Origin: Labilithrix sp.
Lineage (GTDB): Bacteria; Myxococcota_A; Polyangia; Polyangiales; Polyangiaceae
NCBI GenBank assembly: GCA_019637105.1
Contig: JAHBWF010000012.1
Coordinates: 26,510-90,509 of the forward strand
Direction: 5' to 3'
DNA length: 64,000 bases
Below are positions 1-64,000 of the stretch, piece after piece. Position numbers and translations under genes: made by a program. Position 1 is the stretch's first letter. Every line of letters begins with the position of its first letter. The notes under the pieces were generated by a model. That model worked only from the letters and a program-made list of their open reading frames with translations. It was not told the origin of the DNA and made no database searches.

Positions 1-2
1 GC

Positions 3-494
3 CAGGAGGCCTACACGAGCGCGATCCTCCTGACCGAGGAGGGGCTCTACGAGCGCGCCCAGCTCTACGCGACCGACCTGAGCCAGCGGGCGCTCCGCGA
101 CGCGAAGGAGGCGGTCTACCCCGCGACGGCGCTCCCGGTCTTCGAGCAGAACCACCGCGCGTCCGGGGCGACCACCGACCTCGCCGATCACATCACAGCG
201 GCGTACGACCACATTTCCATCCGCGAGTCGCTGCGGAAGAACATCCTCTTCTTCCACCACGATCTCGTCTCCGATCACGTCTTCGGCGAGATGCACGTCG
301 TCTTCTGCAAAAATGTGCTCATTTATTTCGGTCGGGAGCTGCGGGAGCGGGTGCTCCAGAAGCTCGCGCAGAGCCTCCGGCCCGGCGGCTTCCTCTGCCT
401 CGGCACGGCCGAGCGCCTCACCGGCGCCACGGCGACCGAGAAGACCTTCACTCCGTTCTCCGCCGAAGCGCGGATCTATCGGTACGAGCCATGA
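3..494 (+). CDS. cheR: CheR-type chemotaxis methyltransferase, C-terminal part (5' end outside window)
   Basis: S-adenosylmethionine-dependent methyltransferase that methylates glutamates of chemoreceptors. The reading frame is open from base 3, so the N-terminal domain and start codon lie upstream of the window. Visible CheR hallmarks are the SAM-binding stretch EEGLYERAQLYATDLSQRAL, the segment NILFFHHDL, and the highly conserved FCKNVLIYF followed by LRPGGFLCLGTAE near the C-terminus. The stop codon overlaps the ATG of the next gene (ATGA), so the two are translationally coupled. This implies a chemosensory-like signalling locus whose remainder lies to the left. Confidence 0.93.
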   Translation, partial: QEAYTSAILLTEEGLYERAQLYATDLSQRALRDAKEAVYPATALPVFEQNHRASGATTDLADHITAAYDHISIRESLRKNILFFHHDLVSDHVFGEMHVVFCKNVLIYFGRELRERVLQKLAQSLRPGGFLCLGTAERLTGATATEKTFTPFSAEARIYRYEP

Positions 495-1639
495 GCGAGT
501 CGCCCAAGGTCCTCATCGTCGACGACGTCGAGGCGAACCTGATCGCCATGGAGGCGCTCCTCGGCGGCCTCGACTGCGTGATCGTGCGCGCGGGCTCGGG
601 CAACGACGCGCTCCGCTGGCTCTTGCGGCACGAGTTCGCCGCGATGCTCCTCGACGTGCAGATGCCGGGGATGGACGGCTTCGAGGTGGCGCGGCTCGCG
701 CGGATGAACCCGAGGTCGCGCGAGGTCCCCATCATCTTCGTCACCGCGATGCTCGAGACGGACGAGAACCTCTTCCTCGGCTACGAGAGCGGCGCGGTCG
801 ACGTGCTCTTCAAGCCGCTGAACGCCCACGTCCTCGTGAGCAAGGTGCAGGTGTTCCTCGAGCTCGATCGGAGCCGGAGGAGGCTCGCCGACGAGATCGA
901 GGCGCACAAGCGCACGCTCGCCGACCTCGACGCCTTCAACTACTCGGTCTCGCACGACCTCCGAGCGCCGCTGCGCCCCCTCAAGGGGTTCAGCGAGATC
1001 CTGCTCGAGGAGCACGCCCAGAAGCTCGACGACGAGGGCCGGCGCCTCTTGTCGAGGATCGCCACGGCCGCCGACAAGATGGATCACCTGATCGACGATC
1101 TGCTCCGCCTCTCGAAGGTGAGCCGCGTGCGCCCGAGCGCGGGCCTCGTCGTGTCGCTGAGCGACCTCGCGCGGGAGATCGTCGCGGAGCTGCGCGGCGA
1201 CCACCCCGATCGTGAGGTCGACTTCGTCGCCGCGGCGGATCTGAGCGCGCACGGCGACGCGAGCCTCCTCCGCATCGCCCTCGAGAACCTGCTCCGCAAC
1301 GCCTGGAAGTTCACGACGCGCTCCCCGAACGCGCGCATCGAGGTGGGCTCGACGACCCTCGGAGCCGAGACCGTCTATTTCGTCCGCGACAACGGCGTGG
1401 GGTTCGATCCGCGTCACGGCGACAAGCTCTTCCGCGCGTTCCAGCGCCTCCACTCGAGCGCGGATTTCGAGGGCACGGGGATCGGCCTCGCGATCGTCGA
1501 GCGGGTGATCCGCCACCACGGCGGCCGCATCTGGGCGGACGCGGCGACCGACCGAGGCGCGACGTTCTTCTTCACGCTCCCCTCCGGGCGCCCACCCCCG
1601 GGCGTCGCGGGCTCCTCCGTCACGCCGGGCGGCGCCTGA
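491..1639 (+). CDS. Response regulator-histidine kinase fusion protein
   Basis: A soluble 382-residue protein of two parts. Residues about 6-125 form a receiver domain with the acidic pair D11/D12, phospho-acceptor D55 in LLDVQMPGMDGF, T85 and K108. A short coiled linker follows. Residues about 145-375 form a kinase with an H-box around H155 (FNYSVSHDLRAPLR), an N-box (ENLLRNAWKF), a G1 box (VRDNGVGF) and a G2 box (GTGIGLAIVERV). The H-box resembles that of phytochrome-type kinases. No membrane segment is present. The receiver placed before the kinase suggests that phosphorylation of the receiver by another kinase gates activity. It overlaps cheR by 4 nt, and CheR-like partners in such pairs often belong to non-flagellar chemosensory circuits. 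The output partner is not visible. Confidence 0.9.
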   Translation: MSESPKVLIVDDVEANLIAMEALLGGLDCVIVRAGSGNDALRWLLRHEFAAMLLDVQMPGMDGFEVARLARMNPRSREVPIIFVTAMLETDENLFLGYESGAVDVLFKPLNAHVLVSKVQVFLELDRSRRRLADEIEAHKRTLADLDAFNYSVSHDLRAPLRPLKGFSEILLEEHAQKLDDEGRRLLSRIATAADKMDHLIDDLLRLSKVSRVRPSAGLVVSLSDLAREIVAELRGDHPDREVDFVAAADLSAHGDASLLRIALENLLRNAWKFTTRSPNARIEVGSTTLGAETVYFVRDNGVGFDPRHGDKLFRAFQRLHSSADFEGTGIGLAIVERVIRHHGGRIWADAATDRGATFFFTLPSGRPPPGVAGSSVTPGGA

Positions 1640-1686
1640 GCGCCGACCGCCTCGCCCGTCCCGATACGGCGTCCCGATGTCGCGCG

Positions 1687-2886
1687 ATGCGTTCTAAGCT
1701 CGTGCCCGTGAAGCGCGCCGCTCTCCTGCTCTCCGCCTTGGTCCTCGCCGCCGCGTGCGAGCGTGAGCGTCCCCCGGCGTCCCCGGCCCCGGGCGCGGCG
1801 GCGCCCGTCCTCGAGCCCGGCGCGACGGCCGGCCCGAGCGCCGCCGACCTCGCGAACGCCGGCGCCCCGACGGGCGAGGGGCTCATCACGGGGTGGCTCG
1901 AGGTGAAGGGGAACCGCATCCGCCTGCCGAACGGAGAGCCCTTTCGAGGCCGCGGCGCCAACCTGCACGACACGCGCTCGTGCGACGGCTGCGCGTGGGA
2001 GCCGCCTCACGTCGACGAGGTGCTCCGGCGGATCGACGCGCTCACGGACGAGTGGCACGCGACGTTCATCCGCCTCCTCCTCGAGAGCTACCCGGACGAC
2101 GGACGCGCGAAGAACGGCGGCAACGCGCGCGTGCACTACCGGAACGTCCTCGACGATCCGCGCTACTTCAGCGACGTGATGCGGATCATCGGGCACGTCG
2201 GGAAGAAGAAGGGCGTCTACGTGCTCGTCTCGCTCTGGCAGGACCCGACGTTCTCGCCGCTCGGGTGGCCGAGCGCGCGCACCGCGCTCGTGTGGAAGAA
2301 GCTGGCGGCGGCGCTCAAGGACATGCCGTTCGTGCTCTTCGGCCTCGTGAACGAGCCGCAGTCGAACGAGGACGGCAAGCGCGACGCCGAGGTGTGGAGG
2401 GCCATGAACGACACCGTCGAGGCGATCCGCAGCGTCGAGCGCCCCGGGCGCTTCCACGTCGTCACGGTCCAGGGCACGCGCGAGTGGGGCCGTTCGCTCG
2501 ACTACTACGTCGAGCACCCGATCACGGCCGGCGGCGGCGTGAACGTCGCGTACGAGACGCACGTCTACAACCGCCCGGCGCGCTTCGACGAGCTGGTGGC
2601 GCGGCCGGCGAAGACGCTGCCGGTCGTCATCGGCGAGCTCGGACCGCAGCAAGACAAGGACGTGACGATGTTCCCGGAGGACTGCGAGGCGCTCTTCGAC
2701 CTCGCGGAGAAGCTGGACGTGCCGTGGATGGCCTGGTCCTTCCACACCAACTGCCCGCCGAACCTGCTCGTCGAGCGGAGGGACGTCTGCGGGGCGGGCG
2801 CCTCGCTCGAGCCGAGCGCGTGGGGCCGGCAGGTGAAGGCGCGCCTCGCGCGTCCGTGGGCGAGCCCGCGGTCCGCCGGCCCGTGA
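1687..2886 (+). CDS. Glycoside hydrolase family 5-like lipoprotein
   Basis: Probably an exported glycan hydrolase anchored to a membrane. It has a lipoprotein signal ending in the lipobox LAAAC, a Pro/Ala-rich linker to about residue 65, then a TIM-barrel-like domain. Cellulase (GH5) signatures are the putative acid/base glutamate in FGLVNEPQ (E223) and the putative nucleophile in VVIGELGP (E317), with the early barrel motif FRGRGANLH. The only in-frame ATG is used as start. A GTG at 1708 gives an equally good signal peptide and lies 9 nt after a TCTAAG hexamer that could be a -10 box, so the shorter form is possible. The polysaccharide substrate cannot be read from sequence. Confidence 0.8.
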   Translation: MRSKLVPVKRAALLLSALVLAAACERERPPASPAPGAAAPVLEPGATAGPSAADLANAGAPTGEGLITGWLEVKGNRIRLPNGEPFRGRGANLHDTRSCDGCAWEPPHVDEVLRRIDALTDEWHATFIRLLLESYPDDGRAKNGGNARVHYRNVLDDPRYFSDVMRIIGHVGKKKGVYVLVSLWQDPTFSPLGWPSARTALVWKKLAAALKDMPFVLFGLVNEPQSNEDGKRDAEVWRAMNDTVEAIRSVERPGRFHVVTVQGTREWGRSLDYYVEHPITAGGGVNVAYETHVYNRPARFDELVARPAKTLPVVIGELGPQQDKDVTMFPEDCEALFDLAEKLDVPWMAWSFHTNCPPNLLVERRDVCGAGASLEPSAWGRQVKARLARPWASPRSAGP

Positions 2887-2956
2887 GCCGCCGGCCGCGC
2901 CGCGCCGCGCCGTCGCACCGAGCGAACGACGATGTGACGCCAGGTGGCGCACGGAT

Positions 2957-2965
2957 TGCTATGAT
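2957..2965 (+). promoter_or_regulatory. Extended -10 promoter element
   Basis: TGCTATGAT, an extended -10 (TGnTATGAT), ends 12 nt before the ATG of the small membrane protein at 2978. No convincing -35 is visible. If it is used, the transcript would have a leader of only about 5-6 nt. Confidence 0.45.
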
Positions 2966-2977
2966 CTCCGCCGTCCG

Positions 2978-3184
2978 ATGCAGAAGGCGCTCCTCATCAG
3001 CATCCTCTTCGCCACGGTGCTCATCCCGCTCATCGCCGCGCGTGGCGGAACTGTGAAGAGCGCCGTGCGCCGGAGCGTGATCGCCACGGGCGTGTTCTGC
3101 GTCGTCTACTGGCTCGGGCTGCTCTTCGTCTACCCGGCGCTCACCGCGGGGAAGCCGAACCTGCAGAACCAGGGCATGCAGTAG
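2978..3184 (+). CDS. Small two-helix membrane protein
   Basis: A 68-residue protein with two hydrophobic helices, at about residues 4-21 and 35-55, separated by a short basic segment (KSAVRRS). No family is recognised. It lies between the GH5-like lipoprotein and the convergent ferredoxin gene, with its stop 18 bp from the ferredoxin stop. The ATG follows a clear extended -10 element, which supports a real gene despite its size. Function unknown. Confidence 0.65.
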   Translation: MQKALLISILFATVLIPLIAARGGTVKSAVRRSVIATGVFCVVYWLGLLFVYPALTAGKPNLQNQGMQ

Positions 3185-3202
3185 CGCCGCCGGCGACCGC
3201 CG

Positions 3203-3577
3203 TCAGCGGGGATCGGGGTTCGGCCCCGGGCGCTTCGTGTACTTGCCGCGGTGCTCGGGGTGCTCGTTCTCGAACGCCTCCAGGCTCTCGCGCGTGATCT
3301 CGACCTCGACCTCGCCGTCGCGCTCGATCGTCGACTGGCAGCCGAGGCGCGAGTTGTGGCGGACGTCGAAGGCCTTGTCGAGGATGTCCTCCTCCTCCTC
3401 CTCCTGCTCGCTGAGCAGCTCGGCGCCCTTCGTCACGTAGACGTGGCAGGTCGAGCACGCGCAGACGCCGCCGCAGGCGTAGCCCTCCGGCGCGTCGATC
3501 TTCTGGGCGGCCTGGAGGATGCTCGAGCCGACGGGCACCTCGGTCTCGCCGTATCCCTTGAAGCGCACGATCGCCAT
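3203..3577 (-). CDS. fdx: ISC-type [2Fe-2S] ferredoxin
   Basis: Electron carrier of the ISC iron-sulfur assembly machinery. The 124-residue protein carries the adrenodoxin-type ligand pattern C35-X5-C41-X2-C44-X35-C80, matching the spacing of E. coli Fdx, with an additional C39. A run of glutamates (SEQEEEEEDILD) precedes the last ligand. The start is the ATG at 3577, which follows a GA-rich Shine-Dalgarno-like stretch (GAGAGAAGG). It is the last gene of the isc operon, 68 bp behind hscA. Confidence 0.92.
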   Translation of the reverse strand: MAIVRFKGYGETEVPVGSSILQAAQKIDAPEGYACGGVCACSTCHVYVTKGAELLSEQEEEEEDILDKAFDVRHNSRLGCQSTIERDGEVEVEITRESLEAFENEHPEHRGKYTKRPGPNPDPR

Positions 3578-3645
3578 CTCGATGACCTTCTCTCTCTTTC
3601 TCTTCCTTGGCTCGTGTCGTGGCCGCGCCGCGCGCGGCCGGGCGC

Positions 3646-5610
3646 TCAGCCCGACGGCGGCGCCGGCGGCAGAGGCCCGCTCTCCGCGTGCGCGGCCTCG
3701 ATGCCCTTCGCGTGCTCGACCGACCGCTCGACCGTCTCGAGCGCCTGACCTTCGATCGCCTGGGCGATCGCGCGGTTCATCCGCCGCCCCGCGAAGCCCT
3801 TCGTCGCCGCGTCGAGGTCCTCGATCTTGAGCTCGACGCGGCGGGCGTCGGCGCCGGAGATCGCCCCCTCGAGATCGGCGATCGCCGACTCGATGCGCGC
3901 CTGCTCGCCCGGCTCGAGCAGGTCCGGATCGGCCGCGAGCGACTTCTTCGTCGAGGCGACGACGCGCGACGCCTCGACGCGAACCTCGGCGAGCTTGCGC
4001 GCGGCGAGGTCTTCTTCGCCGTGATCGATCGCGTCGAGGAGCATCTGCTCGACCGTGTCGTCGTCGAGGCCGTACGACGGCTTGACGCTCACGGTCTGCT
4101 CGACGCCGGTGCGCTCCTCGCGGGCGTGCACCGAGAGGAGCCCGTCGGCGTCGACGCGGAACGTGACCTCGAGGCGCGCCATGCCCGCGACCATCGGGGG
4201 GATGCCCTTGAGCGTGAAGCGCGCGAGGCTCCGGCAGTCGGCGGCGAGCTCGCGCTCGCCCTGGACGACGTGGATCTCGAACCCCGTCTGGTTGTCCTCC
4301 TGCGTGGTGTAGGCCGCGCGCGCGGCCGCCGGCGTGGTCGTGTTGCGCGGGAGGATGCGGTCGACGACGCCGCCGCCGACCTCGATCCCGAGCGAGAGCG
4401 GGATCACGTCGAGGAGGAGCACGTCGTCGGCGCTCCCCTGCCCCGCGAGCAGGTTCGCCTGGATCGCCGCGCCCAGCGCCACGACCTCCTCGGGATCGAT
4501 GTCGCCGAGCGGCTCCTTGCCGAAGGTCTTCGCCACCCAGCTCCGGACCGCGGGGACGCGCGTGGCGCCGCCGACCAGGATGACGCCGTCGAGCTCTTCG
4601 GGCTTCATGCCGGCGTCCTTGAGCGCGCGCCGGCACGCGGCTCCGGTCCGCGCGAGCAGCGGCTCGACGAGCTCGTCGAAGCGCGCGCGCGCGATCGACA
4701 GCGGCGCGCCGGCCTCCGCGCCCGGTCCGCCGAACGGGCTCTCGAAGTCGACGACGTCCGCGTCGGTGAGGCCGTGCTTGACGCGGCGCGCGAGGTCGAG
4801 GACGACGCGCACCTCGGACGGCGAGGCGGAGCTCGCCTCGCGGCCCGTGAGGCGGAAGATCTCCTCGGCGAGCGCGCGGTCCATGTCGTCGCCGCCGAGC
4901 GCGCTGTCGCCGCCGGTCGCGCGCACCTGGAAGACGCCGTCGTCGAGCACGAGGATCGTGACGTCGAACGTGCCGCCCCCGAGGTCGTAGACGGCGAACT
5001 TCCCGTTCTGCTTCTTCTCGAGGCCGTACGCGAGCGCGGCCGCGGTCGGCTCGTTCAGGAGGCGGAGGACCTCGAGCCCGGCGAGCCGACCGGCGTCCTT
5101 GGTCGCCTGCCGCTGGGCGTCGTCGAAATACGCGGGGACGGTGATGACCGCGCCGCCGACGCTGCGGAGCTCGTCCTCGGCCAGCCGCCGGAGCGAGCGG
5201 AGGATCTCGGCGCTCACCTCGACCGGCGTCACGACCTTCTCGCCGACGGCGAAGCGGACGACGTTCGGCGCGCCCTCCTCCGGCACGACGAAGGCGTAGG
5301 GGCCGAGGCGCCGCGTCTCCGGATCGTCGCCGCCGCGGCCCATGAAGCGCTTGACGCTGACGATGGTCTCGCGCGGGCGCTCGGCGGCGCGGAGCTGCGC
5401 GTTTTTGCCGACGACCACCTCCCCGGCGTCGCCGTAGTGGACCACGCTCGGTACGAGCGCGGCCTGGTCGCAGTCCTTCACCGTCGTCGGGCGCTCGTTC
5501 TTCACGTAAGCCACGAGCGAGTTCGTGGTGCCGAGGTCGATCCCGATCGGCTTCGGCGGCGCCTTCGGGTCGAAGATCTCGAGGAGGCCTGAGCTCGGGG
5601 CCTGGCTCAC
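3646..5610 (-). CDS. hscA: Hsp70-class chaperone HscA
   Basis: ATPase chaperone that assists release of the nascent Fe-S cluster from IscU, acting with HscB. The nucleotide-binding domain shows [10 protein letters not shown] (residues about 22-31), [11 protein letters not shown] and [11 protein letters not shown]. The substrate-binding domain shows [14 protein letters not shown]. At 654 residues it is slightly longer than E. coli HscA, with a short Pro-rich tail. The GTG at 5610 is chosen because it overlaps the hscB stop (GTGA) and gives the usual distance to the first ATPase motif. An in-frame extension upstream runs through hscB and is spurious. Confidence 0.94.
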
Positions 5611-6167
5611 GGCGACACCCCCCTCGCGCCGGCGAGGGCGCGCTCTTCGGCTTCCTCCTCGATCGCCTCGACCTCGTCGAGGAACCGTCGGTAGAAGCGG
5701 AGCTCGCCGAGGAGCGGCAGGAGCGCGGCGAGCTCGTCCCTCGAGGGCGAGCCGCCCGCGAAGCCGGCCGTCAGCCTCGACTCCACCGCCTTCGCCCGCG
5801 CGGAGACGCCGGCGCCGAGCGCCTTCACCTTCGCGAGGTCCCGCGCGGCGCGCGCGTCGGCGAGCGCCTCGCGCTCCTCCATCACCTCCATGAGGAAGGC
5901 GGGGCTCGCCTTGGGCTCGTTGGTCTCGCCCACCGCGAGGCCCTCGGCCTGGAAGAGCGCCTCCGCGCGACGGATGGGGTCGCGGAGGACACGCCACGCC
6001 TCGTTCACGCTCGCGGCCTTCTCGAGCGCTGCGCGCCGCTCGCTCGCGCCCGCCTGGGCGAACTTGTCGGGGTGGAGCGCGCGAGACAGCTCGCGGTGCG
6101 TCTTCTCCAGCGCCGAGAGGTCGAGATCGAAGCGGCGCGGGGCGCCGAGCATAGCGAAGGGATCCAT
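5607..6167 (-). CDS. hscB: Co-chaperone HscB (J-domain protein)
   Basis: J-domain co-chaperone that delivers IscU to HscA and stimulates its ATPase. The N-terminal J domain begins [20 protein letters not shown] and contains the HPD triad ([10 protein letters not shown]). The C-terminal helical part matches the IscU-binding domain in length; the whole protein is 186 residues. The ATG at 6167 lies 73 bp after iscA, and its stop overlaps the hscA GTG by 4 nt, implying translational coupling. Confidence 0.92.
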
Positions 6168-6240
6168 GGTCGTCAGTCCAGAGGCCTCGGTGTTGGTTCC
6201 CCGGAGGCGCGCTCGCCGGGGACGGAGGGCTGCGGACCGT

Positions 6241-6705
6241 TCACACCGTGAACGACGTGCCGCAGCCGCAGGAGGACTTCTCGTTCGGGTTGATGAACTT
6301 GAAGCCCTGCCGCATGAGCGTCTTCTCCCAGTCGAACGTCGCGCCGTTGAGGTAGAGGAGGCTCTTCTTGTCGACCACGATGCGGACGCCCGAGCCGTCG
6401 GTCGCCTTCAGGTCGTAGACGACGTCGCGCGCGCGCGGCTCGCCGTCGTGGAACTCGATGACGTACGAGAAGCCGGAGCAGCCGCCGCCGCGGATGCCGA
6501 CTCGGAGCGCCGTGCCCGGCACGCCGCGCTTCTCGATCTGCGCTCCGACCGCGTCGACGGCGGCCTGCGTGATGACGATGCCGAGCTTCTTCGAAGCGGG
6601 CGGCTGCGAGGAGGGCGCGCCGCCCGCCGCCGCCTCGCCGCCCGGCGGCGCGCCGTGGGGCGTCGTGGTGCTCGGTGCGCGGTCCTCGTGGGTCGTCTCG
6701 TTCAT
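6241..6705 (-). CDS. iscA: A-type Fe-S carrier protein IscA
   Basis: HesB/IscA-family carrier for iron or Fe-S clusters. The three conserved cysteines are present as C76 (GGGCSGFSY) and C146/C148 in the C-terminal CGCG motif. The core of about 110 residues is preceded by a 38-residue Pro/Ala/Gly-rich, probably disordered extension that is unusual for the family. It lies between iscU and hscB as in the classical operon. The ATG at 6705 follows a GA-rich ribosome-binding stretch (AGAGAAG). Confidence 0.92.
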   Translation of the reverse strand: MNETTHEDRAPSTTTPHGAPPGGEAAAGGAPSSQPPASKKLGIVITQAAVDAVGAQIEKRGVPGTALRVGIRGGGCSGFSYVIEFHDGEPRARDVVYDLKATDGSGVRIVVDKKSLLYLNGATFDWEKTLMRQGFKFINPNEKSSCGCGTSFTV

Positions 6706-6748
6706 CTCGACTTCTCTCTTCTTCTTCGTGGCCGTCCGCCCGCGGCGC

Positions 6749-7141
6749 TCAGGCCTTCTTCGCGGCCTGCTTCGCGCGGTAGTCGGCGATCGCGCTCTTG
6801 ATCGCGTCCTCGGCGAGGACCGAGCAGTGGATCTTCACCGGCGGCAGGTTGAGCTCGTTGACGATGTCGACGTTCTTGATCGCCTCGGCCTCCTCGACCT
6901 TCTTGCCCTTGATCCACTCGGTGGCGAGGGACGACGACGCGATGGCCGAGCCGCAGCCGAACGTCTTAAACTTCGCGTCCTGGATGACGCCGTCGTCGCT
7001 GACCTTGATCTGGAGGCGCATGACGTCGCCGCACGCGGGCGCCCCGACGAGGCCGGTGCCGACGCTCGGGTCTTCCTTGTCGAGGGTGCCGACGTTGCGC
7101 GGGTTCTCCGCGTGGTCGATGACTTTTTCGCTGTAGGCCAT
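6749..7141 (-). CDS. iscU: Fe-S cluster scaffold IscU
   Basis: Scaffold on which [2Fe-2S] and [4Fe-4S] clusters are built from IscS-derived sulfur. Cluster ligands C37 (APACGD, with D39), C63 (FGCGSAIASSS) and C106 (KIHCSVLAED) are all present. The HscA-recognition motif LPPVK at residues 99-103 is intact, which matches the hscA and hscB genes downstream. It is 130 residues, the normal size. It is separated by 31 bp from iscS and 43 bp from iscA. Confidence 0.97.
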   Translation of the reverse strand: MAYSEKVIDHAENPRNVGTLDKEDPSVGTGLVGAPACGDVMRLQIKVSDDGVIQDAKFKTFGCGSAIASSSLATEWIKGKKVEEAEAIKNVDIVNELNLPPVKIHCSVLAEDAIKSAIADYRAKQAAKKA

Positions 7142-7172
7142 CTGTGCTCTCTCTCCGATTCTCGGTCCAGGT

Positions 7173-8396
7173 TCAGTGAGCGACCCACTGGACGCTCTTG
7201 AGGTCGATGCCGTCCTTGTACATCTCGTACAGCGGAGACATGTTCCTGAGGTGCTTGACCTTGTCGATGACGAGGTCGGCCACGAAGTCGATCTCCTCCT
7301 CGGTCGTGTAGCGGCCGAGGCCGAAGCGGATGCTCGAGTGCGCGAGCTCGTCGCCGACGCCGAGCGCGCGGAGGACGTAGCTCGGCTCGAGGCTCGCGGA
7401 CGTGCACGCCGAGCCGGAGCTCACGGCCACGTCCTTGATCGCCATCATCATCGCCTCGCCCTCGACGAAGGCGAACGAGACGTTGAGGTTGCCCGGCAGG
7501 CGGTGCTCGAGCGAGCCGTTGACGAAGACCTCCTCCAGCGAGGTCTCGAGCTTCTTCCGGAGGCGCTCGCGCATGGCGAGCAGGCGCGCGCTCTCCTCCT
7601 TGCCCTCCTTCGACATGATGTCGGCGGCCTTGCCGAAGCCCACGATGCCGGGGACGTTGAGCGTGCCCGAGCGCATGCCGCGCTCGTGACCGCCGCCGTC
7701 CATCTGCGCGACGAGGCGCACGCGCGGCTTGCTGCGGCGGACGTAGAGGCCGCCCACGCCCTTCGGGCCGTACATCTTGTGCGCCGTGACGCTCGCGAGG
7801 TCGACGTTCATCTTCTGGACGTCGAACGGCACCTTGCCCACGCCCTGGACCGCGTCCGAGTGGAAGAGCACGCCGCGCTCGCGCGTGAGCTTGCCGATCT
7901 CTTCGAGCGGCTGGACGGTGCCGATCTCGTTGTTGGCGAGCATGATCGAGACGAGGATCGTCTTGTCCGTGATCGCCCTCTTCACGTCGTCGGGATCGAC
8001 GCGGCCGTCCTTGCCGACGCCGAGGTACGTCACCTCGTAGCCCTCTTTCTCGAGGCGCTTGCACGTGTCGAGCACGGCCTTGTGCTCGATCACGCTCGTG
8101 ATGATGTGGTTGCCCTTCTCCTTGTAGAACTCGGCGACGCCCTTGATCGCGACGTTGTTGGACTCGGTCGCGCCCGAGGTGAAGACGATCTCCTTCTCGC
8201 TCTGCGCGTTGACGAGCTTGCCGATGCGCTCGCGCGCGTAGTCGACGGCCTCCTCGGCCGTCCATCCGAAGGCGTGGCTGCGGCTCGCCGCGTTGCCGAA
8301 CTTCTCGTTGAAGTACGGCAGCATCTCCTCGATGACGCGCGGGTCGACCGGCGTCGTCGAGTGGTAGTCCATGAAGATAGGGAGCTTGATGGCCAT
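7173..8396 (-). CDS. iscS: Cysteine desulfurase IscS
   Basis: PLP-dependent enzyme that converts L-cysteine to alanine and passes persulfide sulfur to IscU and other acceptors. The PLP lysine is K207 ([12 protein letters not shown]) and the catalytic cysteine is C331 in the mobile loop [21 protein letters not shown], diagnostic of group I (IscS/NifS) desulfurases. The N-terminal signature [13 protein letters not shown] and the length of 407 residues fit IscS. It lies 27 bp after the MerR-type regulator gene, the place usually following iscR. Confidence 0.97.
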
Positions 8397-8423
8397 GGAA
8401 CGTCTCTCTTCTGCTGCTTGCTC

Positions 8424-8987
8424 TCAGGCGCGGAACCCCGCGACGAGGTCCGGAACTTCTCGCGCGCGATCGTGGTGGTTGCACGTCGGGCACTCCGCGA
8501 GGAGCTTTCCGGGCTCGCAGGCGGACTCACACGTGTCGAGGTAGTCGAGGCTCGCGAGGATCTCGCGCTCGAGCGTGCGGAGGCGCTCGATCTGCGTGCG
8601 GGCGTCGTCGAGCTTTCGCTTGTAGACCTCACGCACCTTCGCCATGGCGGACGGCGCGGACGCGGCGCGGCCCTCGGCCTCGACGTCCTTCACGATCGCC
8701 TTGATGTCCGTGAGGCTGAAGCCGAGGTCCTGGAGCTTGCCGATCCAGCGGATGCGCACGAGCGCTTCCGGGCCGTAGAGGCGGTAGCGGCCCTTCGACC
8801 GACCGGCAGGCTTCAAGAGCTCCATCTGCTCGTAGAGATGAATGGCGCGGACGGTCTTGCCTGCCTCGCGCGCGAGATCCCCGACCTGCATGAGCTCTTC
8901 CTCGGCGAGCACGCGCCCGCTCGCCGCCGCGGGCGGAGCGGCGGCCTCTGCGATTTCATTGAGGATGGGGAGGCGGACGTTGCTCAT
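8424..8987 (-). CDS. MerR-family regulator with C-terminal Cys cluster, first gene of isc operon
   Basis: Likely transcriptional regulator of the isc operon, which it heads. After a 30-residue extension, a MerR winged-helix DNA-binding domain spans about residues 33-105 (MQVGDLAREAGKTVRAIHLYEQ, then RYRLYG and LGFSLTDIKAIV). A dimerisation helix spans about 115-150. The C-terminus carries C153-X3-C157-X8-C166-X2-C169 followed by H171/H172. This spacing differs from the SoxR [2Fe-2S] pattern (C-X2-C-X-C-X5-C), but four cysteines could bind a metal or an Fe-S cluster. No Rrf2/IscR gene is in the window. The inference is that it senses cluster status or metal and takes the role of IscR; sequence alone cannot show the ligand. 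Confidence 0.85.
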   Translation of the reverse strand: MSNVRLPILNEIAEAAAPPAAASGRVLAEEELMQVGDLAREAGKTVRAIHLYEQMELLKPAGRSKGRYRLYGPEALVRIRWIGKLQDLGFSLTDIKAIVKDVEAEGRAASAPSAMAKVREVYKRKLDDARTQIERLRTLEREILASLDYLDTCESACEPGKLLAECPTCNHHDRAREVPDLVAGFRA

Positions 8988-9020
8988 GCGCTGGTCTTCA
9001 GCCGGGCTTTGCGGAGCCTT

Positions 9021-9042
9021 ACTCTCACGTGCACGTGAGGGT
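9021..9042. promoter_or_regulatory. Dyad O1, putative MerR operator
   Basis: A 22-bp dyad with the perfect core CTCACGTGCACGTGAG and outer ACT/GGT, nearly symmetrical. On the minus strand it is followed directly by TAAGGC, a -10-like hexamer reminiscent of MerR-controlled promoters, about 30 nt upstream of the regulator ATG. This is the geometry expected for MerR-type control of a promoter with a long spacer. It shares its ACTCT-ACGT-ACGT core with the dyad at 9092. Confidence 0.6.
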
Positions 9043-9056
9043 TGGAAGCAGAAAGA

Positions 9057-9086
9057 GTCTTAGGCGCCACCTCGGGGTGGCGTCAA
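9057..9086 (-). promoter_or_regulatory. Candidate isc operon promoter
   Basis: On the minus strand, TTGACG (9086-9081) and TAAGAC (9062-9057) are separated by 18 bp, longer than the 17-bp optimum. Most of the spacer is a hairpin-like dyad, GCCACC-4 nt-GGTGGC (9066-9081). It sits between dyads O1 and O2, upstream of the MerR-type gene. Confidence 0.5.
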
Positions 9087-9091
9087 GACCA

Positions 9092-9113
9092 ACTCTTACG
9101 TTAACGTTAGTCT
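9092..9113. promoter_or_regulatory. Dyad O2, putative second MerR operator
   Basis: A 22-bp imperfect dyad centred on ACGTTAACGT, sharing the pattern ACTCT-YACGT-KMACGT-KAG with O1, 71 bp away centre to centre. It resembles ACGT-dyad operators known for LiuR-type MerR proteins. It lies between the divergent isc operon and the large TPR gene and could act on both. Confidence 0.55.
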
Positions 9114-9161
9114 TCGATCCAAGCAAGGCTAAATACCTGGAATCTCATCTGCAAGCCTGCC

Positions 9162-12100
9162 GTGGACGCGACGACCGCGGTAGACTTCCGCCCGGTGGGA
9201 TCCGACGAAGAGTCGACGCACGAGATCGACATCGAGGCCCTGCGCGACTCGCTCGCGACGGCCCGCGCCGGAGGCCTGTCCGCGCCCGACGCGCCGCCGA
9301 GCGATCGCGAGACCGCGCGCGGTCGCCCCGATCCCGCCACGCTCGACGCCGTCGGTCTCGACGACGACCTCGACACGATGGGGCGGCCGCTCCCGACGTT
9401 CGGCGACGAGACGTTCGGCGTCGACGACGACGACGGCGATCGGACGGTGATGGCGCCGGCGCCGCCGACGAGCCGCGCGGAGGATCGACGACCGACGCGC
9501 GCGCGCGCCGATCGCGAGTCGGTCACCCGCCTCGACGCCGCGTCGCTGCGGCCGATCGGGCTGTCGACGCCGATCGATCCGATCGCGCCGCTGCGCGCGC
9601 GCGCGCCGATCGAGTCCTCCGAAGCGATCGACACGCTGGACCCGCTCGAGCTCGAGCTCGAGCCCGAGGCGATCGAGCCGGCGCCGGCGCCGGGCGAGCG
9701 CTTCGCGCCGCCGCGCCACGCCTCGCCGCGCTTCGGGGCGGAGGACGACGACGTCGTCGATCTCGCGGACATCGAGGACGTCGAGAGCGGCGAGCACGAG
9801 GTCGTCGAGGAGCCGAGCGTCGCCGACGAGGCCGACGTCGTCGCGCTCGACTCGGACGAGGTCCCCGCGCAGGTCGAAGGGGCCGTGGATCCGACGCCGT
9901 CGCTCTTCGGGACGCTGCCGGGGCACGACGTGGCGCAGGCGCTCCGCGCGATGATGGGCGAGGCGCCGGACGCGCCGGACGCCGCGCCGCTCTCCGAGGC
10001 GACGATGTGGCGGCCGCCCGCGCGCACGCTCGACGACGGCGAGACGCAGACGCGCCTTCCGCTCTCGGACGCGCCCGAGGCCGCGCCGCGCGAAGGCCTC
10101 GACGGCGGCGACGCCTTCGGCCTCGACGGCGGCGACGCCTTCGGACGCGACGACGGCGACGCCTTCGGACGCGACGACGCGCTCCCCGCCTTCTCGCTCG
10201 AGGACGGGAGCGACGATCCGCTCGAGGAGAGCCAGGGGCCGTGGCCGCGCGCGCCGTGGAACCCCGCCGAGGTCGCGGGGCCGTCCCCTCGGCCGTTCGA
10301 ACGCGACGCCGACCACACGAAGATCACGCGGCCGGCGATGCCGAGCGCGGATCGAGAGGCCACCGCGATCACGCGCGCGGTGGGTCCGAGCGCCAAGGCC
10401 GCCGCGGAGATCGGCGAGACCACCGCCGTCTTCATGGGGCCCGTTCCTTCGATCGCGCGGCCGGAGCCGGCGCCCCGCGGCGCGGTCGAGCCGACGACCG
10501 ACGAGGTCGAGGCGCTCTACGGCCCCTTCGAGCGGCCGGACGAGACGGGCGCCGACGTCACCGCGCTCGGCCGCGCCGCGGACCGTGGCGACGTCGCCCC
10601 GCGGCGTGATCGCGACGCCGCCCCGCTCCGCGAGGACGGTCCGATCGGCGCGGCCCTGCTCGACGACGCCGGCGCGCGCGGAGATCGGGCGAGCGGCGGC
10701 GACGCGCCCCCGGCGTCCGAGGACGTCCCGTCGGAGCCGGCGCTGCCGCGCTTCTCGCTCGCGTCGATCCCGGACACCGTCGCCACGCCCGAGCCCGCCC
10801 TGGCGCCCGCCGAGCTCGGCGGCGCGGGCAACGAAGACCTCACGGTGATGCGTCCGAGCCAGGTGGACACCCGGGACCTCGGGGCCTCCGCGCGCTCGTT
10901 CCACTCGATCGACGTCCGGATGTCGGCGCCGTCGATCGACGCCGAAGACGCGACCGCCGCGGGGACGACGCGGGCCGAGAGCGACGGCGAGGACATCGCG
11001 CAGCTGACGGCGCGCCTGCACCGCGACGACGTCGGGCTCGGCGACGATCCGGCCTCGGCGCTCGACGCCGAGCCTCCCCCCACGGCCGCCCGTCCGCCCG
11101 TGGGCACGGAGGAGATCGAGGCCGTCGACGCGCGCGCCGACGCCGTAGAGGAGATCGACGACGCGGAGATCCTCGAGCTCGTCCCCGACGAGATCGTCGA
11201 AGACGACCCGACGAACGCGAGCCTCGGCGCTCCGCTGAAGGCGCCGGAGTTCGAGCCGCCGGCGCCGGGCGCGCCGACCGCGCCGCCGCTCGCCGACCTC
11301 GACCCCGAGGAGCGGGAGCTCTTCGAGGAGCGGCGCTTCGGACCGCTCGTCGCGCTCTACCGCCAGCGGCTCGCCGACACCGACGGGCCGAACCGAAAGG
11401 CGGCCATCCTCCTCAAGATCGCGCACGTGTACGAGGCGGGGCTCGAGGACTCGAACGAAGCCTTCAACGCGCTCGTCGAGGCGTTCGAGCTCGCGCCGGA
11501 CAACCACGACGTCGTCTCCGCCGTCGATCGCGTCGGCAAGGCCGCAGGGCGGATCGGCGAGCTCGCGGACAAGGTCAAGCGCAAGCTCTTGCCCGGCGCG
11601 CCCGACGACAAGCGCGTCGTCTACCTCGGCCACCTCGTCTACTGGTACGAGCGCGTCCTCGGGCGGGGCAAGGAGGTCTCGTCGTTCGTCTCCGAGATCG
11701 AGCGCCACGACAAGGTCCACCCCGTCGTCCTCAAGCGCGCCGCGCAGCTCGCCGCGATGAACGCGGACCCGAAGACCCAGCGCGAGCACCTCACGCGCGC
11801 GCTCGAGCGGACGATCCGGAGCGAGGAGAAGGTCGCGCTCCACCTCGCGCTCGCGAGCTCGTACGCGGGGACGGCCGACGCGCTCAAGCACTACGAGGCC
11901 GCGCTCCGCATCGACGGATCGTCGATCGTCGCGCTCCAGGGCGTGAAGCGGCTCGGCAAGGAGAAGGAGCGCTACGACCAGGTCAAGTGGGCGCTCGAGC
12001 GCCAGGCCGAGGTCGCGCCGACGGAGGCCGAGCGCATCGACGCGCTGCTCGAGCTCGCCGAGCTGCAGGAGACGAAGTTCCTCAAGCGCGAGGCCGCCGC

Positions 12101-14948
12101 GGAGCTCCTCGAGCGCGTCCTCGAGATCGAGCCGTCGCACCCCGCCGCGCTGAAGGGCCTCGAGCGCTGCTACCACGCGCTCCGCGACTGGCCGAAGCTC
12201 GCGCGCATCCTCGGCGTGCGGTCGGAGCACACGTTCGACAAGAAGGCGAAGGTCGAGCTCCTCGAGCTGGCCGCCGAGGTCCACGAGTCCAAGCTCGGCG
12301 ATCCGGCGAGCGCCGTCGAGGTCTACCGGAACCTGCTCGTCGTCGAGCCGAAGCACCGCCGCGCGCTCGGCGATCTGGCGCGCCTCTACGAGAAGCTCGG
12401 CGACTGGGCGAACGTCGCGACCTACAAGGCGCGCCTGGCGGAGCTCGCCCCGACGAAGCGAGCCTCGTCGCAGGAGCTCGTGAAGCTCGGCGACTTCTTG
12501 AACGTTCCGGAGCGCGATCCGCTCGCCGCCAAGCTCCAGTACGAGCGCGCGGTGACGGTCGATCCGACGAACGCCGCGGGGTGGGAGGCCCTCCAGCGGC
12601 TCGCGGCCGAGGCGGGGGACGATCGCCGCGTCGTGGAGTGCCTCGAGCAGCGCAGGAAGCACACCGACGTCCCGCGCCAGCGCGCGGCGATCCTCGTGGA
12701 GCTCGCGAAGGTGCATCGCGCGCAGGGCGACGACGACGCCGCGGACAAGGCCTTCGAGGCGGCCGTCCACGCCGACCCGTCGAACGAGGTGGCGGCGGCC
12801 GCGGTGCTCGACACGTACACGGCCGAGGAGCGCTGGGCCGAGGCCGCGCCGCTCTGCGAGCTGCTCGTCAACGCCGCCGTCCGCGATCGCGACGCCGAGG
12901 CGCTGTTCGTTCGCCTGCGCCTGGCGACGCGCATCGCCGCGGCCCTCGGCGACGCCGATCGCGCGCTGACGTCCGCGGTCGCCGCGCTCGACGCGCGGCC
13001 GGACGACCCGGGGGCGCGGGCCGACCTCATCGCGGTCGCAAGCCAGTGCCGGGAGTCGGGGCCGTCGATCGCGCGGGTCCGAGAGCGGCTCGCGCGGCTC
13101 GCCGAGCAGCCGGACGACCTGACGACCGACCAGCTCGTCCGCCTCGCCAAGCTCCAGGAGGACGCCGGCGACCTCGACGGCGCCGCCGCGCTCCAGGAGC
13201 GGGCGCGCCGCCTCGAGCCCGACGATCCGGAGCTGACGCAGGCGCTCGCCGAGGTCTACCTGGCCCAGGGCGACTTCCCGCGCGCGTGCAAGCTCAAGGT
13301 CGACATGGCGCGGAACGCGACGGACGCGGAGACGCGGTTCGATCTGTTCTGCGAGGCCGGCGAGATCTGGGCGCGCCGCGCGGACGAGCTGGAGAAGGCC
13401 GCGAGCATCTTCGAAGAGGCGCGCGCGCTCAAGCCGCTCGATCCCTGGCTGCTCCAGACGATGATGTGGCTCTACGGGGAGCTGGGCGAGTGGGGCCTCC
13501 TCACCGGCGTGCTCGAGGACGCCGCGCAGGCGTCCGACGGCTCGCCCGAGGATCGGGTCAAGAACCTCGTCGCGATGGCCGAGGTCGTCCGCGACAAGCT
13601 CGACGACCGCCTGCGCGCGGCGGACCTCTACGACCAGGTGCTCGACGTCGACAGACGGCGCCTCGACGTCTTCGAGGAGCTCGTCCGCGCGCTGACCGAG
13701 GAGAAGGACTGGGAGCGGCTCGAGCAGGCCTACTGCAGGATGCTCGCCCGGGTGAAGGACGACGACGAGCCGCAGCTCCAGTTCCTCCTCCTCCATCAGC
13801 TCGGGCTCATCTACCGCGACCGCCTCGGCGACGCCTCCCGCGCCTACGACGCCCTCGACGCCGCCTCGCGCCTGCGTCCCGACGACGGAGAGGTCCGCAA
13901 GATCGTCGTCGAGCTGCTCGTCGTCACCGACAACCTCGACAACGCCGTCGCGCGCCTGCGCGACGAGATCGACCGCGATCCCCACGACCCGCAGCTCTAC
14001 GCGGAGCTCTACGAGCTCTTCCTTCGCCAGCATTTCTTCGACAAGGCCTGGTGCGCCGTCAACGTGCTGTCGCGCATGCGCGAGCCCACGCCCGAGCAGC
14101 GGCGCTTCCACGAGGACTACGCCCCGATGCCGCTCGACGGCGTGCCGGGTCAGATCGTCGAGCAAGCCTGGCGCTCCCACGTCTTCCACGCCGCGCTCGA
14201 TCCGGCGCTCACGAACGTCTTCGCGCTCTTGACCCCCGCCGTGGCGCGCATGCGGTACGGCCAGCTCCGCCCCGAGCAGCGCGTCGGCCGCCCGTTCACG
14301 CCGAACCACTCGCGGATGCACGACGTCGTCCGGGCGACGTTCGACAACGCCGCCGAGATCCTCGCCGTCGAGGCGCCGGAGCTGCTGCTCGGCGATCCCA
14401 AGTCGCCGGCGCCGTTCACGCCCGCGCTCGCGCCGTACGGCGCGCTGCTCGTCTCGGGGCCCGCCGTGGAGGCGCAGTCGAGCTCGCTCATCTACCTGGT
14501 CGGCAAGCGCCTCGCCGAGCAGCGCCCGGAGCTCGCCGCGCGGGCGTTCTTCACCTCGGTCGCGGAGATGACGTCGCTCCTCAACATGGCCGTGCGCGTG
14601 AGCCGCAACGAGGTCGCCAAGGACGCGGCCGGAGCCGCCCTCGACCAGACCTTCGCCGCGGTCCTCGCGCCGCAGGAGGCCGCCGCGCTCCGCAGCGTCG
14701 TCCTCCAGGCGACGTCGGAGAGCCCGTCGCTCGACGTGAAGCGCTGGTCGCAGGCGGCCGAGCTCTCGAGCATGCGCGCGGGGCTCCTCATCGCCGGGGA
14801 CGTCGAGCCCGCGCGCGACGCGCTCCTCGCGGAGGGACCGTCGGGCGACCTCTCGGCCGAGGACAAGGTCGGCGAGCTCTACAAGTTCGCGACGAGCGAC
14901 CTGTACTCGGACCTCCGCGGCGCGATCGGCGTCGCGGTCCAGGCCTGA
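9162..14948 (+). CDS. Giant TPR protein with acidic disordered N-terminus and conserved C-terminal domain
   Basis: A 1,928-residue cytoplasmic protein of unknown function. Residues 1 to about 700 are Asp/Ala/Pro-rich and predicted disordered. They contain an 8-residue tandem repeat (GGDAFGLD type, residues about 312-340) and several short Thr motifs (DRTVMAPAP, HTKITRP, DLTVMRP). Residues about 710-1600 are tandem TPR helices (repeated AAELLERVLEIEPSHPAALKGLERCY type). The last 320 residues form a globular domain ending in YSDLRGAIGVAVQA, shared with the TPR protein encoded at 36992-39346. The start is GTG. The gene is divergent from the isc operon and has no recognisable partner besides that paralogue. 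A scaffolding role is likely, but the partner is unknown. Confidence 0.82.
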   Translation: MDATTAVDFRPVGSDEESTHEIDIEALRDSLATARAGGLSAPDAPPSDRETARGRPDPATLDAVGLDDDLDTMGRPLPTFGDETFGVDDDDGDRTVMAPAPPTSRAEDRRPTRARADRESVTRLDAASLRPIGLSTPIDPIAPLRARAPIESSEAIDTLDPLELELEPEAIEPAPAPGERFAPPRHASPRFGAEDDDVVDLADIEDVESGEHEVVEEPSVADEADVVALDSDEVPAQVEGAVDPTPSLFGTLPGHDVAQALRAMMGEAPDAPDAAPLSEATMWRPPARTLDDGETQTRLPLSDAPEAAPREGLDGGDAFGLDGGDAFGRDDGDAFGRDDALPAFSLEDGSDDPLEESQGPWPRAPWNPAEVAGPSPRPFERDADHTKITRPAMPSADREATAITRAVGPSAKAAAEIGETTAVFMGPVPSIARPEPAPRGAVEPTTDEVEALYGPFERPDETGADVTALGRAADRGDVAPRRDRDAAPLREDGPIGAALLDDAGARGDRASGGDAPPASEDVPSEPALPRFSLASIPDTVATPEPALAPAELGGAGNEDLTVMRPSQVDTRDLGASARSFHSIDVRMSAPSIDAEDATAAGTTRAESDGEDIAQLTARLHRDDVGLGDDPASALDAEPPPTAARPPVGTEEIEAVDARADAVEEIDDAEILELVPDEIVEDDPTNASLGAPLKAPEFEPPAPGAPTAPPLADLDPEERELFEERRFGPLVALYRQRLADTDGPNRKAAILLKIAHVYEAGLEDSNEAFNALVEAFELAPDNHDVVSAVDRVGKAAGRIGELADKVKRKLLPGAPDDKRVVYLGHLVYWYERVLGRGKEVSSFVSEIERHDKVHPVVLKRAAQLAAMNADPKTQREHLTRALERTIRSEEKVALHLALASSYAGTADALKHYEAALRIDGSSIVALQGVKRLGKEKERYDQVKWALERQAEVAPTEAERIDALLELAELQETKFLKREAAAELLERVLEIEPSHPAALKGLERCYHALRDWPKLARILGVRSEHTFDKKAKVELLELAAEVHESKLGDPASAVEVYRNLLVVEPKHRRALGDLARLYEKLGDWANVATYKARLAELAPTKRASSQELVKLGDFLNVPERDPLAAKLQYERAVTVDPTNAAGWEALQRLAAEAGDDRRVVECLEQRRKHTDVPRQRAAILVELAKVHRAQGDDDAADKAFEAAVHADPSNEVAAAAVLDTYTAEERWAEAAPLCELLVNAAVRDRDAEALFVRLRLATRIAAALGDADRALTSAVAALDARPDDPGARADLIAVASQCRESGPSIARVRERLARLAEQPDDLTTDQLVRLAKLQEDAGDLDGAAALQERARRLEPDDPELTQALAEVYLAQGDFPRACKLKVDMARNATDAETRFDLFCEAGEIWARRADELEKAASIFEEARALKPLDPWLLQTMMWLYGELGEWGLLTGVLEDAAQASDGSPEDRVKNLVAMAEVVRDKLDDRLRAADLYDQVLDVDRRRLDVFEELVRALTEEKDWERLEQAYCRMLARVKDDDEPQLQFLLLHQLGLIYRDRLGDASRAYDALDAASRLRPDDGEVRKIVVELLVVTDNLDNAVARLRDEIDRDPHDPQLYAELYELFLRQHFFDKAWCAVNVLSRMREPTPEQRRFHEDYAPMPLDGVPGQIVEQAWRSHVFHAALDPALTNVFALLTPAVARMRYGQLRPEQRVGRPFTPNHSRMHDVVRATFDNAAEILAVEAPELLLGDPKSPAPFTPALAPYGALLVSGPAVEAQSSSLIYLVGKRLAEQRPELAARAFFTSVAEMTSLLNMAVRVSRNEVAKDAAGAALDQTFAAVLAPQEAAALRSVVLQATSESPSLDVKRWSQAAELSSMRAGLLIAGDVEPARDALLAEGPSGDLSAEDKVGELYKFATSDLYSDLRGAIGVAVQA
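10095..10181 (+). repeat. 24-bp in-frame tandem repeat
   Basis: About 3.6 copies of a 24-bp unit encoding G-(L/R)-D-(G/D)-G-D-A-F inside the disordered N-terminus of the giant TPR protein. The first two copies are identical and the later ones differ at a few bases, consistent with recent expansion by slippage or unequal exchange. Confidence 0.8.
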
Positions 14949-14956
14949 GCGCGGTC

Positions 14957-14978
14957 GCTCGCCGGCCGGGCGGCGAGC
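14957..14978. terminator. Hairpin between convergent genes
   Basis: GCTCGCC and GGCGAGC arms (7 bp) around an 8-nt GC-rich loop in the 33-bp gap between the TPR gene (+) and cyaY (-). No U-tract is present, as is usual in this GC context. It could terminate transcription from both sides. Confidence 0.45.
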
Positions 14979-14981
14979 GCG

Positions 14982-15311
14982 CTACGCCGGCGGCGTGACG
15001 TCGACGCCGGCGCTCTCCTTCACGATCGCGGCGACGCGACCGAGGAGCTCGACCCCCTGCCCCTTGTCGTCGAGCCAGCGCGACGTCGCCTCGTCGTAGC
15101 CGAAGTGCCACGCGCGGGCGTTCGCGGCGAGCCAGATCTGGCGCGTGGGCCGCTGCGTGTTCACGACGCATTTCTTCCCGTCGCGGAACGTGAGCGTGAT
15201 CACGTCGCCGGCGCGCTCGACGTCCACGTCGTCGGCGTCGACGTCCTCGAGCATCGCCTCGAGCTTCGCGAGCGCTTCGTCGGCGAGGCGCTGGTACCGG
15301 GACTCGTCCAT
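14982..15311 (-). CDS. cyaY: Frataxin-like iron-binding protein CyaY
   Basis: Frataxin homologue that binds iron and modulates IscS during Fe-S assembly. The 109-residue protein has the acidic first helix (EAMLEDVDADDVDVERAG) and the frataxin core GDVITLTFRDGKKCVVNTQRPTRQIWLAA, then WHFGY. The ATG at 15311 is used. An in-frame extension would run into the repeat element upstream. Only 10 nt separate the ATG from TACTAG at the end of that element, which may serve as the -10 box. It is unlinked to the isc operon but functionally related. Confidence 0.9.
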   Translation of the reverse strand: MDESRYQRLADEALAKLEAMLEDVDADDVDVERAGDVITLTFRDGKKCVVNTQRPTRQIWLAANARAWHFGYDEATSRWLDDKGQGVELLGRVAAIVKESAGVDVTPPA

Positions 15312-15321
15312 GCCGCCGACT

Positions 15322-15472
15322 CTAGTACCCGGACGCCATGATTTCGACCGGTTCGTTCCGCCCCCACGACGAACGAGAGGTCGGACCGAACCTCCCGTCA
15401 TCGCGCGGGCATGCGTCCTGGAGTGTCTCTCTCGCGATCGGGCCTCGGCACGTCGAGATCGACGGGTCGAGG
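15322..15472. repeat. CTAGT-bounded hairpin element, family A copy 1
   Basis: Intergenic element whose first 39 bases are identical to the copy at 53589. It starts CTAGTACCCGGACGCC and contains an 11-bp hairpin (15350-15360 with 15382-15392, one mismatch). It ends with a second, less perfect hairpin closing on GACGGGTCGAGG. The left end lies 10 nt upstream of cyaY. Beyond it, a 15-bp sequence is directly repeated around 15479-15510. Confidence 0.75.
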
Positions 15473-15553
15473 TTTCACGCCGCGCGCCCGGACGCCGCGC
15501 GCCCGGACGCCGCGCGACCAGCACATGCGACGGCGCCCGGCGGATCGCGGCGC

Positions 15554-15931
15554 TCAGTTGAGGGAGTACGGCAGCGTGAGCGAGAACGGGGCGATCGTCG
15601 CGTCGAACTCGCGGCCGTCGGGACGGTGCATCTGGTAGGTGCCGCGCATCTCGCCGCGCGGCGTCGTCAGGACGCAGCCGCTCGTGTACTCGAACTGGTC
15701 GCCCGGGTTGAGGAAGGGCTGCTGCCCGACGACGCCGGGGCCCTTCACCTCTTCGATGCGGCCGTCGCCGTCGGTGATGATCCAGTGGCGGCTCCTCAGC
15801 TGGGCGGGGGTCTCGCCTTCGTTCGCGATCTTCACGGTATAGGCGAAAACGTAGCGGTGCGTGCGCGGCGAGGACTGCTCGGGCACGTAGACCGCCCGGA
15901 CGCTGACCTTGATCCCTTCGGTGGTGGCCAT
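15554..15931 (-). CDS. apaG: ApaG-family protein
   Basis: A 125-residue fibronectin-III-like beta-sandwich protein of the ApaG family (formerly DUF525). Family motifs are FAYTVKIANEGETPAQLRSRHW, the VVGQQPFLNPGDQFEYTSG stretch and the RGTYQM segment near the end. The family is found in many proteobacteria, sometimes linked to diadenosine tetraphosphate hydrolase. Its molecular role is not settled. The ATG at 15931 is used; upstream ORF extension is spurious. It is divergent from the amidase gene with a 42-bp gap. Confidence 0.93.
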   Translation of the reverse strand: MATTEGIKVSVRAVYVPEQSSPRTHRYVFAYTVKIANEGETPAQLRSRHWIITDGDGRIEEVKGPGVVGQQPFLNPGDQFEYTSGCVLTTPRGEMRGTYQMHRPDGREFDATIAPFSLTLPYSLN

Positions 15932-15973
15932 GGACACGGCTACCAAGTGCCATTTGCGCGGCCGGCTGGCAAT

Positions 15974-17659
15974 ATGCCGCTCATCACCATGGCCGACACC
16001 CCGCGCTCTCCACGCCTCAGCGGCGCTCCGCTCCGCAACCTCGCTCGCCTCGCGCGCACGCGTGTCGGCGGCGTCGCGCTCCAGCGCGTCCTCCGCGCCG
16101 AGCTCCGGATCGACCGCCTCGCGACGCTCCCGGACCACCTCCGCGGCGACCTCCCGCTCGACACCAACGCGCACCCCGGACGCCCGCCGCGCTCGGCGCC
16201 CTCCGAGGGGCTGCCGCCGCCCACCGGGCAGAGCTGGGCGCCGACGAGCGCCACGCTGACGGCGGCCTACCGGAGCGGCGAGGTCTCGCCGCGCGACGTC
16301 GTACGCCGCGCGTTCGCCGAGGCGAGCCGCCTCGCCGCGCTCGAGCCCTCGGTCGGCCCGCTCTCCGAGCTCGCGGAGGAGGCCGCGCTCGCGGAGGCCG
16401 AGGCCTCGGAGCAGCGCTGGCGCGAGGGGCGCCCGCTCGGCTTCTTCGACGGCGTCCCGTGGGCCGTGAAGGAGCAGACGGCCGTGCGAGGGCTCGCGCG
16501 CCGCTCCGGGACGGCGTTCGTCGATCCGTCCCCGCGCGAAGAGGACGCGACGGCCGTCGGCCGTGTCCGCGCGGGCGGCGCGATCACGCTCGGCGCGACG
16601 CCGATGACCGAGTTCGGCATGACGCCGAACGGCGCCAACTCCAAGCGCTCGATGCCGCGCAACCCCCACGCCGTCGCCCACCTCGCCGGCGGGTCCTCGA
16701 CCGGCTCCGGCGTCGCCGTGGCGACCGGCCTCGTCCCCTTCGCGCTCGGCTGCGACGGCGGCGGGTCGATCCGCATCCCCGCCGCGATCAACGGCGTCTT
16801 CGGGATCAAGCCCACCTGGGGCCGCGTCAGCCGCTCGGGGGACAGCTCCAACGGCTCCCTCGCGCACCTCGGTCCGCTCGCCTGCTCGACCGTGGACCTC
16901 GCGCACGCGCTCGAGCTCCTGAGCGGGCCCGATCCGAACGATCCGCAGACCTTCGCCGCCCCACGGCGCGAGGCGGGCTCCTTCGTCGGCGCGCTGTCGC
17001 GCGGCGTCCGCGGGACGGTGATCGGCGTCCCCGACTCCGAGTGGGCCGACGCCTCCGAGCCGGTGCAGCGCGCGGGCCGCGCCGCGCTCGCGGCGCTCGA
17101 GGAGGAGGGCGCCGTCCTCGTCCCGATCCAGCTCGAGCTCGCCAAGTACGCCGCGGCCATCGGCTACGTCGTCATCGCCAGCGAGGCGCGCGCGCTGCTC
17201 AGCGCGGAGTGGCGCGACCACGCCGACGAGATGGGGGACGACCTCCAGGTCAGCTTCTCCGCGGTCGACGCGTTCAACGCGCTCGAGTACCTCGACGTCT
17301 GCCGTCTCCGCACCGGGCTCCGCCGGGAGCTCGCGCGCGCCTTCGGCACGATCGACCTCCTCGCGCTGCCGTCCGCCGGCGCCGCGGCGGCGAAGGTCTC
17401 CGACACCGACATGCGCACGGGCTTCCTCGACGCCAAGGTGATCGACGCGCTCTGCCGGTTCATGTTCCTCGGCAACCTCTCGGGCCTGCCCGCGCTCTCG
17501 GCCCCGGTCGGCTGCGACGCGGCGGGGCTGCCGGTCGGCCTCCAGCTCGTCGGTGACGCCTGGGACGAGGCCACGGTCCTCGCCGCCGCCGCGCACCTCG
17601 AGCGCGTCGGCGTCGCCGTCCCGCGCCGGCCGCGGATCACGGCGTCGCTCCTCGACTGA
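15974..17659 (+). CDS. Amidase signature family hydrolase
   Basis: Amidohydrolase of the Ser-cisSer-Lys type. The catalytic lysine is in GVPWAVKEQ, the cis-serine in LAGGSSTGSGVAVATG and the nucleophile in CDGGGSIRIPAAINGVFGIKPTWGR. At about 561 residues it has a 90-residue N-terminal extension ahead of the canonical domain (APTSATLTAAYRSGEVSPRDVV). It is not clearly GatA: no gatB or gatC is adjacent, so the substrate is unknown. Two in-frame ATGs exist (15974 and 15989); the first is used. The long open frame upstream passes through the repeat element and apaG and is spurious. Confidence 0.9.
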   Translation: MPLITMADTPRSPRLSGAPLRNLARLARTRVGGVALQRVLRAELRIDRLATLPDHLRGDLPLDTNAHPGRPPRSAPSEGLPPPTGQSWAPTSATLTAAYRSGEVSPRDVVRRAFAEASRLAALEPSVGPLSELAEEAALAEAEASEQRWREGRPLGFFDGVPWAVKEQTAVRGLARRSGTAFVDPSPREEDATAVGRVRAGGAITLGATPMTEFGMTPNGANSKRSMPRNPHAVAHLAGGSSTGSGVAVATGLVPFALGCDGGGSIRIPAAINGVFGIKPTWGRVSRSGDSSNGSLAHLGPLACSTVDLAHALELLSGPDPNDPQTFAAPRREAGSFVGALSRGVRGTVIGVPDSEWADASEPVQRAGRAALAALEEEGAVLVPIQLELAKYAAAIGYVVIASEARALLSAEWRDHADEMGDDLQVSFSAVDAFNALEYLDVCRLRTGLRRELARAFGTIDLLALPSAGAAAAKVSDTDMRTGFLDAKVIDALCRFMFLGNLSGLPALSAPVGCDAAGLPVGLQLVGDAWDEATVLAAAAHLERVGVAVPRRPRITASLLD

Positions 17660-17753
17660 CGGCCCGGGCCGCCCGAGGAGACGACGACCCGACCGATCCA
17701 CGAATCGCGCGGGCGATCGGCGGCGCGGCAGGAGCGCGACCGCAAAACGTCGC

Positions 17754-17781
17754 TTGATTCGCGGCGCGCACGAGTTATGGA
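17754..17781 (+). promoter_or_regulatory. Candidate promoter of the arginine cluster
   Basis: TTGATT and TATGGA separated by 16 bp, with the -10-like hexamer ending 13 nt before the argF' ATG at 17795. If used, transcription would start within the apparent AGGGAGG Shine-Dalgarno or just after it, giving a very short leader. Confidence 0.45.
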
Positions 17782-17794
17782 GGGAGGTCCATCG

Positions 17795-18835
17795 ATGGCC
17801 ATCCGCCACTTCCTCTCCACGCTCGACTGGTCGCGCTCCGAGCTCGACGAGATCCTCGTCGACGCCGCCGAGCTCAAGGCGACGCGCAAGACCGCGCGTC
17901 CGGCGCACCTCGCCGGCAAGAGCGTCGCGCTCGTCTTCTTCAACCCGTCGCTCCGGACGCGCTCGTCGTTCGAGATCGGCGTGTTCGAGATGGGCGGTCA
18001 CGCGGTCGTCCTCGAGCCCGGCAAGGGCGCGTGGCCGATCGAGTACCGTGACGGCGTCGTGATGGACGCGGACGCCGAGGAGCACGTCGAGGAGGTCGCG
18101 CGCGTCCTGTCGCGCTACTGCGACCTCATCTGCGTGCGGGCGTTCCCGAAGTTCCAGCGGTGGGAGGACGACCGCGAGGACCTCGTGATCCGCCAGTTCG
18201 CGAAGTTCGCGACGGTGCCGGTCATCAACATGGAGACGATCACGCACCCGTGTCAGGAGCTCGCGATCATGCTGGCGCTCAAGGAGCGCCTCGGGACGGG
18301 CGCGGGCGACGCGCGCGCGACCGACGGCAAGAAGCTCGTCTTGACGTGGACGTACCACCCGAAGCCGCTCAACACCGCCGTCGCCAACTCGGCGCTGATC
18401 ATCGCGGCCAAGTTCGGCTTCGACGTGACCCTCCTCTGCCCGACGCCCGACTACGTGCTCGACCCGCGCTACATGGCCGCGGCCGAGGCGAGCGCCGCGG
18501 AGAACGGCCGGAAGATCACCGTCTCCCACGACGTCGAGTCGGCCTACGCGGGGGCGCACGTCGTCTACGCCAAGAGCTGGGGAGCCTTGCCCTACTTCGG
18601 GCGCTGGGAAGAGGAGAAGCCGATCCGCGATCGGCACCGGCACTTCATCGTCGACGCGAAGAAGATGAGCCTCACCGACGACGCCTTCTTCAGCCACTGC
18701 CTCCCGCTCCGCCGCAACGTCAAGGCCACCGACGAGGTCGTGAGCGGCCCGCGCTCGCTCGTCATCGAAGAGGCGGAGAACCGCCTCCACGTCCAGAAGG
18801 CGCTGATGAAGCGCCTCGCGCACGCCGCGCCCTAG
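17795..18835 (+). CDS. argF': N-acetylornithine carbamoyltransferase
   Basis: Transfers a carbamoyl group to N-acetyl-L-ornithine, giving N-acetylcitrulline, in place of the usual ornithine reaction. It closely follows the Xanthomonas acetylornithine transcarbamylase: the carbamoyl-phosphate loop FFNPSLRTRSSFE, the segment EPGKGAWPIEY (whose glutamate distinguishes acetylornithine from succinylornithine enzymes), VLTWTYHPKPLNTAVANSAL and HCLPLRRNVKATDEV. The length is 346 residues from the ATG at 17795. A Met six codons upstream is less likely. It is first in the argF'-argB/A-argC-carB run. Its TAG stop is formed by the CTAGT end of a repeat element. Confidence 0.93.
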   Translation: MAIRHFLSTLDWSRSELDEILVDAAELKATRKTARPAHLAGKSVALVFFNPSLRTRSSFEIGVFEMGGHAVVLEPGKGAWPIEYRDGVVMDADAEEHVEEVARVLSRYCDLICVRAFPKFQRWEDDREDLVIRQFAKFATVPVINMETITHPCQELAIMLALKERLGTGAGDARATDGKKLVLTWTYHPKPLNTAVANSALIIAAKFGFDVTLLCPTPDYVLDPRYMAAAEASAAENGRKITVSHDVESAYAGAHVVYAKSWGALPYFGRWEEEKPIRDRHRHFIVDAKKMSLTDDAFFSHCLPLRRNVKATDEVVSGPRSLVIEEAENRLHVQKALMKRLAHAAP

Positions 18836-18964
18836 TGCCGAAGGCACGAACTGAGACCAGCCAGGAAGCGAGCCAGGAATGTCGTCAAGGCCAGGAATTC
18901 TGGCGCCCTCAAGAGCGAAGCGGGCGCCGGAATTCCTGGCCGAACTTTGGGCGAGCGGTACTAG
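18832..18964. repeat. CTAGT-bounded hairpin element, family B copy (arg cluster)
   Basis: A 133-bp element lying exactly between CTAG (18832) and CTAG (18961). It contains a small hairpin GTGCC-GAA-GGCAC at the left end and a 20-bp stem (18889-18908 with 18922-18941, one G-T pair) around the 13-nt loop TCAAGAGCGAAGC. The stem sequence is unrelated to those at 47215 and 52948, but the loop is nearly identical. The left end supplies the argF' stop codon. The right end (TACTAG) is 33 nt before the argB/A start. Confidence 0.8.
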
Positions 18965-18997
18965 CGCCGCGCCGTCGCCCAACTGGAGATCCGGAAG

Positions 18998-20395
18998 ATG
19001 ACGAACAAGGAGAAGGAGACGCAGGACGTCATCGTCCGCCTCCTCACCAACATCGGCAGCCGCAAGGAGGTCGAGCAGTACCTCAAGCACTACGCGAGCG
19101 TCGACGCGCCGAAGTTCGCCGTCGTGAAGGTGAGCGGCGCGATCATCGACCGCTCGCTCGACGCGCTCGCCTCGTCGATGTCCTTCCTCCAGCGCGTCGG
19201 CCTCGTGCCGATCGTCGTCCACGGCGGCAACGTCCAGCTCGACCGCGCGCTCGCCCAGGCCGGGGTCGACGCCCCGGTCGTGAAGGGCCTCCGCAAGATG
19301 ACGCCGGCGGCCCTGGAGATCGCGCGGCGCGTCCTGCACGACACGAACCTCCGCCTGGTCGAGGCGCTCGAGGGCCTCGAGACGCGCGCGCGCCCGTTCA
19401 CCTCCGGCGTCGTCGAGGCGAAGAAGTCCGAGTCGCCCGATCTCGGGCTGATCGGCGCGATCACCGCGGTGCGCGAGGCCGCGATCGCCCAGACGGCGCG
19501 CGGCGGGGTCCTGCCGATCGTCGCGCCGCTCGGCGAGACGCCGAAGGGCCAGATCCTCGTCGTCCACGCGGACGCCGTGGCGCGAGCGATCGCGCTGGCC
19601 CTCAAGCCGCACAAGGTCGTCTTCCTCAACGAGGTCGGCGGGCTCGTCGACGGCACCGGCGCCGTCCGCTCGGCGGTGAACCTCGCCGAGGACTACGCCG
19701 AGCTCAGCCAGGACACGGCGCTCGATCCCGAGTCGCAGCGCAAGCTCATCGAGATCAACGCGCTCCTGTCCGAGCTCCCGCCGACCTCCTCGGTGTCGAT
19801 CACGTCGCCGGAGCACCTGGCCAAGGAGCTCTTCACCCACGGCGGACACGGCACGCTCGTCCGGCGCGGCGAGAAGGTCGTCCGGCACGACGACTGGAGC
19901 ACGCTCGACCGCGACCGCCTCCGCGCGCTGCTCGAAGAGTGCTTCGCGCGGAGGCTCGACGAGCGGTACTTCGACGAGAAGGCGCCGCACCGCGTCTTCC
20001 TCGCCGAGTCGTACCGCGCGACCGCGATCCTGACGACGGAGCACGGGGTGCCGTACCTCGACAAGTTCGCCGTCACCAACGAGGCGCAGGGCGAGGGCAT
20101 CGGCGGCTCGCTCTGGCAGCGGATGCGCCGCGACACGCCCAAGCTCTTCTGGCGCTCGCGCGCCAACAACCCGGTCAACGCGTGGTACGCCCAGAAGGCC
20201 GACGGCCTCTACAAGACGCAGAAGTGGTGGGTCTTCTGGAGCGGCATGAGCGACTTCGGCGAGATCCAGCGCTCGGTCGAGCGCGCCCTCGAGATGCCCG
20301 CGACCTTCTACGACGCGCCGTCGTCGCCGATGGCGGCCGCCGCGTCCGCGGCCGCCGACGCCGCTCCCCCCGCGTCGGTCACCCCTCCCGGATGA
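18998..20395 (+). CDS. argB: Bifunctional acetylglutamate kinase / N-acetylglutamate synthase
   Basis: Performs the first and second steps of arginine synthesis in one protein. Residues about 30-290 are an amino-acid kinase domain (VKVSGAIIDRSLD, VPIVVHGGNVQLDRAL, GQILVVHADAVARAIA, VVFLNEVGGLVDG). Residues about 295-440 form a vertebrate-type NAGS acetyltransferase domain (AESYRATAILTTEHGVPYLDKFAVTNEAQGEGIGGSLWQRM and WRSRANNPVNAWYAQKADG). This fused architecture is known from Xanthomonas and relatives and usually accompanies acetylornithine carbamoyltransferase, as here. The ATG is preceded by CTGGAG and GGAAG. The domain pair implies arginine feedback control. Confidence 0.93.
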   Translation: MTNKEKETQDVIVRLLTNIGSRKEVEQYLKHYASVDAPKFAVVKVSGAIIDRSLDALASSMSFLQRVGLVPIVVHGGNVQLDRALAQAGVDAPVVKGLRKMTPAALEIARRVLHDTNLRLVEALEGLETRARPFTSGVVEAKKSESPDLGLIGAITAVREAAIAQTARGGVLPIVAPLGETPKGQILVVHADAVARAIALALKPHKVVFLNEVGGLVDGTGAVRSAVNLAEDYAELSQDTALDPESQRKLIEINALLSELPPTSSVSITSPEHLAKELFTHGGHGTLVRRGEKVVRHDDWSTLDRDRLRALLEECFARRLDERYFDEKAPHRVFLAESYRATAILTTEHGVPYLDKFAVTNEAQGEGIGGSLWQRMRRDTPKLFWRSRANNPVNAWYAQKADGLYKTQKWWVFWSGMSDFGEIQRSVERALEMPATFYDAPSSPMAAAASAAADAAPPASVTPPG

Positions 20396-20469
20396 AGGCG
20401 TCGCGGAGCCGCGCCCGGCTCGATCGACGCCTGGTGGTCGGGCGATCGATCGGCTAAAGACCGGCCAAC

Positions 20470-21369
20470 GTGAAGCGGAACGTCGCCATCGTCGGAGCGC
20501 GCGGTCACACCGGCCGCGAGCTCGTCACCCTCGTCGAGGGTCACGGTTCGTTCGAGCTCGCGCTCTCCGTATCCGCGCGCGACGGGATGTCGCCGGAGGA
20601 CGTCGCCGCGGCGAAGCTCGACGCGTACTTCCTCGCGCTCCCGAACGGCGCGACCGCGGCGTACGTCGACGCGATCGCGCTGTCGCGGCCCGACGCCGTG
20701 CTCGTCGATTTGTCGGCCGACCATCGCTTCGACGACGCCTGGATCTACGGCCAACCCGAGCGCCGCCGCGAGGCGATCCGCGGCGCCAAGCGGATCTCGA
20801 ACCCCGGGTGCTACGCCACCGCCGCGCAGCTCGCGCTCGCGCCGCTCGCGCCGCTCTTCGACGGGCCTCCGAGCGTCTTCGGCGTCAGCGGCTACAGCGG
20901 CGCCGGGACGACGCCGTCGCCGAAGAACGACCCCGAGGTCCTGCGCGACAACCTCCTGCCGTACTCGCTCGTCGACCACGTCCACGAGCGCGAGGTCTCG
21001 CGGCAGCTCGGCGCCCGCGTCTTCTTCTCCCCGCACGTCGCGCCGTTCTTCCGAGGCATCACGGTGACGGCGTCGGTCGCGCTCCGCGAGGAGACGTCGC
21101 GCGACGCCTTGGCCGACCGCTACCGCGCGGCGTACGGGCACGAGCCGATGGTGACGCTCTCGGAGGAGCCGCCGCTCGTGCGCGACATCGTCGGCAAGCA
21201 CCACGTGGCGATCGGCGGCCTCTCGGTGGCGAAGGACGGCCGCCACGCGGTGGTCGTCGCCACCGTCGACAACCTCCTCGGCGGCGCCGCCTCGCAGGCG
21301 CTCCGCAACCTGAACCTCGCGCTCGGCCTCCCCGAGCTCACCGGGATCCCCGATGCCGCGCCGCGCTGA
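20470..21369 (+). CDS. argC: N-acetyl-gamma-glutamyl-phosphate reductase
   Basis: NADPH-dependent third step of arginine synthesis. A Rossmann motif ([21 protein letters not shown]) is followed by the catalytic cysteine C114 in [15 protein letters not shown]. The ending [12 protein letters not shown] is typical of the family. At 299 residues it is on the short side, similar to the Xanthomonas-type enzyme. The start is GTG at 20470, 11 nt after a GCTAAA hexamer. The 3' end overlaps the carB start by 17 nt. Confidence 0.93.
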
Positions 21370-24300
21370 CCTCGAGCGCGTCCTCGTGCTGGGCGCCGGG
21401 CCGATCGTCATCGGTCAAGGCTGCGAGTTCGACTACTCCGGGACGCAGGGGATCCGCGCGCTCCGCGACGAGGGCTACGAGGTCGTCCTCGTCAACTCGA
21501 ACCCGGCGACGATCATGACGGATCCGGAGCTCGCGGACCGCACCTACGTCGAGCCGCTCGATCTGCGCGCCGCCCGCGCGATCGTCGACAAAGAGCGGCC
21601 GAGCGCGATCTTGCCGACGCTCGGCGGCCAGACCGCGCTGAACCTCGCGCTCGGCCTGGAGGACGACGGCACGCTCGCGCGCCTCGGCGTCGAGCTGCTC
21701 GGCGCGCGGCCCGAGGCGATCCGCAAGGCCGAGGACCGCGCGCTCTTCAAGGCCGCGATGGAGCGGATCGGGCTCGAGTGCCCGCGCGCCGTCGTGGCGC
21801 GCTCGCGGGACGAGGCGCGGGCGGCGCTGCGCGACTTCGGGCTGCCGCTCGTCCTGCGCCCGTCGTTCACGCTCGGGGGAACGGGCGGAGGGATCGTCCG
21901 CGCCGAGGACGAGCTCGACGCGAAGGTCGCGCAGGCGCTCGCCGAGTCGCCCTCGCGCGAGGTGCTGGTCGAGGAGAGCCTGCTCGGCTGGAAGGAGTTC
22001 GAGCTCGAGGTCATCCGCGACCGGCGCGACAACTTCATCGTCGTCTGCACGATCGAGAACCTCGACCCGCTCGGCGTGCACACCGGCGACTCGATCACCG
22101 TCGCCCCGGCGATGACGCTGACGGACAAGGAGTACCAGCGCCTCCGCGACGCCGCGCGCGCCGTGATGAGCGAGATCGGCGTCGAGACGGGCGGCGCCAA
22201 CGTGCAGTTCGCCGTACGCCCGGCCGACGGCGCGATGCGCGTCATCGAGATGAACCCGCGCGTCTCGCGGTCGAGCGCCCTCGCGTCGAAGGCGACCGGC
22301 TACCCGATCGCCAAGATCGCGACCAAGCTCGCCGTCGGCTACAGCCTCGACGAGCTCCGGAACGATCTGACGGGGACGAGCGCCGCCTTCGAGCCCGCGC
22401 TCGACTACGTCGTCGTGAAGTGGCCGCGGTTCGCGTTCGACAAGTTCCCCGACGCCGACGACGCGCTCGGCACGCAGATGAAGAGCGTGGGCGAGACGAT
22501 GGCGATCGGGCGCACCTTCGTCGAGGCGGTGCAGAAGGCCGCGCGCGGCCTCGAGACCGGCCTCGACGGGCTCACCCCGGCGTCGAGCGAGCCGCGCGAC
22601 GTCGCGCGCGTCCTCGAGCTGGCGGCGCGGCCGAACGACCGCCGGCTCCTCCACGTCGTCGACGCGCTCCGAGCCGGCGCGAGCCACGACGACCTCGTCG
22701 CCGCCACCGCGATCGACCCGTGGTTCATCGCCCAGCTCCAGCGCGTGGTCGACGCCGAGCGCGCGGCCGCCGCCGGCGGCGAGGCCGGGCTCGCGTCCGC
22801 CGCCGAGATGCTCCGGCTGAAGCGCCTGGGGCTGTCCGACGCGCGGCTCGGGCGGCTCGTCGGCGCGACCGAGGACGAGGTGCGCGCGCTGCGCGAGGCC
22901 TCCGGCGTGAGGCCCACGTTCGCGCGCGTCGACACGTGCGCGGCGGAGATCCCGGGCACCACGCCCTACCTCTACGCGACGTGGGAGAGCGAGAGCGACG
23001 ACCTCGCGCCCGCCCCCACGCTCGCGCCGGCCGGCGCGCGGAGGCCGAAGGTCGTCGTGCTCGGCGCGGGGCCGAACCGCATCGGGCAAGGCATCGAGTT
23101 CGACTACTGCTGCGTCCACGCCGTCGCCGCGGCGCGCGAGCTCGGGTTCGAGGCGATCATGGTCAACTCGAACCCGGAGACGGTGTCGACCGACTACGAC
23201 ATCGCCGACCGCCTCTACTTCGAGCCGATCACGCTGGAGAGCGTGCTCGCGATCTGCGACGCCGAAGAGCCCGACGGCGTGCTCGTCCAGCTCGGCGGGC
23301 AGACGCCGCTCCGCCTCGCCGGCGCGCTCGCCGCCCGCGGGCTCCGGCTCTTCGGGACGAGCGCCGACGCCATCGATCGCGCGGAGGACCGCGGGCGCTT
23401 CGACGCCGTGCTCGAGAAGCTCGGGCTGCGCCGCCCCGCGAGCGCCGTCGCGCGGACGCACGCCGAGGTCCACGCCGCCGCGGAGCGCCTCGGCTGGCCG
23501 GTGCTCGTGCGCCCGAGCTACGTCCTCGGCGGACGCGCGATGAAGATCGCCCGGACCGCCGACGAGCTCGACGCGCACCTCGCGCGCATGCCGCTCGACG
23601 CAGACGACGCCGTGATCCTCGTCGACCGCTTCCTCGCCGACGCGATCGAGATCGACGTCGACTGCGTCTCCGACGGCGCGCGCGTCGTCATCGGCGCGGT
23701 GATGGAGCACCTCGAGCGCGCCGGCGTCCACTCGGGCGACTCGGCCACGGTCCTCCCGCCCTTCACGCTGCGGGCGGACGTCGTCGACGAGATCGAGCGC
23801 GTCGTCCGCGCGCTCGCCCTCGAGCTCGGCGTCGTCGGCTTGATGAACGCGCAGCTCGCCGTCAAGGACGGCCGCGTCTACGTCCTCGAGGTCAACCCGC
23901 GCGCGAGCCGCACGGTGCCGTTCGTGTCGAAGGCCACCGGCGTACCGCTCGCGCGCATCGCGACGAAGGTGATGCTCGGCAAGACGCTCGACGAGCTCGG
24001 CGTGACGGACCCGCCGCTCGGCCGCCACGTCGCGGCGAAGGAGTGCGTCTTCCCGTTCAAGAAGCTGCCCGGCGCGGACACGGTCCTCGGACCGGAGATG
24101 CGCTCGACCGGCGAGGTCATGGGCGTCGGCGAGACCGCCGCGCGCGCCTACGCCAAGGCCCTCCGGGCGATCGGCGTCCAGCTCCGCGCCCCGCGCCCGG
24201 GCGAGACCGCGAAGGCGCTGCTGGCCGTCTCGAGCACCGACCAGAGCGTCGTCGTCGAGATCGCGCGCCGCCTCCGGGCGATCGGCTTCACGATCGCGGC

Positions 24301-24589
24301 GGACGCGCGGACCGCGAGCTCGCTGGCGGCGTCGCGCCTCCCGACGGAGACGCTCTCCGCGGACGGCGCCGAGGAGGCCATCCGGCGCGGCGACTTCGCC
24401 GTCGCGATCGTCACCGCCGAGGGCGACGAGGAGATCGCGCGGACGCGCCCGCTCCGGCGCGCGGCCCTCGCGCGCGGCATCCCGTGCTTCACCACGACCG
24501 CGCTCGCCCGCGCGGGCTGCTCCGCGCTCGAGGAGGACGACGGGACCGAGCACGTGCGCTCGCTCCAGGAGTGGTACGCGCTGGCCTGA
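21353..24589 (+). CDS. carB: Carbamoyl-phosphate synthase large subunit
   Basis: Makes carbamoyl phosphate for arginine and pyrimidine synthesis. The 1,078-residue protein has the full two-fold arrangement: two ATP-grasp carbamate/carboxy-phosphate halves ([19 protein letters not shown] and [32 protein letters not shown] and [13 protein letters not shown]) and a C-terminal MGS-like allosteric domain (residues about 940-1078). It overlaps argC, so it supplies the co-substrate of ArgF' within one operon. The glutaminase subunit carA is not in the window. Confidence 0.97.
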
Positions 24590-24603
24590 CCGCGGTCGGG
24601 CGC

Positions 24604-24620
24604 GCGCTCGCTCCGAGCGC
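24604..24620. terminator. Hairpin between convergent carB and acyl-CoA dehydrogenase
   Basis: GCGCTC and GAGCGC arms with a 5-nt loop in the 53-bp gap between two converging genes, without a U-tract. Confidence 0.4.
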
Positions 24621-24642
24621 CCCGCGCCGGCCGCCGGGGGGC

Positions 24643-25791
24643 TCAGGACAGGACGCTGCGCGCGATCACGATCCGCTGCACCTCGCTGGTGCCCTCGTAG
24701 ATCGTCGTGACGCGCGCGTCGCGCAGGTGCCGCTCGGCCGCGAACTCGCGGGTGTAGCCGTAGCCGCCGTGGATCTGGACGGCCTTGTTGCAGATGCGGT
24801 TCGCGGCTTCGGTCGCGAAGACCTTCGCCATCGACGCCTCGCGCGAGAACGGGCGGCCGTTCTCCTTCAGCCACGCCGCGCGCATCGCGAGCAGGTGGGC
24901 GGCGTCGAGCTCGACCTGCATGTCGGCGAGCTTCCACTGCGTGGCCTGGAAATCGCCGATCGGCTTGTCGAACTGCCTGCGGTCCTTCGCGTACGCGACG
25001 CTCTCCTCCAGCGCGGCGCGCGCGATGCCGATCGCCTGGCAGCTGATGCCGACGCGACCGCCGTCGAGGGCCATCATCGCGATCTTGAAGCCGCCGTTGA
25101 GCTCGCCGAGGAGCGCGGAGTCGGGCACGCGGCAGCCCTCGAACGTGAGGCCGACGGTGTTGGAGCCGCGGATCCCCATCTTGTCCTCGGCCTTGCCGAT
25201 CTTGAGGCCGGGCGTGCCGCCCTCGACGAGGAAGCACGAGATGCCGCGCGTCCCCGGGAGCTTCTCGCGATCGCCGGTGCGCGCCCAGACGACCATCACG
25301 CCGGCGTGCGCGCCGCTCGTGATCCACTGCTTCTGGCCGTCGAGGACCCAGCCGTCGCCGTCCTTCTTCGCGGTCGTGCGCATCGAGCCCGGATCGCTGC
25401 CCGCCTCCGGCTCGGAGAGGGCGAAGGCGCCGGCCGCGTACTGTCCGCTCGCGAGCTTGGGGTTGTACGTCTTCCGCTGCTCGTCGGTGCCGAACTTGGC
25501 GATGACCTCGCCGACCATGTTGGTCACGGCCATCGTCACCGCGGTCGAGGCGCAGGCGCGCGCGACCTCCTGCATCGCGAGCGCGTACGCGACCGCGCCC
25601 GCCCCCGCGCCGCCGAGCTCCTCGGGGACGTTGACCGCCATGAGGCCGAGCTCGGCGAGCCCCTTCAAGATGGCGCGCGGGAAGCGCTCCTCGCGGTCGA
25701 TCGCGGCGGCCTCCGGCGCGATCACGCGGGTCGCGTAGTCGCGCGCCGCGCTCTGCACCATCGTCTGCGTCTCGTTGGGCGAAAGGTCCAT
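24643..25791 (-). CDS. Acyl-CoA dehydrogenase
   Basis: FAD-dependent alpha,beta-dehydrogenation of an acyl-CoA thioester. The 382-residue protein has the full fold: FAD/substrate motifs FALSEPEAGSDPGSM and WITSGAHAG, and the C-terminal QIHGGYGYTREFAAERHLRDARVTTIYEGTSEVQ. The glutamate of YEGTSE is the usual catalytic base in short/medium-chain enzymes. It is last in a minus-strand trio with the lipoprotein (76 bp away) and a second acyl-CoA dehydrogenase. Substrate chain length cannot be assigned. Confidence 0.93.
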   Translation of the reverse strand: MDLSPNETQTMVQSAARDYATRVIAPEAAAIDREERFPRAILKGLAELGLMAVNVPEELGGAGAGAVAYALAMQEVARACASTAVTMAVTNMVGEVIAKFGTDEQRKTYNPKLASGQYAAGAFALSEPEAGSDPGSMRTTAKKDGDGWVLDGQKQWITSGAHAGVMVVWARTGDREKLPGTRGISCFLVEGGTPGLKIGKAEDKMGIRGSNTVGLTFEGCRVPDSALLGELNGGFKIAMMALDGGRVGISCQAIGIARAALEESVAYAKDRRQFDKPIGDFQATQWKLADMQVELDAAHLLAMRAAWLKENGRPFSREASMAKVFATEAANRICNKAVQIHGGYGYTREFAAERHLRDARVTTIYEGTSEVQRIVIARSVLS

Positions 25792-25867
25792 CGTCGGTCT
25801 CTCTTGCTTCTTGCGCGGCGGGTTCTCGCGCGGGGGTGCGCGGGGCTCGGCCCCGGACGAGCGAGCG

Positions 25868-26719
25868 TCAGAGCGAGAAGGTCACCTTCGCCGCGTAGCT
25901 GCCGGGGCTCGGCAGCGGGAGGTTCTTCAGCGCGTCGACGATGCAGTCGACCTTGTCCGCCGCCTCCTTGCCCGGAGGCGCGACGCCGATCGCCTTGAAG
26001 CGGCCGCCGTGCTCGCCGCCCGCCTTGGCGGCGTTCGCGCCCTGCTTGCCGCCCTTGCCCGGGTTCTTCCCGCCCTTGCCGGGCCCCTTGCCGCCGCCCG
26101 GCTCACCTTCCACCTCGCCGGGCTCGACGTACGCGGTCACGTGGAACTCGCCGGAGACGCCGCTCTTGCACTTCTCGACGCCCTTCTTCGCGTCCTTGTC
26201 GTCGTCGAGCGCGCCGATGACCTTCTCGGGGCCCCACGGCGTGGGGGCTCGCTCGCTGCCGCCCGGCCAGCCGAAGCCGTTGCGCACCTCGGCCTCCCCG
26301 CCTTGCGGCTTCGGCCAGTCGGTCGCGGCGAACAGATCGAGGATGCACTTCTCCGTGTCGCGGTCGCCGAGCGTCGACTCCTCGAACCACGAGTACCGGA
26401 CCCTCCCGTCCTTGCCGACGCGCATGAAGACCTTCACGTCGCCCGAGAGGTACTCGACGCGGTCGCGGCCCTGCTTGTGGCAGACCTCGAGCTTCGACTG
26501 CAGGTCGTCGAACTTCCTCTCGACGGCGCGCTGATCGATCGAGCCGAGCTCCTGCTCGATCGTCGGCCCCCCGCTCGGGACCTCGCGCGCCGGCTCCTCG
26601 CGCGCCGGCTCCTCGGTCTTGGGCGGCGGCGTGCTCCCACCGCACGCGACCGCGGCGAGCGAGACGCCGGCGAACAACGAGAGGGTGAGGACGATCGGAC
26701 GACGGGTCGAGACGCTCAT
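25868..26719 (-). CDS. Lipoprotein of AgmX/TonB-C-like type
   Basis: A 283-residue predicted lipoprotein (lipobox SLAAVAC at about residue 26). A Pro/Glu-rich linker is followed by two regions resembling the AgmX/PglI or TonB C-terminal module: KLEVCHKQG...GDVKVFMRVGKDGRVRYSWFEES and later GEFHVTAYVEPG...FKAIGVAPPG...VDCIVDALKNLPLP. A Gly/Lys-rich low-complexity run (GKGPGKGGKNPGKGGKQG) sits in the second. Such proteins act in the cell envelope of myxobacteria. Its position between two acyl-CoA dehydrogenase genes (43 and 76 bp gaps) is unexpected. Confidence 0.75.
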   Translation of the reverse strand: MSVSTRRPIVLTLSLFAGVSLAAVACGGSTPPPKTEEPAREEPAREVPSGGPTIEQELGSIDQRAVERKFDDLQSKLEVCHKQGRDRVEYLSGDVKVFMRVGKDGRVRYSWFEESTLGDRDTEKCILDLFAATDWPKPQGGEAEVRNGFGWPGGSERAPTPWGPEKVIGALDDDKDAKKGVEKCKSGVSGEFHVTAYVEPGEVEGEPGGGKGPGKGGKNPGKGGKQGANAAKAGGEHGGRFKAIGVAPPGKEAADKVDCIVDALKNLPLPSPGSYAAKVTFSL

Positions 26720-26762
26720 GGATTTCCTCGGGTCTGTTCGGAGACGGTCGTGCTCGCGCCGC

Positions 26763-27905
<1,143 letters not shown>

Positions 27906-28000
27906 CGCGGGAGTCCTAGTCGGCCCTCCGCAGGGCCTCAAGAGCTACCGAGCCGGAGCGCGCCGCCGCGGCCGGGCTCGGCCGTCGCGAGGAGGCGGGG

Positions 28001-28954
28001 CTACCCGGCCCCGAGCGCCACGACGACGCGCCAGACGACGACCGCCGCGAGCAGGAGCACGACGACCAGCGCCGCGATCGCGCGCTTCGAGACGCGCTGC
28101 ATCCGGTGGCGCTGCTCGAGCAGCTCGCGCGGGGGCGGCGTCCGCATCGACTGGATGCCCGCCCCGTTGAGGACGACCTCGGCCTTGCGGAGGAACTGCT
28201 CCCACTCCTGCAGGCTGATGTCGAGCGTAGTGCGGAAGCGCACGTCGTTCATGATGGTGACGTGGTCGTAGTCGCGGAGCTCCGCGCGACGTTCGAGCTG
28301 GTTGACGGTCCCGGCCACGAGGACGGAGTAGCCCTCGCGCCGCGGGCGAAGGCGGAGGTGCTGCAGCGCCTGCTTGCCGCCGCCGGTCGACATCCCCTGC
28401 GGCGCCGTCAGCTCGACGGCGTACGCGCCGGCGCCGATCGCGAAGTCGCGGAACGCCTCCGTGACCGAGTCGGCGAGCGAGACGAATTTCTGGGCGAGGC
28501 GCGTCCGGAGCGCCTCGGGGTCGCGCGCGCCGTCCTCCGGCGTCGCTCCCGGAGCCGCCGCCTCGGCCTGCTGCGGCGGGACCCACTCGCCCGGGACCCA
28601 CGCGGCGCCGGGCGTCGGCGCCGCCGGGGCGGCGGCGTGGCCGCTCGAGGCCCGCTCGCTCCGAGGCTCGAAGGGCACCGCGGGCAGGTCCGCGGGCCCC
28701 GGTCCGCCCGCCGCGGCGCGCGGCTCGAACGGCAGCGCGGGGAGATCCGCGCCCGCGACGCGCGGCTCCGAGCTGCGCGCCGGAGGCGAGGCGCCGGGGC
28801 CCTCGAGGGCGTCGAGCACGGCGTTCGGCTGGAGCTCGGCGATCGCCGCCGCGGCCTGACTCTCGAGCGCGCTGCCCTCCTGCGCACGCGCGTCCTCACG
28901 CGCCTTCGTGTAGGCGTCGACCTCGAACTTCTCCATCTTCCGCGTGCCGGACAT
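28001..28954 (-). CDS. Tail-anchored protein, paralogue 1
   Basis: A 317-residue protein of unknown function. Residues 1 to about 150 are Pro/Ala-rich with a duplicated DLPA(L/V)PFEPR motif. A conserved module follows from about residue 155 (KFVSLADSVTEAFRDFAIGAG, GMSTGGGKQALQHLRLRPRREGYSVLVAGTVNQLE). A single hydrophobic helix lies at the very C-terminus (about residues 291-312), so the protein is probably tail-anchored facing the cytoplasm. The module and tail are shared with the next upstream gene. The ATG at 28954 is 7 nt from a strong GATAAT box, which implies a leaderless mRNA. Confidence 0.75.
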   Translation of the reverse strand: MSGTRKMEKFEVDAYTKAREDARAQEGSALESQAAAAIAELQPNAVLDALEGPGASPPARSSEPRVAGADLPALPFEPRAAAGGPGPADLPAVPFEPRSERASSGHAAAPAAPTPGAAWVPGEWVPPQQAEAAAPGATPEDGARDPEALRTRLAQKFVSLADSVTEAFRDFAIGAGAYAVELTAPQGMSTGGGKQALQHLRLRPRREGYSVLVAGTVNQLERRAELRDYDHVTIMNDVRFRTTLDISLQEWEQFLRKAEVVLNGAGIQSMRTPPPRELLEQRHRMQRVSKRAIAALVVVLLLAAVVVWRVVVALGAG

Positions 28955-28961
28955 GGGGTGA

Positions 28962-28967
28962 ATTATC
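28962..28967 (-). promoter_or_regulatory. -10 box of tail-anchored paralogue 1
   Basis: GATAAT on the minus strand ends 7 nt before the ATG at 28954, in a locally AT-rich patch that stands out from the surrounding DNA. Transcription would start at or next to the A of the start codon. Confidence 0.5.
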
Positions 28968-29067
28968 CTATCACGCCCAGTTGGGGCGCCCGGCAAGAGT
29001 GCGCCCCGCGCCTCGCGAGGCCTGGAAATCAGGCCTCCGCCGCGCCGTCGCGACGCCCGCCGGGGCG

Positions 29068-29613
29068 TCAGGGAGCGACGGTGTGCATCACGCGGTAGAC
29101 GACGATCGCCGCCAGCGCGATGACGAAGACGAACAGCACGAGCGCGGGCATCGACAGCTTGCCGATCGCCTTGCGCTGCGCGAGCAGCTCCGGCGACGGC
29201 GGCACGCGGCGCGAGCGCACGCGCGCCAGGTTCAGCACGACGTCGAGCTTGGTGAGAAACTCGGTGTACTCGTCGGCGGTGATCTCGAGCGGGCGGCGGA
29301 ACCGGAGCTCGTGGAGCACGGCCACGTGCTCGAACGTCCGGACCTCCGCGAACGACGTCACCGGATCGACCGTCCCCGCGACGACCACGGCGTACCCCTG
29401 GCGCCGGGGCACGAGGCGGATGCTCTGCCGGGCCTGCGCGCCGCCGCCCGTCGACGGTCCCTCGGGCCCCTTCAGATCGACGCGGTAGTCGCCGGCGCCC
29501 ATGTGGAAGCCGTCGAAGCCGTCCGTCACCGTCTCCGCGAGCGACGCCGCTTGATTGGCGACCTGCGTACGAAGCGCCTCGAGCTCGCGTTCACGTTCGC
29601 TGTCCAGACTCAC
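29068..29613 (-). CDS. Tail-anchored protein, paralogue 2
   Basis: A 181-residue protein of unknown function, essentially the conserved part of its neighbour without the Pro-rich N-terminus. Shared features are NQAASLAETVTDGFDGFHMGAGDYRVDL, PSTGGGAQARQSIRLVPRRQGYAVVVAGTVDP, FEHVAVLHELRFRRPLEI, a basic segment, and a C-terminal hydrophobic helix (ALVLFVFVIALAAIVVYRVM). It starts with GTG, 8 nt from a TATATT box. The pair arose by tandem duplication. The repeated SLA(D/E)(T/S)VT..F motif suggests a common binding partner. Confidence 0.75.
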   Translation of the reverse strand: MSLDSERERELEALRTQVANQAASLAETVTDGFDGFHMGAGDYRVDLKGPEGPSTGGGAQARQSIRLVPRRQGYAVVVAGTVDPVTSFAEVRTFEHVAVLHELRFRRPLEITADEYTEFLTKLDVVLNLARVRSRRVPPSPELLAQRKAIGKLSMPALVLFVFVIALAAIVVYRVMHTVAP

Positions 29614-29621
29614 GATCGCTC

Positions 29622-29627
29622 AATATA
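29622..29627 (-). promoter_or_regulatory. -10 box of tail-anchored paralogue 2
   Basis: TATATT on the minus strand, ending 8 nt before the GTG at 29613. Strongly AT-rich against the local background and equivalent in position to the GATAAT of the sister gene. Confidence 0.5.
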
Positions 29628-29678
29628 CTCGTGACGACGCGAGAGAAGGACGCTTTCGCGCTCTACGCCCGGCGAAGC

Positions 29679-29768
29679 GGGCCGGCGTCGCTGGGCCATC
29701 GTAGCTGGGCCGGCATCGATGGGCCATCGTAGCTGGGCCGGCGTCGATGGGCCATCTTAGCTGGGCCG
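29679..29768. repeat. 28-bp tandem repeat array
   Basis: Just over three copies of a 28-bp unit (GGGCCATCGTAGCTGGGCCG plus GCATCGAT) in the 219-bp gap between the tail-anchored gene and the HAD gene. The copies differ at only two or three positions. Each junction carries the short palindrome CGATGG-G-CCATCG. There are no unique spacers, so it is not a CRISPR array. Confidence 0.85.
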
Positions 29769-29832
29769 CTTTCTCACGCCCGGACGTCCTCGAGCCTGCG
29801 GCGCCGGCGTCGCGGCCCGCGCGCGCGCCGGA

Positions 29833-30606
29833 TCACGCCCGCTCGAGCACGACGAGCTCCGGGACCTCGGCCGCGCGCTCGACGAGGCGCGCCTTCGGCC
29901 GTACCGCCACCGGGTGCCGCGCCTCGCGGAGCATGGCCACGTCGAAGGCGTTGTCGCCGAACGCCGCGTAGAGGACCCGCTCGGCGCCGAGCCGCGCGCG
30001 GAGGTGCGTCACCTTCCCCGGACCGTACGGGATGGGCCGCTCGACCGACGACTGGACGATCCCGACCGCGTCGTACGCCTCGCGCGCCGCCATCGCGTTC
30101 GCGAGGTCGATCCCGACGACGCGCGCGGCCTGCTCGACGATCGCGCGAGGCGAGGCGCTCACGAGGAGCACGTCGATCCCGACGCGCCGCGCGTGCTCGA
30201 CGACGTGGATCGCCTCGCCGTGGAGACGGTCGCGGAGGCCGATGCTGACGACGACCCCTTCGCAGAACCGATCGAGCTCGGCGCGAGACCAGCCGGCGGC
30301 GGCCCACGTCATGATCTCGCAGACGCGCTCCTCGGGGAAGCTTCCCGCGAGGTACGCCGCGTGGATCCGCCGCGCGATCGCGCGCGGGTCGCCCGACGCG
30401 TCGATCCCCTCCTCCGCCGCCTCGCGGACGAGCGCGTCGCGCGCCGCGTCGCGCACGCCCCGCGCGAGCAGCGCCTCGAAGAAGTCCTCGCCCACGTCGC
30501 CGGACCAGAGCGTGCCGTCGCCGTCGAACGCGATCGCGCCGCCCGGCTCGCGCGCCCGCGCCTCGTCGATCGCGAGGACGATCTCGTTGACGCTGACCGT
30601 ACGCAC
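29833..30606 (-). CDS. HAD-superfamily phosphatase (SerB-like, subclass I)
   Basis: A 257-residue haloacid dehalogenase-type hydrolase. Motif I is AIAFDGDGTLW (nucleophile and acid aspartates), motif II LLVSASPRAI, motif III/IV KVTHLRARLG...AAFGDNAFDVAML. The helical insert between motifs I and II marks the phosphoserine-phosphatase-like subclass. The substrate is not assigned. The GTG at 30606 is chosen because upstream in-frame codons enter low-complexity Arg/Gly-rich non-coding-like sequence; a later start (V at VSVNEIV) is also possible. It lies 209 bp behind the YgiQ gene on the same strand. Confidence 0.85.
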   Translation of the reverse strand: MRTVSVNEIVLAIDEARAREPGGAIAFDGDGTLWSGDVGEDFFEALLARGVRDAARDALVREAAEEGIDASGDPRAIARRIHAAYLAGSFPEERVCEIMTWAAAGWSRAELDRFCEGVVVSIGLRDRLHGEAIHVVEHARRVGIDVLLVSASPRAIVEQAARVVGIDLANAMAAREAYDAVGIVQSSVERPIPYGPGKVTHLRARLGAERVLYAAFGDNAFDVAMLREARHPVAVRPKARLVERAAEVPELVVLERA

Positions 30607-30815
30607 CAGCGCCAGGATACGCGCCTCTCGCGTCGATCGGCATCCTCCCGGCGCGGATCGACGCCTCCCGGGTCCTCGTCGTCGCTCGTCGACGCTCCTC
30701 GGCCTCCCCGCGCGCTCTCCGAGCGTCGAGGCCGGACGCGCTCGACCGGAGCGCGACGCCGCGCCTCTCCGATCGTCGATCGCGGGCGCCCGTCGCGGGC
30801 CGCGAGCGTTCGCGA

Positions 30816-32777
30816 TCAGCGCGGTCGGCGACCGCGCGGACCACGCGCGAGCGGCGGACCGCCGCGCTTCGGGCGGACGGCGCGCGCCGCGGCGTGGACG
30901 CGATCGGCCGCCCCCTCGAACGGGACGAGCGCGTTCGGACCGTGGCCGATGAGGTCGCGGCGGCCGACCTCGATCAGCGCCTGGCGCGCGAGCGGCCAGT
31001 GCTGCGGATCCCAGTAGAAGACGAGGGCCTTCATCATGCGCTTCTCGCGGAGATCGCGCGCGGTGTAGACCGGCTCGTTCGTCAGCGGGTCGAGGCCCGT
31101 GTAGAACATCGTCGTGGCGACGGCCATCGGCGTCGGGATGAAGTCCTGCACCTGACGCGGGCGCATGTTGTTGCGCTTCAAGTAGAGCGCGAGCTCGACC
31201 GTGTCCTTCAGCGTCGAGCCGGGGTGCCCGGTGATGAAGTACGGGACGAGGTACTGCTGCTTGCCGGCCTTCTCGCTCGCCTGACAGAAGGCCTGCGCGA
31301 AGCGCTCGTACGTCTCGATGCCGGGCTTCTTCATCTTGTCGAGCACGCGCGGATCGTTGTGCTCGGGCGCGACGGAGAGCTGACCGCCGGTGTGGTGCTG
31401 CGCGAGCTCGGCGACGAACTCGGGGCTCCTGTCGGCGAGGTCGTAGCGCACGCCGGACGCGATGAAGACGCGCTTGATCCCCCTCTCGCGCCGCACCGCG
31501 CGCATCAGCGAGAGCAGCGGACCGTGATCGGTGACGAGGTTCTCGCAGATCCCCGGGTGGACGCACGACAGCCGCCGACACGCGCTCTCGGTGCGCTCGT
31601 CCTTGCAGGTCATCTTGTACATGTTGGCGGTGGGGCCGCCGAGATCGGTGAGCACCCCGGAGAACCCGGCGGAGCGCGAGAGCTCGCGCACCTCACGCAG
31701 GACGCTCGCCTCGCTCCGGCTCTGGATGACGCGGCCCTCGTGCTCGGTGATGCTGCAGAACGTGCAGCCGCCGAAGCAGCCGCGCATCGTCACGATCGAG
31801 TGCTTCACCGTCTCGAAGGCGGGGATCCCCTCGTCCGCGTACGACGGGTGCGGCGCGCGGGCGAACGGGAGGTCGTAGAGGCCGTCCATCTCCTCTTCGG
31901 AGAGCGGGAGCGCCGGCGAGTTGAAGTAGACGGCCTCGTCGCCGTGCGGCTGGAGGATCGGGCGACCGTTGTGCGGGTTGGTCTCGTACTGGAAGGCGCG
32001 GCTCATCCGCGCGAAGGCCTCCTTGTCCCGCGCGACCTCCTCGTAGGACGGGAGGACGACGACCTTCCTGTCCGCGACGAAGCGGCTCGGGTCCGCCGCG
32101 ATCGGCTCCCACGCGCGGCGGTTCTTCTTCACGTGGGCGGTGCCGCGGACGTCGGTGAGGTCCTGGACCTTCTCGCCCGCGTCGAGCCGGCGCGCGATCT
32201 CCCACGCGGGACGCTCGCCCATCCCGAAGACGAGGAGATCGGCCTTCGCGTCGAGCAAGATCGACCGGCGCACCTGATCCGACCAGTAGTCGTAGTGGGC
32301 GATCCTCCGGAGCGACGCCTCGATGCCGCCGAGGACGACGGGGAGCCCGGGGAACGCCTGCCGGCAGAGGTTCGAGTAGACGATGCTCGCGCGGTTCGGG
32401 CGGAGGTTCGCCCGCCCGCCCGGCGAGTACTGATCCTCCGAGCGGACCTTCTTCTGCGCCGTGAGCTTGTTGAGCATCGAGTCCAGGTTGCCCGCGCTCA
32501 CGCCGACGAAGAGGCGCGGCCGCCCCATCCGCGCGACGTCGGCCGGCGAGTCCCAGCGCGGCTGCGCGATCACGCCGACCTTGTAGCCGCGCCCCTCGAG
32601 GAAGCGCGCGACGAGGATGGGGCCGAACGCCGGGTGATCGACGTAGGCGTCGCCGCTCACGATCAGGATGTCGAGCTCGTCCCAGCCGCGCGCGCGCATC
32701 TCCTCGCGCGTCGTCGGGAGGAAGCGCGGGCGCCCGGCCGCGCTGGGCTTCTTACCGATCTGGACGAGGTTCGACAT
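30816..32777 (-). CDS. ygiQ: YgiQ-family radical SAM protein
   Basis: Iron-sulfur SAM enzyme of the YgiQ/UPF0313 family, function unknown. The radical SAM cluster motif is CFGGCTFCSI (CxxxCxxC). The family N-terminus (WDELDILIVSGDAYVDHPAFGPILVARFLEGRGYKVGVIAQP) and C-terminal pattern (QVQDFIPTPMAVATTMFYTGLDP, then RALIEVGRRDLIG) are present. The 653-residue length is normal. The ATG at 32777 (MSNLVQIGKK) is favoured over an upstream Met. Like all radical SAM enzymes it needs a [4Fe-4S] cluster, so it is a client of the ISC system in this window. Confidence 0.93.
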   Translation of the reverse strand: MSNLVQIGKKPSAAGRPRFLPTTREEMRARGWDELDILIVSGDAYVDHPAFGPILVARFLEGRGYKVGVIAQPRWDSPADVARMGRPRLFVGVSAGNLDSMLNKLTAQKKVRSEDQYSPGGRANLRPNRASIVYSNLCRQAFPGLPVVLGGIEASLRRIAHYDYWSDQVRRSILLDAKADLLVFGMGERPAWEIARRLDAGEKVQDLTDVRGTAHVKKNRRAWEPIAADPSRFVADRKVVVLPSYEEVARDKEAFARMSRAFQYETNPHNGRPILQPHGDEAVYFNSPALPLSEEEMDGLYDLPFARAPHPSYADEGIPAFETVKHSIVTMRGCFGGCTFCSITEHEGRVIQSRSEASVLREVRELSRSAGFSGVLTDLGGPTANMYKMTCKDERTESACRRLSCVHPGICENLVTDHGPLLSLMRAVRRERGIKRVFIASGVRYDLADRSPEFVAELAQHHTGGQLSVAPEHNDPRVLDKMKKPGIETYERFAQAFCQASEKAGKQQYLVPYFITGHPGSTLKDTVELALYLKRNNMRPRQVQDFIPTPMAVATTMFYTGLDPLTNEPVYTARDLREKRMMKALVFYWDPQHWPLARQALIEVGRRDLIGHGPNALVPFEGAADRVHAAARAVRPKRGGPPLARGPRGRRPR

Positions 32778-32956
32778 CGAGGTCCACGCTCGCGGTCTCA
32801 CGACGAGCCGCCGCGGCGCTCACCATGGCGCAAAACGCCTTGCCGGGCCACTGTTCGCGCTCCCGGCGCCTCCGCGCCCTCCCGGGCCCTCGTCGCGACG
32901 GGGCGAACCCCGGCCGGGGGCGCCGCACTCCGGCGCCGTCCTCTCCGCGGGAGCGT

Positions 32957-32962
32957 GATACT
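32957..32962 (+). promoter_or_regulatory. -10-like box before the GpsA-like gene
   Basis: GATACT ending 12 nt before the ATG at 32975. The same spacing recurs at several other genes in the window. Confidence 0.35.
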
Positions 32963-32974
32963 TCTGGCTGAGCC

Positions 32975-33955
32975 ATGGAAGCGGTCAACCAGCGTAGGGT
33001 GGCGATCATCGGGGGAGGCGCCTGGGGGCTCGCGCTCGCGTCGGCCGCGGCGCGCGCGGAGAGCGACGTGGTCCTGCTCTCACGGCGCGAGCTGAACGGA
33101 GCGCTGCCGCGCGGCGTGCGCGTCGTCCGCGAGATGAGGGAGGCGGCCAAGCACGCGCGCCTGGTGGTGCTCGCGGTGCCGTCGAGCGTCGCTCGCGTCG
33201 TGGCCCGGGAGCTCGGCGATCACCTCGACGGCGCCCACTACGTCGTCCACGGCGTCCGCGGCCTCGTCCACGACGACGATCGCTCCGATCCCGAGGACCT
33301 CCGCACGATCTCCGAGGTCATCCGCGAGGAGACGCCGGTCCGGCGCACCGGCGCGCTCGGCGGCCCGGCGCTCGCGCAGGACATCCTCGCGGGCAAGCCG
33401 TCGGTGGTCGTCGTCGGGTCGCGCTACCCCGAGGTCTCCGAGGTCACGACCGCCGCGCTGAGCTCACCGACGCTCCGGATCTACCCCACGACCGATCTCC
33501 GCGGCGTCGAGTGGGCGAGCGCGCTCGTCGGGTGCCTCACGATCGCGATCGGCTACGCGCAGGCGATGAACACGAGCGCCGGCCTCGTCGCCGCCTTGAT
33601 CTCGCGCGCCGTCGGGGAGGCCTCGCGCATCGCGGCGGCGGCGGGCGGCGAGGAGAAGACGCTCCTCGGGCTGGCCGGGTACGGCGACCTCCTCGCGTCG
33701 ATCGCGCAGACCGAGCGTCCCGAGGTGCTCGTCGGTCAGGCCCTCGCGAAGGGCCTCCCGCCGGAGGAGGCCGCGAAGGCCGCGGAGCTCCGCGTCGAGG
33801 CCCTGGAGCTCATCCCGTTCGTCACGCGCTGGGCCGAGGCCGCCGGCGTGCGCGCCCCGATCTTCCGCGCGCTCGCGGCCGGCGTCGTCGAGGGCAAGAA
33901 GGCCGACGCGATCCTGCACGAGCTGATGACGCTGCCGATCGAGCACCGCGCCTGA
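32975..33955 (+). CDS. GpsA-like NAD(P)-dependent glycerol-3-phosphate dehydrogenase homologue, probably inactive as GpsA
   Basis: A 326-residue protein with the GpsA fold: Rossmann motif IIGGGAWGLALASAAA, VVLAVPSS, the GGPALAQDILAGKP stretch and GLAGYGDLLASI. The two lysines considered catalytic in this family are missing. The first (KG(I/L)E in true GpsA) is R95 in VHGVRGLV. The second (LKN) is V185-G186 in SALVGCLTIAIG. The loop after the second beta strand (LLSRRELNGALPRG) is also shortened. It is therefore either a pseudo-enzyme or an enzyme of altered chemistry. It has no obvious partner and is convergent with the collagen-like genes. Confidence 0.82.
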   Translation: MEAVNQRRVAIIGGGAWGLALASAAARAESDVVLLSRRELNGALPRGVRVVREMREAAKHARLVVLAVPSSVARVVARELGDHLDGAHYVVHGVRGLVHDDDRSDPEDLRTISEVIREETPVRRTGALGGPALAQDILAGKPSVVVVGSRYPEVSEVTTAALSSPTLRIYPTTDLRGVEWASALVGCLTIAIGYAQAMNTSAGLVAALISRAVGEASRIAAAAGGEEKTLLGLAGYGDLLASIAQTERPEVLVGQALAKGLPPEEAAKAAELRVEALELIPFVTRWAEAAGVRAPIFRALAAGVVEGKKADAILHELMTLPIEHRA

Positions 33956-33968
33956 GCGCGCGCTCGCT

Positions 33969-33981
33969 CGGCGAAACGCCG
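33969..33981. terminator. Hairpin between convergent genes
   Basis: CGGCG-AAA-CGCCG hairpin, extendable with a bulge to GCTCGGCG/CGCCGCGAGC, in the 101-bp gap between the GpsA-like gene and the collagen-like gene. No U-tract. Confidence 0.4.
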
Positions 33982-34056
33982 CGAGCCCGGACCGAGCGCC
34001 GGGCGGCGATCGATCCGAGCTCACGGGCGCTCACGTCGTCCGAGTCGAGGCCGGGT

Positions 34057-35364
34057 TCACTCCTCGATGCAGTAGAGCGCGCGCGCGTAGTCGCACATCC
34101 CGCCGCCCTGGTTGAACCACCAGTGCCAGGTCTGCGCGACGGTCCCGCTGTGCCCCGTGGCGGTTTGATAGTTGCTCGTGCTCGACGTCCAGTTGAGGCA
34201 GGTGTTCGCGCTCGCCTCTCCGCCCCAAGCGACGCCGGTCCAGGCCTGTTCGCTGGAGCTGTAGGCGATGACGGCCCCGGTCTGCGTCTGGTTGATCGCG
34301 GCGTCCAGCGAGGTGCTCGACAGGAGCTGCTGCCAGCTCTTCGCCACCACGGTGCCGTCCACCCGGACGAACTTGCCGTCGGTCACGAGGTAGTTGCTGG
34401 GCTTCGTCGTCGAGCTCCCGATGAGCGCCTTGAAGCTCTTGCTCGCGAACGCCGGGTTCTGCGCCTTGGCCGCCTGGCACTTGGCGTGGGCGCCGCTCAC
34501 GCCGCCGAGGTTGCCCGTCCACTTGCTCGAGGTCACGAAGATCGTCCGCGAGCGCACCGGCGGCGCGTCCTTGCAGACCCAGGCGCTCTGCGTGATCTCG
34601 CTCGAATCGAGGATCCCGTTGCGGTTCGCGTCGATGCCGGCGTCGATCCGGATGCCGCCGGCCTCGCACTTCGCGTCGCCGAGCGCGAGGGTCGTCGACT
34701 TGACGAGCGACGTGAAGCCGATCGCCCCCGCTCCGCCCTTGTCGCCGCCCGCGCCGGTGTCGCCCTTGTCGCCCTTGTCGCCCGCCGCGCCCTTGTCGCC
34801 CGCCCTGCCCTTGTCGCCCTGCTCTCCGGCCGCGCCTTGCGCGCCGCCTTCGCCCGCCCTGCCCTTGTCGCCCGTCGCGCCGGTGTCGCCCTTCTCGCCC
34901 TCGTCGCCCTCGTCGCCCTTGTCGCCCGCCGCGCCCACGTCGCCCTGCGCCCCCTTGTCGCCGACGGCGCCCTCCAGGCCCGTCGCGCCGCGGTCGCCCT
35001 TGTCGCCCTTCGCGCCGCGGTCGCCCTTGTCGCCCGTCGCGCCGGTCTCCCCCGCCGCGCCCTGGTCGCCCCGAGCGCCCGCCGCGCCGCGCGGCGCGTC
35101 CGGGAAGATGACCTCCTGCCACGAGCCGTCGAGGCACGCGACGATCCGCTTCTCGTCGACGACGTACGCCAGCATCGCCTCCGTCGACGCGTCGCACGCA
35201 GGGAGCTCGCCGCGCGTCCGGACCTCGAGCTTGTCGAGAGAGACGCCCGTGGCCGCCTGCTCGCGGACGGGCGAAGGATCGTCGCTGCACCCTCCCACCA
35301 TCGCCGAGACCATCGTCGCGAGAACCAACGACATACCCACACCAATCGTTCGCATCGACCCCAT
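34057..35364 (-). CDS. Collagen-like lipoprotein with C-terminal DUF1554-like domain
   Basis: A 435-residue surface lipoprotein candidate. The lipobox is VGGC (C26). Residues about 45-90 form a small Cys-containing domain (LPACDASTEAMLAYVVDEKRIVACLDGSW). Residues about 92-220 are Gly-X-Y collagen repeats rich in GDKG and GATG. An EF-hand-like loop follows (DANRNGILDSSEITQSAWVCKD). The C-terminal domain (FVTSSKWTGNLGGVSGAHAKC...NWTSSTSNYQTATG...CDYARALYCIEE) resembles DUF1554 lectin-like domains of Leptospira-type proteins. A triple-helical stalk presenting an adhesive head is the simplest reading. Confidence 0.8.
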   Translation of the reverse strand: MGSMRTIGVGMSLVLATMVSAMVGGCSDDPSPVREQAATGVSLDKLEVRTRGELPACDASTEAMLAYVVDEKRIVACLDGSWQEVIFPDAPRGAAGARGDQGAAGETGATGDKGDRGAKGDKGDRGATGLEGAVGDKGAQGDVGAAGDKGDEGDEGEKGDTGATGDKGRAGEGGAQGAAGEQGDKGRAGDKGAAGDKGDKGDTGAGGDKGGAGAIGFTSLVKSTTLALGDAKCEAGGIRIDAGIDANRNGILDSSEITQSAWVCKDAPPVRSRTIFVTSSKWTGNLGGVSGAHAKCQAAKAQNPAFASKSFKALIGSSTTKPSNYLVTDGKFVRVDGTVVAKSWQQLLSSTSLDAAINQTQTGAVIAYSSSEQAWTGVAWGGEASANTCLNWTSSTSNYQTATGHSGTVAQTWHWWFNQGGGMCDYARALYCIEE

Positions 35365-35400
35365 TCCTACCTTTCGACTCCGTCGTTCCTCTCTCCCTAA

Positions 35401-36410
<1,010 letters not shown>

Positions 36411-36527
36411 CCTGACTTTCTCGACGTTTCGTCGTCGCTCGAGTCAAGAACGGGCCGGCGCGCCGAAGGTTAAGGCGACCGCGAACGGCGAGGCGTCGCG
36501 CCGGGCGCGGCACCGCGACCGTGGCGC

Positions 36528-36995
36528 TCAGCGGCCGCGCTTGGCGATCCACGCGTCGAGGCCGCGCGCGCCCTGCTTTCGGATCGCGCTCTTCAGGAAG
36601 GGCGTCCACCCGAAGAGCTTGCCGGGGACGCCCAGCGCCATCCCGCTCCACCGCCGGAGGTCGAAGCGATCGACGTGCTCGACGATCTCGCCGTCGGCGA
36701 AGCGGAAGGTCGCGTCGATGACGTTGTGGACCCGCCTGCCCGCAGCGCCGAAGGAGTAGCGGGCCTCCCAGCGCGCCGAGCCGCGCTCGCCGTCGGCCTT
36801 CACGTCGCGGAACGTGATCTCGAGGTCCTCGCCGCGCTCGCAGAGCATCCGCCACATGGCCTTCGCCCGCTCGCCGCGGAGGTCGGTGAAGACCGGATCG
36901 GAGAAGCGGACGTCGTCGGCGTAGCACGCGACCATGCCCTCGGCGTCGCGACGGGAGAACGACTCGTAGAAGGAGGTGATCAGCGCTGCGCTCAC
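36528..36995 (-). CDS. SnoaL-like/NTF2-fold protein
   Basis: A 155-residue protein of the NTF2-like (SnoaL) superfamily: N-terminal LITSFYESFSRRDAEGMVACYADDVRFSDPVFTDLRG, then GSARWEARYSF and VIDATFRFADGEIVEHVDRFD. Such proteins are small ligand-binding cups or isomerases/hydrolases; the function here is unknown. The GTG at 36995 overlaps the stop of the upstream TPR gene (GTGA), so the two are coupled. No catalytic assignment can be made. Confidence 0.82.
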   Translation of the reverse strand: MSAALITSFYESFSRRDAEGMVACYADDVRFSDPVFTDLRGERAKAMWRMLCERGEDLEITFRDVKADGERGSARWEARYSFGAAGRRVHNVIDATFRFADGEIVEHVDRFDLRRWSGMALGVPGKLFGWTPFLKSAIRKQGARGLDAWIAKRGR

Positions 36996-39346
36996 GTGTC
37001 CTCCGAGGCGCCGCGCGCGGGCGCGTCCGCCGGCGAGATCGACGCGGTGTGAATGGCGACGCCCATGCGCTCGCGGAGGACGCCGTAGCGCTCCGACGCC
37101 GTGAAGGTGAGCAGGTCTCCGCGCTTCGTCTCGGCGGTGAGCTCGCCGATGGTCCGGGTCTCGTCCTTCATCAATCGCGAGGCCGTGCGGAGATCGCCGG
37201 CGAGCAAGAGGCCGACGCGCGCGGCGGTGAGCTCGACGCCGCGGATCCAGGCGAGCAGATCGAGGCGCCCGCCGCGCGCGTCGAGTCGCGCGACGATCTC
37301 CTCGAGCGCGGCCGTCTGGTCCTCCGTGAGGCGCTCGGCGAGCGCGTCGGCGACGCGGCTCTCCACGCCCGCCGCCGGGACGGTGATGGCGGGGATGACC
37401 ACGCGCACGGCGGCGAGGACGAGCGCCGACAGCTCCGCGAGCGTCGGGAAGAAGACGAGCGGGTAGTGCGCCGCCCGGTAATAGGTGAGGTGGCGGCCGG
37501 CGAGGAACGCGAGCTCTCGCACCGTCCGCCCCGAGAGCGCCGTCGGACCGAGCGCCGTCGACGGCGAACGCGCGGGCACCGCGGCGATCCCGCTCGGCAC
37601 GGCGTCGAGCACGTAGAGGTCGGGCAGCGGAACCCCGAGCGCGCGCGCCGCCCAGACGAACGTGCGCACGGCCGACGCCGTGCTCGTCTTGTCCTGGCGC
37701 TTGGCCGGGTCGAGCGCGACGAGCTTCTTCTGCGCCTCGAGCTCGTCGAGGCGCAGCGCGATCGCGGCGTCGCCCACCGTGAGGAGGATGTCGTGCACCA
37801 CGGGATCGCCGTGGCCCGCCGAGAGCAGCTCGCCCCACCACGCGTCGGCGACCGCCGTCGTCGGGCGGATCGGGCCCTCGGGGCGGAACTGCTCGATCAC
37901 GAGGTCCTGCGCGACGTCGCTCGCGCCGAGCTCCTCGAGGCACGTGGCGACCAGCCAGGCGCGATCGGGCCGCTGCGCGCGCTGGTGATGCTCGAAGAGG
38001 CGCCGGTAGGTCTGCGCGCGGAGCGGCGCGTGCGTCGTCGTGAGCTCGAGCTCGCGGATCGCGGCCATGCGGTCGCCCTTGGCCGCGTAGAGCTCCGCGA
38101 GCGCCGCGCGCGTCTCGGCGTCGTCGGGCCGGAGCTCGACGGCGCCGCGGAGGGCCTCGAGCGCGCCGGGTCCGTCGAGCAGGCGGTCGCGCCGCAGCGT
38201 CCCCAGCTTGCGACACACCTCCCACGCGCGGTCGCGATCGCCGAGGCCCGCATAGCGGTCGACGAGCCGCTCGTAGACCGCGGCGAGCTCCGCCCACTCC
38301 TCGCGCCGCGTGCGCACCGCGACGAGCGCCGAGAGCGCGCGATCGCACTGGGGGTCTTCGTCGAGCGCCATCTCGAGGAACGCGAGGCCGCGCGGCTCCT
38401 CGCGGAGGCGCCCGAGCATGAGGTCGGCCTGCGCGAAGCGGAACGAGCCGCGGTGGCGCGCGTCGGTCGAGATCCGCACGAGGTCGTCGAGGACGGCGAG
38501 CAGCTTCGACCAGGCGCGCGTCGCCGCGTAGAGGTCGCGCAGCTTGATCAGGATGCCGATGTCGTCGGGCCGATGGATCGACGCGATCTCGAGGGTCGCG
38601 AGCGCCTTCTCGACGTCCCCGAGCCGCACCTCCTCGACCTCCGCCAGCATGCAGAGCTCCGACGCCTTGTCGTCGGGATCGTCGAGCGCTTCGGCGCGGC
38701 GACGGCGCGCGGTCGCGACGCGCGCCCAGTCCTTCGACTCCGTCGCGATCGTGACGAGGCCGTCGAGCGAGCGCATGTGCTTCGCGTTGACGACGAGCGC
38801 CTTCTCGAAGTTCGTCTCGGACTCGCGCAGCTTTCCCTGCGCCAGCTTCACCTCGGCGATGGAGGCGTAGATCGACGCCTGCGTCTTCGGCTCGTCCTTC
38901 GCGATCACGAAGAGCGCCTTCTTGTAGGCCTCGAGCGCGGCGGCCCAGTCCTGCTTCGCGCGCGCGGCGGCGGCCTGCTCGAGGATCGGCTCGACGTCCG
39001 GCATCGGCGGGAGCGAGCGCGACACGGGCGCCGGCGGGACGCGGAACGACGGCCGCGCGACGTCGGTCCCCTCGCCCTTCGACGCGCCGAGCGTGAGCGT
39101 CGCCGCCGGCGCCTCGGGCATCGCGGGCGGCCGCACGGTGTCGGTGGGCGGCACGAGCGACGGCGGCGGCGAGGGGATCGACGGCTCTCGCCGTTGCTCG
39201 GTCACGCGCTCGTCACCGTCGCGCGACGCGTGACGCTCCGGCGCGCGGTCCTCGGCCGCTCGGCGCTCGGCCTCGTGCTCGGAGCTGACCGCGGGCGGCG
39301 GGGCCGCGTCCGCGGACGCGGTGCTCTCCTCGGGTTCGGACGGCAT
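36992..39346 (-). CDS. TPR protein sharing the C-terminal domain of the giant TPR protein
   Basis: A 784-residue protein. Residues 1 to about 115 are acidic and Pro-rich (disordered). Residues about 120-460 are TPR helices (AALEAYKKALFVIAKDEPK, NFEKALVVNAKHMRSL and so on). The last 300 residues are globular and end GLLLAGDLRTASRLMKDETR...LLTFTASERYGVLRERMGVAIHTA, matching the end of the protein at 9162-14948 (GLLIAGDVEPARDALLAEG...LYKFATSDLYSDLRGAIGVAVQA). A stretch GRHLTYYRAAHYPLVFFP precedes it. It is coupled to the SnoaL-like gene downstream. Function unknown; a scaffold role is inferred from TPRs only. Confidence 0.82.
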   Translation of the reverse strand: MPSEPEESTASADAAPPPAVSSEHEAERRAAEDRAPERHASRDGDERVTEQRREPSIPSPPPSLVPPTDTVRPPAMPEAPAATLTLGASKGEGTDVARPSFRVPPAPVSRSLPPMPDVEPILEQAAAARAKQDWAAALEAYKKALFVIAKDEPKTQASIYASIAEVKLAQGKLRESETNFEKALVVNAKHMRSLDGLVTIATESKDWARVATARRRRAEALDDPDDKASELCMLAEVEEVRLGDVEKALATLEIASIHRPDDIGILIKLRDLYAATRAWSKLLAVLDDLVRISTDARHRGSFRFAQADLMLGRLREEPRGLAFLEMALDEDPQCDRALSALVAVRTRREEWAELAAVYERLVDRYAGLGDRDRAWEVCRKLGTLRRDRLLDGPGALEALRGAVELRPDDAETRAALAELYAAKGDRMAAIRELELTTTHAPLRAQTYRRLFEHHQRAQRPDRAWLVATCLEELGASDVAQDLVIEQFRPEGPIRPTTAVADAWWGELLSAGHGDPVVHDILLTVGDAAIALRLDELEAQKKLVALDPAKRQDKTSTASAVRTFVWAARALGVPLPDLYVLDAVPSGIAAVPARSPSTALGPTALSGRTVRELAFLAGRHLTYYRAAHYPLVFFPTLAELSALVLAAVRVVIPAITVPAAGVESRVADALAERLTEDQTAALEEIVARLDARGGRLDLLAWIRGVELTAARVGLLLAGDLRTASRLMKDETRTIGELTAETKRGDLLTFTASERYGVLRERMGVAIHTASISPADAPARGASEDT

Positions 39347-39506
39347 CGCGCCAGGGTACTGGATCCCGCGCGATGGATCGGCGGCTATCCATCGGTCGCG
39401 TCAAGCCGCGCTGCGTCGAGACCGCGAAGCGCCACAGGATTGAAACGAGCGTGCCACGCGCCGCGTCAGATCGGGATGGTCTGGTCCGTGCGTACACGCG
39501 ACCACC

Positions 39507-42005
39507 ATGATGGCTCGATGGCTCGTCGCGGCGGCGGGCTTGGCGTTGCTCGCGGCGTGCGGCTCGGACCGGAGAGGCGCGGGCGAGGACGGCTCGGACG
39601 CGCCCGACGTCGACGCGCCCGGTCCGGGCGCCCCCGGCGAGGATCCCGCCGAGATCGCGCGCAAGCTCTCGGAGAAGCCGTGGGAGGTCGTCTCGAACAA
39701 GGGCGAGACCTACCTCCCGAACGTCTTCTACGCCGACGCCTCCGAGAACGAGCAGATCATGCCGTACGCGATCGACGGCCACGTGATGATCGATCGGCTC
39801 GTCTACCCGACGCTCGGCAACCCGAACCTCTACACGAAGAGCGATCCGAAGGACGAGCTCGTGATCGTCCTCCGGATCGAGGACGCCGCGTTCGCGCACC
39901 TCGACGCGAAGATCGAGCCCGTCGCCGGCTCGCACCTCTCGAGGCTCGTCGTCCCCAACGACGCCTCGACCGGCTTCGGGTTCTTCTTGATCCCGCGCGG
40001 GGCCCGCGAGCCCAACACCGAGTCGACGCAGGCCGTCTCGAGCGGCAACGGCACCGACGTCGTCCGCATCTACCCGAACGAGATCCTGGTCAACCCCGAG
40101 CCCGACGGCATGCCCGCCGTCCTGAAGAAGCGGCGGACGCTGCGCTTCGTGTTCCGCCGGGGCGCGATGGCGAAGGCCCCCGCGGGCCTGTACGACCTGC
40201 GCTTCGAGGTGAAGAAGGACAACGAGCTCTACCGGCCCGCCGCCGGCGCGCCGCCCGTCTACGAGTACCAGTTCAACGCCGTCCGCGTGTTCGACGCCGA
40301 GCCCGACGAGTACTCGGTCGTCAACGTCACCGACACGCAGGTCTCGGTCGGAGACACCTACGACGCCAAGACGAAGGACAAGCTCGACGAGTTCGTCCAG
40401 TTCATGAACACGACGAACGATCCGGCCGTACGGAGCGCGTCGTTCATCACCTTCAACGGCGACCTCCACAACGGCGGGTCGCCGGGCAGCCTCCGCCAGC
40501 GCACAGTGGCGTGGACCTACGAGGAGGAGGCGAAGTCGATCGTCTCGCTCCTCAAGTACCTCCCCTTGCCGATCTTCCTCACGACCGGCAACCACGACGG
40601 CTACGTCTCCACCGGCCACGTCCCGGGCGCGGTGAAGAACCTCGACACCGGCCTCGGCGAGAGCCTGAAGGAGGTCATCCTCGAGGCCTCCCCGAAGCCC
40701 TGGCCCGACTTCGCCATCACCCAGTTCGAGAGCTACATCCAGCAGACCGCGGCGGCCGACCAGCTCGGCGGCGTCCACCGCGACGTCTTCACCGGCGGCT
40801 TCGCGCGCACCGGGGCGGCCTCCGGCTTCGACGGCTGGAGGGAGATCCCGCGCGCCGACCGCAACTACGTCCTCTACGACGGCTTCTACCAGTGGCAGAA
40901 GACGTACGGACCGCTCTACTACTCGCACAAGTTCGGTAAAAGCTTCTACCTCTCGCTGAACAGCTTCGAGCTCCGCCAGCACCGGCGCTCGGGCTGGGGC
41001 ATGTACACCGTCAACTACGGCGGCGGGATGAGCGACGTCCAGATGGCGTGGCTCGACCGCGAGCTGCTCCGCGCGCGCGTCGACGACAGCGACGTCGTCG
41101 TCCTCGCGCACCACGACCCGCGCGGCGGCCACAAGGGCAAGGACCACGGCTACTACTTCGAGCAGCTCGAGTACCGCAGCATCTACCAGAGCGCGATCAA
41201 CTACCTCGTCGGCAAGGTCTGGAACCCCGCCGTGTGCAAGCTGCCGGACTGGGCGCTCTCGCGCGACCAGGACGAGAGCTGCGCGCACGACGGCCTGCAG
41301 GAGTGGATGCGCGCCGACCCGGAGCTCGATTGCGGGTGGGACCAGCGCAAGGCCGACTTCACGTGCGAGGAGGGCGCGGAGACGTTCGCGAGCGGCGTCG
41401 AGCTGATGAAGCGCCTCGCGGCGAGCGGGAACGTCCGCACGATGCTGCTCGGCCACACGCACTACAACGCGCTCGAGATCCTGCAGGAGGGCGACGAGCT
41501 GTTGCCCGGGCAGTTCCCGATCGACAAGGCGTCGTCGCAGAAGTTCGCGACGCTCGAGATCCAGAACCCGATGCGCGGCTACTCCGAGCTCCAGCGCGGC
41601 GGCGCCCTCGCCGACTACGATCATCACGCGCTCGGGATCGCGCCGCTCGAGGCGCGCTTCGCCGACTTCGTCGCCCAGTACGACAGGTCCGTCGCCGGCT
41701 GGCAGCGCACCCTCTCGGGATCGATGGGACCGCGCGAGCTCGTCGTGCTCCGGCTCGTGTCGAACGCGGACCTCGCCAGCCAGACCTACTCGAACGGGAA
41801 GGACGCGCTCGGCTTCAGCGTCCTGTACCTCGACAAGAAGAGCGACGCGCGCGGCGTCGTCCACGCGCAGATCAACCGCGCCACGTTCTTCGCCAACGTC
41901 GGCGCCGCCGACTACGAGACGGTCGGCACGATCGACGTCGACCGCACGAGGCGCCTCCGACCGCACGATCCCGACAACCCCGTCGAGCAGCTCTTCGACT
42001 GGTGA
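39507..42005 (+). CDS. Calcineurin-like phosphoesterase lipoprotein
   Basis: An 832-residue exported metallophosphoesterase. The lipobox is ALLAACG (Cys at about 19). About 270 residues of beta-rich N-terminal sequence precede the catalytic domain. Metal-binding motifs in order are VTDTQVS (the usual DxH is DTQ), FNGDLHNGG (GDxxx), TTGNHDG (GNHD), VLAHHDPRGGHKG and LLGHTHYN (GHxH). There is a Cys-rich insert before the last motif (CKLPDWALSRDQDESC). It is probably a periplasmic or surface phosphatase or nuclease; the substrate is unknown. The first of two adjacent ATGs is used. Confidence 0.85.
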   Translation: MMARWLVAAAGLALLAACGSDRRGAGEDGSDAPDVDAPGPGAPGEDPAEIARKLSEKPWEVVSNKGETYLPNVFYADASENEQIMPYAIDGHVMIDRLVYPTLGNPNLYTKSDPKDELVIVLRIEDAAFAHLDAKIEPVAGSHLSRLVVPNDASTGFGFFLIPRGAREPNTESTQAVSSGNGTDVVRIYPNEILVNPEPDGMPAVLKKRRTLRFVFRRGAMAKAPAGLYDLRFEVKKDNELYRPAAGAPPVYEYQFNAVRVFDAEPDEYSVVNVTDTQVSVGDTYDAKTKDKLDEFVQFMNTTNDPAVRSASFITFNGDLHNGGSPGSLRQRTVAWTYEEEAKSIVSLLKYLPLPIFLTTGNHDGYVSTGHVPGAVKNLDTGLGESLKEVILEASPKPWPDFAITQFESYIQQTAAADQLGGVHRDVFTGGFARTGAASGFDGWREIPRADRNYVLYDGFYQWQKTYGPLYYSHKFGKSFYLSLNSFELRQHRRSGWGMYTVNYGGGMSDVQMAWLDRELLRARVDDSDVVVLAHHDPRGGHKGKDHGYYFEQLEYRSIYQSAINYLVGKVWNPAVCKLPDWALSRDQDESCAHDGLQEWMRADPELDCGWDQRKADFTCEEGAETFASGVELMKRLAASGNVRTMLLGHTHYNALEILQEGDELLPGQFPIDKASSQKFATLEIQNPMRGYSELQRGGALADYDHHALGIAPLEARFADFVAQYDRSVAGWQRTLSGSMGPRELVVLRLVSNADLASQTYSNGKDALGFSVLYLDKKSDARGVVHAQINRATFFANVGAADYETVGTIDVDRTRRLRPHDPDNPVEQLFDW

Positions 42006-42006
42006 C

Positions 42007-42033
42007 GGCGGCGGAGGCGCCGCGAACGCCGCC
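42007..42033. terminator. Hairpin between convergent genes
   Basis: GGCGGCG and CGCCGCC arms with a 13-nt loop in the 42-bp gap between the phosphoesterase and nuclease genes. Lacks a U-tract. Confidence 0.35.
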
Positions 42034-42047
42034 CGCCCTCCGGCGCG

Positions 42048-42971
42048 TCAGCAGGCGTCGTCGAGCTCGGCCAGGCAGAGCGCGTGATCGCTGTCCTCGG
42101 TGAGCGGCGCGTCGTCGACGTGCGGGCCGTGGTAGCGGAGGTTCTCGTTGTGGATCTCGAAGTGGCGGAGCGCGCGGTGCAGGCGCTCGCTGACGAGCAC
42201 GTGATCGATCAACGTCTCCTCGCCGCCGTGGAAGCACGAGTAGCGGGCCTCCTCCGGGATCGACTCGACCGCGGCGCGGAGGTAGAGCTTGCTCCTCGTG
42301 TCGATCCCGCGGACGAGGCGCACCGGCAGCGAGTCGAGCGTGTCGTTGAGATCGCCGAGCACGCAGATCGCGTGATCGGGAGAGTGCGCGAAGATCCCGT
42401 CGACCAGACCGCGGACGTAGAGCGCCTCGGCGGCGCGCTGCACCAGGCTCCGAACGGCCGACTCGCCGACGGCGTGCGGTGTCGTGTCCGCGACCGGCTC
42501 GCCCGTCGCCGTCTTGAGCTCGGCCGGGAGGTTCGATTTGAAATGCGCCGTGAGCACGTCGACCTCGCCGAGCCCGCCGGCCTCGACGCGGACGTGGACG
42601 ACGCCGCGGCGGAGCGGGATGCGCCCGGCGAACGGCTCCGGATCGCCCTCGACGAAGCGGGGGAACGGGAGGGCTTTGGCCTGGTGGACCTGGGACCACT
42701 GCACGGGGAGTCGCGACAGGATCACGTTGCGGATCCCGCGGCGATCCTCCGACCCGACGACCGGCGCGCCGTAGCCCTGCTCCGGGAGGGCCTTCACGAG
42801 GCGATCGAGCAGGTCGAGCGAGCCGACCTCCTGGAGCGCGACGACGTCGGCGCGCGCCCGGCGGAGGCTCTCGGCCACGTTCGAGAGCTTGGCCTCGACG
42901 ACGGCCTTCTCTCCTTCCTTGCGCGCGGAGAAGAAGTCTTTGAGGTTGAAGGTCGCGATCCGGAGGGCCAT
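42048..42971 (-). CDS. Endonuclease/exonuclease/phosphatase (EEP) family protein
   Basis: A 307-residue member of the DNase I-like EEP superfamily without a signal peptide. Active-site motifs are ATFNLKDF, VALQEVG (metal-binding glutamate), TAHFKSN, VLGDLNDTLDS, TLIDHVLVS and the final SDHALC histidine. The substrate could be nucleic acid or a phosphorylated small molecule. The gene is divergent from the orphan gene at 43019, with a 47-bp shared upstream region. Confidence 0.9.
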   Translation of the reverse strand: MALRIATFNLKDFFSARKEGEKAVVEAKLSNVAESLRRARADVVALQEVGSLDLLDRLVKALPEQGYGAPVVGSEDRRGIRNVILSRLPVQWSQVHQAKALPFPRFVEGDPEPFAGRIPLRRGVVHVRVEAGGLGEVDVLTAHFKSNLPAELKTATGEPVADTTPHAVGESAVRSLVQRAAEALYVRGLVDGIFAHSPDHAICVLGDLNDTLDSLPVRLVRGIDTRSKLYLRAAVESIPEEARYSCFHGGEETLIDHVLVSERLHRALRHFEIHNENLRYHGPHVDDAPLTEDSDHALCLAELDDAC

Positions 42972-43006
42972 GCGCGCCCCATCCTAGCCGGCTCCGGCGC
43001 ATGCGC

Positions 43007-43012
43007 TATCCT
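43007..43012 (+). promoter_or_regulatory. -10-like box before the Cys-motif orphan gene
   Basis: TATCCT ending 6 nt before the ATG at 43019. With normal spacing the transcript would begin at the start codon. Confidence 0.35.
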
Positions 43013-43018
43013 GGGTTG

Positions 43019-43945
43019 ATGGAGCTCTCGCTGAGCGAAGACCAGATCCGCGGAATCGTCGCCCACCTCGCGCACCTCCGCGCCGCATATGGAGAGGCGT
43101 TCGCCGATCCGGAGCTCGTGGAGCCGAACGGCGACTACTTCCCGGACGAGTTCAAGCTCGATCCCGAGAGCGTCGAGCGCCTCCTCCGGAGGATGCTCGG
43201 GTACGCGCCGCTCTCCGAGGACCTCGAGATCGGGCTCGGGTTCATCGAGCCCGGAGGAGAGGTGAAGGGCGGCGGCTGCGGCTCGGGCGCCTGCGGGACG
43301 GGCGGCCTCAAGGAGATCGCGCGCGGCGGGGCGATCGAGACCGAGGACGGCTACGCGGCGCTCGTCCACGTCCAGGACGTGGGCGACCCGACGATCCTCA
43401 CGACCGCGCTCGCGCGCGCGACGGGCCGCATCGTGATGTTCGAGGCCGACGAAGACGTCGACCCGCGCGACGAGGGCGCGCTCAGCGAGCTGACGGCGCT
43501 GGCGGCGGGGCTCGGCCTCCTCCTGCTCAACGGCGCCTGCGTCTACAAGAAGGGCTGCGGCGGCATGAAGCGGCACCAGGCGACGTTCCTCGACCTCGAG
43601 GAGATCGCGCTCGGCCTCGCGCTCTTCGTCCGCGTGACGGAGAAGAAGCCCGGCGTGGTCCGGCGCCACCTCGAGATCACGCAGAAGGAGGCGTTCGACG
43701 CCGCGCTCGACTGGGTCGACGGTCAGCCCTCGCTCGTCGCGGCGCTGGCGGACCGCCCCGAGACGCTGGAGGACGGCGTCTTCTCGTTCGAGGCGAAGAA
43801 GGGGCTGTTGTCCCGCCTGTTCGCGCGCAAGAGCGACGACGAGCCGAGCGCCGTCCACGTGCAGCCGCGCGAGCGCTCCGAAGAGGAGCGACGCCGCCTC
43901 GCCGAGGCCAAGGCGCTCGTCGAGGAGGCGCTCTCGGAGGGCTGA
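43019..43945 (+). CDS. Orphan protein with two Cys motifs
   Basis: A protein of about 308 residues with no recognised family. The notable features are GGGCGSGACGTGG at about residue 85, where two cysteines sit in a Gly-rich turn, and a second pair, NGACVYKKGCGGMKRH, at about 173-188. Together they could bind a metal or an Fe-S cluster. The N-terminus is helical (LSEDQIRGIVAHLAHLRAAYG) and the C-terminus is charged and coiled. The ATG at 43019 is preferred over that at 43001 because the latter lies upstream of the TATCCT box. Function unknown. Confidence 0.72.
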   Translation: MELSLSEDQIRGIVAHLAHLRAAYGEAFADPELVEPNGDYFPDEFKLDPESVERLLRRMLGYAPLSEDLEIGLGFIEPGGEVKGGGCGSGACGTGGLKEIARGGAIETEDGYAALVHVQDVGDPTILTTALARATGRIVMFEADEDVDPRDEGALSELTALAAGLGLLLLNGACVYKKGCGGMKRHQATFLDLEEIALGLALFVRVTEKKPGVVRRHLEITQKEAFDAALDWVDGQPSLVAALADRPETLEDGVFSFEAKKGLLSRLFARKSDDEPSAVHVQPRERSEEERRRLAEAKALVEEALSEG

Positions 43946-44048
43946 TCCGCGGAGCGCCGCGCCCCGCGAACGCCGCCGGCGCGCGGGCGCGCCGGCGGGG
44001 AGCGCCGCGGGCGGTGAAGAAGCGGACGGCAGCGGGGGAGCGATCTTG

Positions 44049-44054
44049 TATGCT
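44049..44054 (+). promoter_or_regulatory. -10-like box before the phosphorylase-like gene
   Basis: TATGCT preceded by TTG, ending 12 nt before the ATG at 44067. Confidence 0.4.
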
Positions 44055-44066
44055 CCCGCGCGAACG

Positions 44067-45782
44067 ATGGACCGCCGGCCGCCCGAACCCGAGTCCGAGG
44101 AGATCAGCCTCTACGTCACGACGTACTACTCGCTCCTGCGATCGACCGGCGAGGTGCGCGTCCGCGCCTTCGAGGAGGCGCACGCCTTCAGCGGATCGAG
44201 CCTGCACCTCGGGGCGCTCTCCGACGTGCCGGACGTCTCGGCGTTCGCCTACGCGGCGGCGCGCCTGCCGGACGAGATGCCCGACGTCGATCTCGTCATC
44301 CTCGGACAGTCCCACGAGCTGTTCGAGGCCGCGGGGCACGACGTCCGGCGCTGGGAGATCGTCAAGACGCGCGGGCGGCGCCGCCCGCTCCGCTACGACG
44401 GCGCGGGCAAGCTCGCCGTGTTCATCGCCAGCGCGAGCGACATCGACGATCTCGTCCCGATCCTGACCGCGTATCAGATCGAGTGGAACAAGATGCACGA
44501 GCGCCTCCGCCGGGCCGCCAGCTCGCCCGAGGCGCTCGACGAGGTCGTCAAGGATCCGGTCGCGCTCTCGAGCGCGCTCGGCGTCAGCGTGGACGACGCG
44601 CAGAAGCTCATCGACGCGTTCGGCGCCAAGCGCCTCGAGCGCGGCAGCCGCGCGCTCTTCGACCACCGCTCCGACCTCCGGGTGCGCATGCTGGCGGCGT
44701 CGCACTCGCAGTACCAGCGCGCGGCGCAGCGCTGGTGGGGCGGGATCGAGCCGTCGTACATCCGCAAGACGGAGCCGCGCCGGCCGCCGGTGTACTTCAT
44801 CTCCTCGAACACCCACGCGATCGCCAACCTCGTCGGCGGCTACGCGCAGAGCCACGTCGACGAGATCGTGAACTGGGCGCGCCGTGAAGATCCCGAGGGC
44901 CTCGGCGAAGACGTCGACCGCGCGACGAAGTCGGGCGACCCGACCGACCTCGCTCCCCTCCTCTACTACCTGCTCCGCGGGTACATCCACGCCACGAAGA
45001 GCACCAAGAAGATGAACGAGGTGCGCGCGTTCGAGGCGGCGCACGGCCTCGTGCACCTCTCGGAGCCCGGTCACATCGACGTCGACGCGCAGATCGCCAA
45101 GCTCAACGAGATCGATCCGAAGCTCATCGATCCGCGGCTGCGCATCCCCGGCGTCGAGCGGCTCGCCGAGAGCGACGCGGTCATCGTCAACATCGACTAC
45201 CCGCTCGGGATGGCCGCGTACCACCTGCTCTCGCGCGCGGGTCAGGGCGTCGGCGATCTCCGCGGGATCTACGTCATGGGCAAGGCGGCGACGCTCAACG
45301 GGCGCGTCGGCGACGTCATGCTGAGCGGGGTCGTCTACGACGAGCACTCGCGCAACACGTTCCTCCTGCGCAACGCGTTCACCGCGCGCGACATCGCGCC
45401 GTGGCTCAGGCACGGGAGCGTCTTCGACAACCAGAAGGCCGTCACGGTGCGGAGCGCGTTCCTCCAGAGCAAGGAGTACATGGACGCGTTCTACCGGAGC
45501 GGTTACACGGTGCTCGAGATGGAGGCCGGTCCGTTCCTCGGCGCCGTCTACGAGCTGACGAACCCGAAGCGCGTCCCGACGGACGAGATCGTCCACCTCT
45601 CGGCGCACACGCCGTTCGACGTGGGCATCCTCCACTACGCGTCGGACACACCGTACTCGCGGCGGCAGTCGCTCCTGTCGAAGAGCCTGAGCTTCTTCGG
45701 CGTCGACTCGACCTACGCGTGCGCCATCGCGATCGTCCGCCGGATCCTCACGCTCGAGTGCGAGCGCATCGCGTCGCGCTGA
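44067..45782 (+). CDS. Protein with nucleoside-phosphorylase-like C-terminal region
   Basis: A 571-residue soluble protein. The N-terminal 330 residues match nothing recognised (LYVTTYYSLLRSTGEVRVRAFEEAH, DLVILGQSHELFEAAGHDVRRWEIVKTRG). The C-terminal 220 residues carry patterns reminiscent of the purine nucleoside phosphorylase fold: GIYVMGKAATLNGRVGDVMLSGVVYDEHS (phosphate/ribose region), AVTVRSAFLQS and YTVLEMEAGPFLGAVYE, comparable to the EMExA substrate motif. An in-frame TTG at 44046 is rejected because it lies before the -10-like box. This is a remote-homology judgement, and the substrate is unknown. Confidence 0.68.
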   Translation: MDRRPPEPESEEISLYVTTYYSLLRSTGEVRVRAFEEAHAFSGSSLHLGALSDVPDVSAFAYAAARLPDEMPDVDLVILGQSHELFEAAGHDVRRWEIVKTRGRRRPLRYDGAGKLAVFIASASDIDDLVPILTAYQIEWNKMHERLRRAASSPEALDEVVKDPVALSSALGVSVDDAQKLIDAFGAKRLERGSRALFDHRSDLRVRMLAASHSQYQRAAQRWWGGIEPSYIRKTEPRRPPVYFISSNTHAIANLVGGYAQSHVDEIVNWARREDPEGLGEDVDRATKSGDPTDLAPLLYYLLRGYIHATKSTKKMNEVRAFEAAHGLVHLSEPGHIDVDAQIAKLNEIDPKLIDPRLRIPGVERLAESDAVIVNIDYPLGMAAYHLLSRAGQGVGDLRGIYVMGKAATLNGRVGDVMLSGVVYDEHSRNTFLLRNAFTARDIAPWLRHGSVFDNQKAVTVRSAFLQSKEYMDAFYRSGYTVLEMEAGPFLGAVYELTNPKRVPTDEIVHLSAHTPFDVGILHYASDTPYSRRQSLLSKSLSFFGVDSTYACAIAIVRRILTLECERIASR

Positions 45783-45800
45783 CGCGCGCGGCGCGAGCGT

Positions 45801-45852
45801 CGGCGTGCGCCGCGGGGCGCGAGCGGCGGCGTGCGCCGCGGGGCGCGAGCCT
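45801..45852. repeat. 26-bp direct duplication
   Basis: Two adjacent copies of a 26-bp GC-rich unit containing GGCGTGCGCCGCGGGGCGCG in the 69-bp gap between the convergent orphan and DsbA-like genes. The unit itself contains GC-rich inverted sequence and may form the terminator hairpin. Confidence 0.7.
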
Positions 45853-47204
45853 CAACGCGCGCGGAGCGCCTCCTCGACCTGCTCGAGGCGGTCCTGACCC
45901 CAGAAGAGCTCGCCGTCGACGATGAAGGTCGGTACGCCGAAGACGCCGCGGGCCGCGGCGCCGTCGGTCGAGGCGCGGAGGGCGGCCTTGACGTCGTCGC
46001 CGCCCGCGCGGGTCAGCGCGTCGCGCGCGAGCGAGGCGTCCCCGACGCACTCGACGAGGACGGCCTCGTCGGTGATGTCACGATCGTCGGCCCAGCACGC
46101 GCGGAACACGGCCTCGCGGTAGCGCGCGCGGCGCGCCTCGGGGAGCGCCAGGTAGAGCCGCAGCGCCTTGAGGGAGCTCGTCGGGAAGCGCGAGGGGAAC
46201 CGGAACGGCAGGCGCCAGTACGCGGCCCAGCGCTGGAGGTCGGTGAGCGTGTAACGCTGCTTCGCCTCGGAGAACGTCGCGAGCGGGACCTCGGGGCCGC
46301 CGAGCGCGCGGAAGAGGCCGCCGAGGAGGATCGGGCGCCAGACCACCTCGGCGCCGGTGCGCGCGGCGAGCGCGTCGACCTGGAGCGCTCCGAGGTAGGC
46401 GAACGGCGAGGAGAAGTCCCAGAACACCTCGAGCACGCGACGCGACGCGACGTCGCTCGCCGCCGTCCCCGCCGACGGCGCGGCGCTCGACGTGGCAGCC
46501 GGCGACGGCGCGGCGCTCGACGACGGCGCGCTCGGCGGGGGTGCGTCCCGGCGCACGCCCTCGACGAACGCGAGGCGGTCCTGACCCCAGTAGAGGTGCG
46601 CGCCGTCGACGATCCAGGCCGGCACGCCGAAGATGCCGCGCGCCACGGCGTCGTCGGTGCGCGCGCGGAGCTCGTCCTTGATCTCCGCGGTCTGGATCTT
46701 CGCCAGCACCGACGCGGCGTCGTGGCCGGCGCGCCCGACCACGTCGGCGACGACCTCGGGCGACGAGATCGCGCGGCCGTCCACCCAGTACGCGCGGAAG
46801 AAGCCGGCGATGACCGCCGGATCGTTCCCCGTCGCGAGCGTCGCGCGCAGCGCCTCGACCGAGCGCATCGGGTGTCCGGCGGGCATCCGCAGCGCGACGC
46901 CGAAGCGCTTCGCCCAGCGCGCGAGATCGCTCGCCTCGTGCGCCGCCCGCGCGGGGCTCCGCGACGCGAAGAGGTTCTGCGGCGTGCCGACCGCCTCGAA
47001 GACGCCGCCGAGCAAGAGCGGCCGGTAGACCAGCGGTACGCCCATGCGCGCGGCGAGCGCCGGCGCCTGCGTCGAGCCGAGGTACGCGAACGGGCACGTG
47101 TAATCGAACCCGAAGTCGAGCGACCGCGCGGGCAGCGTACGGTCACGCTCGATCGTCTCCCGGGGCGGGTCGCTGGGCTCGTCGGCGCGGTGCGTGTCGG
47201 CCAT
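45852..47204 (-). CDS. Duplicated DsbA-family / HCCA-isomerase-like protein
   Basis: A 450-residue protein of two tandem DsbA-like (2-hydroxychromene-2-carboxylate isomerase type) thioredoxin folds joined by an Ala/Pro/Ser linker (about residues 215-250). Each half shows the N-terminal active-site turn (DYTCPFAYLGS and DFSSPFAYLGA), the LLLGG(V/L)F segment and the C-terminal GVPxxIVDG with FxWGQDRLE-type ending. Known HCCA isomerases use a serine here to position glutathione. The first half has cysteine instead. Each half resembles a full-length single-domain enzyme. The start is set at MADTHRADE, 10 nt from a CTAG element end. Confidence 0.85.
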   Translation of the reverse strand: MADTHRADEPSDPPRETIERDRTLPARSLDFGFDYTCPFAYLGSTQAPALAARMGVPLVYRPLLLGGVFEAVGTPQNLFASRSPARAAHEASDLARWAKRFGVALRMPAGHPMRSVEALRATLATGNDPAVIAGFFRAYWVDGRAISSPEVVADVVGRAGHDAASVLAKIQTAEIKDELRARTDDAVARGIFGVPAWIVDGAHLYWGQDRLAFVEGVRRDAPPPSAPSSSAAPSPAATSSAAPSAGTAASDVASRRVLEVFWDFSSPFAYLGALQVDALAARTGAEVVWRPILLGGLFRALGGPEVPLATFSEAKQRYTLTDLQRWAAYWRLPFRFPSRFPTSSLKALRLYLALPEARRARYREAVFRACWADDRDITDEAVLVECVGDASLARDALTRAGGDDVKAALRASTDGAAARGVFGVPTFIVDGELFWGQDRLEQVEEALRAR

Positions 47205-47214
47205 GGATGCCGGT

Positions 47215-47383
47215 CTAGTGTCCCGAGTCCGCAAGGACTCGGGCACGGGAAAGGAGAAAAAGGAACGTGTCCCGAGTCAACGTGTCCCGAGTTCGACGTT
47301 CGGCTTCGTCGGACCCTCGCGAGGCCCTCACCAGCGAAGCGGGCCTCGTGAGGGTCCGACGAACCATGGACTCAGGACACTAG
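47215..47383. repeat. CTAGT-bounded hairpin element, family B copy 1
   Basis: A 169-bp element bounded by CTAG on both sides with 16-bp terminal inverted repeats (CTAGTGTCCCGAGTCC and GGACTCAGGACACTAG, one mismatch). The left end folds as a 12-bp hairpin with a GCAA loop. The centre folds as a 23-bp stem (47305-47327 with 47341-47363, one G-T pair) closed by TCACCAGCGAAGC. A 14-bp motif (ACGTGTCCCGAGTC) is duplicated inside. It resembles a non-autonomous mobile element; no transposase is nearby. Confidence 0.85.
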
Positions 47384-47578
47384 CACGCCATCGCCGGGAT
47401 CACGCGCCGTGACCCTCCGCTCGGGCGCCGTTCCGTCGGGCCCCCGTTTCGTCGGGCCTCCGTCGAGCCCCGTTCCGTCGGGCGCTCGAAACGAGGCTCC
47501 TCGCGCGCGCTCCGATCCGTGGCCTTCGTTCTCGGGATCGGCGCAGCCGCGTTGCGCCGTATGCTGCGCCTCGCAGCC
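47384..47578. other. Intergenic segment with short direct repeats and a promoter-like box
   Basis: No gene is supported in this stretch; with the hairpin element to its left it forms a 374-bp gap. Three copies of GTTYCGTCGGGC occur at 47430, 47446 and 47472. TATGCT at 47560-47565 ends 13 nt before the ATG of the next gene and is a candidate -10 box. Confidence 0.5.
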
Positions 47579-48541
47579 ATGGATGTCCTCGAGCACCTCC
47601 TCTCGGCGCCGGTGGAGCGCCCTGCTCCGCCCGACCTCGCCGCGTGGTCCGCGCGCCTCGCCGCGTGTCCCTTCCCCCGCCCGATCGATCGCGCCCTCTG
47701 GGCGGGCTTCGAGTCCGACCGCCTGGGCTACGCCTTCGTCGGCGGCTACCGCGCCGCGCTGTCGCGCCTCCTCGCGTGGGGCGCGGAGACGCTCGGCGAC
47801 GCGACGGAGCGGCCCTACGCCTGGCCCCCGAGCGACGCGCGGCTCTGCCTCGCGGCGACGGAGTCCGGGGGCGCTCACCCTCGCGCGATCGCGACGACGC
47901 TCCGCGAGGAGCGCGGCGCGCTCGTCGTCCGGGGCGAGAAGACGTTCGCCACGCTGGCGTCCGCCTCCGACGAGCTGCTCGTCGTCGTCTCGCGCGGCGC
48001 CGACGCCGAGGGGAGGAGCCGCCTCGCCCTCGTCCGCGTCCGCGCGGGCTCACCGGGGCTCGTCGTCGCGGACCGCCCGCCGACGCCCTTCGCGCCCGAG
48101 ATCCCCCACGCGCGCGTGACCTTGAACGACGTCGTCGTCGCGAGCGACGACGTCCTGCCCGGCGACGGCTACGCGGTGTACCTCAAGCCGTTCCGCACGA
48201 TCGAAGACGTCCACGTCCTCGCCGCCGCGCTCGGCCTCGTCGTCCGGTCGGCGCGCGCGTTCGGCGACGGCCGCGTCGTCGCGGAGACGGCGTGCGCGCT
48301 GGCCGTCGCGCTCCGCGACCTCTCCGACCGCGCGCCGTCGGATCCCGCCGCCCACGTCGCGCTCTCCGGCCTCTTCCACGGCGCCCAGACGCTCTTCGCG
48401 ACGCACGCCGACGCGTGGAAGGAGGCCGACCCCGACGCCGCCGAGCGCTGGCGCCGCGACGCTCCCCTCTTGCTCGTCGCCGACGGCGCCCGCCAGAAGC
48501 GCACCGCCGCCGCCTGGCAGCTCCTCACCTCGCCGCCGTGA
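47579..48541 (+). CDS. Degenerate acyl-CoA dehydrogenase-like protein
   Basis: A 320-residue protein whose middle section keeps the acyl-CoA dehydrogenase beta-domain pattern (LCLAATESGGAHPRAIATTLREERGALVVRGEKTFATLASASDELLVV, and VTLNDVVVASDDVLPGDGY). The C-terminal helical domain is shortened, and the catalytic YEGTSE-type region and FAD-contact GGYGY motif are absent. It is shorter than the family norm of about 380. It is probably a non-catalytic or altered-function relative. The ATG at 47579 is chosen for its distance from a TATGCT box. No operon partner. Confidence 0.72.
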   Translation: MDVLEHLLSAPVERPAPPDLAAWSARLAACPFPRPIDRALWAGFESDRLGYAFVGGYRAALSRLLAWGAETLGDATERPYAWPPSDARLCLAATESGGAHPRAIATTLREERGALVVRGEKTFATLASASDELLVVVSRGADAEGRSRLALVRVRAGSPGLVVADRPPTPFAPEIPHARVTLNDVVVASDDVLPGDGYAVYLKPFRTIEDVHVLAAALGLVVRSARAFGDGRVVAETACALAVALRDLSDRAPSDPAAHVALSGLFHGAQTLFATHADAWKEADPDAAERWRRDAPLLLVADGARQKRTAAAWQLLTSPP

Positions 48542-48545
48542 GCCG

Positions 48546-48640
48546 CCCACGCCGTGAGCTCCACGCCGTGAGCGCCACGCCATGAGCCGCCCACGCCGTG
48601 AGCGGCCACGCCATAAGCCGCCCTCGAGACGCCCGCCGCG
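48546..48640. repeat. Degenerate CACGCCRTRAGC repeats
   Basis: Five to six copies of a short motif CACGCC(G/A)T(G/A)AGC spaced 15-18 bp apart, just after the stop of the acyl-CoA dehydrogenase-like gene in its 190-bp convergent gap. Origin unclear; possibly slippage. Confidence 0.65.
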
Positions 48641-48731
48641 CCCGTCCGCGGCCTCGCCTTCGAGGCGAACGACCTGCCGGCCCGCGCGACCACGGCTCGA
48701 GCCGTAGCCCCTCCGCAGTCCGACGAACCGT

Positions 48732-50846
48732 TCAACCCGTCGTCGAGGGCGTGACGCCGGCCGCTGCCCGCCCGGGGCGCTTCGACGTGGCGAAGGCGAG
48801 CGCGTAGAACAACGCGGCGACGACCACGAGCATTCGGAACCCGAGCATCGTCGAGAGGTACTCGACGAGCCCGCCCGCGACCGCTCCGACCAGGTTCGAC
48901 GCCAACGCTCGGTCCGCGTCGCCGGTACGGCCGAGACTCGAGGCGAAGACGACGCCGCTCGCGAGCATCGGCAGCGAGACGAGCGTGACGCCGACGACGG
49001 TGCGTCCCACCAGCGACAACTCGCCGACGTCCCCCACGTCGACCGCGAACTGAAGCAGGAGCGACACGGCGAGGAACGCATAGGTCAGGCGAACGACCCG
49101 TGGAGGCACGTTCGCTCCCCCGAAACGTCCCGCGAGGAGGGTCGACACGAGCGCCATCACGAGCACGCCCGCGAAGACCGCCGAGGTCACCGCCCACGTC
49201 GAGCCGACGAGGAGCGCCAGCACGGCCAACCCGCGGGTCTCGACGAGCAAGAACCCCGCTCCAAGCGCGAAGAAGTGCGCGTCGAAGCCGCGGAAGCGCG
49301 CGCCAGTGCCCACTCGGACGAGGACGGCCGACGCGATCGCCATGAGCGCCATGGCGATGAGATACTCGCGTGGAATCGCTCGATCGCGGAGGTAGACGAA
49401 CGGCCAGTCGTCGGTGAACGCGACGGTGCCCGGTGGCGCCGGCCTGCCCGTCGGCACGAGGTCACCCGCCGCGTACACGTAGCCCACGGGATGCGCGATG
49501 GAGTCGCTGACACGCAACGGTGGCCGCTCGAAGGCATGCGTGAGCGTCGCCGTCATGTGCTGGACGAACCAAGGTGTCCCGACGGCGTGACTCACGACGA
49601 GGATCCCTCCTGCAGCGAGGCGGCTCCGCGCGAGCGTGAAGCTCTCGACGGTGAAGACGTACGAGTCCAGCCGCACGTTGCTCAAGCTGCTGAGGAGGAC
49701 GTGCGAGTCGAGAAGCCCATAGACGATCATGTCGAACCGCGCGTCCGTGCGAGCAAGGAACGAGCGTGCGTCGGTGAGGTGAGCCGTTACGCGCGGATCG
49801 TCGTAGGGCCTCTCGGGGTGACGGCGCCCGAGGGCGAGGATCTCCGGGTCGATCTCGACGGCATCGACGTGCACCGCCCCTGCCCGCAGCGCCGCCGCGA
49901 CGTCGTTACCCGTACCGGCACCGAGCACGAGCACTCGACCAGGCGGCCGCGCCGAATAGGGCAGATCGTACTGCACACGCATCGGCACCAGGGCGGGAGC
50001 TTCCTTCAACGCCGCGTCACGGAGGTCCATCGGAGTCTGGTACGAGTCGTCGTTCACGCGGACGGTGAACCCACGCTCCGGCGGAAGCGTCACGAGCTCG
50101 GCGAGATCGTCCGCGCTCAGGTTAGGAACGTCCCACTCTTGAATGATCCCGCGCTGCGGGTGCATACGCAGCGGCGCCGTCGTTATCTTCTGGTACGGAG
50201 ACCACGTCGCGTCGTGCGTTCCTTGCCAGCCGAGAATGACCGCGACGAGCACTCCCGCGACGCCGCTGACGCGAAAGATCCGGGGAGCCGAAACCAGGCC
50301 GGCCAAGAGTGACGCCCCCGCCAGCGCGAGCCAGAGCCACGGCCACGTTCCAAGAGCGGAGAGCACCGCAAAAACGGCGACGCCGACCAAGCTGCCGACG
50401 ACGTTGAGCGCGTACCGCCGAAGCGGACGCGGCCCCGCGAGCGTGTGACCGACCCAGAGCCCGATCGGGACGAACGCGAGCGCGATGAGCGCGTACGCGA
50501 TACCGAGGAACGGATAGAGCGGGACGGCGAACGCCTTCGTCTGATACTCGAGGAACAGGACTTCTTCACCCGACGTCATGACGCGAAGCGTTCGGCCCAG
50601 CCGCGCGAACGCGACGAGCGCTGCGATCGTCAGCGGCGCGCACCACCGGATCTGGTCCGCCCGTCGCCAGCGACGAACACCGAGCATTCCTACGCCCAGC
50701 CCCACGAAAGCCGCGAGAAGAACGAAGTTCGTGAAGTACCCGAGGACGCGGATCTGCCCCGGCAGATAGCGAATGATCGTCAGCTCCACGAGTAGACTCG
50801 CCCCGCCGGCGGCAAGCACCTGGAAGGCCGCAGAGTCCTTCTTCAT
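48732..50846 (-). CDS. Membrane-embedded spermidine-synthase-like methyltransferase-fold protein
   Basis: A 704-residue protein with a polyamine-synthase-like domain between two blocks of membrane helices. About seven helices come first (AAGGASLLVELTIIRYLPG onward). Residues about 290-480 follow with VLVLGAGTGNDVAAALRAGAVHVDAVEIDPEIL and DPRVTAHLTDARSFL, typical of spermidine synthase/SAM-fold domains. Then come seven more helices (EYLIAMALMAIASAVLVRV onward). The catalytic aspartate region reads FDMIVYGLLDS, so polyamine chemistry is uncertain. Base composition and codon use look less GC-extreme than in flanking genes, suggesting transfer. The start is at MKKDSAAF. Confidence 0.82.
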   Translation of the reverse strand: MKKDSAAFQVLAAGGASLLVELTIIRYLPGQIRVLGYFTNFVLLAAFVGLGVGMLGVRRWRRADQIRWCAPLTIAALVAFARLGRTLRVMTSGEEVLFLEYQTKAFAVPLYPFLGIAYALIALAFVPIGLWVGHTLAGPRPLRRYALNVVGSLVGVAVFAVLSALGTWPWLWLALAGASLLAGLVSAPRIFRVSGVAGVLVAVILGWQGTHDATWSPYQKITTAPLRMHPQRGIIQEWDVPNLSADDLAELVTLPPERGFTVRVNDDSYQTPMDLRDAALKEAPALVPMRVQYDLPYSARPPGRVLVLGAGTGNDVAAALRAGAVHVDAVEIDPEILALGRRHPERPYDDPRVTAHLTDARSFLARTDARFDMIVYGLLDSHVLLSSLSNVRLDSYVFTVESFTLARSRLAAGGILVVSHAVGTPWFVQHMTATLTHAFERPPLRVSDSIAHPVGYVYAAGDLVPTGRPAPPGTVAFTDDWPFVYLRDRAIPREYLIAMALMAIASAVLVRVGTGARFRGFDAHFFALGAGFLLVETRGLAVLALLVGSTWAVTSAVFAGVLVMALVSTLLAGRFGGANVPPRVVRLTYAFLAVSLLLQFAVDVGDVGELSLVGRTVVGVTLVSLPMLASGVVFASSLGRTGDADRALASNLVGAVAGGLVEYLSTMLGFRMLVVVAALFYALAFATSKRPGRAAAGVTPSTTG

Positions 50847-51018
50847 GACACGCAGACTAGAACGCAACGAGCGTATTTCGGTGACGAAGTGCGCTCTCGC
50901 TCCAGGGCGATAGGATCGGCCGCTCTCTCACCGCGACGTCGGCGGAAAGCGTCCGATTCCGGCCGCTGAAGACGACGGCGGGCACGAGGCGCGGAGAGTC
51001 GGGTACGCTGGGGGACCG

Positions 51019-51909
51019 ATGAGTCGCGCAACGATCCTCTTCTCGGCGCCCGATCGACCTGGTCTGGTCGCTCGGCTCTCGGGCTTCTTCTACGAGCTCG
51101 GGCTCAACATCCTCGAGGCCAGCAACTACACCGATCTCCACGGCGAGCGCGGCGCGCGCTTCTACATGCGCGTCGTGGTCGATCTCGCCGGCCTCGCGGC
51201 GCCGCAGGCGCACGACAAGCTCGGCGGCTCGGCGACGCGCTCCGCGATGGAGGCCGCCTTCGCCGAGCGGATCGCGGCGCCGCTCGAGGGCGAGTGGTCC
51301 GTAGGCTACGAGGACCGCGTCGCGCGCGTCTGCGTCATGGTCACGAAGGATCCGACCTGCCTCTACGATCTCGCGCTCCGTCAGAAGCAAGGCGAGCTGC
51401 CGTGCGAGATCGCGCTCGTCGTGAGCAACCACCCGACGCTCGAGTCGGCCGCGCAGTCGTTCCGGCTCCCGTTCTACGCGCTGCCCGTCACCAAGGAGAC
51501 GAAGCCCGAGCAGGAGGCCCGCGTGCTCGAGCTGCTCAAGCGGCACGACGTCGACCTCGTCGTCCTCGCCCGCTACATGCAAGTCCTCTCCGACGGGTTC
51601 CTCCGCGACGCCCCGCCGGTCATCAACATCCACCACGGCTTCCTCCCCGCCTTCCAGGGCGCGAAGCCCTACCACCAGGCGCACGCGCGCGGCGTGAAGC
51701 TGATCGGCGCGACGGCGCACTACGCGACGAAGGACCTCGACGAGGGGCCGATCATCGAGCAGGACGTCGAGCGGATCACGCACGCGCTCGGCCCCGACGA
51801 TCTCGTGCGCGTCGGCCGCGACGTCGAGCGCGTCGTCCTCGCCCGCGCGGTGCGCGCCCACCTCGAGCGCCGCGTCATCGTCGAAGGACGCCGCACGTTC
51901 GTCCTCTGA
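51019..51909 (+). CDS. purU: Formyltetrahydrofolate deformylase
   Basis: Hydrolyses 10-formyl-tetrahydrofolate to formate and tetrahydrofolate, supplying formate for PurT-type purine synthesis and one-carbon balance. The N-terminal ACT domain (ILFSAPDRPGLVARLSGFFYELGLNILEASNY) is followed by the formyltransferase-like catalytic domain with VVLARYMQVLS, INIHHGFLPAFQGAKPYHQA and GATAHYATKDLDEGPIIEQD, including the conserved Asn-His-Asp set. The 296-residue length is slightly above the usual 280-290. TACGCT lies 9 nt before the ATG. Confidence 0.95.
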   Translation: MSRATILFSAPDRPGLVARLSGFFYELGLNILEASNYTDLHGERGARFYMRVVVDLAGLAAPQAHDKLGGSATRSAMEAAFAERIAAPLEGEWSVGYEDRVARVCVMVTKDPTCLYDLALRQKQGELPCEIALVVSNHPTLESAAQSFRLPFYALPVTKETKPEQEARVLELLKRHDVDLVVLARYMQVLSDGFLRDAPPVINIHHGFLPAFQGAKPYHQAHARGVKLIGATAHYATKDLDEGPIIEQDVERITHALGPDDLVRVGRDVERVVLARAVRAHLERRVIVEGRRTFVL

Positions 51910-52105
51910 TCCGAGCTCCCCTCCGAGGCGCTCCGATCCTCGCCCGTCGGCCCGGCATATGAACCCCGGCGGCGGCGCACGGCGAGCGCGCCGGCGCGGG
52001 CAACGGACTTGCGGCGTCGGCGCGCGTCGAACCGCGGGCGTGAAACGAAGGTGAAACGGGACGGCGCGCGCTGGCGCGTCGCGTCGCGCACCTCATCATG
52101 TCGCC

Positions 52106-52951
52106 ATGCCCGTCGTCGTCTCCGTCGCGGCCGCCGTCGCCGTCGGCTCCGCCCTCGCCGTCCAACACGTCCGCGCCGGTCGTCGCGCGGGCCTCACGAT
52201 CACCCATCACCGGATCCCCTGGCCCGGCAGGCGCACGATTCGCGTCGCGCAGCTCACCGACGTCCACGTCGGGCTCACGACCCCGCGGCGAGCGCTCGCG
52301 CGCGTCGCCGAGACCGTCCACGGGCTTCGCTGCGACGTCGTGGTGATGACCGGCGACTACGTGAACGCGTCCCTCTTTCACGTCGACCGCGTCACCGAGC
52401 TCGTCCGATCGCTGCCGCAGCCCTGCGTCGCCGTGCTCGGGAACCACGACCACTGGACCGGTCCCGAACGCGTGACGCGCGCGCTCGAGGCCGGCGGCGC
52501 GCGGGTCCTCCGCAACGCGTCCACGGAGCTCCGCGGCGACCGCTGGTCGCTCGTCGTCGTCGGCGTCGACGACGGGCGGACCAAGAACGACGACGTCGCG
52601 CGCGCGTTCGCCCGCGTCGACGCCCCGCGACGGGCGCTCACGCTGACCCACGATCCGCGGACCGCCGCGGCGATCGCGAAGACCGGCGCCCCGCTCGTGC
52701 TCGCCGGCCACACGCACGCGGGCCAGATCCACGTCCCGCGTGTCCTCCCGCGGATCGCCGAGCTCGCGGGCCACCCCTACCTTCACGGGTTTCACCGCGT
52801 CGAGCAGACCGATCTCTACGTCAGCGCCGGCGTCGGTCACTCGCTGCCCGGCCTACGGTCGGCGCGCACCGCGCCGGAGATCGCCGTGTTCGATCTCGAT
52901 CCGAGCGTACGGAGACGTCACTCGAGCGTCCTGCGCGCGCCGCTCGACTAG
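52106..52951 (+). CDS. Metallophosphoesterase (YkuE/YaeI-like)
   Basis: A 281-residue calcineurin-like phosphoesterase with an N-terminal hydrophobic segment (VVVSVAAAVAVGSALAV) serving as membrane anchor. Metal motifs are AQLTDVHVG (DxH), MTGDYVN (GD), VLGNHDHWTG (GNHD), LTHDP and LAGHTHAGQIHVP (GHTHxGQ), which marks the YkuE/YaeI (UDP-2,3-diacylglucosamine hydrolase-like) branch. The substrate may be a phospholipid or lipid A intermediate. Its TAG stop is supplied by the CTAGT end of the hairpin element downstream. Confidence 0.9.
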   Translation: MPVVVSVAAAVAVGSALAVQHVRAGRRAGLTITHHRIPWPGRRTIRVAQLTDVHVGLTTPRRALARVAETVHGLRCDVVVMTGDYVNASLFHVDRVTELVRSLPQPCVAVLGNHDHWTGPERVTRALEAGGARVLRNASTELRGDRWSLVVVGVDDGRTKNDDVARAFARVDAPRRALTLTHDPRTAAAIAKTGAPLVLAGHTHAGQIHVPRVLPRIAELAGHPYLHGFHRVEQTDLYVSAGVGHSLPGLRSARTAPEIAVFDLDPSVRRRHSSVLRAPLD

Positions 52952-53100
52952 TGTCCCGGGTCCGCAAGGACTCGGGCACGGATAAGGAGAACCGTAACGT
53001 GTCCCGAGTCCGACGTTCGGCTTCGTCGGACCCTCGCGAGGCCCTCCCGGGCGAAGCGGGCCTCGCGATTCCCCGACGAACCATGGCCTCAGGACACGAG
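52948..53100. repeat. CTAGT-bounded hairpin element, family B copy 2
   Basis: A 153-bp element closely related to that at 47215: the same left hairpin with GCAA loop, the same left stem arm (53022-53044), loop TCCCGGGCGAAGC and right arm 53058-53080. The right arm carries a 4-base block change that opens an internal loop. The right terminus is decayed (GGACACGAG instead of GGACACTAG). The left terminus forms the stop codon of the phosphoesterase gene. Confidence 0.82.
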
Positions 53101-53204
53101 GCGCGCGCCCTCGCCGCGGGCGCGGCCGACGCCACGCCTCGGAGCGCGCGGCCGGCGCCGCGCCTCGGGGCTCACCGCGGGCGCGGCGCCTCGGGTGCGA
53201 CGCC

Positions 53205-53531
53205 TCAAGACTTGTTGAGGAACTTCTCCGGATCCTCTTCGAACTTCTTCTTGCAGCCGCCGCAGCAGAGATAATACGTCTTGCCGCCGTGCTCGACCTT
53301 CGGCGACGTCGCGTCGACGACGAACTCCTCGCCGGACACCGGGCACCGCGCGGTGTCGCCCACCTCGGCCTCCCCCGGCGCCTTCACCGGCCCGCCGGAC
53401 GGCTTCGCCCCGTGGTGCTCGTCGTGGTGACCGTGCTCCGCCGCGGGCGTCGCGGGCGCCGCGCTCTCGGCGCTGTTGCCGCCGCACGCGACGACGAGCC
53501 CGAACGCCAGCACTCCGATCCATCGCTTCAT
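53205..53531 (-). CDS. Small His-rich lipoprotein with YHS-type metal-binding domain
   Basis: A 108-residue predicted lipoprotein (lipobox LVVACGG, C16). A His-rich linker (HGHHDEHHG) precedes a YHS/TRASH-like domain: RCPVSGEEFVVDATSPKVEHGGKTYYLCCGGCKKKFEEDPEKFL. The cysteines of CPVSG and CCGGC are the expected metal ligands. Likely binds copper, nickel or another heavy metal in the periplasm. GGGAGGAACG precedes the ATG as a Shine-Dalgarno sequence. Confidence 0.88.
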   Translation of the reverse strand: MKRWIGVLAFGLVVACGGNSAESAAPATPAAEHGHHDEHHGAKPSGGPVKAPGEAEVGDTARCPVSGEEFVVDATSPKVEHGGKTYYLCCGGCKKKFEEDPEKFLNKS

Positions 53532-53588
53532 CGTCGTTCCTCCCGAGTCGTACGCTCGGTCGCACGAGCGGCGCCGAGCACGAGAAGA

Positions 53589-53744
53589 CTAGTACCCGGA
53601 CGCCATGATTTCGACCGGTTCGTTCCGCCCCACCCCCCACGACGAGCGCGGGGTCGGAACCAACCTCCCGCCCTCGCGCGGCCTCGTGCCCCGGGGAGCT
53701 TCGTTCATGGCCGTCCCTCGACCCGTCGATCCGACGGGTCGAGG
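53589..53744. repeat. CTAGT-bounded hairpin element, family A copy 2
   Basis: Second copy of the element at 15322, identical over the first 39 bases and then diverging. The first hairpin (53617-53627 with 53655-53665) has one mismatch. The final hairpin is perfect: CCTCGACCCGTC and GACGGGTCGAGG with a 5-nt loop (53716-53744). The CTAGT end faces the YHS lipoprotein gene 57 nt away, where TACTAG could be its -10 box. Confidence 0.78.
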
Positions 53745-53781
53745 CACCTCGCGCTCGACGACGCGCGCGCGAGCCGAACGC

Positions 53782-54171
53782 TCAGCTCTTCGGCGCGGCG
53801 CCCGGCGAGGCCGGGACCGAGAACTCGTAGACGTACGTCGCCTGGCCGAGGCGCTTGTCCGGCGGGCTGATGACGAGGCCTTCGATGTTCTTGCGCACGC
53901 ACTCGCCGACGGCGTCGGGCGCCGTGCTGGTCGGCCTGTCGACCACGACGTTCTGGATCTTGCCTTCCTCGGTCTCGACCTCGAACTTCACGGTCACGGT
54001 GCCGCCGGCGCCCGGCGTGCCCTTGAGGACCTCGTCGTAGCAAGCGCGGATGTCCGCCTGCTTCGTCTCGAGGACCTTGGTGGTGTCGTCACGGTACATC
54101 TCGGGGCTGCGGTACGCACAACCGACGACCGTGGCGAGAGAAGCTAGAACTAGGAGGGCCGTCTTCATCAC
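53782..54171 (-). CDS. AgmX/PglI C-terminal domain lipoprotein
   Basis: A 129-residue predicted lipoprotein (lipobox TVVGC, C18). The rest is one AgmX/PglI-type C-terminal module: DIRACYDEVLKGTPGAGGTVTVKFEVETEEGKIQNVVVDRPTS, AVGECVRKNIEGLVISPPDK and the final YVYEFSVPAS. These modules occur in many myxobacterial envelope proteins, including gliding-motility proteins. It overlaps the OmpA-like gene by 4 nt (ATGA), so the two envelope proteins are probably made together. Confidence 0.85.
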   Translation of the reverse strand: MMKTALLVLASLATVVGCAYRSPEMYRDDTTKVLETKQADIRACYDEVLKGTPGAGGTVTVKFEVETEEGKIQNVVVDRPTSTAPDAVGECVRKNIEGLVISPPDKRLGQATYVYEFSVPASPGAAPKS

Positions 54172-54974
54172 TTCTTCTCCGTGGGCTTGGGCGCAGGCGT
54201 GACGCCGGTCTTCGGCTCGGCGGCCTTGTGGGCGCTCGAGGGCACCGCCGGCTTCGCGGCGGCGGGCTTGGCCGCGGGGGCCGGCGTGCCGGGGGCCGGC
54301 GTGCCGGCGGCGGGCTTGGCCGTCGGGTCGCTGGGCGTACCGGTGTCCGTCTTGAGGGTGTCCTTCTTCTCCTCGACGACGTTCTGCTTGCCCGTCTTCG
54401 GATCGATCTCGACCTTCTTCTGCGTCACGTCCTGCTCGATGACGAGGAACTCGACGCGGCGGTTGGCCTCGCGACCCTCCGGCGTGTTGTTGTCGGCGAT
54501 CGGCTTCTCGATGCCCCAGCCCTTGGCGACGAGCGCGGCCGCCGGGATCGACTCCTTCTTGACGAGGTGGTCCATGACCGACTTCGCGCGATCGTCGGAG
54601 AGCTTCTTGTTCGCCTTCGCGTCACCCTCGGCGCTGGCGTGGCCCTCGATCGAGATCTTCTTGACGTGCGGGTTCTGCTTGATGACCTCGGCGATGTCGT
54701 GGAGGAGCGAGAAGCTCTCCTCCTTGATCGTCGACTTGTTGACCTCGAACTGGATCTTCTCCTTGAAGTCGATCTTGTTGTCGTGCAGCTCGACGCGCGG
54801 CGGCGGCTTCGGCTCCTCCTTCGGGGGCGGCGGCGGAGGCGGCGGAGGCGGCGGCGGCGTGCCCGCGATGGCAAACGCCTGCGCGCCCTGGAACTGCGTG
54901 ACACCACCGCAGCCGGCCGAGGCGGCCAGCGCGAGCAGCATCGACGCACCGACGATGAAGCGTTGAGAAGGCAT
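54168..54974 (-). CDS. OmpA-family peptidoglycan-associated lipoprotein
   Basis: A 268-residue lipoprotein (signal ending ASAGC, C21). A polyproline run of twelve residues is followed by the OmpA C-terminal domain: KIQFEVNKSTIKEESFSLLHDIAEVIKQNPHVKKISIEGHASAEGDAKANKKLSDDRAKSVMDHLVKKE, then GWGIEKPIADNNTPEGREANRRVEFLV. This fold binds diaminopimelate in peptidoglycan. A 60-residue Ala/Pro-rich tail follows. The start is at MPSQRFIV; the in-frame Met 39 codons upstream would put the signal peptide internally. It likely tethers the outer membrane to the wall. Confidence 0.9.
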   Translation of the reverse strand: MPSQRFIVGASMLLALAASAGCGGVTQFQGAQAFAIAGTPPPPPPPPPPPPKEEPKPPPRVELHDNKIDFKEKIQFEVNKSTIKEESFSLLHDIAEVIKQNPHVKKISIEGHASAEGDAKANKKLSDDRAKSVMDHLVKKESIPAAALVAKGWGIEKPIADNNTPEGREANRRVEFLVIEQDVTQKKVEIDPKTGKQNVVEEKKDTLKTDTGTPSDPTAKPAAGTPAPGTPAPAAKPAAAKPAVPSSAHKAAEPKTGVTPAPKPTEKK

Positions 54975-55324
54975 CGATTGAACCTCGTGTCTTGGGAAGG
55001 CCCGGCGGACCGCACTTCTGGGCGCGGAGAAAACCGGTGCAGCCAGTGAAGCAGTCCCTCCATGGACGAGACGACTCATCGCCTCATCCACGTCGAGCTC
55101 ATAAATGCGTGATTAGACGGATCTCTCGCGAACGTCCATGCACTTCTGCCGCTGACCGACCACCGGTACGGACGCAGACGTATCTCGACGGAGCCAATTT
55201 CGCCGTTTGACCCCAGATGTCACTCAGTTGGAAGATCCGCGGACGGCCCGATCCGACCCTCCTGCCGCACCGGTTTGCGACGATCCGAGCGGCAGGATGC
55301 GACACGGCGACACGGCGACAAGGA
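54975..55324. other. 350-bp intergenic region upstream of the OmpA-like gene
   Basis: No gene is supported here. The stretch around 55090-55210 is clearly AT-richer than its surroundings and holds promoter-like hexamers on the minus strand (for example TTTATG near 55100), so the promoter of the OmpA-like/AgmX pair probably lies here. No repeat element or strong hairpin was seen. Confidence 0.4.
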
Positions 55325-58300
55325 CTACTCGACGATCACCCGATCGCCGGCGCTCCGGCCGAACGTCTCCGGCGCGTACATCTCCTCCGCCTTCGCCGGC
55401 GGGACGACGAAGGTGCCCGGCGTCGTCGCCCGCGCGACGTAGGCGTAGTCCCAGACGCCGTCCCAGAGCAGCGACGCGAACGCCTCGACGCGCTCGTCGC
55501 GCATGTTCTGGTGCTCGTACCAGGTCCGCGACCAGTACCCGTAGCGGCCCTTGTTCGCGTCCGCCGCCTTCGGGTCCTTCGGGATCTCGCCGGTGACGGC
55601 GAGCGCCGGGTTCATCGGCTCGAGGCCCGCCGGGATCGGATCGACGAGCGCGACGTGGTAGCGGCGCGACGGAGCGACCATCGACACGCGCACGCGCACC
55701 TTGGCGCCGGCCTTGACGCGCCACGTGCCGTCGGGGTCGCGCCTCACGTCGTCGGCGCTCTCCGCGCCCTCGTAGATGCGCGAGACGACGAACCCGTGAT
55801 CCGCCGGCGGGAGCTTGAGGTTCGTCGGCGCGTACTGCATCCCGACGCGGTAGTAGAGCCGCCCCGGGCCGTCCTTGCCGATGACGAGGCTCTGCTCGGC
55901 CTTCCCCGCCCTCTGCGTCTCGGCGGCGAGGAACTGCATCGGCACGCCGACGTGGCTGTACTCGGTCGTGCGCCCCTTGAACGCGTGATCGCCGGCGAGC
56001 TTGTCGCCGAGCCACACGCGCGCCACGAAGTCGGGCGTCACCTTCTCGTACGTCGCGAAGTAGCGATCGAGCGCGACGAGGACGAACGCGTTCTCCTGCG
56101 TGTTCGTCCAGCGCCCGGCCTTGCGGTGACCGAGCAGGCCCTTGACCAGCTTCGGGATGACGCTCGAGTCCTTCTGGTCGCCGATCATCGCCTCGAGGAG
56201 GACGCCGTCGGCGCGGCGATCGGAGTGGAGGAGGACCCAGTCGGCGTCCTTGTAGCCGCTGACGAAGTGCGCGGCGCCCGCGGTCTCGGTGACGCGGTTC
56301 GCGACGTGACGGCGGATCGCCTCGTTCTCGGCCGCGCTCCCCTTGTCGCCGGAGATCGTCGGCCAGATCCACCCGACGGCCTCGATGCCGAGCTTGTCGA
56401 CGCCGCCGGCCTCCCCGATGAGGCGCCTGGCCTTCGCCGCGTCCGGGTCCTTCATCCGGTGACGGACGTAGAGGGAGTAGGCGACGATCGCGCGCCGGGC
56501 GTCCTCCCCGTACCACGCGGGGACGTGGCTCTCGATCGAGCGCAGGTAGCTCTGCGCGCGACGCATCATCTCCTCGTCCGGCTTGTAGCCCTTGTCCTTC
56601 GCGCGCGTGAGGGCGTGCGCGACGTGCACGGTGAGGTACGGCCACGGCTGCTCCTGCCAGAAGCCCCAGCCGCCGGAGTAGTGTTGGCGGCGCTTCAGCT
56701 TCTCGAAGTCGCTCTTCATCGACGCCTCGAGCGCCTCGGGGGGCGGGAGGTCCTTCGACTTGAACGCCGTGAGCACGTCGCGCAGCGCCGCGATCGACAG
56801 CACGCGCGACGCGAGCTGCTCGTTGCACTCGAACGGGTACTTGACGAGGTACACGACGGCGTCGGTGAGCGCCTGGAGCTGCGTCGACGAGGTCGTGACC
56901 TCGAGCCCGCCGAACTGCGAGAACACGTTCGGCGGCGTCTTCACCGGCTGCGCCGTCGCGCCCTCGTCGATCTCGCCGTACGTGGCGAACGCCTCGGTCG
57001 TCGCCGGCGTGTAGACCGGGAGCTCGATCTGACTCGCGTCGGAGAAGCTTCCGGAGGCGACGCCGAGCTGGAAGCGCGCCGTCCCCGGCTTGACGGTGGC
57101 GGCGTTGAAGCGGACCTCCACGCGATCGTTCGCGGCGACGCGCACCCGCTTCGCGCTCGGCTCCTCGACGACCGCGTTCGTCGCGCGCGCCACGACTCCG
57201 ACGTCGATCGGCTGGTCGGTCTGGTTCTGCACGACCACGGGCAGCTCGAACTTGTCGCCGAAGTTGAGGAAGCGCGGCGCCGACGGCCGCACCATCACGG
57301 GCAGGCGCGCGGTGATGGTCGACTCGCTCGCGCCGAACTGCCGCTCCTTCGTCGCCGCCACGGCCATCACGCGGTAGCGCGTGAGGTTGTCGGGGAGCTT
57401 CACCGGCACCGACGCACGGCCCTGCGCGTCGGTCCGCACCGCCGGCGAGAAGAGGGCCAGCGCCGCGAAGTCCGTCCGCACGGCCATCGGCTCGTTCGAG
57501 CCGACGACCGACGCCTCTCCCTTCTTGCCGACGGTGGGGGCTCCGCCCTCCTCGTCGCGAAGCCGCGCGGCCGCCTTCGGCGCCTCCGCCGGCGGCGGCG
57601 CGGGAGGAGGAGGCGCCGCGGGGTAGGCCTCCGCGCGCGCGCTTCGTTGCAGCACGGCGCCGCGGCCCGCGCCGCCGAAGCCGTCGACGGCCATGTTCCC
57701 GCGCGCCTCGACCTCGCGGAGCTTGGTGAGGTCGGGCTCGCCGAGGAGCACGCGATCGCGCATCCCGAGGTCGCTGACGTCGCTCGAGCGCGGCGCGTAG
57801 AACAGCTCGATCGGATCGGGCGTCTTGTAGCCGCTCAGCGCGAGCACCGACTCGTCGGCGACGATCAGCGCGACCTGGGCGTCCGCGACGGCGCGCCCGG
57901 CGTGGTCCTTCACGTCGACCTCGATCTGCGTGCTCGCGCCGGGCTCGAGCGTCGGCCGCTTGGCGACCGCCTGGAGGCCGAGCGTGCGCGTGGTGGCGAG
58001 CACCTTCGCCTGCGCCGAGCCCGAGGCGAACGCCGGGCGCTTCGGGAGGCGCGCGTCGGGGCTCCCCTGGTCGTCCTCGCGGAGGTCCTGGCCGACGAGG
58101 TCGACGCGCACCTCCGCGTTCGGGACCAACGCCTCGTCGAGCTTGACCTTCACGACCTGGCTGCCCGCCGTCATCGAGAAGCGCTCGACGTGGACGATCC
58201 CCTGACGGCGCAGCGTGAGGAGCGCCTCCGCCGGCGCGAAGGGCGCCACGACCAGCACCTCCGCGAGCTCCCCCGGCTGGTACTCCTTCTTGTCGAGGAC

Positions 58301-61300
58301 GAGGTTCACCTGCGCCCGCTGGACGCCCCGGTCCTTCGGGCGGTCCGCGCCGATGACCCAGAGCGACGTCGTCGTCTGGTTCTTCCGCCCGTGCTCGTCG
58401 GTGACGATCGACGTGACGCGCCAGGCGCCTCCCTCGCGCGTCTTGAACGAGCAGTGGACCGTCTCGCCGCTCGGCGGCGAGACGGCTTCGCAGGTCTGCG
58501 CGTCGAGCTCGCGCTCCTCCCACTCCGTTCCCTTCTGCTCCCAGTCGATCCGCGCGGCCTTCATCGTGACGCTCCGCCCGGGCGAGGCCTTGCCGTCGAC
58601 GTCGACGATCACGCCGTCGACCTCGATGTTCTCGCCCGCGCGGATGAAGCTCTTCGCGAGCTTCACGCCGGAGTAGATGGCCGCGGGGTGGACGAGCATC
58701 GAGGCGCGGCCCGCCCACTGCTGCCGGTTGACGTCCTCGACCTGGCCCACGAGATCGAGGCTCATCGGATACGACGGCTCGACCGCGTCGAAGTCGAGCC
58801 GGATGCGATGGATGCCCTGCGGGTTCGTCTTCGACGTCCAGTCCTCGGTCTTCGACTCGTCCTTCTTGCTCGAGCGCCACGACCAGAAGAGCCGCGGCTC
58901 CGGGCCGAAGTGGTAATCGCCGCGGTTCGGCGGCGAGTAGCCGACCGAGCGCCGGGTGACGTTCCACTTGACCGGCGCGTCGGGCAGCCCTCCGCCCGAG
59001 TAGTAGGCGGCCGTCAGCGTGGCGATCGCGTGCTTGCCGACGAAGTGCGGGCCCTCGCTCGAGCGCGCGGTCACCTCGAACTCCGGGCGGCGGAACTCCT
59101 GGACCTCGAAGCGGTGCTGCCAACTCGTACCCGAGAGGCCCACGCCCTCGAGCTCGAGCTCGACGTGCGCGGAGCCGAGGTTCGCGTTGGCCGGCAGCTT
59201 GTACGCCAGGTCGAAGGAGCCGAACTCGTCGACCTTCGCCGCGCCCGTCGTGAGCTCGGCCCAGCGCGGGTCGCGCACGCGGTAGGAGACGGTCTTGCCG
59301 GCGACGTTCGGGATGGCGTCGAGGTCGCCGTCGCGCTCCAGGCCGGCGCGGCGGACCCAGCCCTTCACGCGCACCTCCTCGCCCGGCTTGTACACGCCGC
59401 GGTCGTCGTAGACGAGCCACCTCGCCGTGCTCGAGGACGTCCGCCGCGCGTACGACGCCTCTCCGAGCCAGCGCTCGGGGACGATGACGACGTCCTTGCC
59501 CTTCCGCCCGACGACCAGGCGCCCCGGCGTGCTCGAGAGCGGCACGCGCGCGAGGCCCTGGCGGTCGGTCTTGCCGGCGGCGGCGCCGAGGAGCTGGACG
59601 TCGACCCCCTCGACCGGCGCGCCGTCGGCGAGGCGCGTCGCCCAGCCGAGCACCTGATCGTGCTCGATCATCGCGTCGAGGCCGAGCTCGGTCGACTGCA
59701 CCCAGACGTGGAGCTCGGGGCGCGCGTAGCCCTTCGGCATCGCGCGCGTCGGCTCGACGACCACGAGCGCTTGGCCGAGCCCGTCGGGGAGCGCCGGCGC
59801 GAGATCGATCGACGTCGCCACGAGCTCGTCGGGCGCCTTCTTCGGCGTGAGGACCTTGTCGTAGACGAGGCGCCCCGGCGGGGCGAGCTTCCGCGGACGC
59901 TCCCACTCGTTGTGGTACGCCGCGTACCTCTTCCAGTCGTCGGGCCCCACGGCGTAGACGCGCGCGCGGAGGCCCGGCTCGTTGATCGTGTAGACCTGGT
60001 AGTCCTTCGTCCTCCGCGCCGGGTCGAGGACGACGAGCTCCTGCTCGGCGCCGAACATCGTCGGCTCCGCCGAGTCGACGTCGAACGTGACGGTCTGGGG
60101 GCGCCCCATCGTCTGACCGTGGGTGTCGCCGATCGATCCGTCGATCGTGACCGCGTACTTCGTCCGCCCCTTCGTCTTGCCGCGGAGGACCATGCCCGCC
60201 CCGTGCACCTCGACCTTCAGGCCGGGGATCTCGGGCGAGACCTTGATCATCTTGTCCTTGTCGAAGGTCTTGAGGTCGACCGGGTTCGAGAAGGAGAGCG
60301 AGAGCGGCGCGAGCGGCGGACAGTGATCCTTGCCGCTCCGCGACCACTGGGCGCACGTGTGGTGCGTGACGCGCATCGCGCCGTAGGTGCTGAACGAGAA
60401 CGACTGGTCCTTGTCGGTCGTCTTCGGGCCCTCGGCGCTCGGCGCGCCCGCCTTGACGCGGACGCTGAAGCTCGTGTCCGTCGAGAGGCGGCTCGCCGGC
60501 CGGAACGCGAGCCAGCGCCCCTTCTCCGCCTGCTGCGAGAGGCGGCGCACGACGTCGTTCGCCTCGACCTCGTCCGCGTCGGCGAGCCGGAGCGCGACCG
60601 CGCCCTTGGCGCCCGTCATCTCGACGGACGCGAGCATCGCCCTCGGGTCGATCGCCTGATCGAACTCGACGAAGACGAGCGTGTCGAGCGGCTCGGAGCT
60701 CCCGCGCGGATGCGAACGCTGCACCGACGGCGGCGGCGTGGTGAAGGTCCATCGCTCGGCCGCGGCGAGCGCCTGCCCGCCCACCGCGCGCGTCCCCGCC
60801 GGCACCTCGACCGCGTACTCGGTCGCCATCGGGAAGCGTTTGTCCGGCTGGAACACGAGCGTCCGCGTCCCGAGCCAGCGCCACTTGCCGGCGGGCTCCG
60901 GGACCAGGCGGACCGGCGGGCGCTCCTTGTTCACGTCGTCGACGGAGGTGACGGGCACCATCGGATGCGTGAACGTCATCGTGAGGTGAGGCGCCAGGTC
61001 GACCTTGCCCTCAGGGGCGTGGCGCTCCACCTTGAGCGGACCGCTCGCCGACGGCGCGGCGGGCGGCGGGCCGTCCGGCGGCGGGAACGGCTCGGCGACC
61101 GTCTTGCCGGGGCGGGGCGGCGGGATCGACTTCGCGCGCATGGCGAAGTCCTTCTCGTCGTCGGGATCGCGCTTGAGCTCGGGGAGGCGCGCGCCGATCT
61201 TGCGCGCGTCCTCGGCCCCGAGCGGCGTCGACGCGGCGACCTTCCGCTCGCTCGGCTTGTCGGCCTCGTCGTCGGCGTTGCTGATGCGGAAGCCGAGCCC

Positions 61301-61444
61301 CGACTTCGACAGCTTCCACACGAGCGGCGCCTCCGGCGCCGACGGCGGGGCGGCCGGCTGCGCGGGCGGCTTCTGGCCGGGGCACCCGACGGCGAGCAGG
61401 GCGAGGAGCGAACCGAAAGCGACGAGTGACGAACGAGAAGTCAT
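55325..61444 (-). CDS. Bacterial alpha-2-macroglobulin lipoprotein
   Basis: A 2,039-residue giant envelope protein. The lipobox is LAVGC (C21), followed by a Pro-rich linker, macroglobulin-like MG domains, a low-complexity Ala/Pro stretch (about residues 1268-1290), then an alpha-2-macroglobulin C-terminal half. The thioester motif reads YPFECNEQLASR (C1540-x-E-Q), so covalent trapping is possible. The alpha/alpha toroid region follows (YSGGWGFWQEQPWPYLTVHVAHAL) and the protein ends in a receptor-binding-like beta domain. It presumably traps proteases at the cell surface or periplasm. Bacterial A2M often pairs with pbpC; here none is adjacent. Confidence 0.93.
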   Translation of the reverse strand: MTSRSSLVAFGSLLALLAVGCPGQKPPAQPAAPPSAPEAPLVWKLSKSGLGFRISNADDEADKPSERKVAASTPLGAEDARKIGARLPELKRDPDDEKDFAMRAKSIPPPRPGKTVAEPFPPPDGPPPAAPSASGPLKVERHAPEGKVDLAPHLTMTFTHPMVPVTSVDDVNKERPPVRLVPEPAGKWRWLGTRTLVFQPDKRFPMATEYAVEVPAGTRAVGGQALAAAERWTFTTPPPSVQRSHPRGSSEPLDTLVFVEFDQAIDPRAMLASVEMTGAKGAVALRLADADEVEANDVVRRLSQQAEKGRWLAFRPASRLSTDTSFSVRVKAGAPSAEGPKTTDKDQSFSFSTYGAMRVTHHTCAQWSRSGKDHCPPLAPLSLSFSNPVDLKTFDKDKMIKVSPEIPGLKVEVHGAGMVLRGKTKGRTKYAVTIDGSIGDTHGQTMGRPQTVTFDVDSAEPTMFGAEQELVVLDPARRTKDYQVYTINEPGLRARVYAVGPDDWKRYAAYHNEWERPRKLAPPGRLVYDKVLTPKKAPDELVATSIDLAPALPDGLGQALVVVEPTRAMPKGYARPELHVWVQSTELGLDAMIEHDQVLGWATRLADGAPVEGVDVQLLGAAAGKTDRQGLARVPLSSTPGRLVVGRKGKDVVIVPERWLGEASYARRTSSSTARWLVYDDRGVYKPGEEVRVKGWVRRAGLERDGDLDAIPNVAGKTVSYRVRDPRWAELTTGAAKVDEFGSFDLAYKLPANANLGSAHVELELEGVGLSGTSWQHRFEVQEFRRPEFEVTARSSEGPHFVGKHAIATLTAAYYSGGGLPDAPVKWNVTRRSVGYSPPNRGDYHFGPEPRLFWSWRSSKKDESKTEDWTSKTNPQGIHRIRLDFDAVEPSYPMSLDLVGQVEDVNRQQWAGRASMLVHPAAIYSGVKLAKSFIRAGENIEVDGVIVDVDGKASPGRSVTMKAARIDWEQKGTEWEERELDAQTCEAVSPPSGETVHCSFKTREGGAWRVTSIVTDEHGRKNQTTTSLWVIGADRPKDRGVQRAQVNLVLDKKEYQPGELAEVLVVAPFAPAEALLTLRRQGIVHVERFSMTAGSQVVKVKLDEALVPNAEVRVDLVGQDLREDDQGSPDARLPKRPAFASGSAQAKVLATTRTLGLQAVAKRPTLEPGASTQIEVDVKDHAGRAVADAQVALIVADESVLALSGYKTPDPIELFYAPRSSDVSDLGMRDRVLLGEPDLTKLREVEARGNMAVDGFGGAGRGAVLQRSARAEAYPAAPPPPAPPPAEAPKAAARLRDEEGGAPTVGKKGEASVVGSNEPMAVRTDFAALALFSPAVRTDAQGRASVPVKLPDNLTRYRVMAVAATKERQFGASESTITARLPVMVRPSAPRFLNFGDKFELPVVVQNQTDQPIDVGVVARATNAVVEEPSAKRVRVAANDRVEVRFNAATVKPGTARFQLGVASGSFSDASQIELPVYTPATTEAFATYGEIDEGATAQPVKTPPNVFSQFGGLEVTTSSTQLQALTDAVVYLVKYPFECNEQLASRVLSIAALRDVLTAFKSKDLPPPEALEASMKSDFEKLKRRQHYSGGWGFWQEQPWPYLTVHVAHALTRAKDKGYKPDEEMMRRAQSYLRSIESHVPAWYGEDARRAIVAYSLYVRHRMKDPDAAKARRLIGEAGGVDKLGIEAVGWIWPTISGDKGSAAENEAIRRHVANRVTETAGAAHFVSGYKDADWVLLHSDRRADGVLLEAMIGDQKDSSVIPKLVKGLLGHRKAGRWTNTQENAFVLVALDRYFATYEKVTPDFVARVWLGDKLAGDHAFKGRTTEYSHVGVPMQFLAAETQRAGKAEQSLVIGKDGPGRLYYRVGMQYAPTNLKLPPADHGFVVSRIYEGAESADDVRRDPDGTWRVKAGAKVRVRVSMVAPSRRYHVALVDPIPAGLEPMNPALAVTGEIPKDPKAADANKGRYGYWSRTWYEHQNMRDERVEAFASLLWDGVWDYAYVARATTPGTFVVPPAKAEEMYAPETFGRSAGDRVIVE

Positions 61445-61582
61445 CGACGAGACCTCGAGCACGGCCGAGCGCGATGCTCGGACCTCTGTGAACCAACGAG
61501 CGCGGCGCGCCGAGCCTACAGTCGAAACCGACGGCGTGGCGTCACGATCGCGACGCCGCGCCGCGGCGATCGCGCGAGACGC

Positions 61583-61598
61583 GTCCAGCACGCTGGAC
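61583..61598 (-). terminator. Hairpin between kinase and macroglobulin genes
   Basis: GTCCAGC-AC-GCTGGAC, perfect 7-bp arms, 46 bp after the kinase stop codon and 138 bp before the macroglobulin start. Suggests the two are at least partly separate transcription units. Confidence 0.4.
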
Positions 61599-61644
61599 TC
61601 GTCCAGTACGGCCCAGGACGCCGAACGATCTGCGCGCCCCGACG

Positions 61645-63120
61645 TCAATCCGAGCCGAGGATCACGACGAGGCCGGTCAGGATGACGACGACCATCGTGA
61701 TCCCCGCGACCAGCACGAAGCCGAGCACGCGCGAACCGCCGCCGGAGGCCGGCGGCGGCGCGGGACGAAAGGCGCGCGGGCTCGTCGGCGCCGAGACCCA
61801 CGGCGCGCTCTCGTCCGGCGAGGACGGGCGATGCGCAGGCGCGTGCGCGACGCCGGGGTACGACGGCATCGGCGCCCTCACCGGCGGGAACGCGTCGATC
61901 GGCGACGGGGCGCCGAAGCCGTCGGGGTGCCGCGGCCGGCTGTCCATGATCACGGTGCTCTCGGCCGGGAAGTCGGCGCCGTCGGGCGGCGCGATGTCCG
62001 TCTCCGGCGCGCGCGCGCGCGCGGTGAGGGTCGGCCCGTCCCCCGGGACCGCGACCGTCGGCGGCTCGCGATCGGCCGGGTGCACGTACGCGGTGTTCTC
62101 GGCGCTCTCGACGAGCTCCTCGGACTCGAGCTCCACGATCTGATCCATCACCGTGGAGTCTTCGATCGGCGCGCCGCGCACCGGCGCCCGCTCGTCGTCC
62201 ACGATGCTGCGGCCCCACTTCGAGCGGTCCGGCGCCGGCTCCGCCACGGGCTGCCGCCCGGGCACGGTGCGCAGCGCGGTCTGCATCGAGCGCGCGTCGG
62301 GCCAGCGATCGGCCTTCTGGAACGAGAGCGCGCGATCGACCACGTCGCGGAGCTTCTTCGGGAGCCCCGGCTCGAGCGTCGAGATCGAGCGCGCCGGGAA
62401 GTTCGCCGCCGCGACGAGCATCTCGGCCGCGCTCTCGCCGTCGTGCACCGGCTCGCCCGTGAGGAGGATGAAGAGCGTCGCGCCGACGGCCCAGATGTCG
62501 GTCTGCTCGTCGATCAGCGGGCGGTTGCCGATCGCCTGCTCCGGCGCCATGAACCCCGGCGTCCCGAGCAGGAACCCCGTCGCGGTCTGCTCCGTGCGGA
62601 AGCCGGTCTTCATCTGCGCGAAGCCGAAGTCGAGGACCTTCAGCCGCCCCTGCTGCGTCAGGAAGATGTTGTCCGGCTTCACGTCCCGGTGGACGATGCC
62701 CTTCGCGTGCGCCGCCGCCAGCACGTCGAGGAGCTGCTCGGCGACGTCGTAGACCTCCGCGAGCGGGAGCTTGCCGCCCTTGCGGATCCGCCGCTGCTCG
62801 AGCAGCTCTCCCTCGAGCAGCTCCATCACGAGGTAGGCCAGGCCCTCCTCCGTGACGTCGTCGTCGAGGATGCGCACGACGCCGGGGTGGTTCACCTGGT
62901 TGGCGGCGTAGCCCTCCTGGAGGAACCGGCTCCGCGTGTCGCTGTCGCGCGAGAACTCCGGGTGGAGGATCTTGATCGCCGCCGTGCTGCCGTTGTTCTT
63001 GTGCGTCGCCGCGAAGACGGTGCCCATGCCGCCGCGCGCGATGCGCCCGTCGATGCGCCACTTGTCGCGGAGCACACGACCGACCCAACGGGACTCCTGG
63101 ATCGTCTGCGGCCTCGCCAC
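61645..63120 (-). CDS. Hanks-type Ser/Thr protein kinase, membrane-anchored
   Basis: A 491-residue eukaryotic-type kinase. The catalytic domain covers residues about 22-285: the glycine loop reads IARGGMGTVF, with K50 (AAIKIL), HRD at 144-146 (IVHRDVKPDN), DFG at 164-166, the activation segment to GTPGFMAPE, and the FGFAQMKT region. The linker (about 290-455) is Pro/Asp-rich with Thr motifs such as DSTVMDQ and ESTVIMDSRP, possible self-phosphorylation sites. One hydrophobic helix ends the protein (VLGFVLVAGITMVVVILTG), so the kinase faces the cytoplasm. The start is GTG at 63120. It lies 46 bp after the next protein and probably shares its transcript. Confidence 0.93.
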   Translation of the reverse strand: MARPQTIQESRWVGRVLRDKWRIDGRIARGGMGTVFAATHKNNGSTAAIKILHPEFSRDSDTRSRFLQEGYAANQVNHPGVVRILDDDVTEEGLAYLVMELLEGELLEQRRIRKGGKLPLAEVYDVAEQLLDVLAAAHAKGIVHRDVKPDNIFLTQQGRLKVLDFGFAQMKTGFRTEQTATGFLLGTPGFMAPEQAIGNRPLIDEQTDIWAVGATLFILLTGEPVHDGESAAEMLVAAANFPARSISTLEPGLPKKLRDVVDRALSFQKADRWPDARSMQTALRTVPGRQPVAEPAPDRSKWGRSIVDDERAPVRGAPIEDSTVMDQIVELESEELVESAENTAYVHPADREPPTVAVPGDGPTLTARARAPETDIAPPDGADFPAESTVIMDSRPRHPDGFGAPSPIDAFPPVRAPMPSYPGVAHAPAHRPSSPDESAPWVSAPTSPRAFRPAPPPASGGGSRVLGFVLVAGITMVVVILTGLVVILGSD

Positions 63121-63166
63121 GCCTCCTCGCGCCTCTGGGTGTCAGGCTATCAAAGCGGGGACCGGC

Positions 63167-64000
63167 TCAGAACTTCGTCGTCGCGAAGAGGACGAGCCCC
63201 GTGATGAAGATCGCCAGGCAGATCGCGCCGACGACCGCGAGCAGGAGGATCTGCCCAGAAAGCTTGAGGCGCTTTCCGCCCGGGGCCGGCCAGGGCGCCT
63301 GCCCGTGCATCATCGGACCGGGCTGACCGGGCTGACCGGGATAGGGGCCCATGGAGCCTTGCATCGGCGGGTATCCCTGGCCAGGCCCCATGGGGCCCAT
63401 CGGCCCCGGCGCCTGCCCGGGGTACGGCATCGCCGGCATCTGCGGGCTGGACATCGGCGCGTGCGGCGCCGAGGCCGGCATGTGCGGATGGGAGGTCGGC
63501 CGGTCGTGGCCGCCGTGCATCGGCGGCATCGGAGCGCTCGCCGGGCCGTTCGGCGCCCAGGGCTGCTGCGGTTCGTTCCAGCTCGGCGAAGGGCCGCCCA
63601 TGCCGGCGGGCGGCGGGCCCATCATGTTCGGCGCTCCACCCGGACCGGCGAGCGGAGCCGCGTGAGGCGGCGGGGGGAACACGCCGGGCGGCGGGGGGAA
63701 CGCGCCGTCGGGATCCTGCGCCATCGTCCGCGCGAGCGCGGCGAGGTGCTTGCTGTTGGCTTCGTTGTCGCCCGGCGCGACGGCGAGGGTCGCGTCCTCG
63801 CCGGCGGCGTCGTCGCCGACCACCACGTGCGCGTCCTGCCCGCGGAGGAGCTCTTCGCGCGGGACCGCGCGCGTCGACTCTTCCTCCTCCATGCGCTCGA
63901 GCGGCTGCGAGAGCGGCTTCGATCCCGGCGGGCGCTCTTCGCGCGCGGCGGCCACGGCCGGGCCCTTCGACGAAGGGGGCAGCGACGGCGGCGCGCCGGC
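63167..64000 (-). CDS. Pro/Met/Gly-rich single-pass membrane protein (5' end probably outside window)
   Basis: The frame is open to the window edge with no stop, so the N-terminus is probably upstream; a GTG at 63955 is an internal alternative. About 277 residues are visible. There is an acidic segment (EEESTRAVPREELLRGQDAHVVVGDD), a Met/Pro/Gly-rich low-complexity stretch (PGQAPGPMGPMGPGQGYPPM) and a terminal hydrophobic helix (GQILLLAVVGAICLAIFITGLVLFA). The orientation matches the following kinase, whose tail has a similar plan, so the two may act together. No enzymatic motif is visible. Confidence 0.75.
   Translation of the reverse strand, partial: AGAPPSLPPSSKGPAVAAAREERPPGSKPLSQPLERMEEEESTRAVPREELLRGQDAHVVVGDDAAGEDATLAVAPGDNEANSKHLAALARTMAQDPDGAFPPPPGVFPPPPHAAPLAGPGGAPNMMGPPPAGMGGPSPSWNEPQQPWAPNGPASAPMPPMHGGHDRPTSHPHMPASAPHAPMSSPQMPAMPYPGQAPGPMGPMGPGQGYPPMQGSMGPYPGQPGQPGPMMHGQAPWPAPGGKRLKLSGQILLLAVVGAICLAIFITGLVLFATTKF

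Follow-up and report, generated by a model that had tools for sequence, protein, structure and literature searches.

The 64,000-nucleotide stretch of Labilithrix DNA that was analysed (the window) carries five short elements (Table 1), all of them real and each starting with CTAGT, at 15322, 18832, 47215, 52948 and 53589, as a preliminary description had it. They are part of a large dispersed superfamily of repeats, represented here by family A (47215 and 52948), family B (15322 and 53589) and family C (18832). CTAG occurs 12 times in the window, where shuffled sequences would lead one to expect 71, and seven of these occurrences are termini of the five elements. The two family B copies had been called related to the other three; they do belong to the superfamily, but they lie in the opposite orientation and the copy at 53589 ends at 53751, not at 53744. 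Once reversed, this copy has the common order H1-linker-H2-right end. The 16-bp terminal inverted repeats described for the 169-bp copy at 47215 are present, although they match at 15 of the 16 positions.

Table 1. Positions of the five elements in the window and of the parts of the fold in the full-length family A copy
Feature	Positions	Strand	Remarks
Family B element	15322..15472	-	reversed; far-end CTAG lost
Family C element	18832..18964	+	20-bp H2 stem, loop TCAAGAGCGAAGC
Family A element, full length	47215..47383	+	CTAG at both ends; extra internal insertion of ~15 nt
H1, left-end hairpin	47218..47246	+	GTG-T-CCCGAGTCC, GCAA loop, GGACTCGGG-CAC; contains left terminal inverted repeat
H3, 5' strand	47282..47294	+	internal partner of right terminal repeat
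H2	47305..47363	+	23-bp stem, 13-nt loop TCACCAGCGAAGC
H3, 3' strand (right terminal inverted repeat)	47368..47380	+	GGACTCAGGACAC before TAG
Family A element	52948..53100	+	right CTAG decayed to CGAG; four H2 pairs broken
Family B element	53589..53751	-	one CTAG decayed to CTCG

The shared architecture is CTA, a hairpin that holds the left end (H1), a linker, a stem (H3) that encloses the long hairpin H2, and TAG; H3 joins an internal segment to the right end. The stem lengths first described for the copies at 18832 and 47215 proved correct, and the folds of these two copies are each better than all of 200 shuffles. Full pairing of the stems, which had also been claimed, fails at 52948, H3 is not supported in the copy at 18832, and the fold at 15322 does not stand out, being matched by 92 of 200 shuffles. 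GNAA-like left loops are found in family A but are absent from the other aligned families.

We then scanned the whole window with a covariance model built from eight elements (two family A copies outside the window, the element at 18832 and five from other genomes). The model recovered 52948-53100 at 140 bits, 47215-47383 at 130 bits and 18832-18964, a training member, at 92.6 bits. The family B copies were recovered weakly on the minus strand (15322-15479, 20.2 bits, E 0.007; 53589-53751, 18.9 bits, E 0.014) and are poorly separated from background, the next match, at 10800, scoring 18.4 bits. Three other equally high-ranked matches are antisense hits on the same five elements. The scan returned all five places, and chance hairpins were rejected as an explanation.

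Families and distribution

A genome search returned many copies beyond the five. Family A is found at ~40 distinct places in the window's genome at E ≤ 10, with at least 31 covariance-model matches, and about 24 places of family B pass E ≤ 2e-5, including a few partial or mosaic ones; family C has one full copy and three partial right ends. Among the 109 genomes searched, 13 have covariance-model matches. The copy numbers per genome from this multi-genome search are lower bounds, and weak matches were lost under the stricter filters applied to searches over more than 40 genomes. Many deletion copies persist, some of only 36 bp, and copies without H2 occur at four loci in one other genome (G070).

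The cross-family alignment (A4) had 42 rows, nine of which were antisense or overlapping and were dropped before counts were made. All 33 remaining rows are 133-157 bp long. Sequence-distinct families from eight genera share this length, the order of parts, the ends and the start of the loop, TCRCC. Like MITEs, the elements are small, non-coding, dispersed and of multiple copies.

Terminal repeats and a candidate mobilizer

The elements terminate in inverted repeats set in CTAG, which has often decayed. These termini correspond to those of IS630-family elements with an intact transposase, with as many as 24 of 24 bases identical. The right end of family A, CTAGTGTCCTGAGTCCATGG, aligns with the end CTAGTGTCCTGAGTCCATGA of an IS630 element (L147) on a contig listed as a Labilithrix luteola MAG; the 386-codon frame of the latter is the IS630 transposase NF033545 at 9e-78, with DDE_3. 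Over 24 nt, the right end of an element in another genome (G109) is identical to the right end of an IS from an Acidimicrobiaceae MAG; the ORF of this IS is assigned to IS630 at 5e-79, and the right end at 18832 matches an IS630 end at a further locus (L178). When the best member of each of 19 families is compared with a shuffle null, a match to an IS630 end at p ≤ 0.05, uncorrected for the choice of best member, is found for the right end in 17 families and for the left end in 12, the scores being lowered for rows that do not end exactly at CTAG (G003a and G063b). The earlier reading of the elements as a transposition substrate is supported. The view that selection acts on the fold rather than on sequence is not, since the ends are constrained in sequence and match those of IS630.

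CTAG is retained at both ends in five of 26 family A copies, one of 10 family B copies and eight of 10 copies in G070, and at one or both ends in 19 of the 26 and all 10 of the family A and B copies, respectively. A preference for CTAG was reportedly described by Tenzen and Ohtsubo in 1991. In the account of ISY100, the TA target is duplicated.

The preliminary description saw no transposase in the window, and our search, which covered the DDE_3 and Y1 families, had no match to either there. The wider check for a cognate transposase yielded IS630 elements with matching ends, mostly in relatives, but the window's genome, a draft of 91.5% completeness, yielded no intact IS630. This genome has a single degenerate IS630 fragment (G000:C323); it was rejected as an autonomous copy, as ends matching the elements were not seen. 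MITEs need not be accompanied by a cognate transposase in their own genome. The presence of IS630 does not track the elements (seven of 13 carrier genomes versus 42 of 96 others), and there is no DDE_3 match in G070, with about 40 places (fragments included), or in G112, with at least 25 copies. The fold model found no full element at the ends of five IS630 loci (best 16.4 bits, E 0.026), so the fold is not inherited from IS630. In Terriglobus albidus, locus L266 includes a 134-bp element with one common end, the fold of which was not recognised by the model (13.8 bits).

We regard the elements as probably being non-autonomous MITEs of the IS630/Tc1-mariner group, with a conserved, covarying single-strand fold that is likely to be under selection. 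The best candidate for the mobilizer is a DDE transposase of double-stranded DNA, none of which was found intact in this genome, so that mobilisation by IS630 is something we infer. An IS630 transposase acting in trans would recognise the element ends, and the element would be inserted at CTAG with duplication of the central TA. Selection would act on the folded plus strand, within the element's own life cycle.

Covariation of the fold between and within families

The stems were originally described as covarying, and this is evident between families. Pairing in the cross-family alignment is 94.5% of cells versus 69.2% after shuffling (0 of 500 shuffles as high), a value that may be inflated, as may the G·T excess below, because alignments A3 and A4 were fitted to the model and their matches came from a plus-strand model. 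Across families, 25 of 35 stem pairs have changed on both sides and yet remain paired (25 of 39 by RNAalifold). When arms are swapped among the 19 families, pairing drops from 94.4 to 65.9% in H1 and from 90.8 to 59.3% in H2; H3 has an energy of -17.6 kcal/mol within a family versus -12.6 between families (permutation P = 5e-5). The structure model scores ~22-49 bits above a sequence-only profile for distant members and 6 bits above it for one (L217), in a rough comparison between different programs. Within family A, however, almost no covariation is found: among its 26 copies, four pairs have changed on both sides versus 3.9 in shuffles, a second count gives three of 36 pairs (covariation term +0.16), and at three central pairs of the long stem approximately half of the copies are mismatched. 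Thus, covarying pairs on a conserved fold, as expected of a structured RNA, are seen between families and not within family A. The recurrence of the same fold on changing stems suggests that the folded form itself matters for the spread or survival of the elements. G·T pairs outnumber A·C pairs on one strand (45 versus 18, P = 9e-4; 13 versus 2 by family), which hints at a single-stranded form, RNA or DNA.

Mean column identity over the 19 families is 0.75 and 0.86 at the ends, 0.69 in the H2 loop, 0.63 in the stems and 0.56 in the linker; the ends alone clearly surpass the stems in sequence conservation. The loop, which had been called conserved, is modestly so (seven of its 12 positions reach 60%), and the linker is lower. 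These values bear on the somewhat unlikely alternative that the elements are ordinary MITEs in which template switching or foldback formation, and not selection, keeps the palindrome arms alike. Because conservation in loop and linker hardly exceeds that of the stems, we give this alternative more weight, and the IS630 MITE and single-strand readings less. It would also fit the persistence of deletion copies, and family A itself, in which arms with ACCA/TGGT and GGAA/TTCC alleles occur in mixed combinations and match in only approximately half of the copies. Against it stand the recurrence of length, part order, ends and loop start in sequence-distinct families of eight genera, the joining of two distant segments by H3, and the excess of G·T over A·C.

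If the elements are IS630-type MITEs under selection for their fold, a further step can be proposed tentatively. Transposases of the IS630 DDE type are thought to act only on double-stranded DNA. Because the complement of each end sits on the same strand, both ends would be double-stranded in a single-stranded element, and might be recognisable there, for instance at replication forks or after DNA uptake. It is possible, though doubtful at present, that a single-stranded stage (DNA or RNA) is obligate and selected, with the internal partners changing along with each family's ends.

Single-strand transposition, host functions and known repeats

It is quite unlikely that the elements are REPIN-like or IS200/IS605-like, with a Y1 or RAYT transposase recognising terminal hairpins in single-stranded DNA and CTAG serving as the cleavage tetranucleotide. 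A REPIN is a pair of inverted REP units that share one sequence and have a GTAG/GGAG-type tetranucleotide, whereas the two domains of the present elements are unlike and the tetranucleotide is CTAG. The left-end hairpin does adjoin CTAG, a stem closes the right end, and the strand asymmetry of G·T over A·C would be in keeping with such a mechanism, but the ends are inverted repeats that match those of IS630. A RAYT-like ORF (L088) is present in the window's genome; it was rejected as a neighbour of the elements, since no family A, B or C element lies within 1.5 kb on either side, and the nearest listed family B copy is ~14 kb away on the same contig. Y1 genes occur in seven of 13 carrier genomes versus 43 of 96 others, with none at E ≤ 0.01 in carriers G112, G016, G110, G068, G020 and G065; linkage to, or co-occurrence with, a Y1/RAYT gene is thus not supported. 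REPINs with RAYT, as described, conserve hairpin capacity and spacer length and commonly show compensatory changes (PMC3116915). The present elements resemble them in conserved hairpin capacity, spacer length and compensatory changes, a point in favour of this alternative, but differ in having IS630-type ends and two unlike domains instead of a Y1 single-strand transposase and a symmetric REP pair.

Still less likely is that a transposon has spread a structured RNA of use to the host, or a bidirectional terminator. The hairpins are very stable, but across 77 copies, 51 neighbouring genes have their end at the element and 53 their start, without side preference for gene ends (23 versus 28), and 11 copies lie between divergent genes. 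This lack of bias towards gene ends argues against a terminator. The elements have no match in Rfam, so a known Rfam RNA was rejected. At 18832 and 52948 the first CTAG provides the TAG that ends mechanical ORFs of 352 and 281 aa; stop-codon placement was rejected as a signal because in GC-rich DNA most CGAG control sites (2960 of 4040) also have at least 100 open codons.

Parts of this picture are known from other bacteria. RUP of pneumococcus is a dispersed MITE of ~107 bp at TA sites, with ends matching IS630-Spn1 (PMC2229807), and in this respect it is like the present elements; the cited account does not describe a superfamily with covarying stems for RUP, whereas here one fold is common to 19 families with different ends. 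CIR repeats of Caulobacter and Brucella have two long inverted-repeat arms, a linker and a phylogenetically conserved RNA secondary structure (PMC2229807), as do the present elements in arms, linker and conserved fold. Their mobility mechanism is left unresolved in that account, whereas our elements have ends that match IS630 and sit in CTAG. MITEPsy1 of Pseudomonas syringae is a 100-bp MITE, the insertion of which duplicates CTAG or YTAA; its assignment to the IS5 group carries a question mark, and it may have originated from ISPsy2 (PMC3189936). It resembles the present elements as a short MITE associated with CTAG, but its ends as printed there are unlike theirs.

MITEs of double-strand transposons have usually been described by sequence, their hairpins being regarded as by-products. 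Here, 19 sequence-distinct families have one fold, the stems of which covary, including those formed by the transposon ends. A covariance model can detect elements that escape sequence searches, and a single-stranded stage in IS630/Tc1-mariner mobility becomes testable. If the proposal is true, a single-stranded form would be an obligate, selected stage for elements of a transposase of the double-stranded DNA type.

Copies of the elements and their CTAG sites

The five elements of the window have the sequences and places reported in the preliminary description, and they fall into three families, A, B and C. The genome of the window (8.45 Mb in 334 contigs, 91.5% complete) holds family A at about 40 places and family B at 24 places, together with one full copy and three partial right ends of family C. 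CTAG is about six-fold rarer than expected across the window (12 sites vs 71 expected), and the ends of the five elements account for seven of the 12. Genome-wide, many element ends read CTCG or CGAG, decayed from CTAG. CTAG is intact at both ends in 5 of 26 A copies and 1 of 10 B copies, both being old families, and in 8 of 10 copies of a younger-looking family in another genome, G070.

Coordinates of the features (starts only for the window elements)
Feature	Location	Positions	Strand
Family B element	window	15322	
Family C element	window	18832	
Family A element	window	47215	
Family A element	window	52948	
Family B element	window	53589	
CTAG depletion	window	1-64000	
Degenerate IS630 fragment (L087)	window's genome (G000), C323	1-560	
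RAYT-like Y1 transposase ORF, 302 aa, SNHYH and YTLANP motifs (L088)	window's genome (G000), C291	889-1797 of L088	-
134-bp element (L266)	Terriglobus albidus	5050-5183 of L266	

Many copies in the window's genome are internally deleted with both ends kept, the shortest being 36 bp; four such 36-bp elements (L089, L093, L098 and L100) are barely more than two ends, and all share GGACTC at the junction. Head-to-tail tandem copies that meet at, or have in common, a terminal CTAG-type site can be found at L233/L244 (G016, C25), L247 (G112, C73) and L181 (G063). At six G070 loci (L219, L222, L224, L225, L228 and L230), another mobile element with ends CTAGGGCCTGTCCCTGAATT is seemingly inserted in or beside an internal CTAG of the G070 elements, and may also use CTAG. 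Since the right flank GATATGGTTGGACCCGTC... is common to L202, L210 and L213 of G070 up to the contig ends, another repeat adjoins the right end of these three copies.

A covarying fold across families

The fold comprises a left-end hairpin (H1), a long right hairpin (H2) and a stem that pairs the linker with the right end and encloses H2 (H3). Compensatory stem changes, proposed in the preliminary description, are borne out across families and not by pair count within family A. Among 26 A copies, four pairs have changed on both sides vs 3.9 after shuffling (3 of 36 pairs by RNAalifold), so that there is no excess of compensation by count; the observed covariation score, however, is 0.104 (0.084 after shuffling) and is reached by only 1 of 500 shuffles. 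The covariance model of family A retrieves elements with differing stems from other genomes, and it scores the 18832 element at 44.7 bits and reversed B copies at 18-24 bits; with a sequence-only profile, these distant members reach 10-27 bits and B is missed. In an alignment of eight elements, which was fitted to the model and is thereby biased toward pairing, 94.5% of cells are paired vs 69.2% after shuffling, and 25 of 35 pairs have changed on both sides (25 of 39 by RNAalifold), the observed score being reached by none of 500 shuffles.

The eight-element model has matches in 13 of 109 genomes (8 of 48 genera), including 9 genomes outside training. Of 42 rows, we kept 33 (133-157 bp) and grouped them ourselves by genome and type of stem, which gave 19 families. 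When 3′ arms are exchanged between families, the paired fraction falls to 65.9% in H1 (from 94.4%) and to 59.3% in H2 (from 90.8%). H3, absent from the model and noticed in the alignment, pairs at -17.6 kcal/mol within families vs -12.6 kcal/mol between them (reached by 0 of 20,000 permutations), and is no better than the between-family mean in family C, G110b, one G068 row and one G070 row.

Measured as mean identity to the column majority, conservation is highest over the first six bases (0.86) and in the right end (0.75), followed by the H2 loop (0.69), the stems (0.63) and the linker (0.56), which overall is not conserved; therefore, only the ends clearly exceed the stems. The H2 loop retains an initial TCRCC and a final GG, but its overall conservation is weaker than the preliminary description claimed. 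Since neither loop nor linker stands out much from the stems in conservation, the odds fall slightly for the leading reading as IS630 MITEs and for a single-stranded form as an obligate, selected stage, and rise for upkeep of the fold by mutation (template switching or foldback) without selection. Plus-strand mismatches, counted in arms whose alignment used Watson-Crick pairs alone, are G·T in 45 cases vs A·C in 18 (P = 9e-4), G·T prevailing in 13 families and A·C in 2, although rows of the same family are not independent and the matches came from a plus-strand model. This G·T excess favors a single-stranded plus strand.

IS630-type ends

The IS630 transposase domain DDE_3 was matched in 49 of the 109 genomes of the family, from which 70 loci, some overlapping, were fetched (L109-L178). 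An inverted-repeat pair of IS size is present at 38 of the 70, and 18 of these 38 pairs have CTAG at both ends (17 distinct ones, as L137 and L176 are the same IS). The ends of family A match L147 (ORF of 386 codons, IS630 transposase, 9e-78), those of B match L139 (397 codons, IS630 transposase, 9.9e-69) and L125, and that of C matches L178, an IS630 locus truncated at the end of its contig. By pattern scan of named genomes, the L147 contig belongs to a Labilithrix luteola MAG (Polyangiales), and an Acidimicrobiaceae MAG carries an IS with an IS630 ORF (5.4e-79); the right ends of this IS and of a G109 element are identical for 24 nt. With the best member of each family scored against a null of shuffled ends, a match to one of 41 IS630 ends (P ≤ 0.05) is found for the right end in 17 of 19 families and for the left end in 12 of 19. 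Separately, one end of the Terriglobus albidus element shares an identical 18-nt stretch with the A right end, without the common fold.

CTAG is reportedly preferred by IS630, going by the title of a 1991 paper by Tenzen and Ohtsubo. TA is described as the IS630 insertion target in an account of ISY100. Judged from sequence, the elements are most likely IS630 MITEs, because their ends match IS630 ends and lie in CTAG; RUP is described as an IS630 MITE on the same kind of evidence (PMC2229807). The elements combine IS630-type ends in CTAG with a covarying fold that holds both ends. At the level of titles and abstract openings, no description of them was found in literature on myxobacterial or Myxococcota MITEs, on IS630 with CTAG or on MITEs with compensatory secondary structure (comparison literature, seen in part: PMC3189936, PMC2170065, PMC2229807 and PMC3116915).

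Transposases and the role of the fold

Transposase searches covered the IS630 (DDE_3) and Y1 families. The DDE_3 search found no intact IS630 in the window's genome; its sole match there is L087, at a contig end, with no CTAGTG-type end seen. IS630 is no commoner in element carriers (7 of 13) than in other genomes (42 of 96), and G070 and G112 are copy-rich yet have no DDE_3 match, which draft-assembly gaps or a loss following a burst could explain. Nor do Y1 transposases follow the distribution of the elements (7 of 13 carriers vs 43 of 96 others); short repeats upstream of the RAYT-like ORF are unrelated to the elements.

The fold is not carried by the five IS630 loci tested (best 16.4 bits) and therefore belongs to the MITEs. 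G070 copies at four loci (L215, L218, L221 and L223) lack H2, which is thus not strictly required for persistence and may be dispensable for movement. Two of the four have a common derived base at the junction, a hint of spread after deletion.

By codon-position GC over 77 copies, the elements adjoin 51 ends and 53 starts of neighboring genes, and the gene ends show no side preference (23 vs 28). A terminator role is unlikely from position, as gene ends at the elements are no commoner than starts; with no such bias, the structure seems to serve the element rather than the neighboring gene. IS630 would mobilize the elements in trans, and selection would act on their single-stranded form, in which each end might find a complement on the same strand, leaving both ends duplex in single-stranded DNA.
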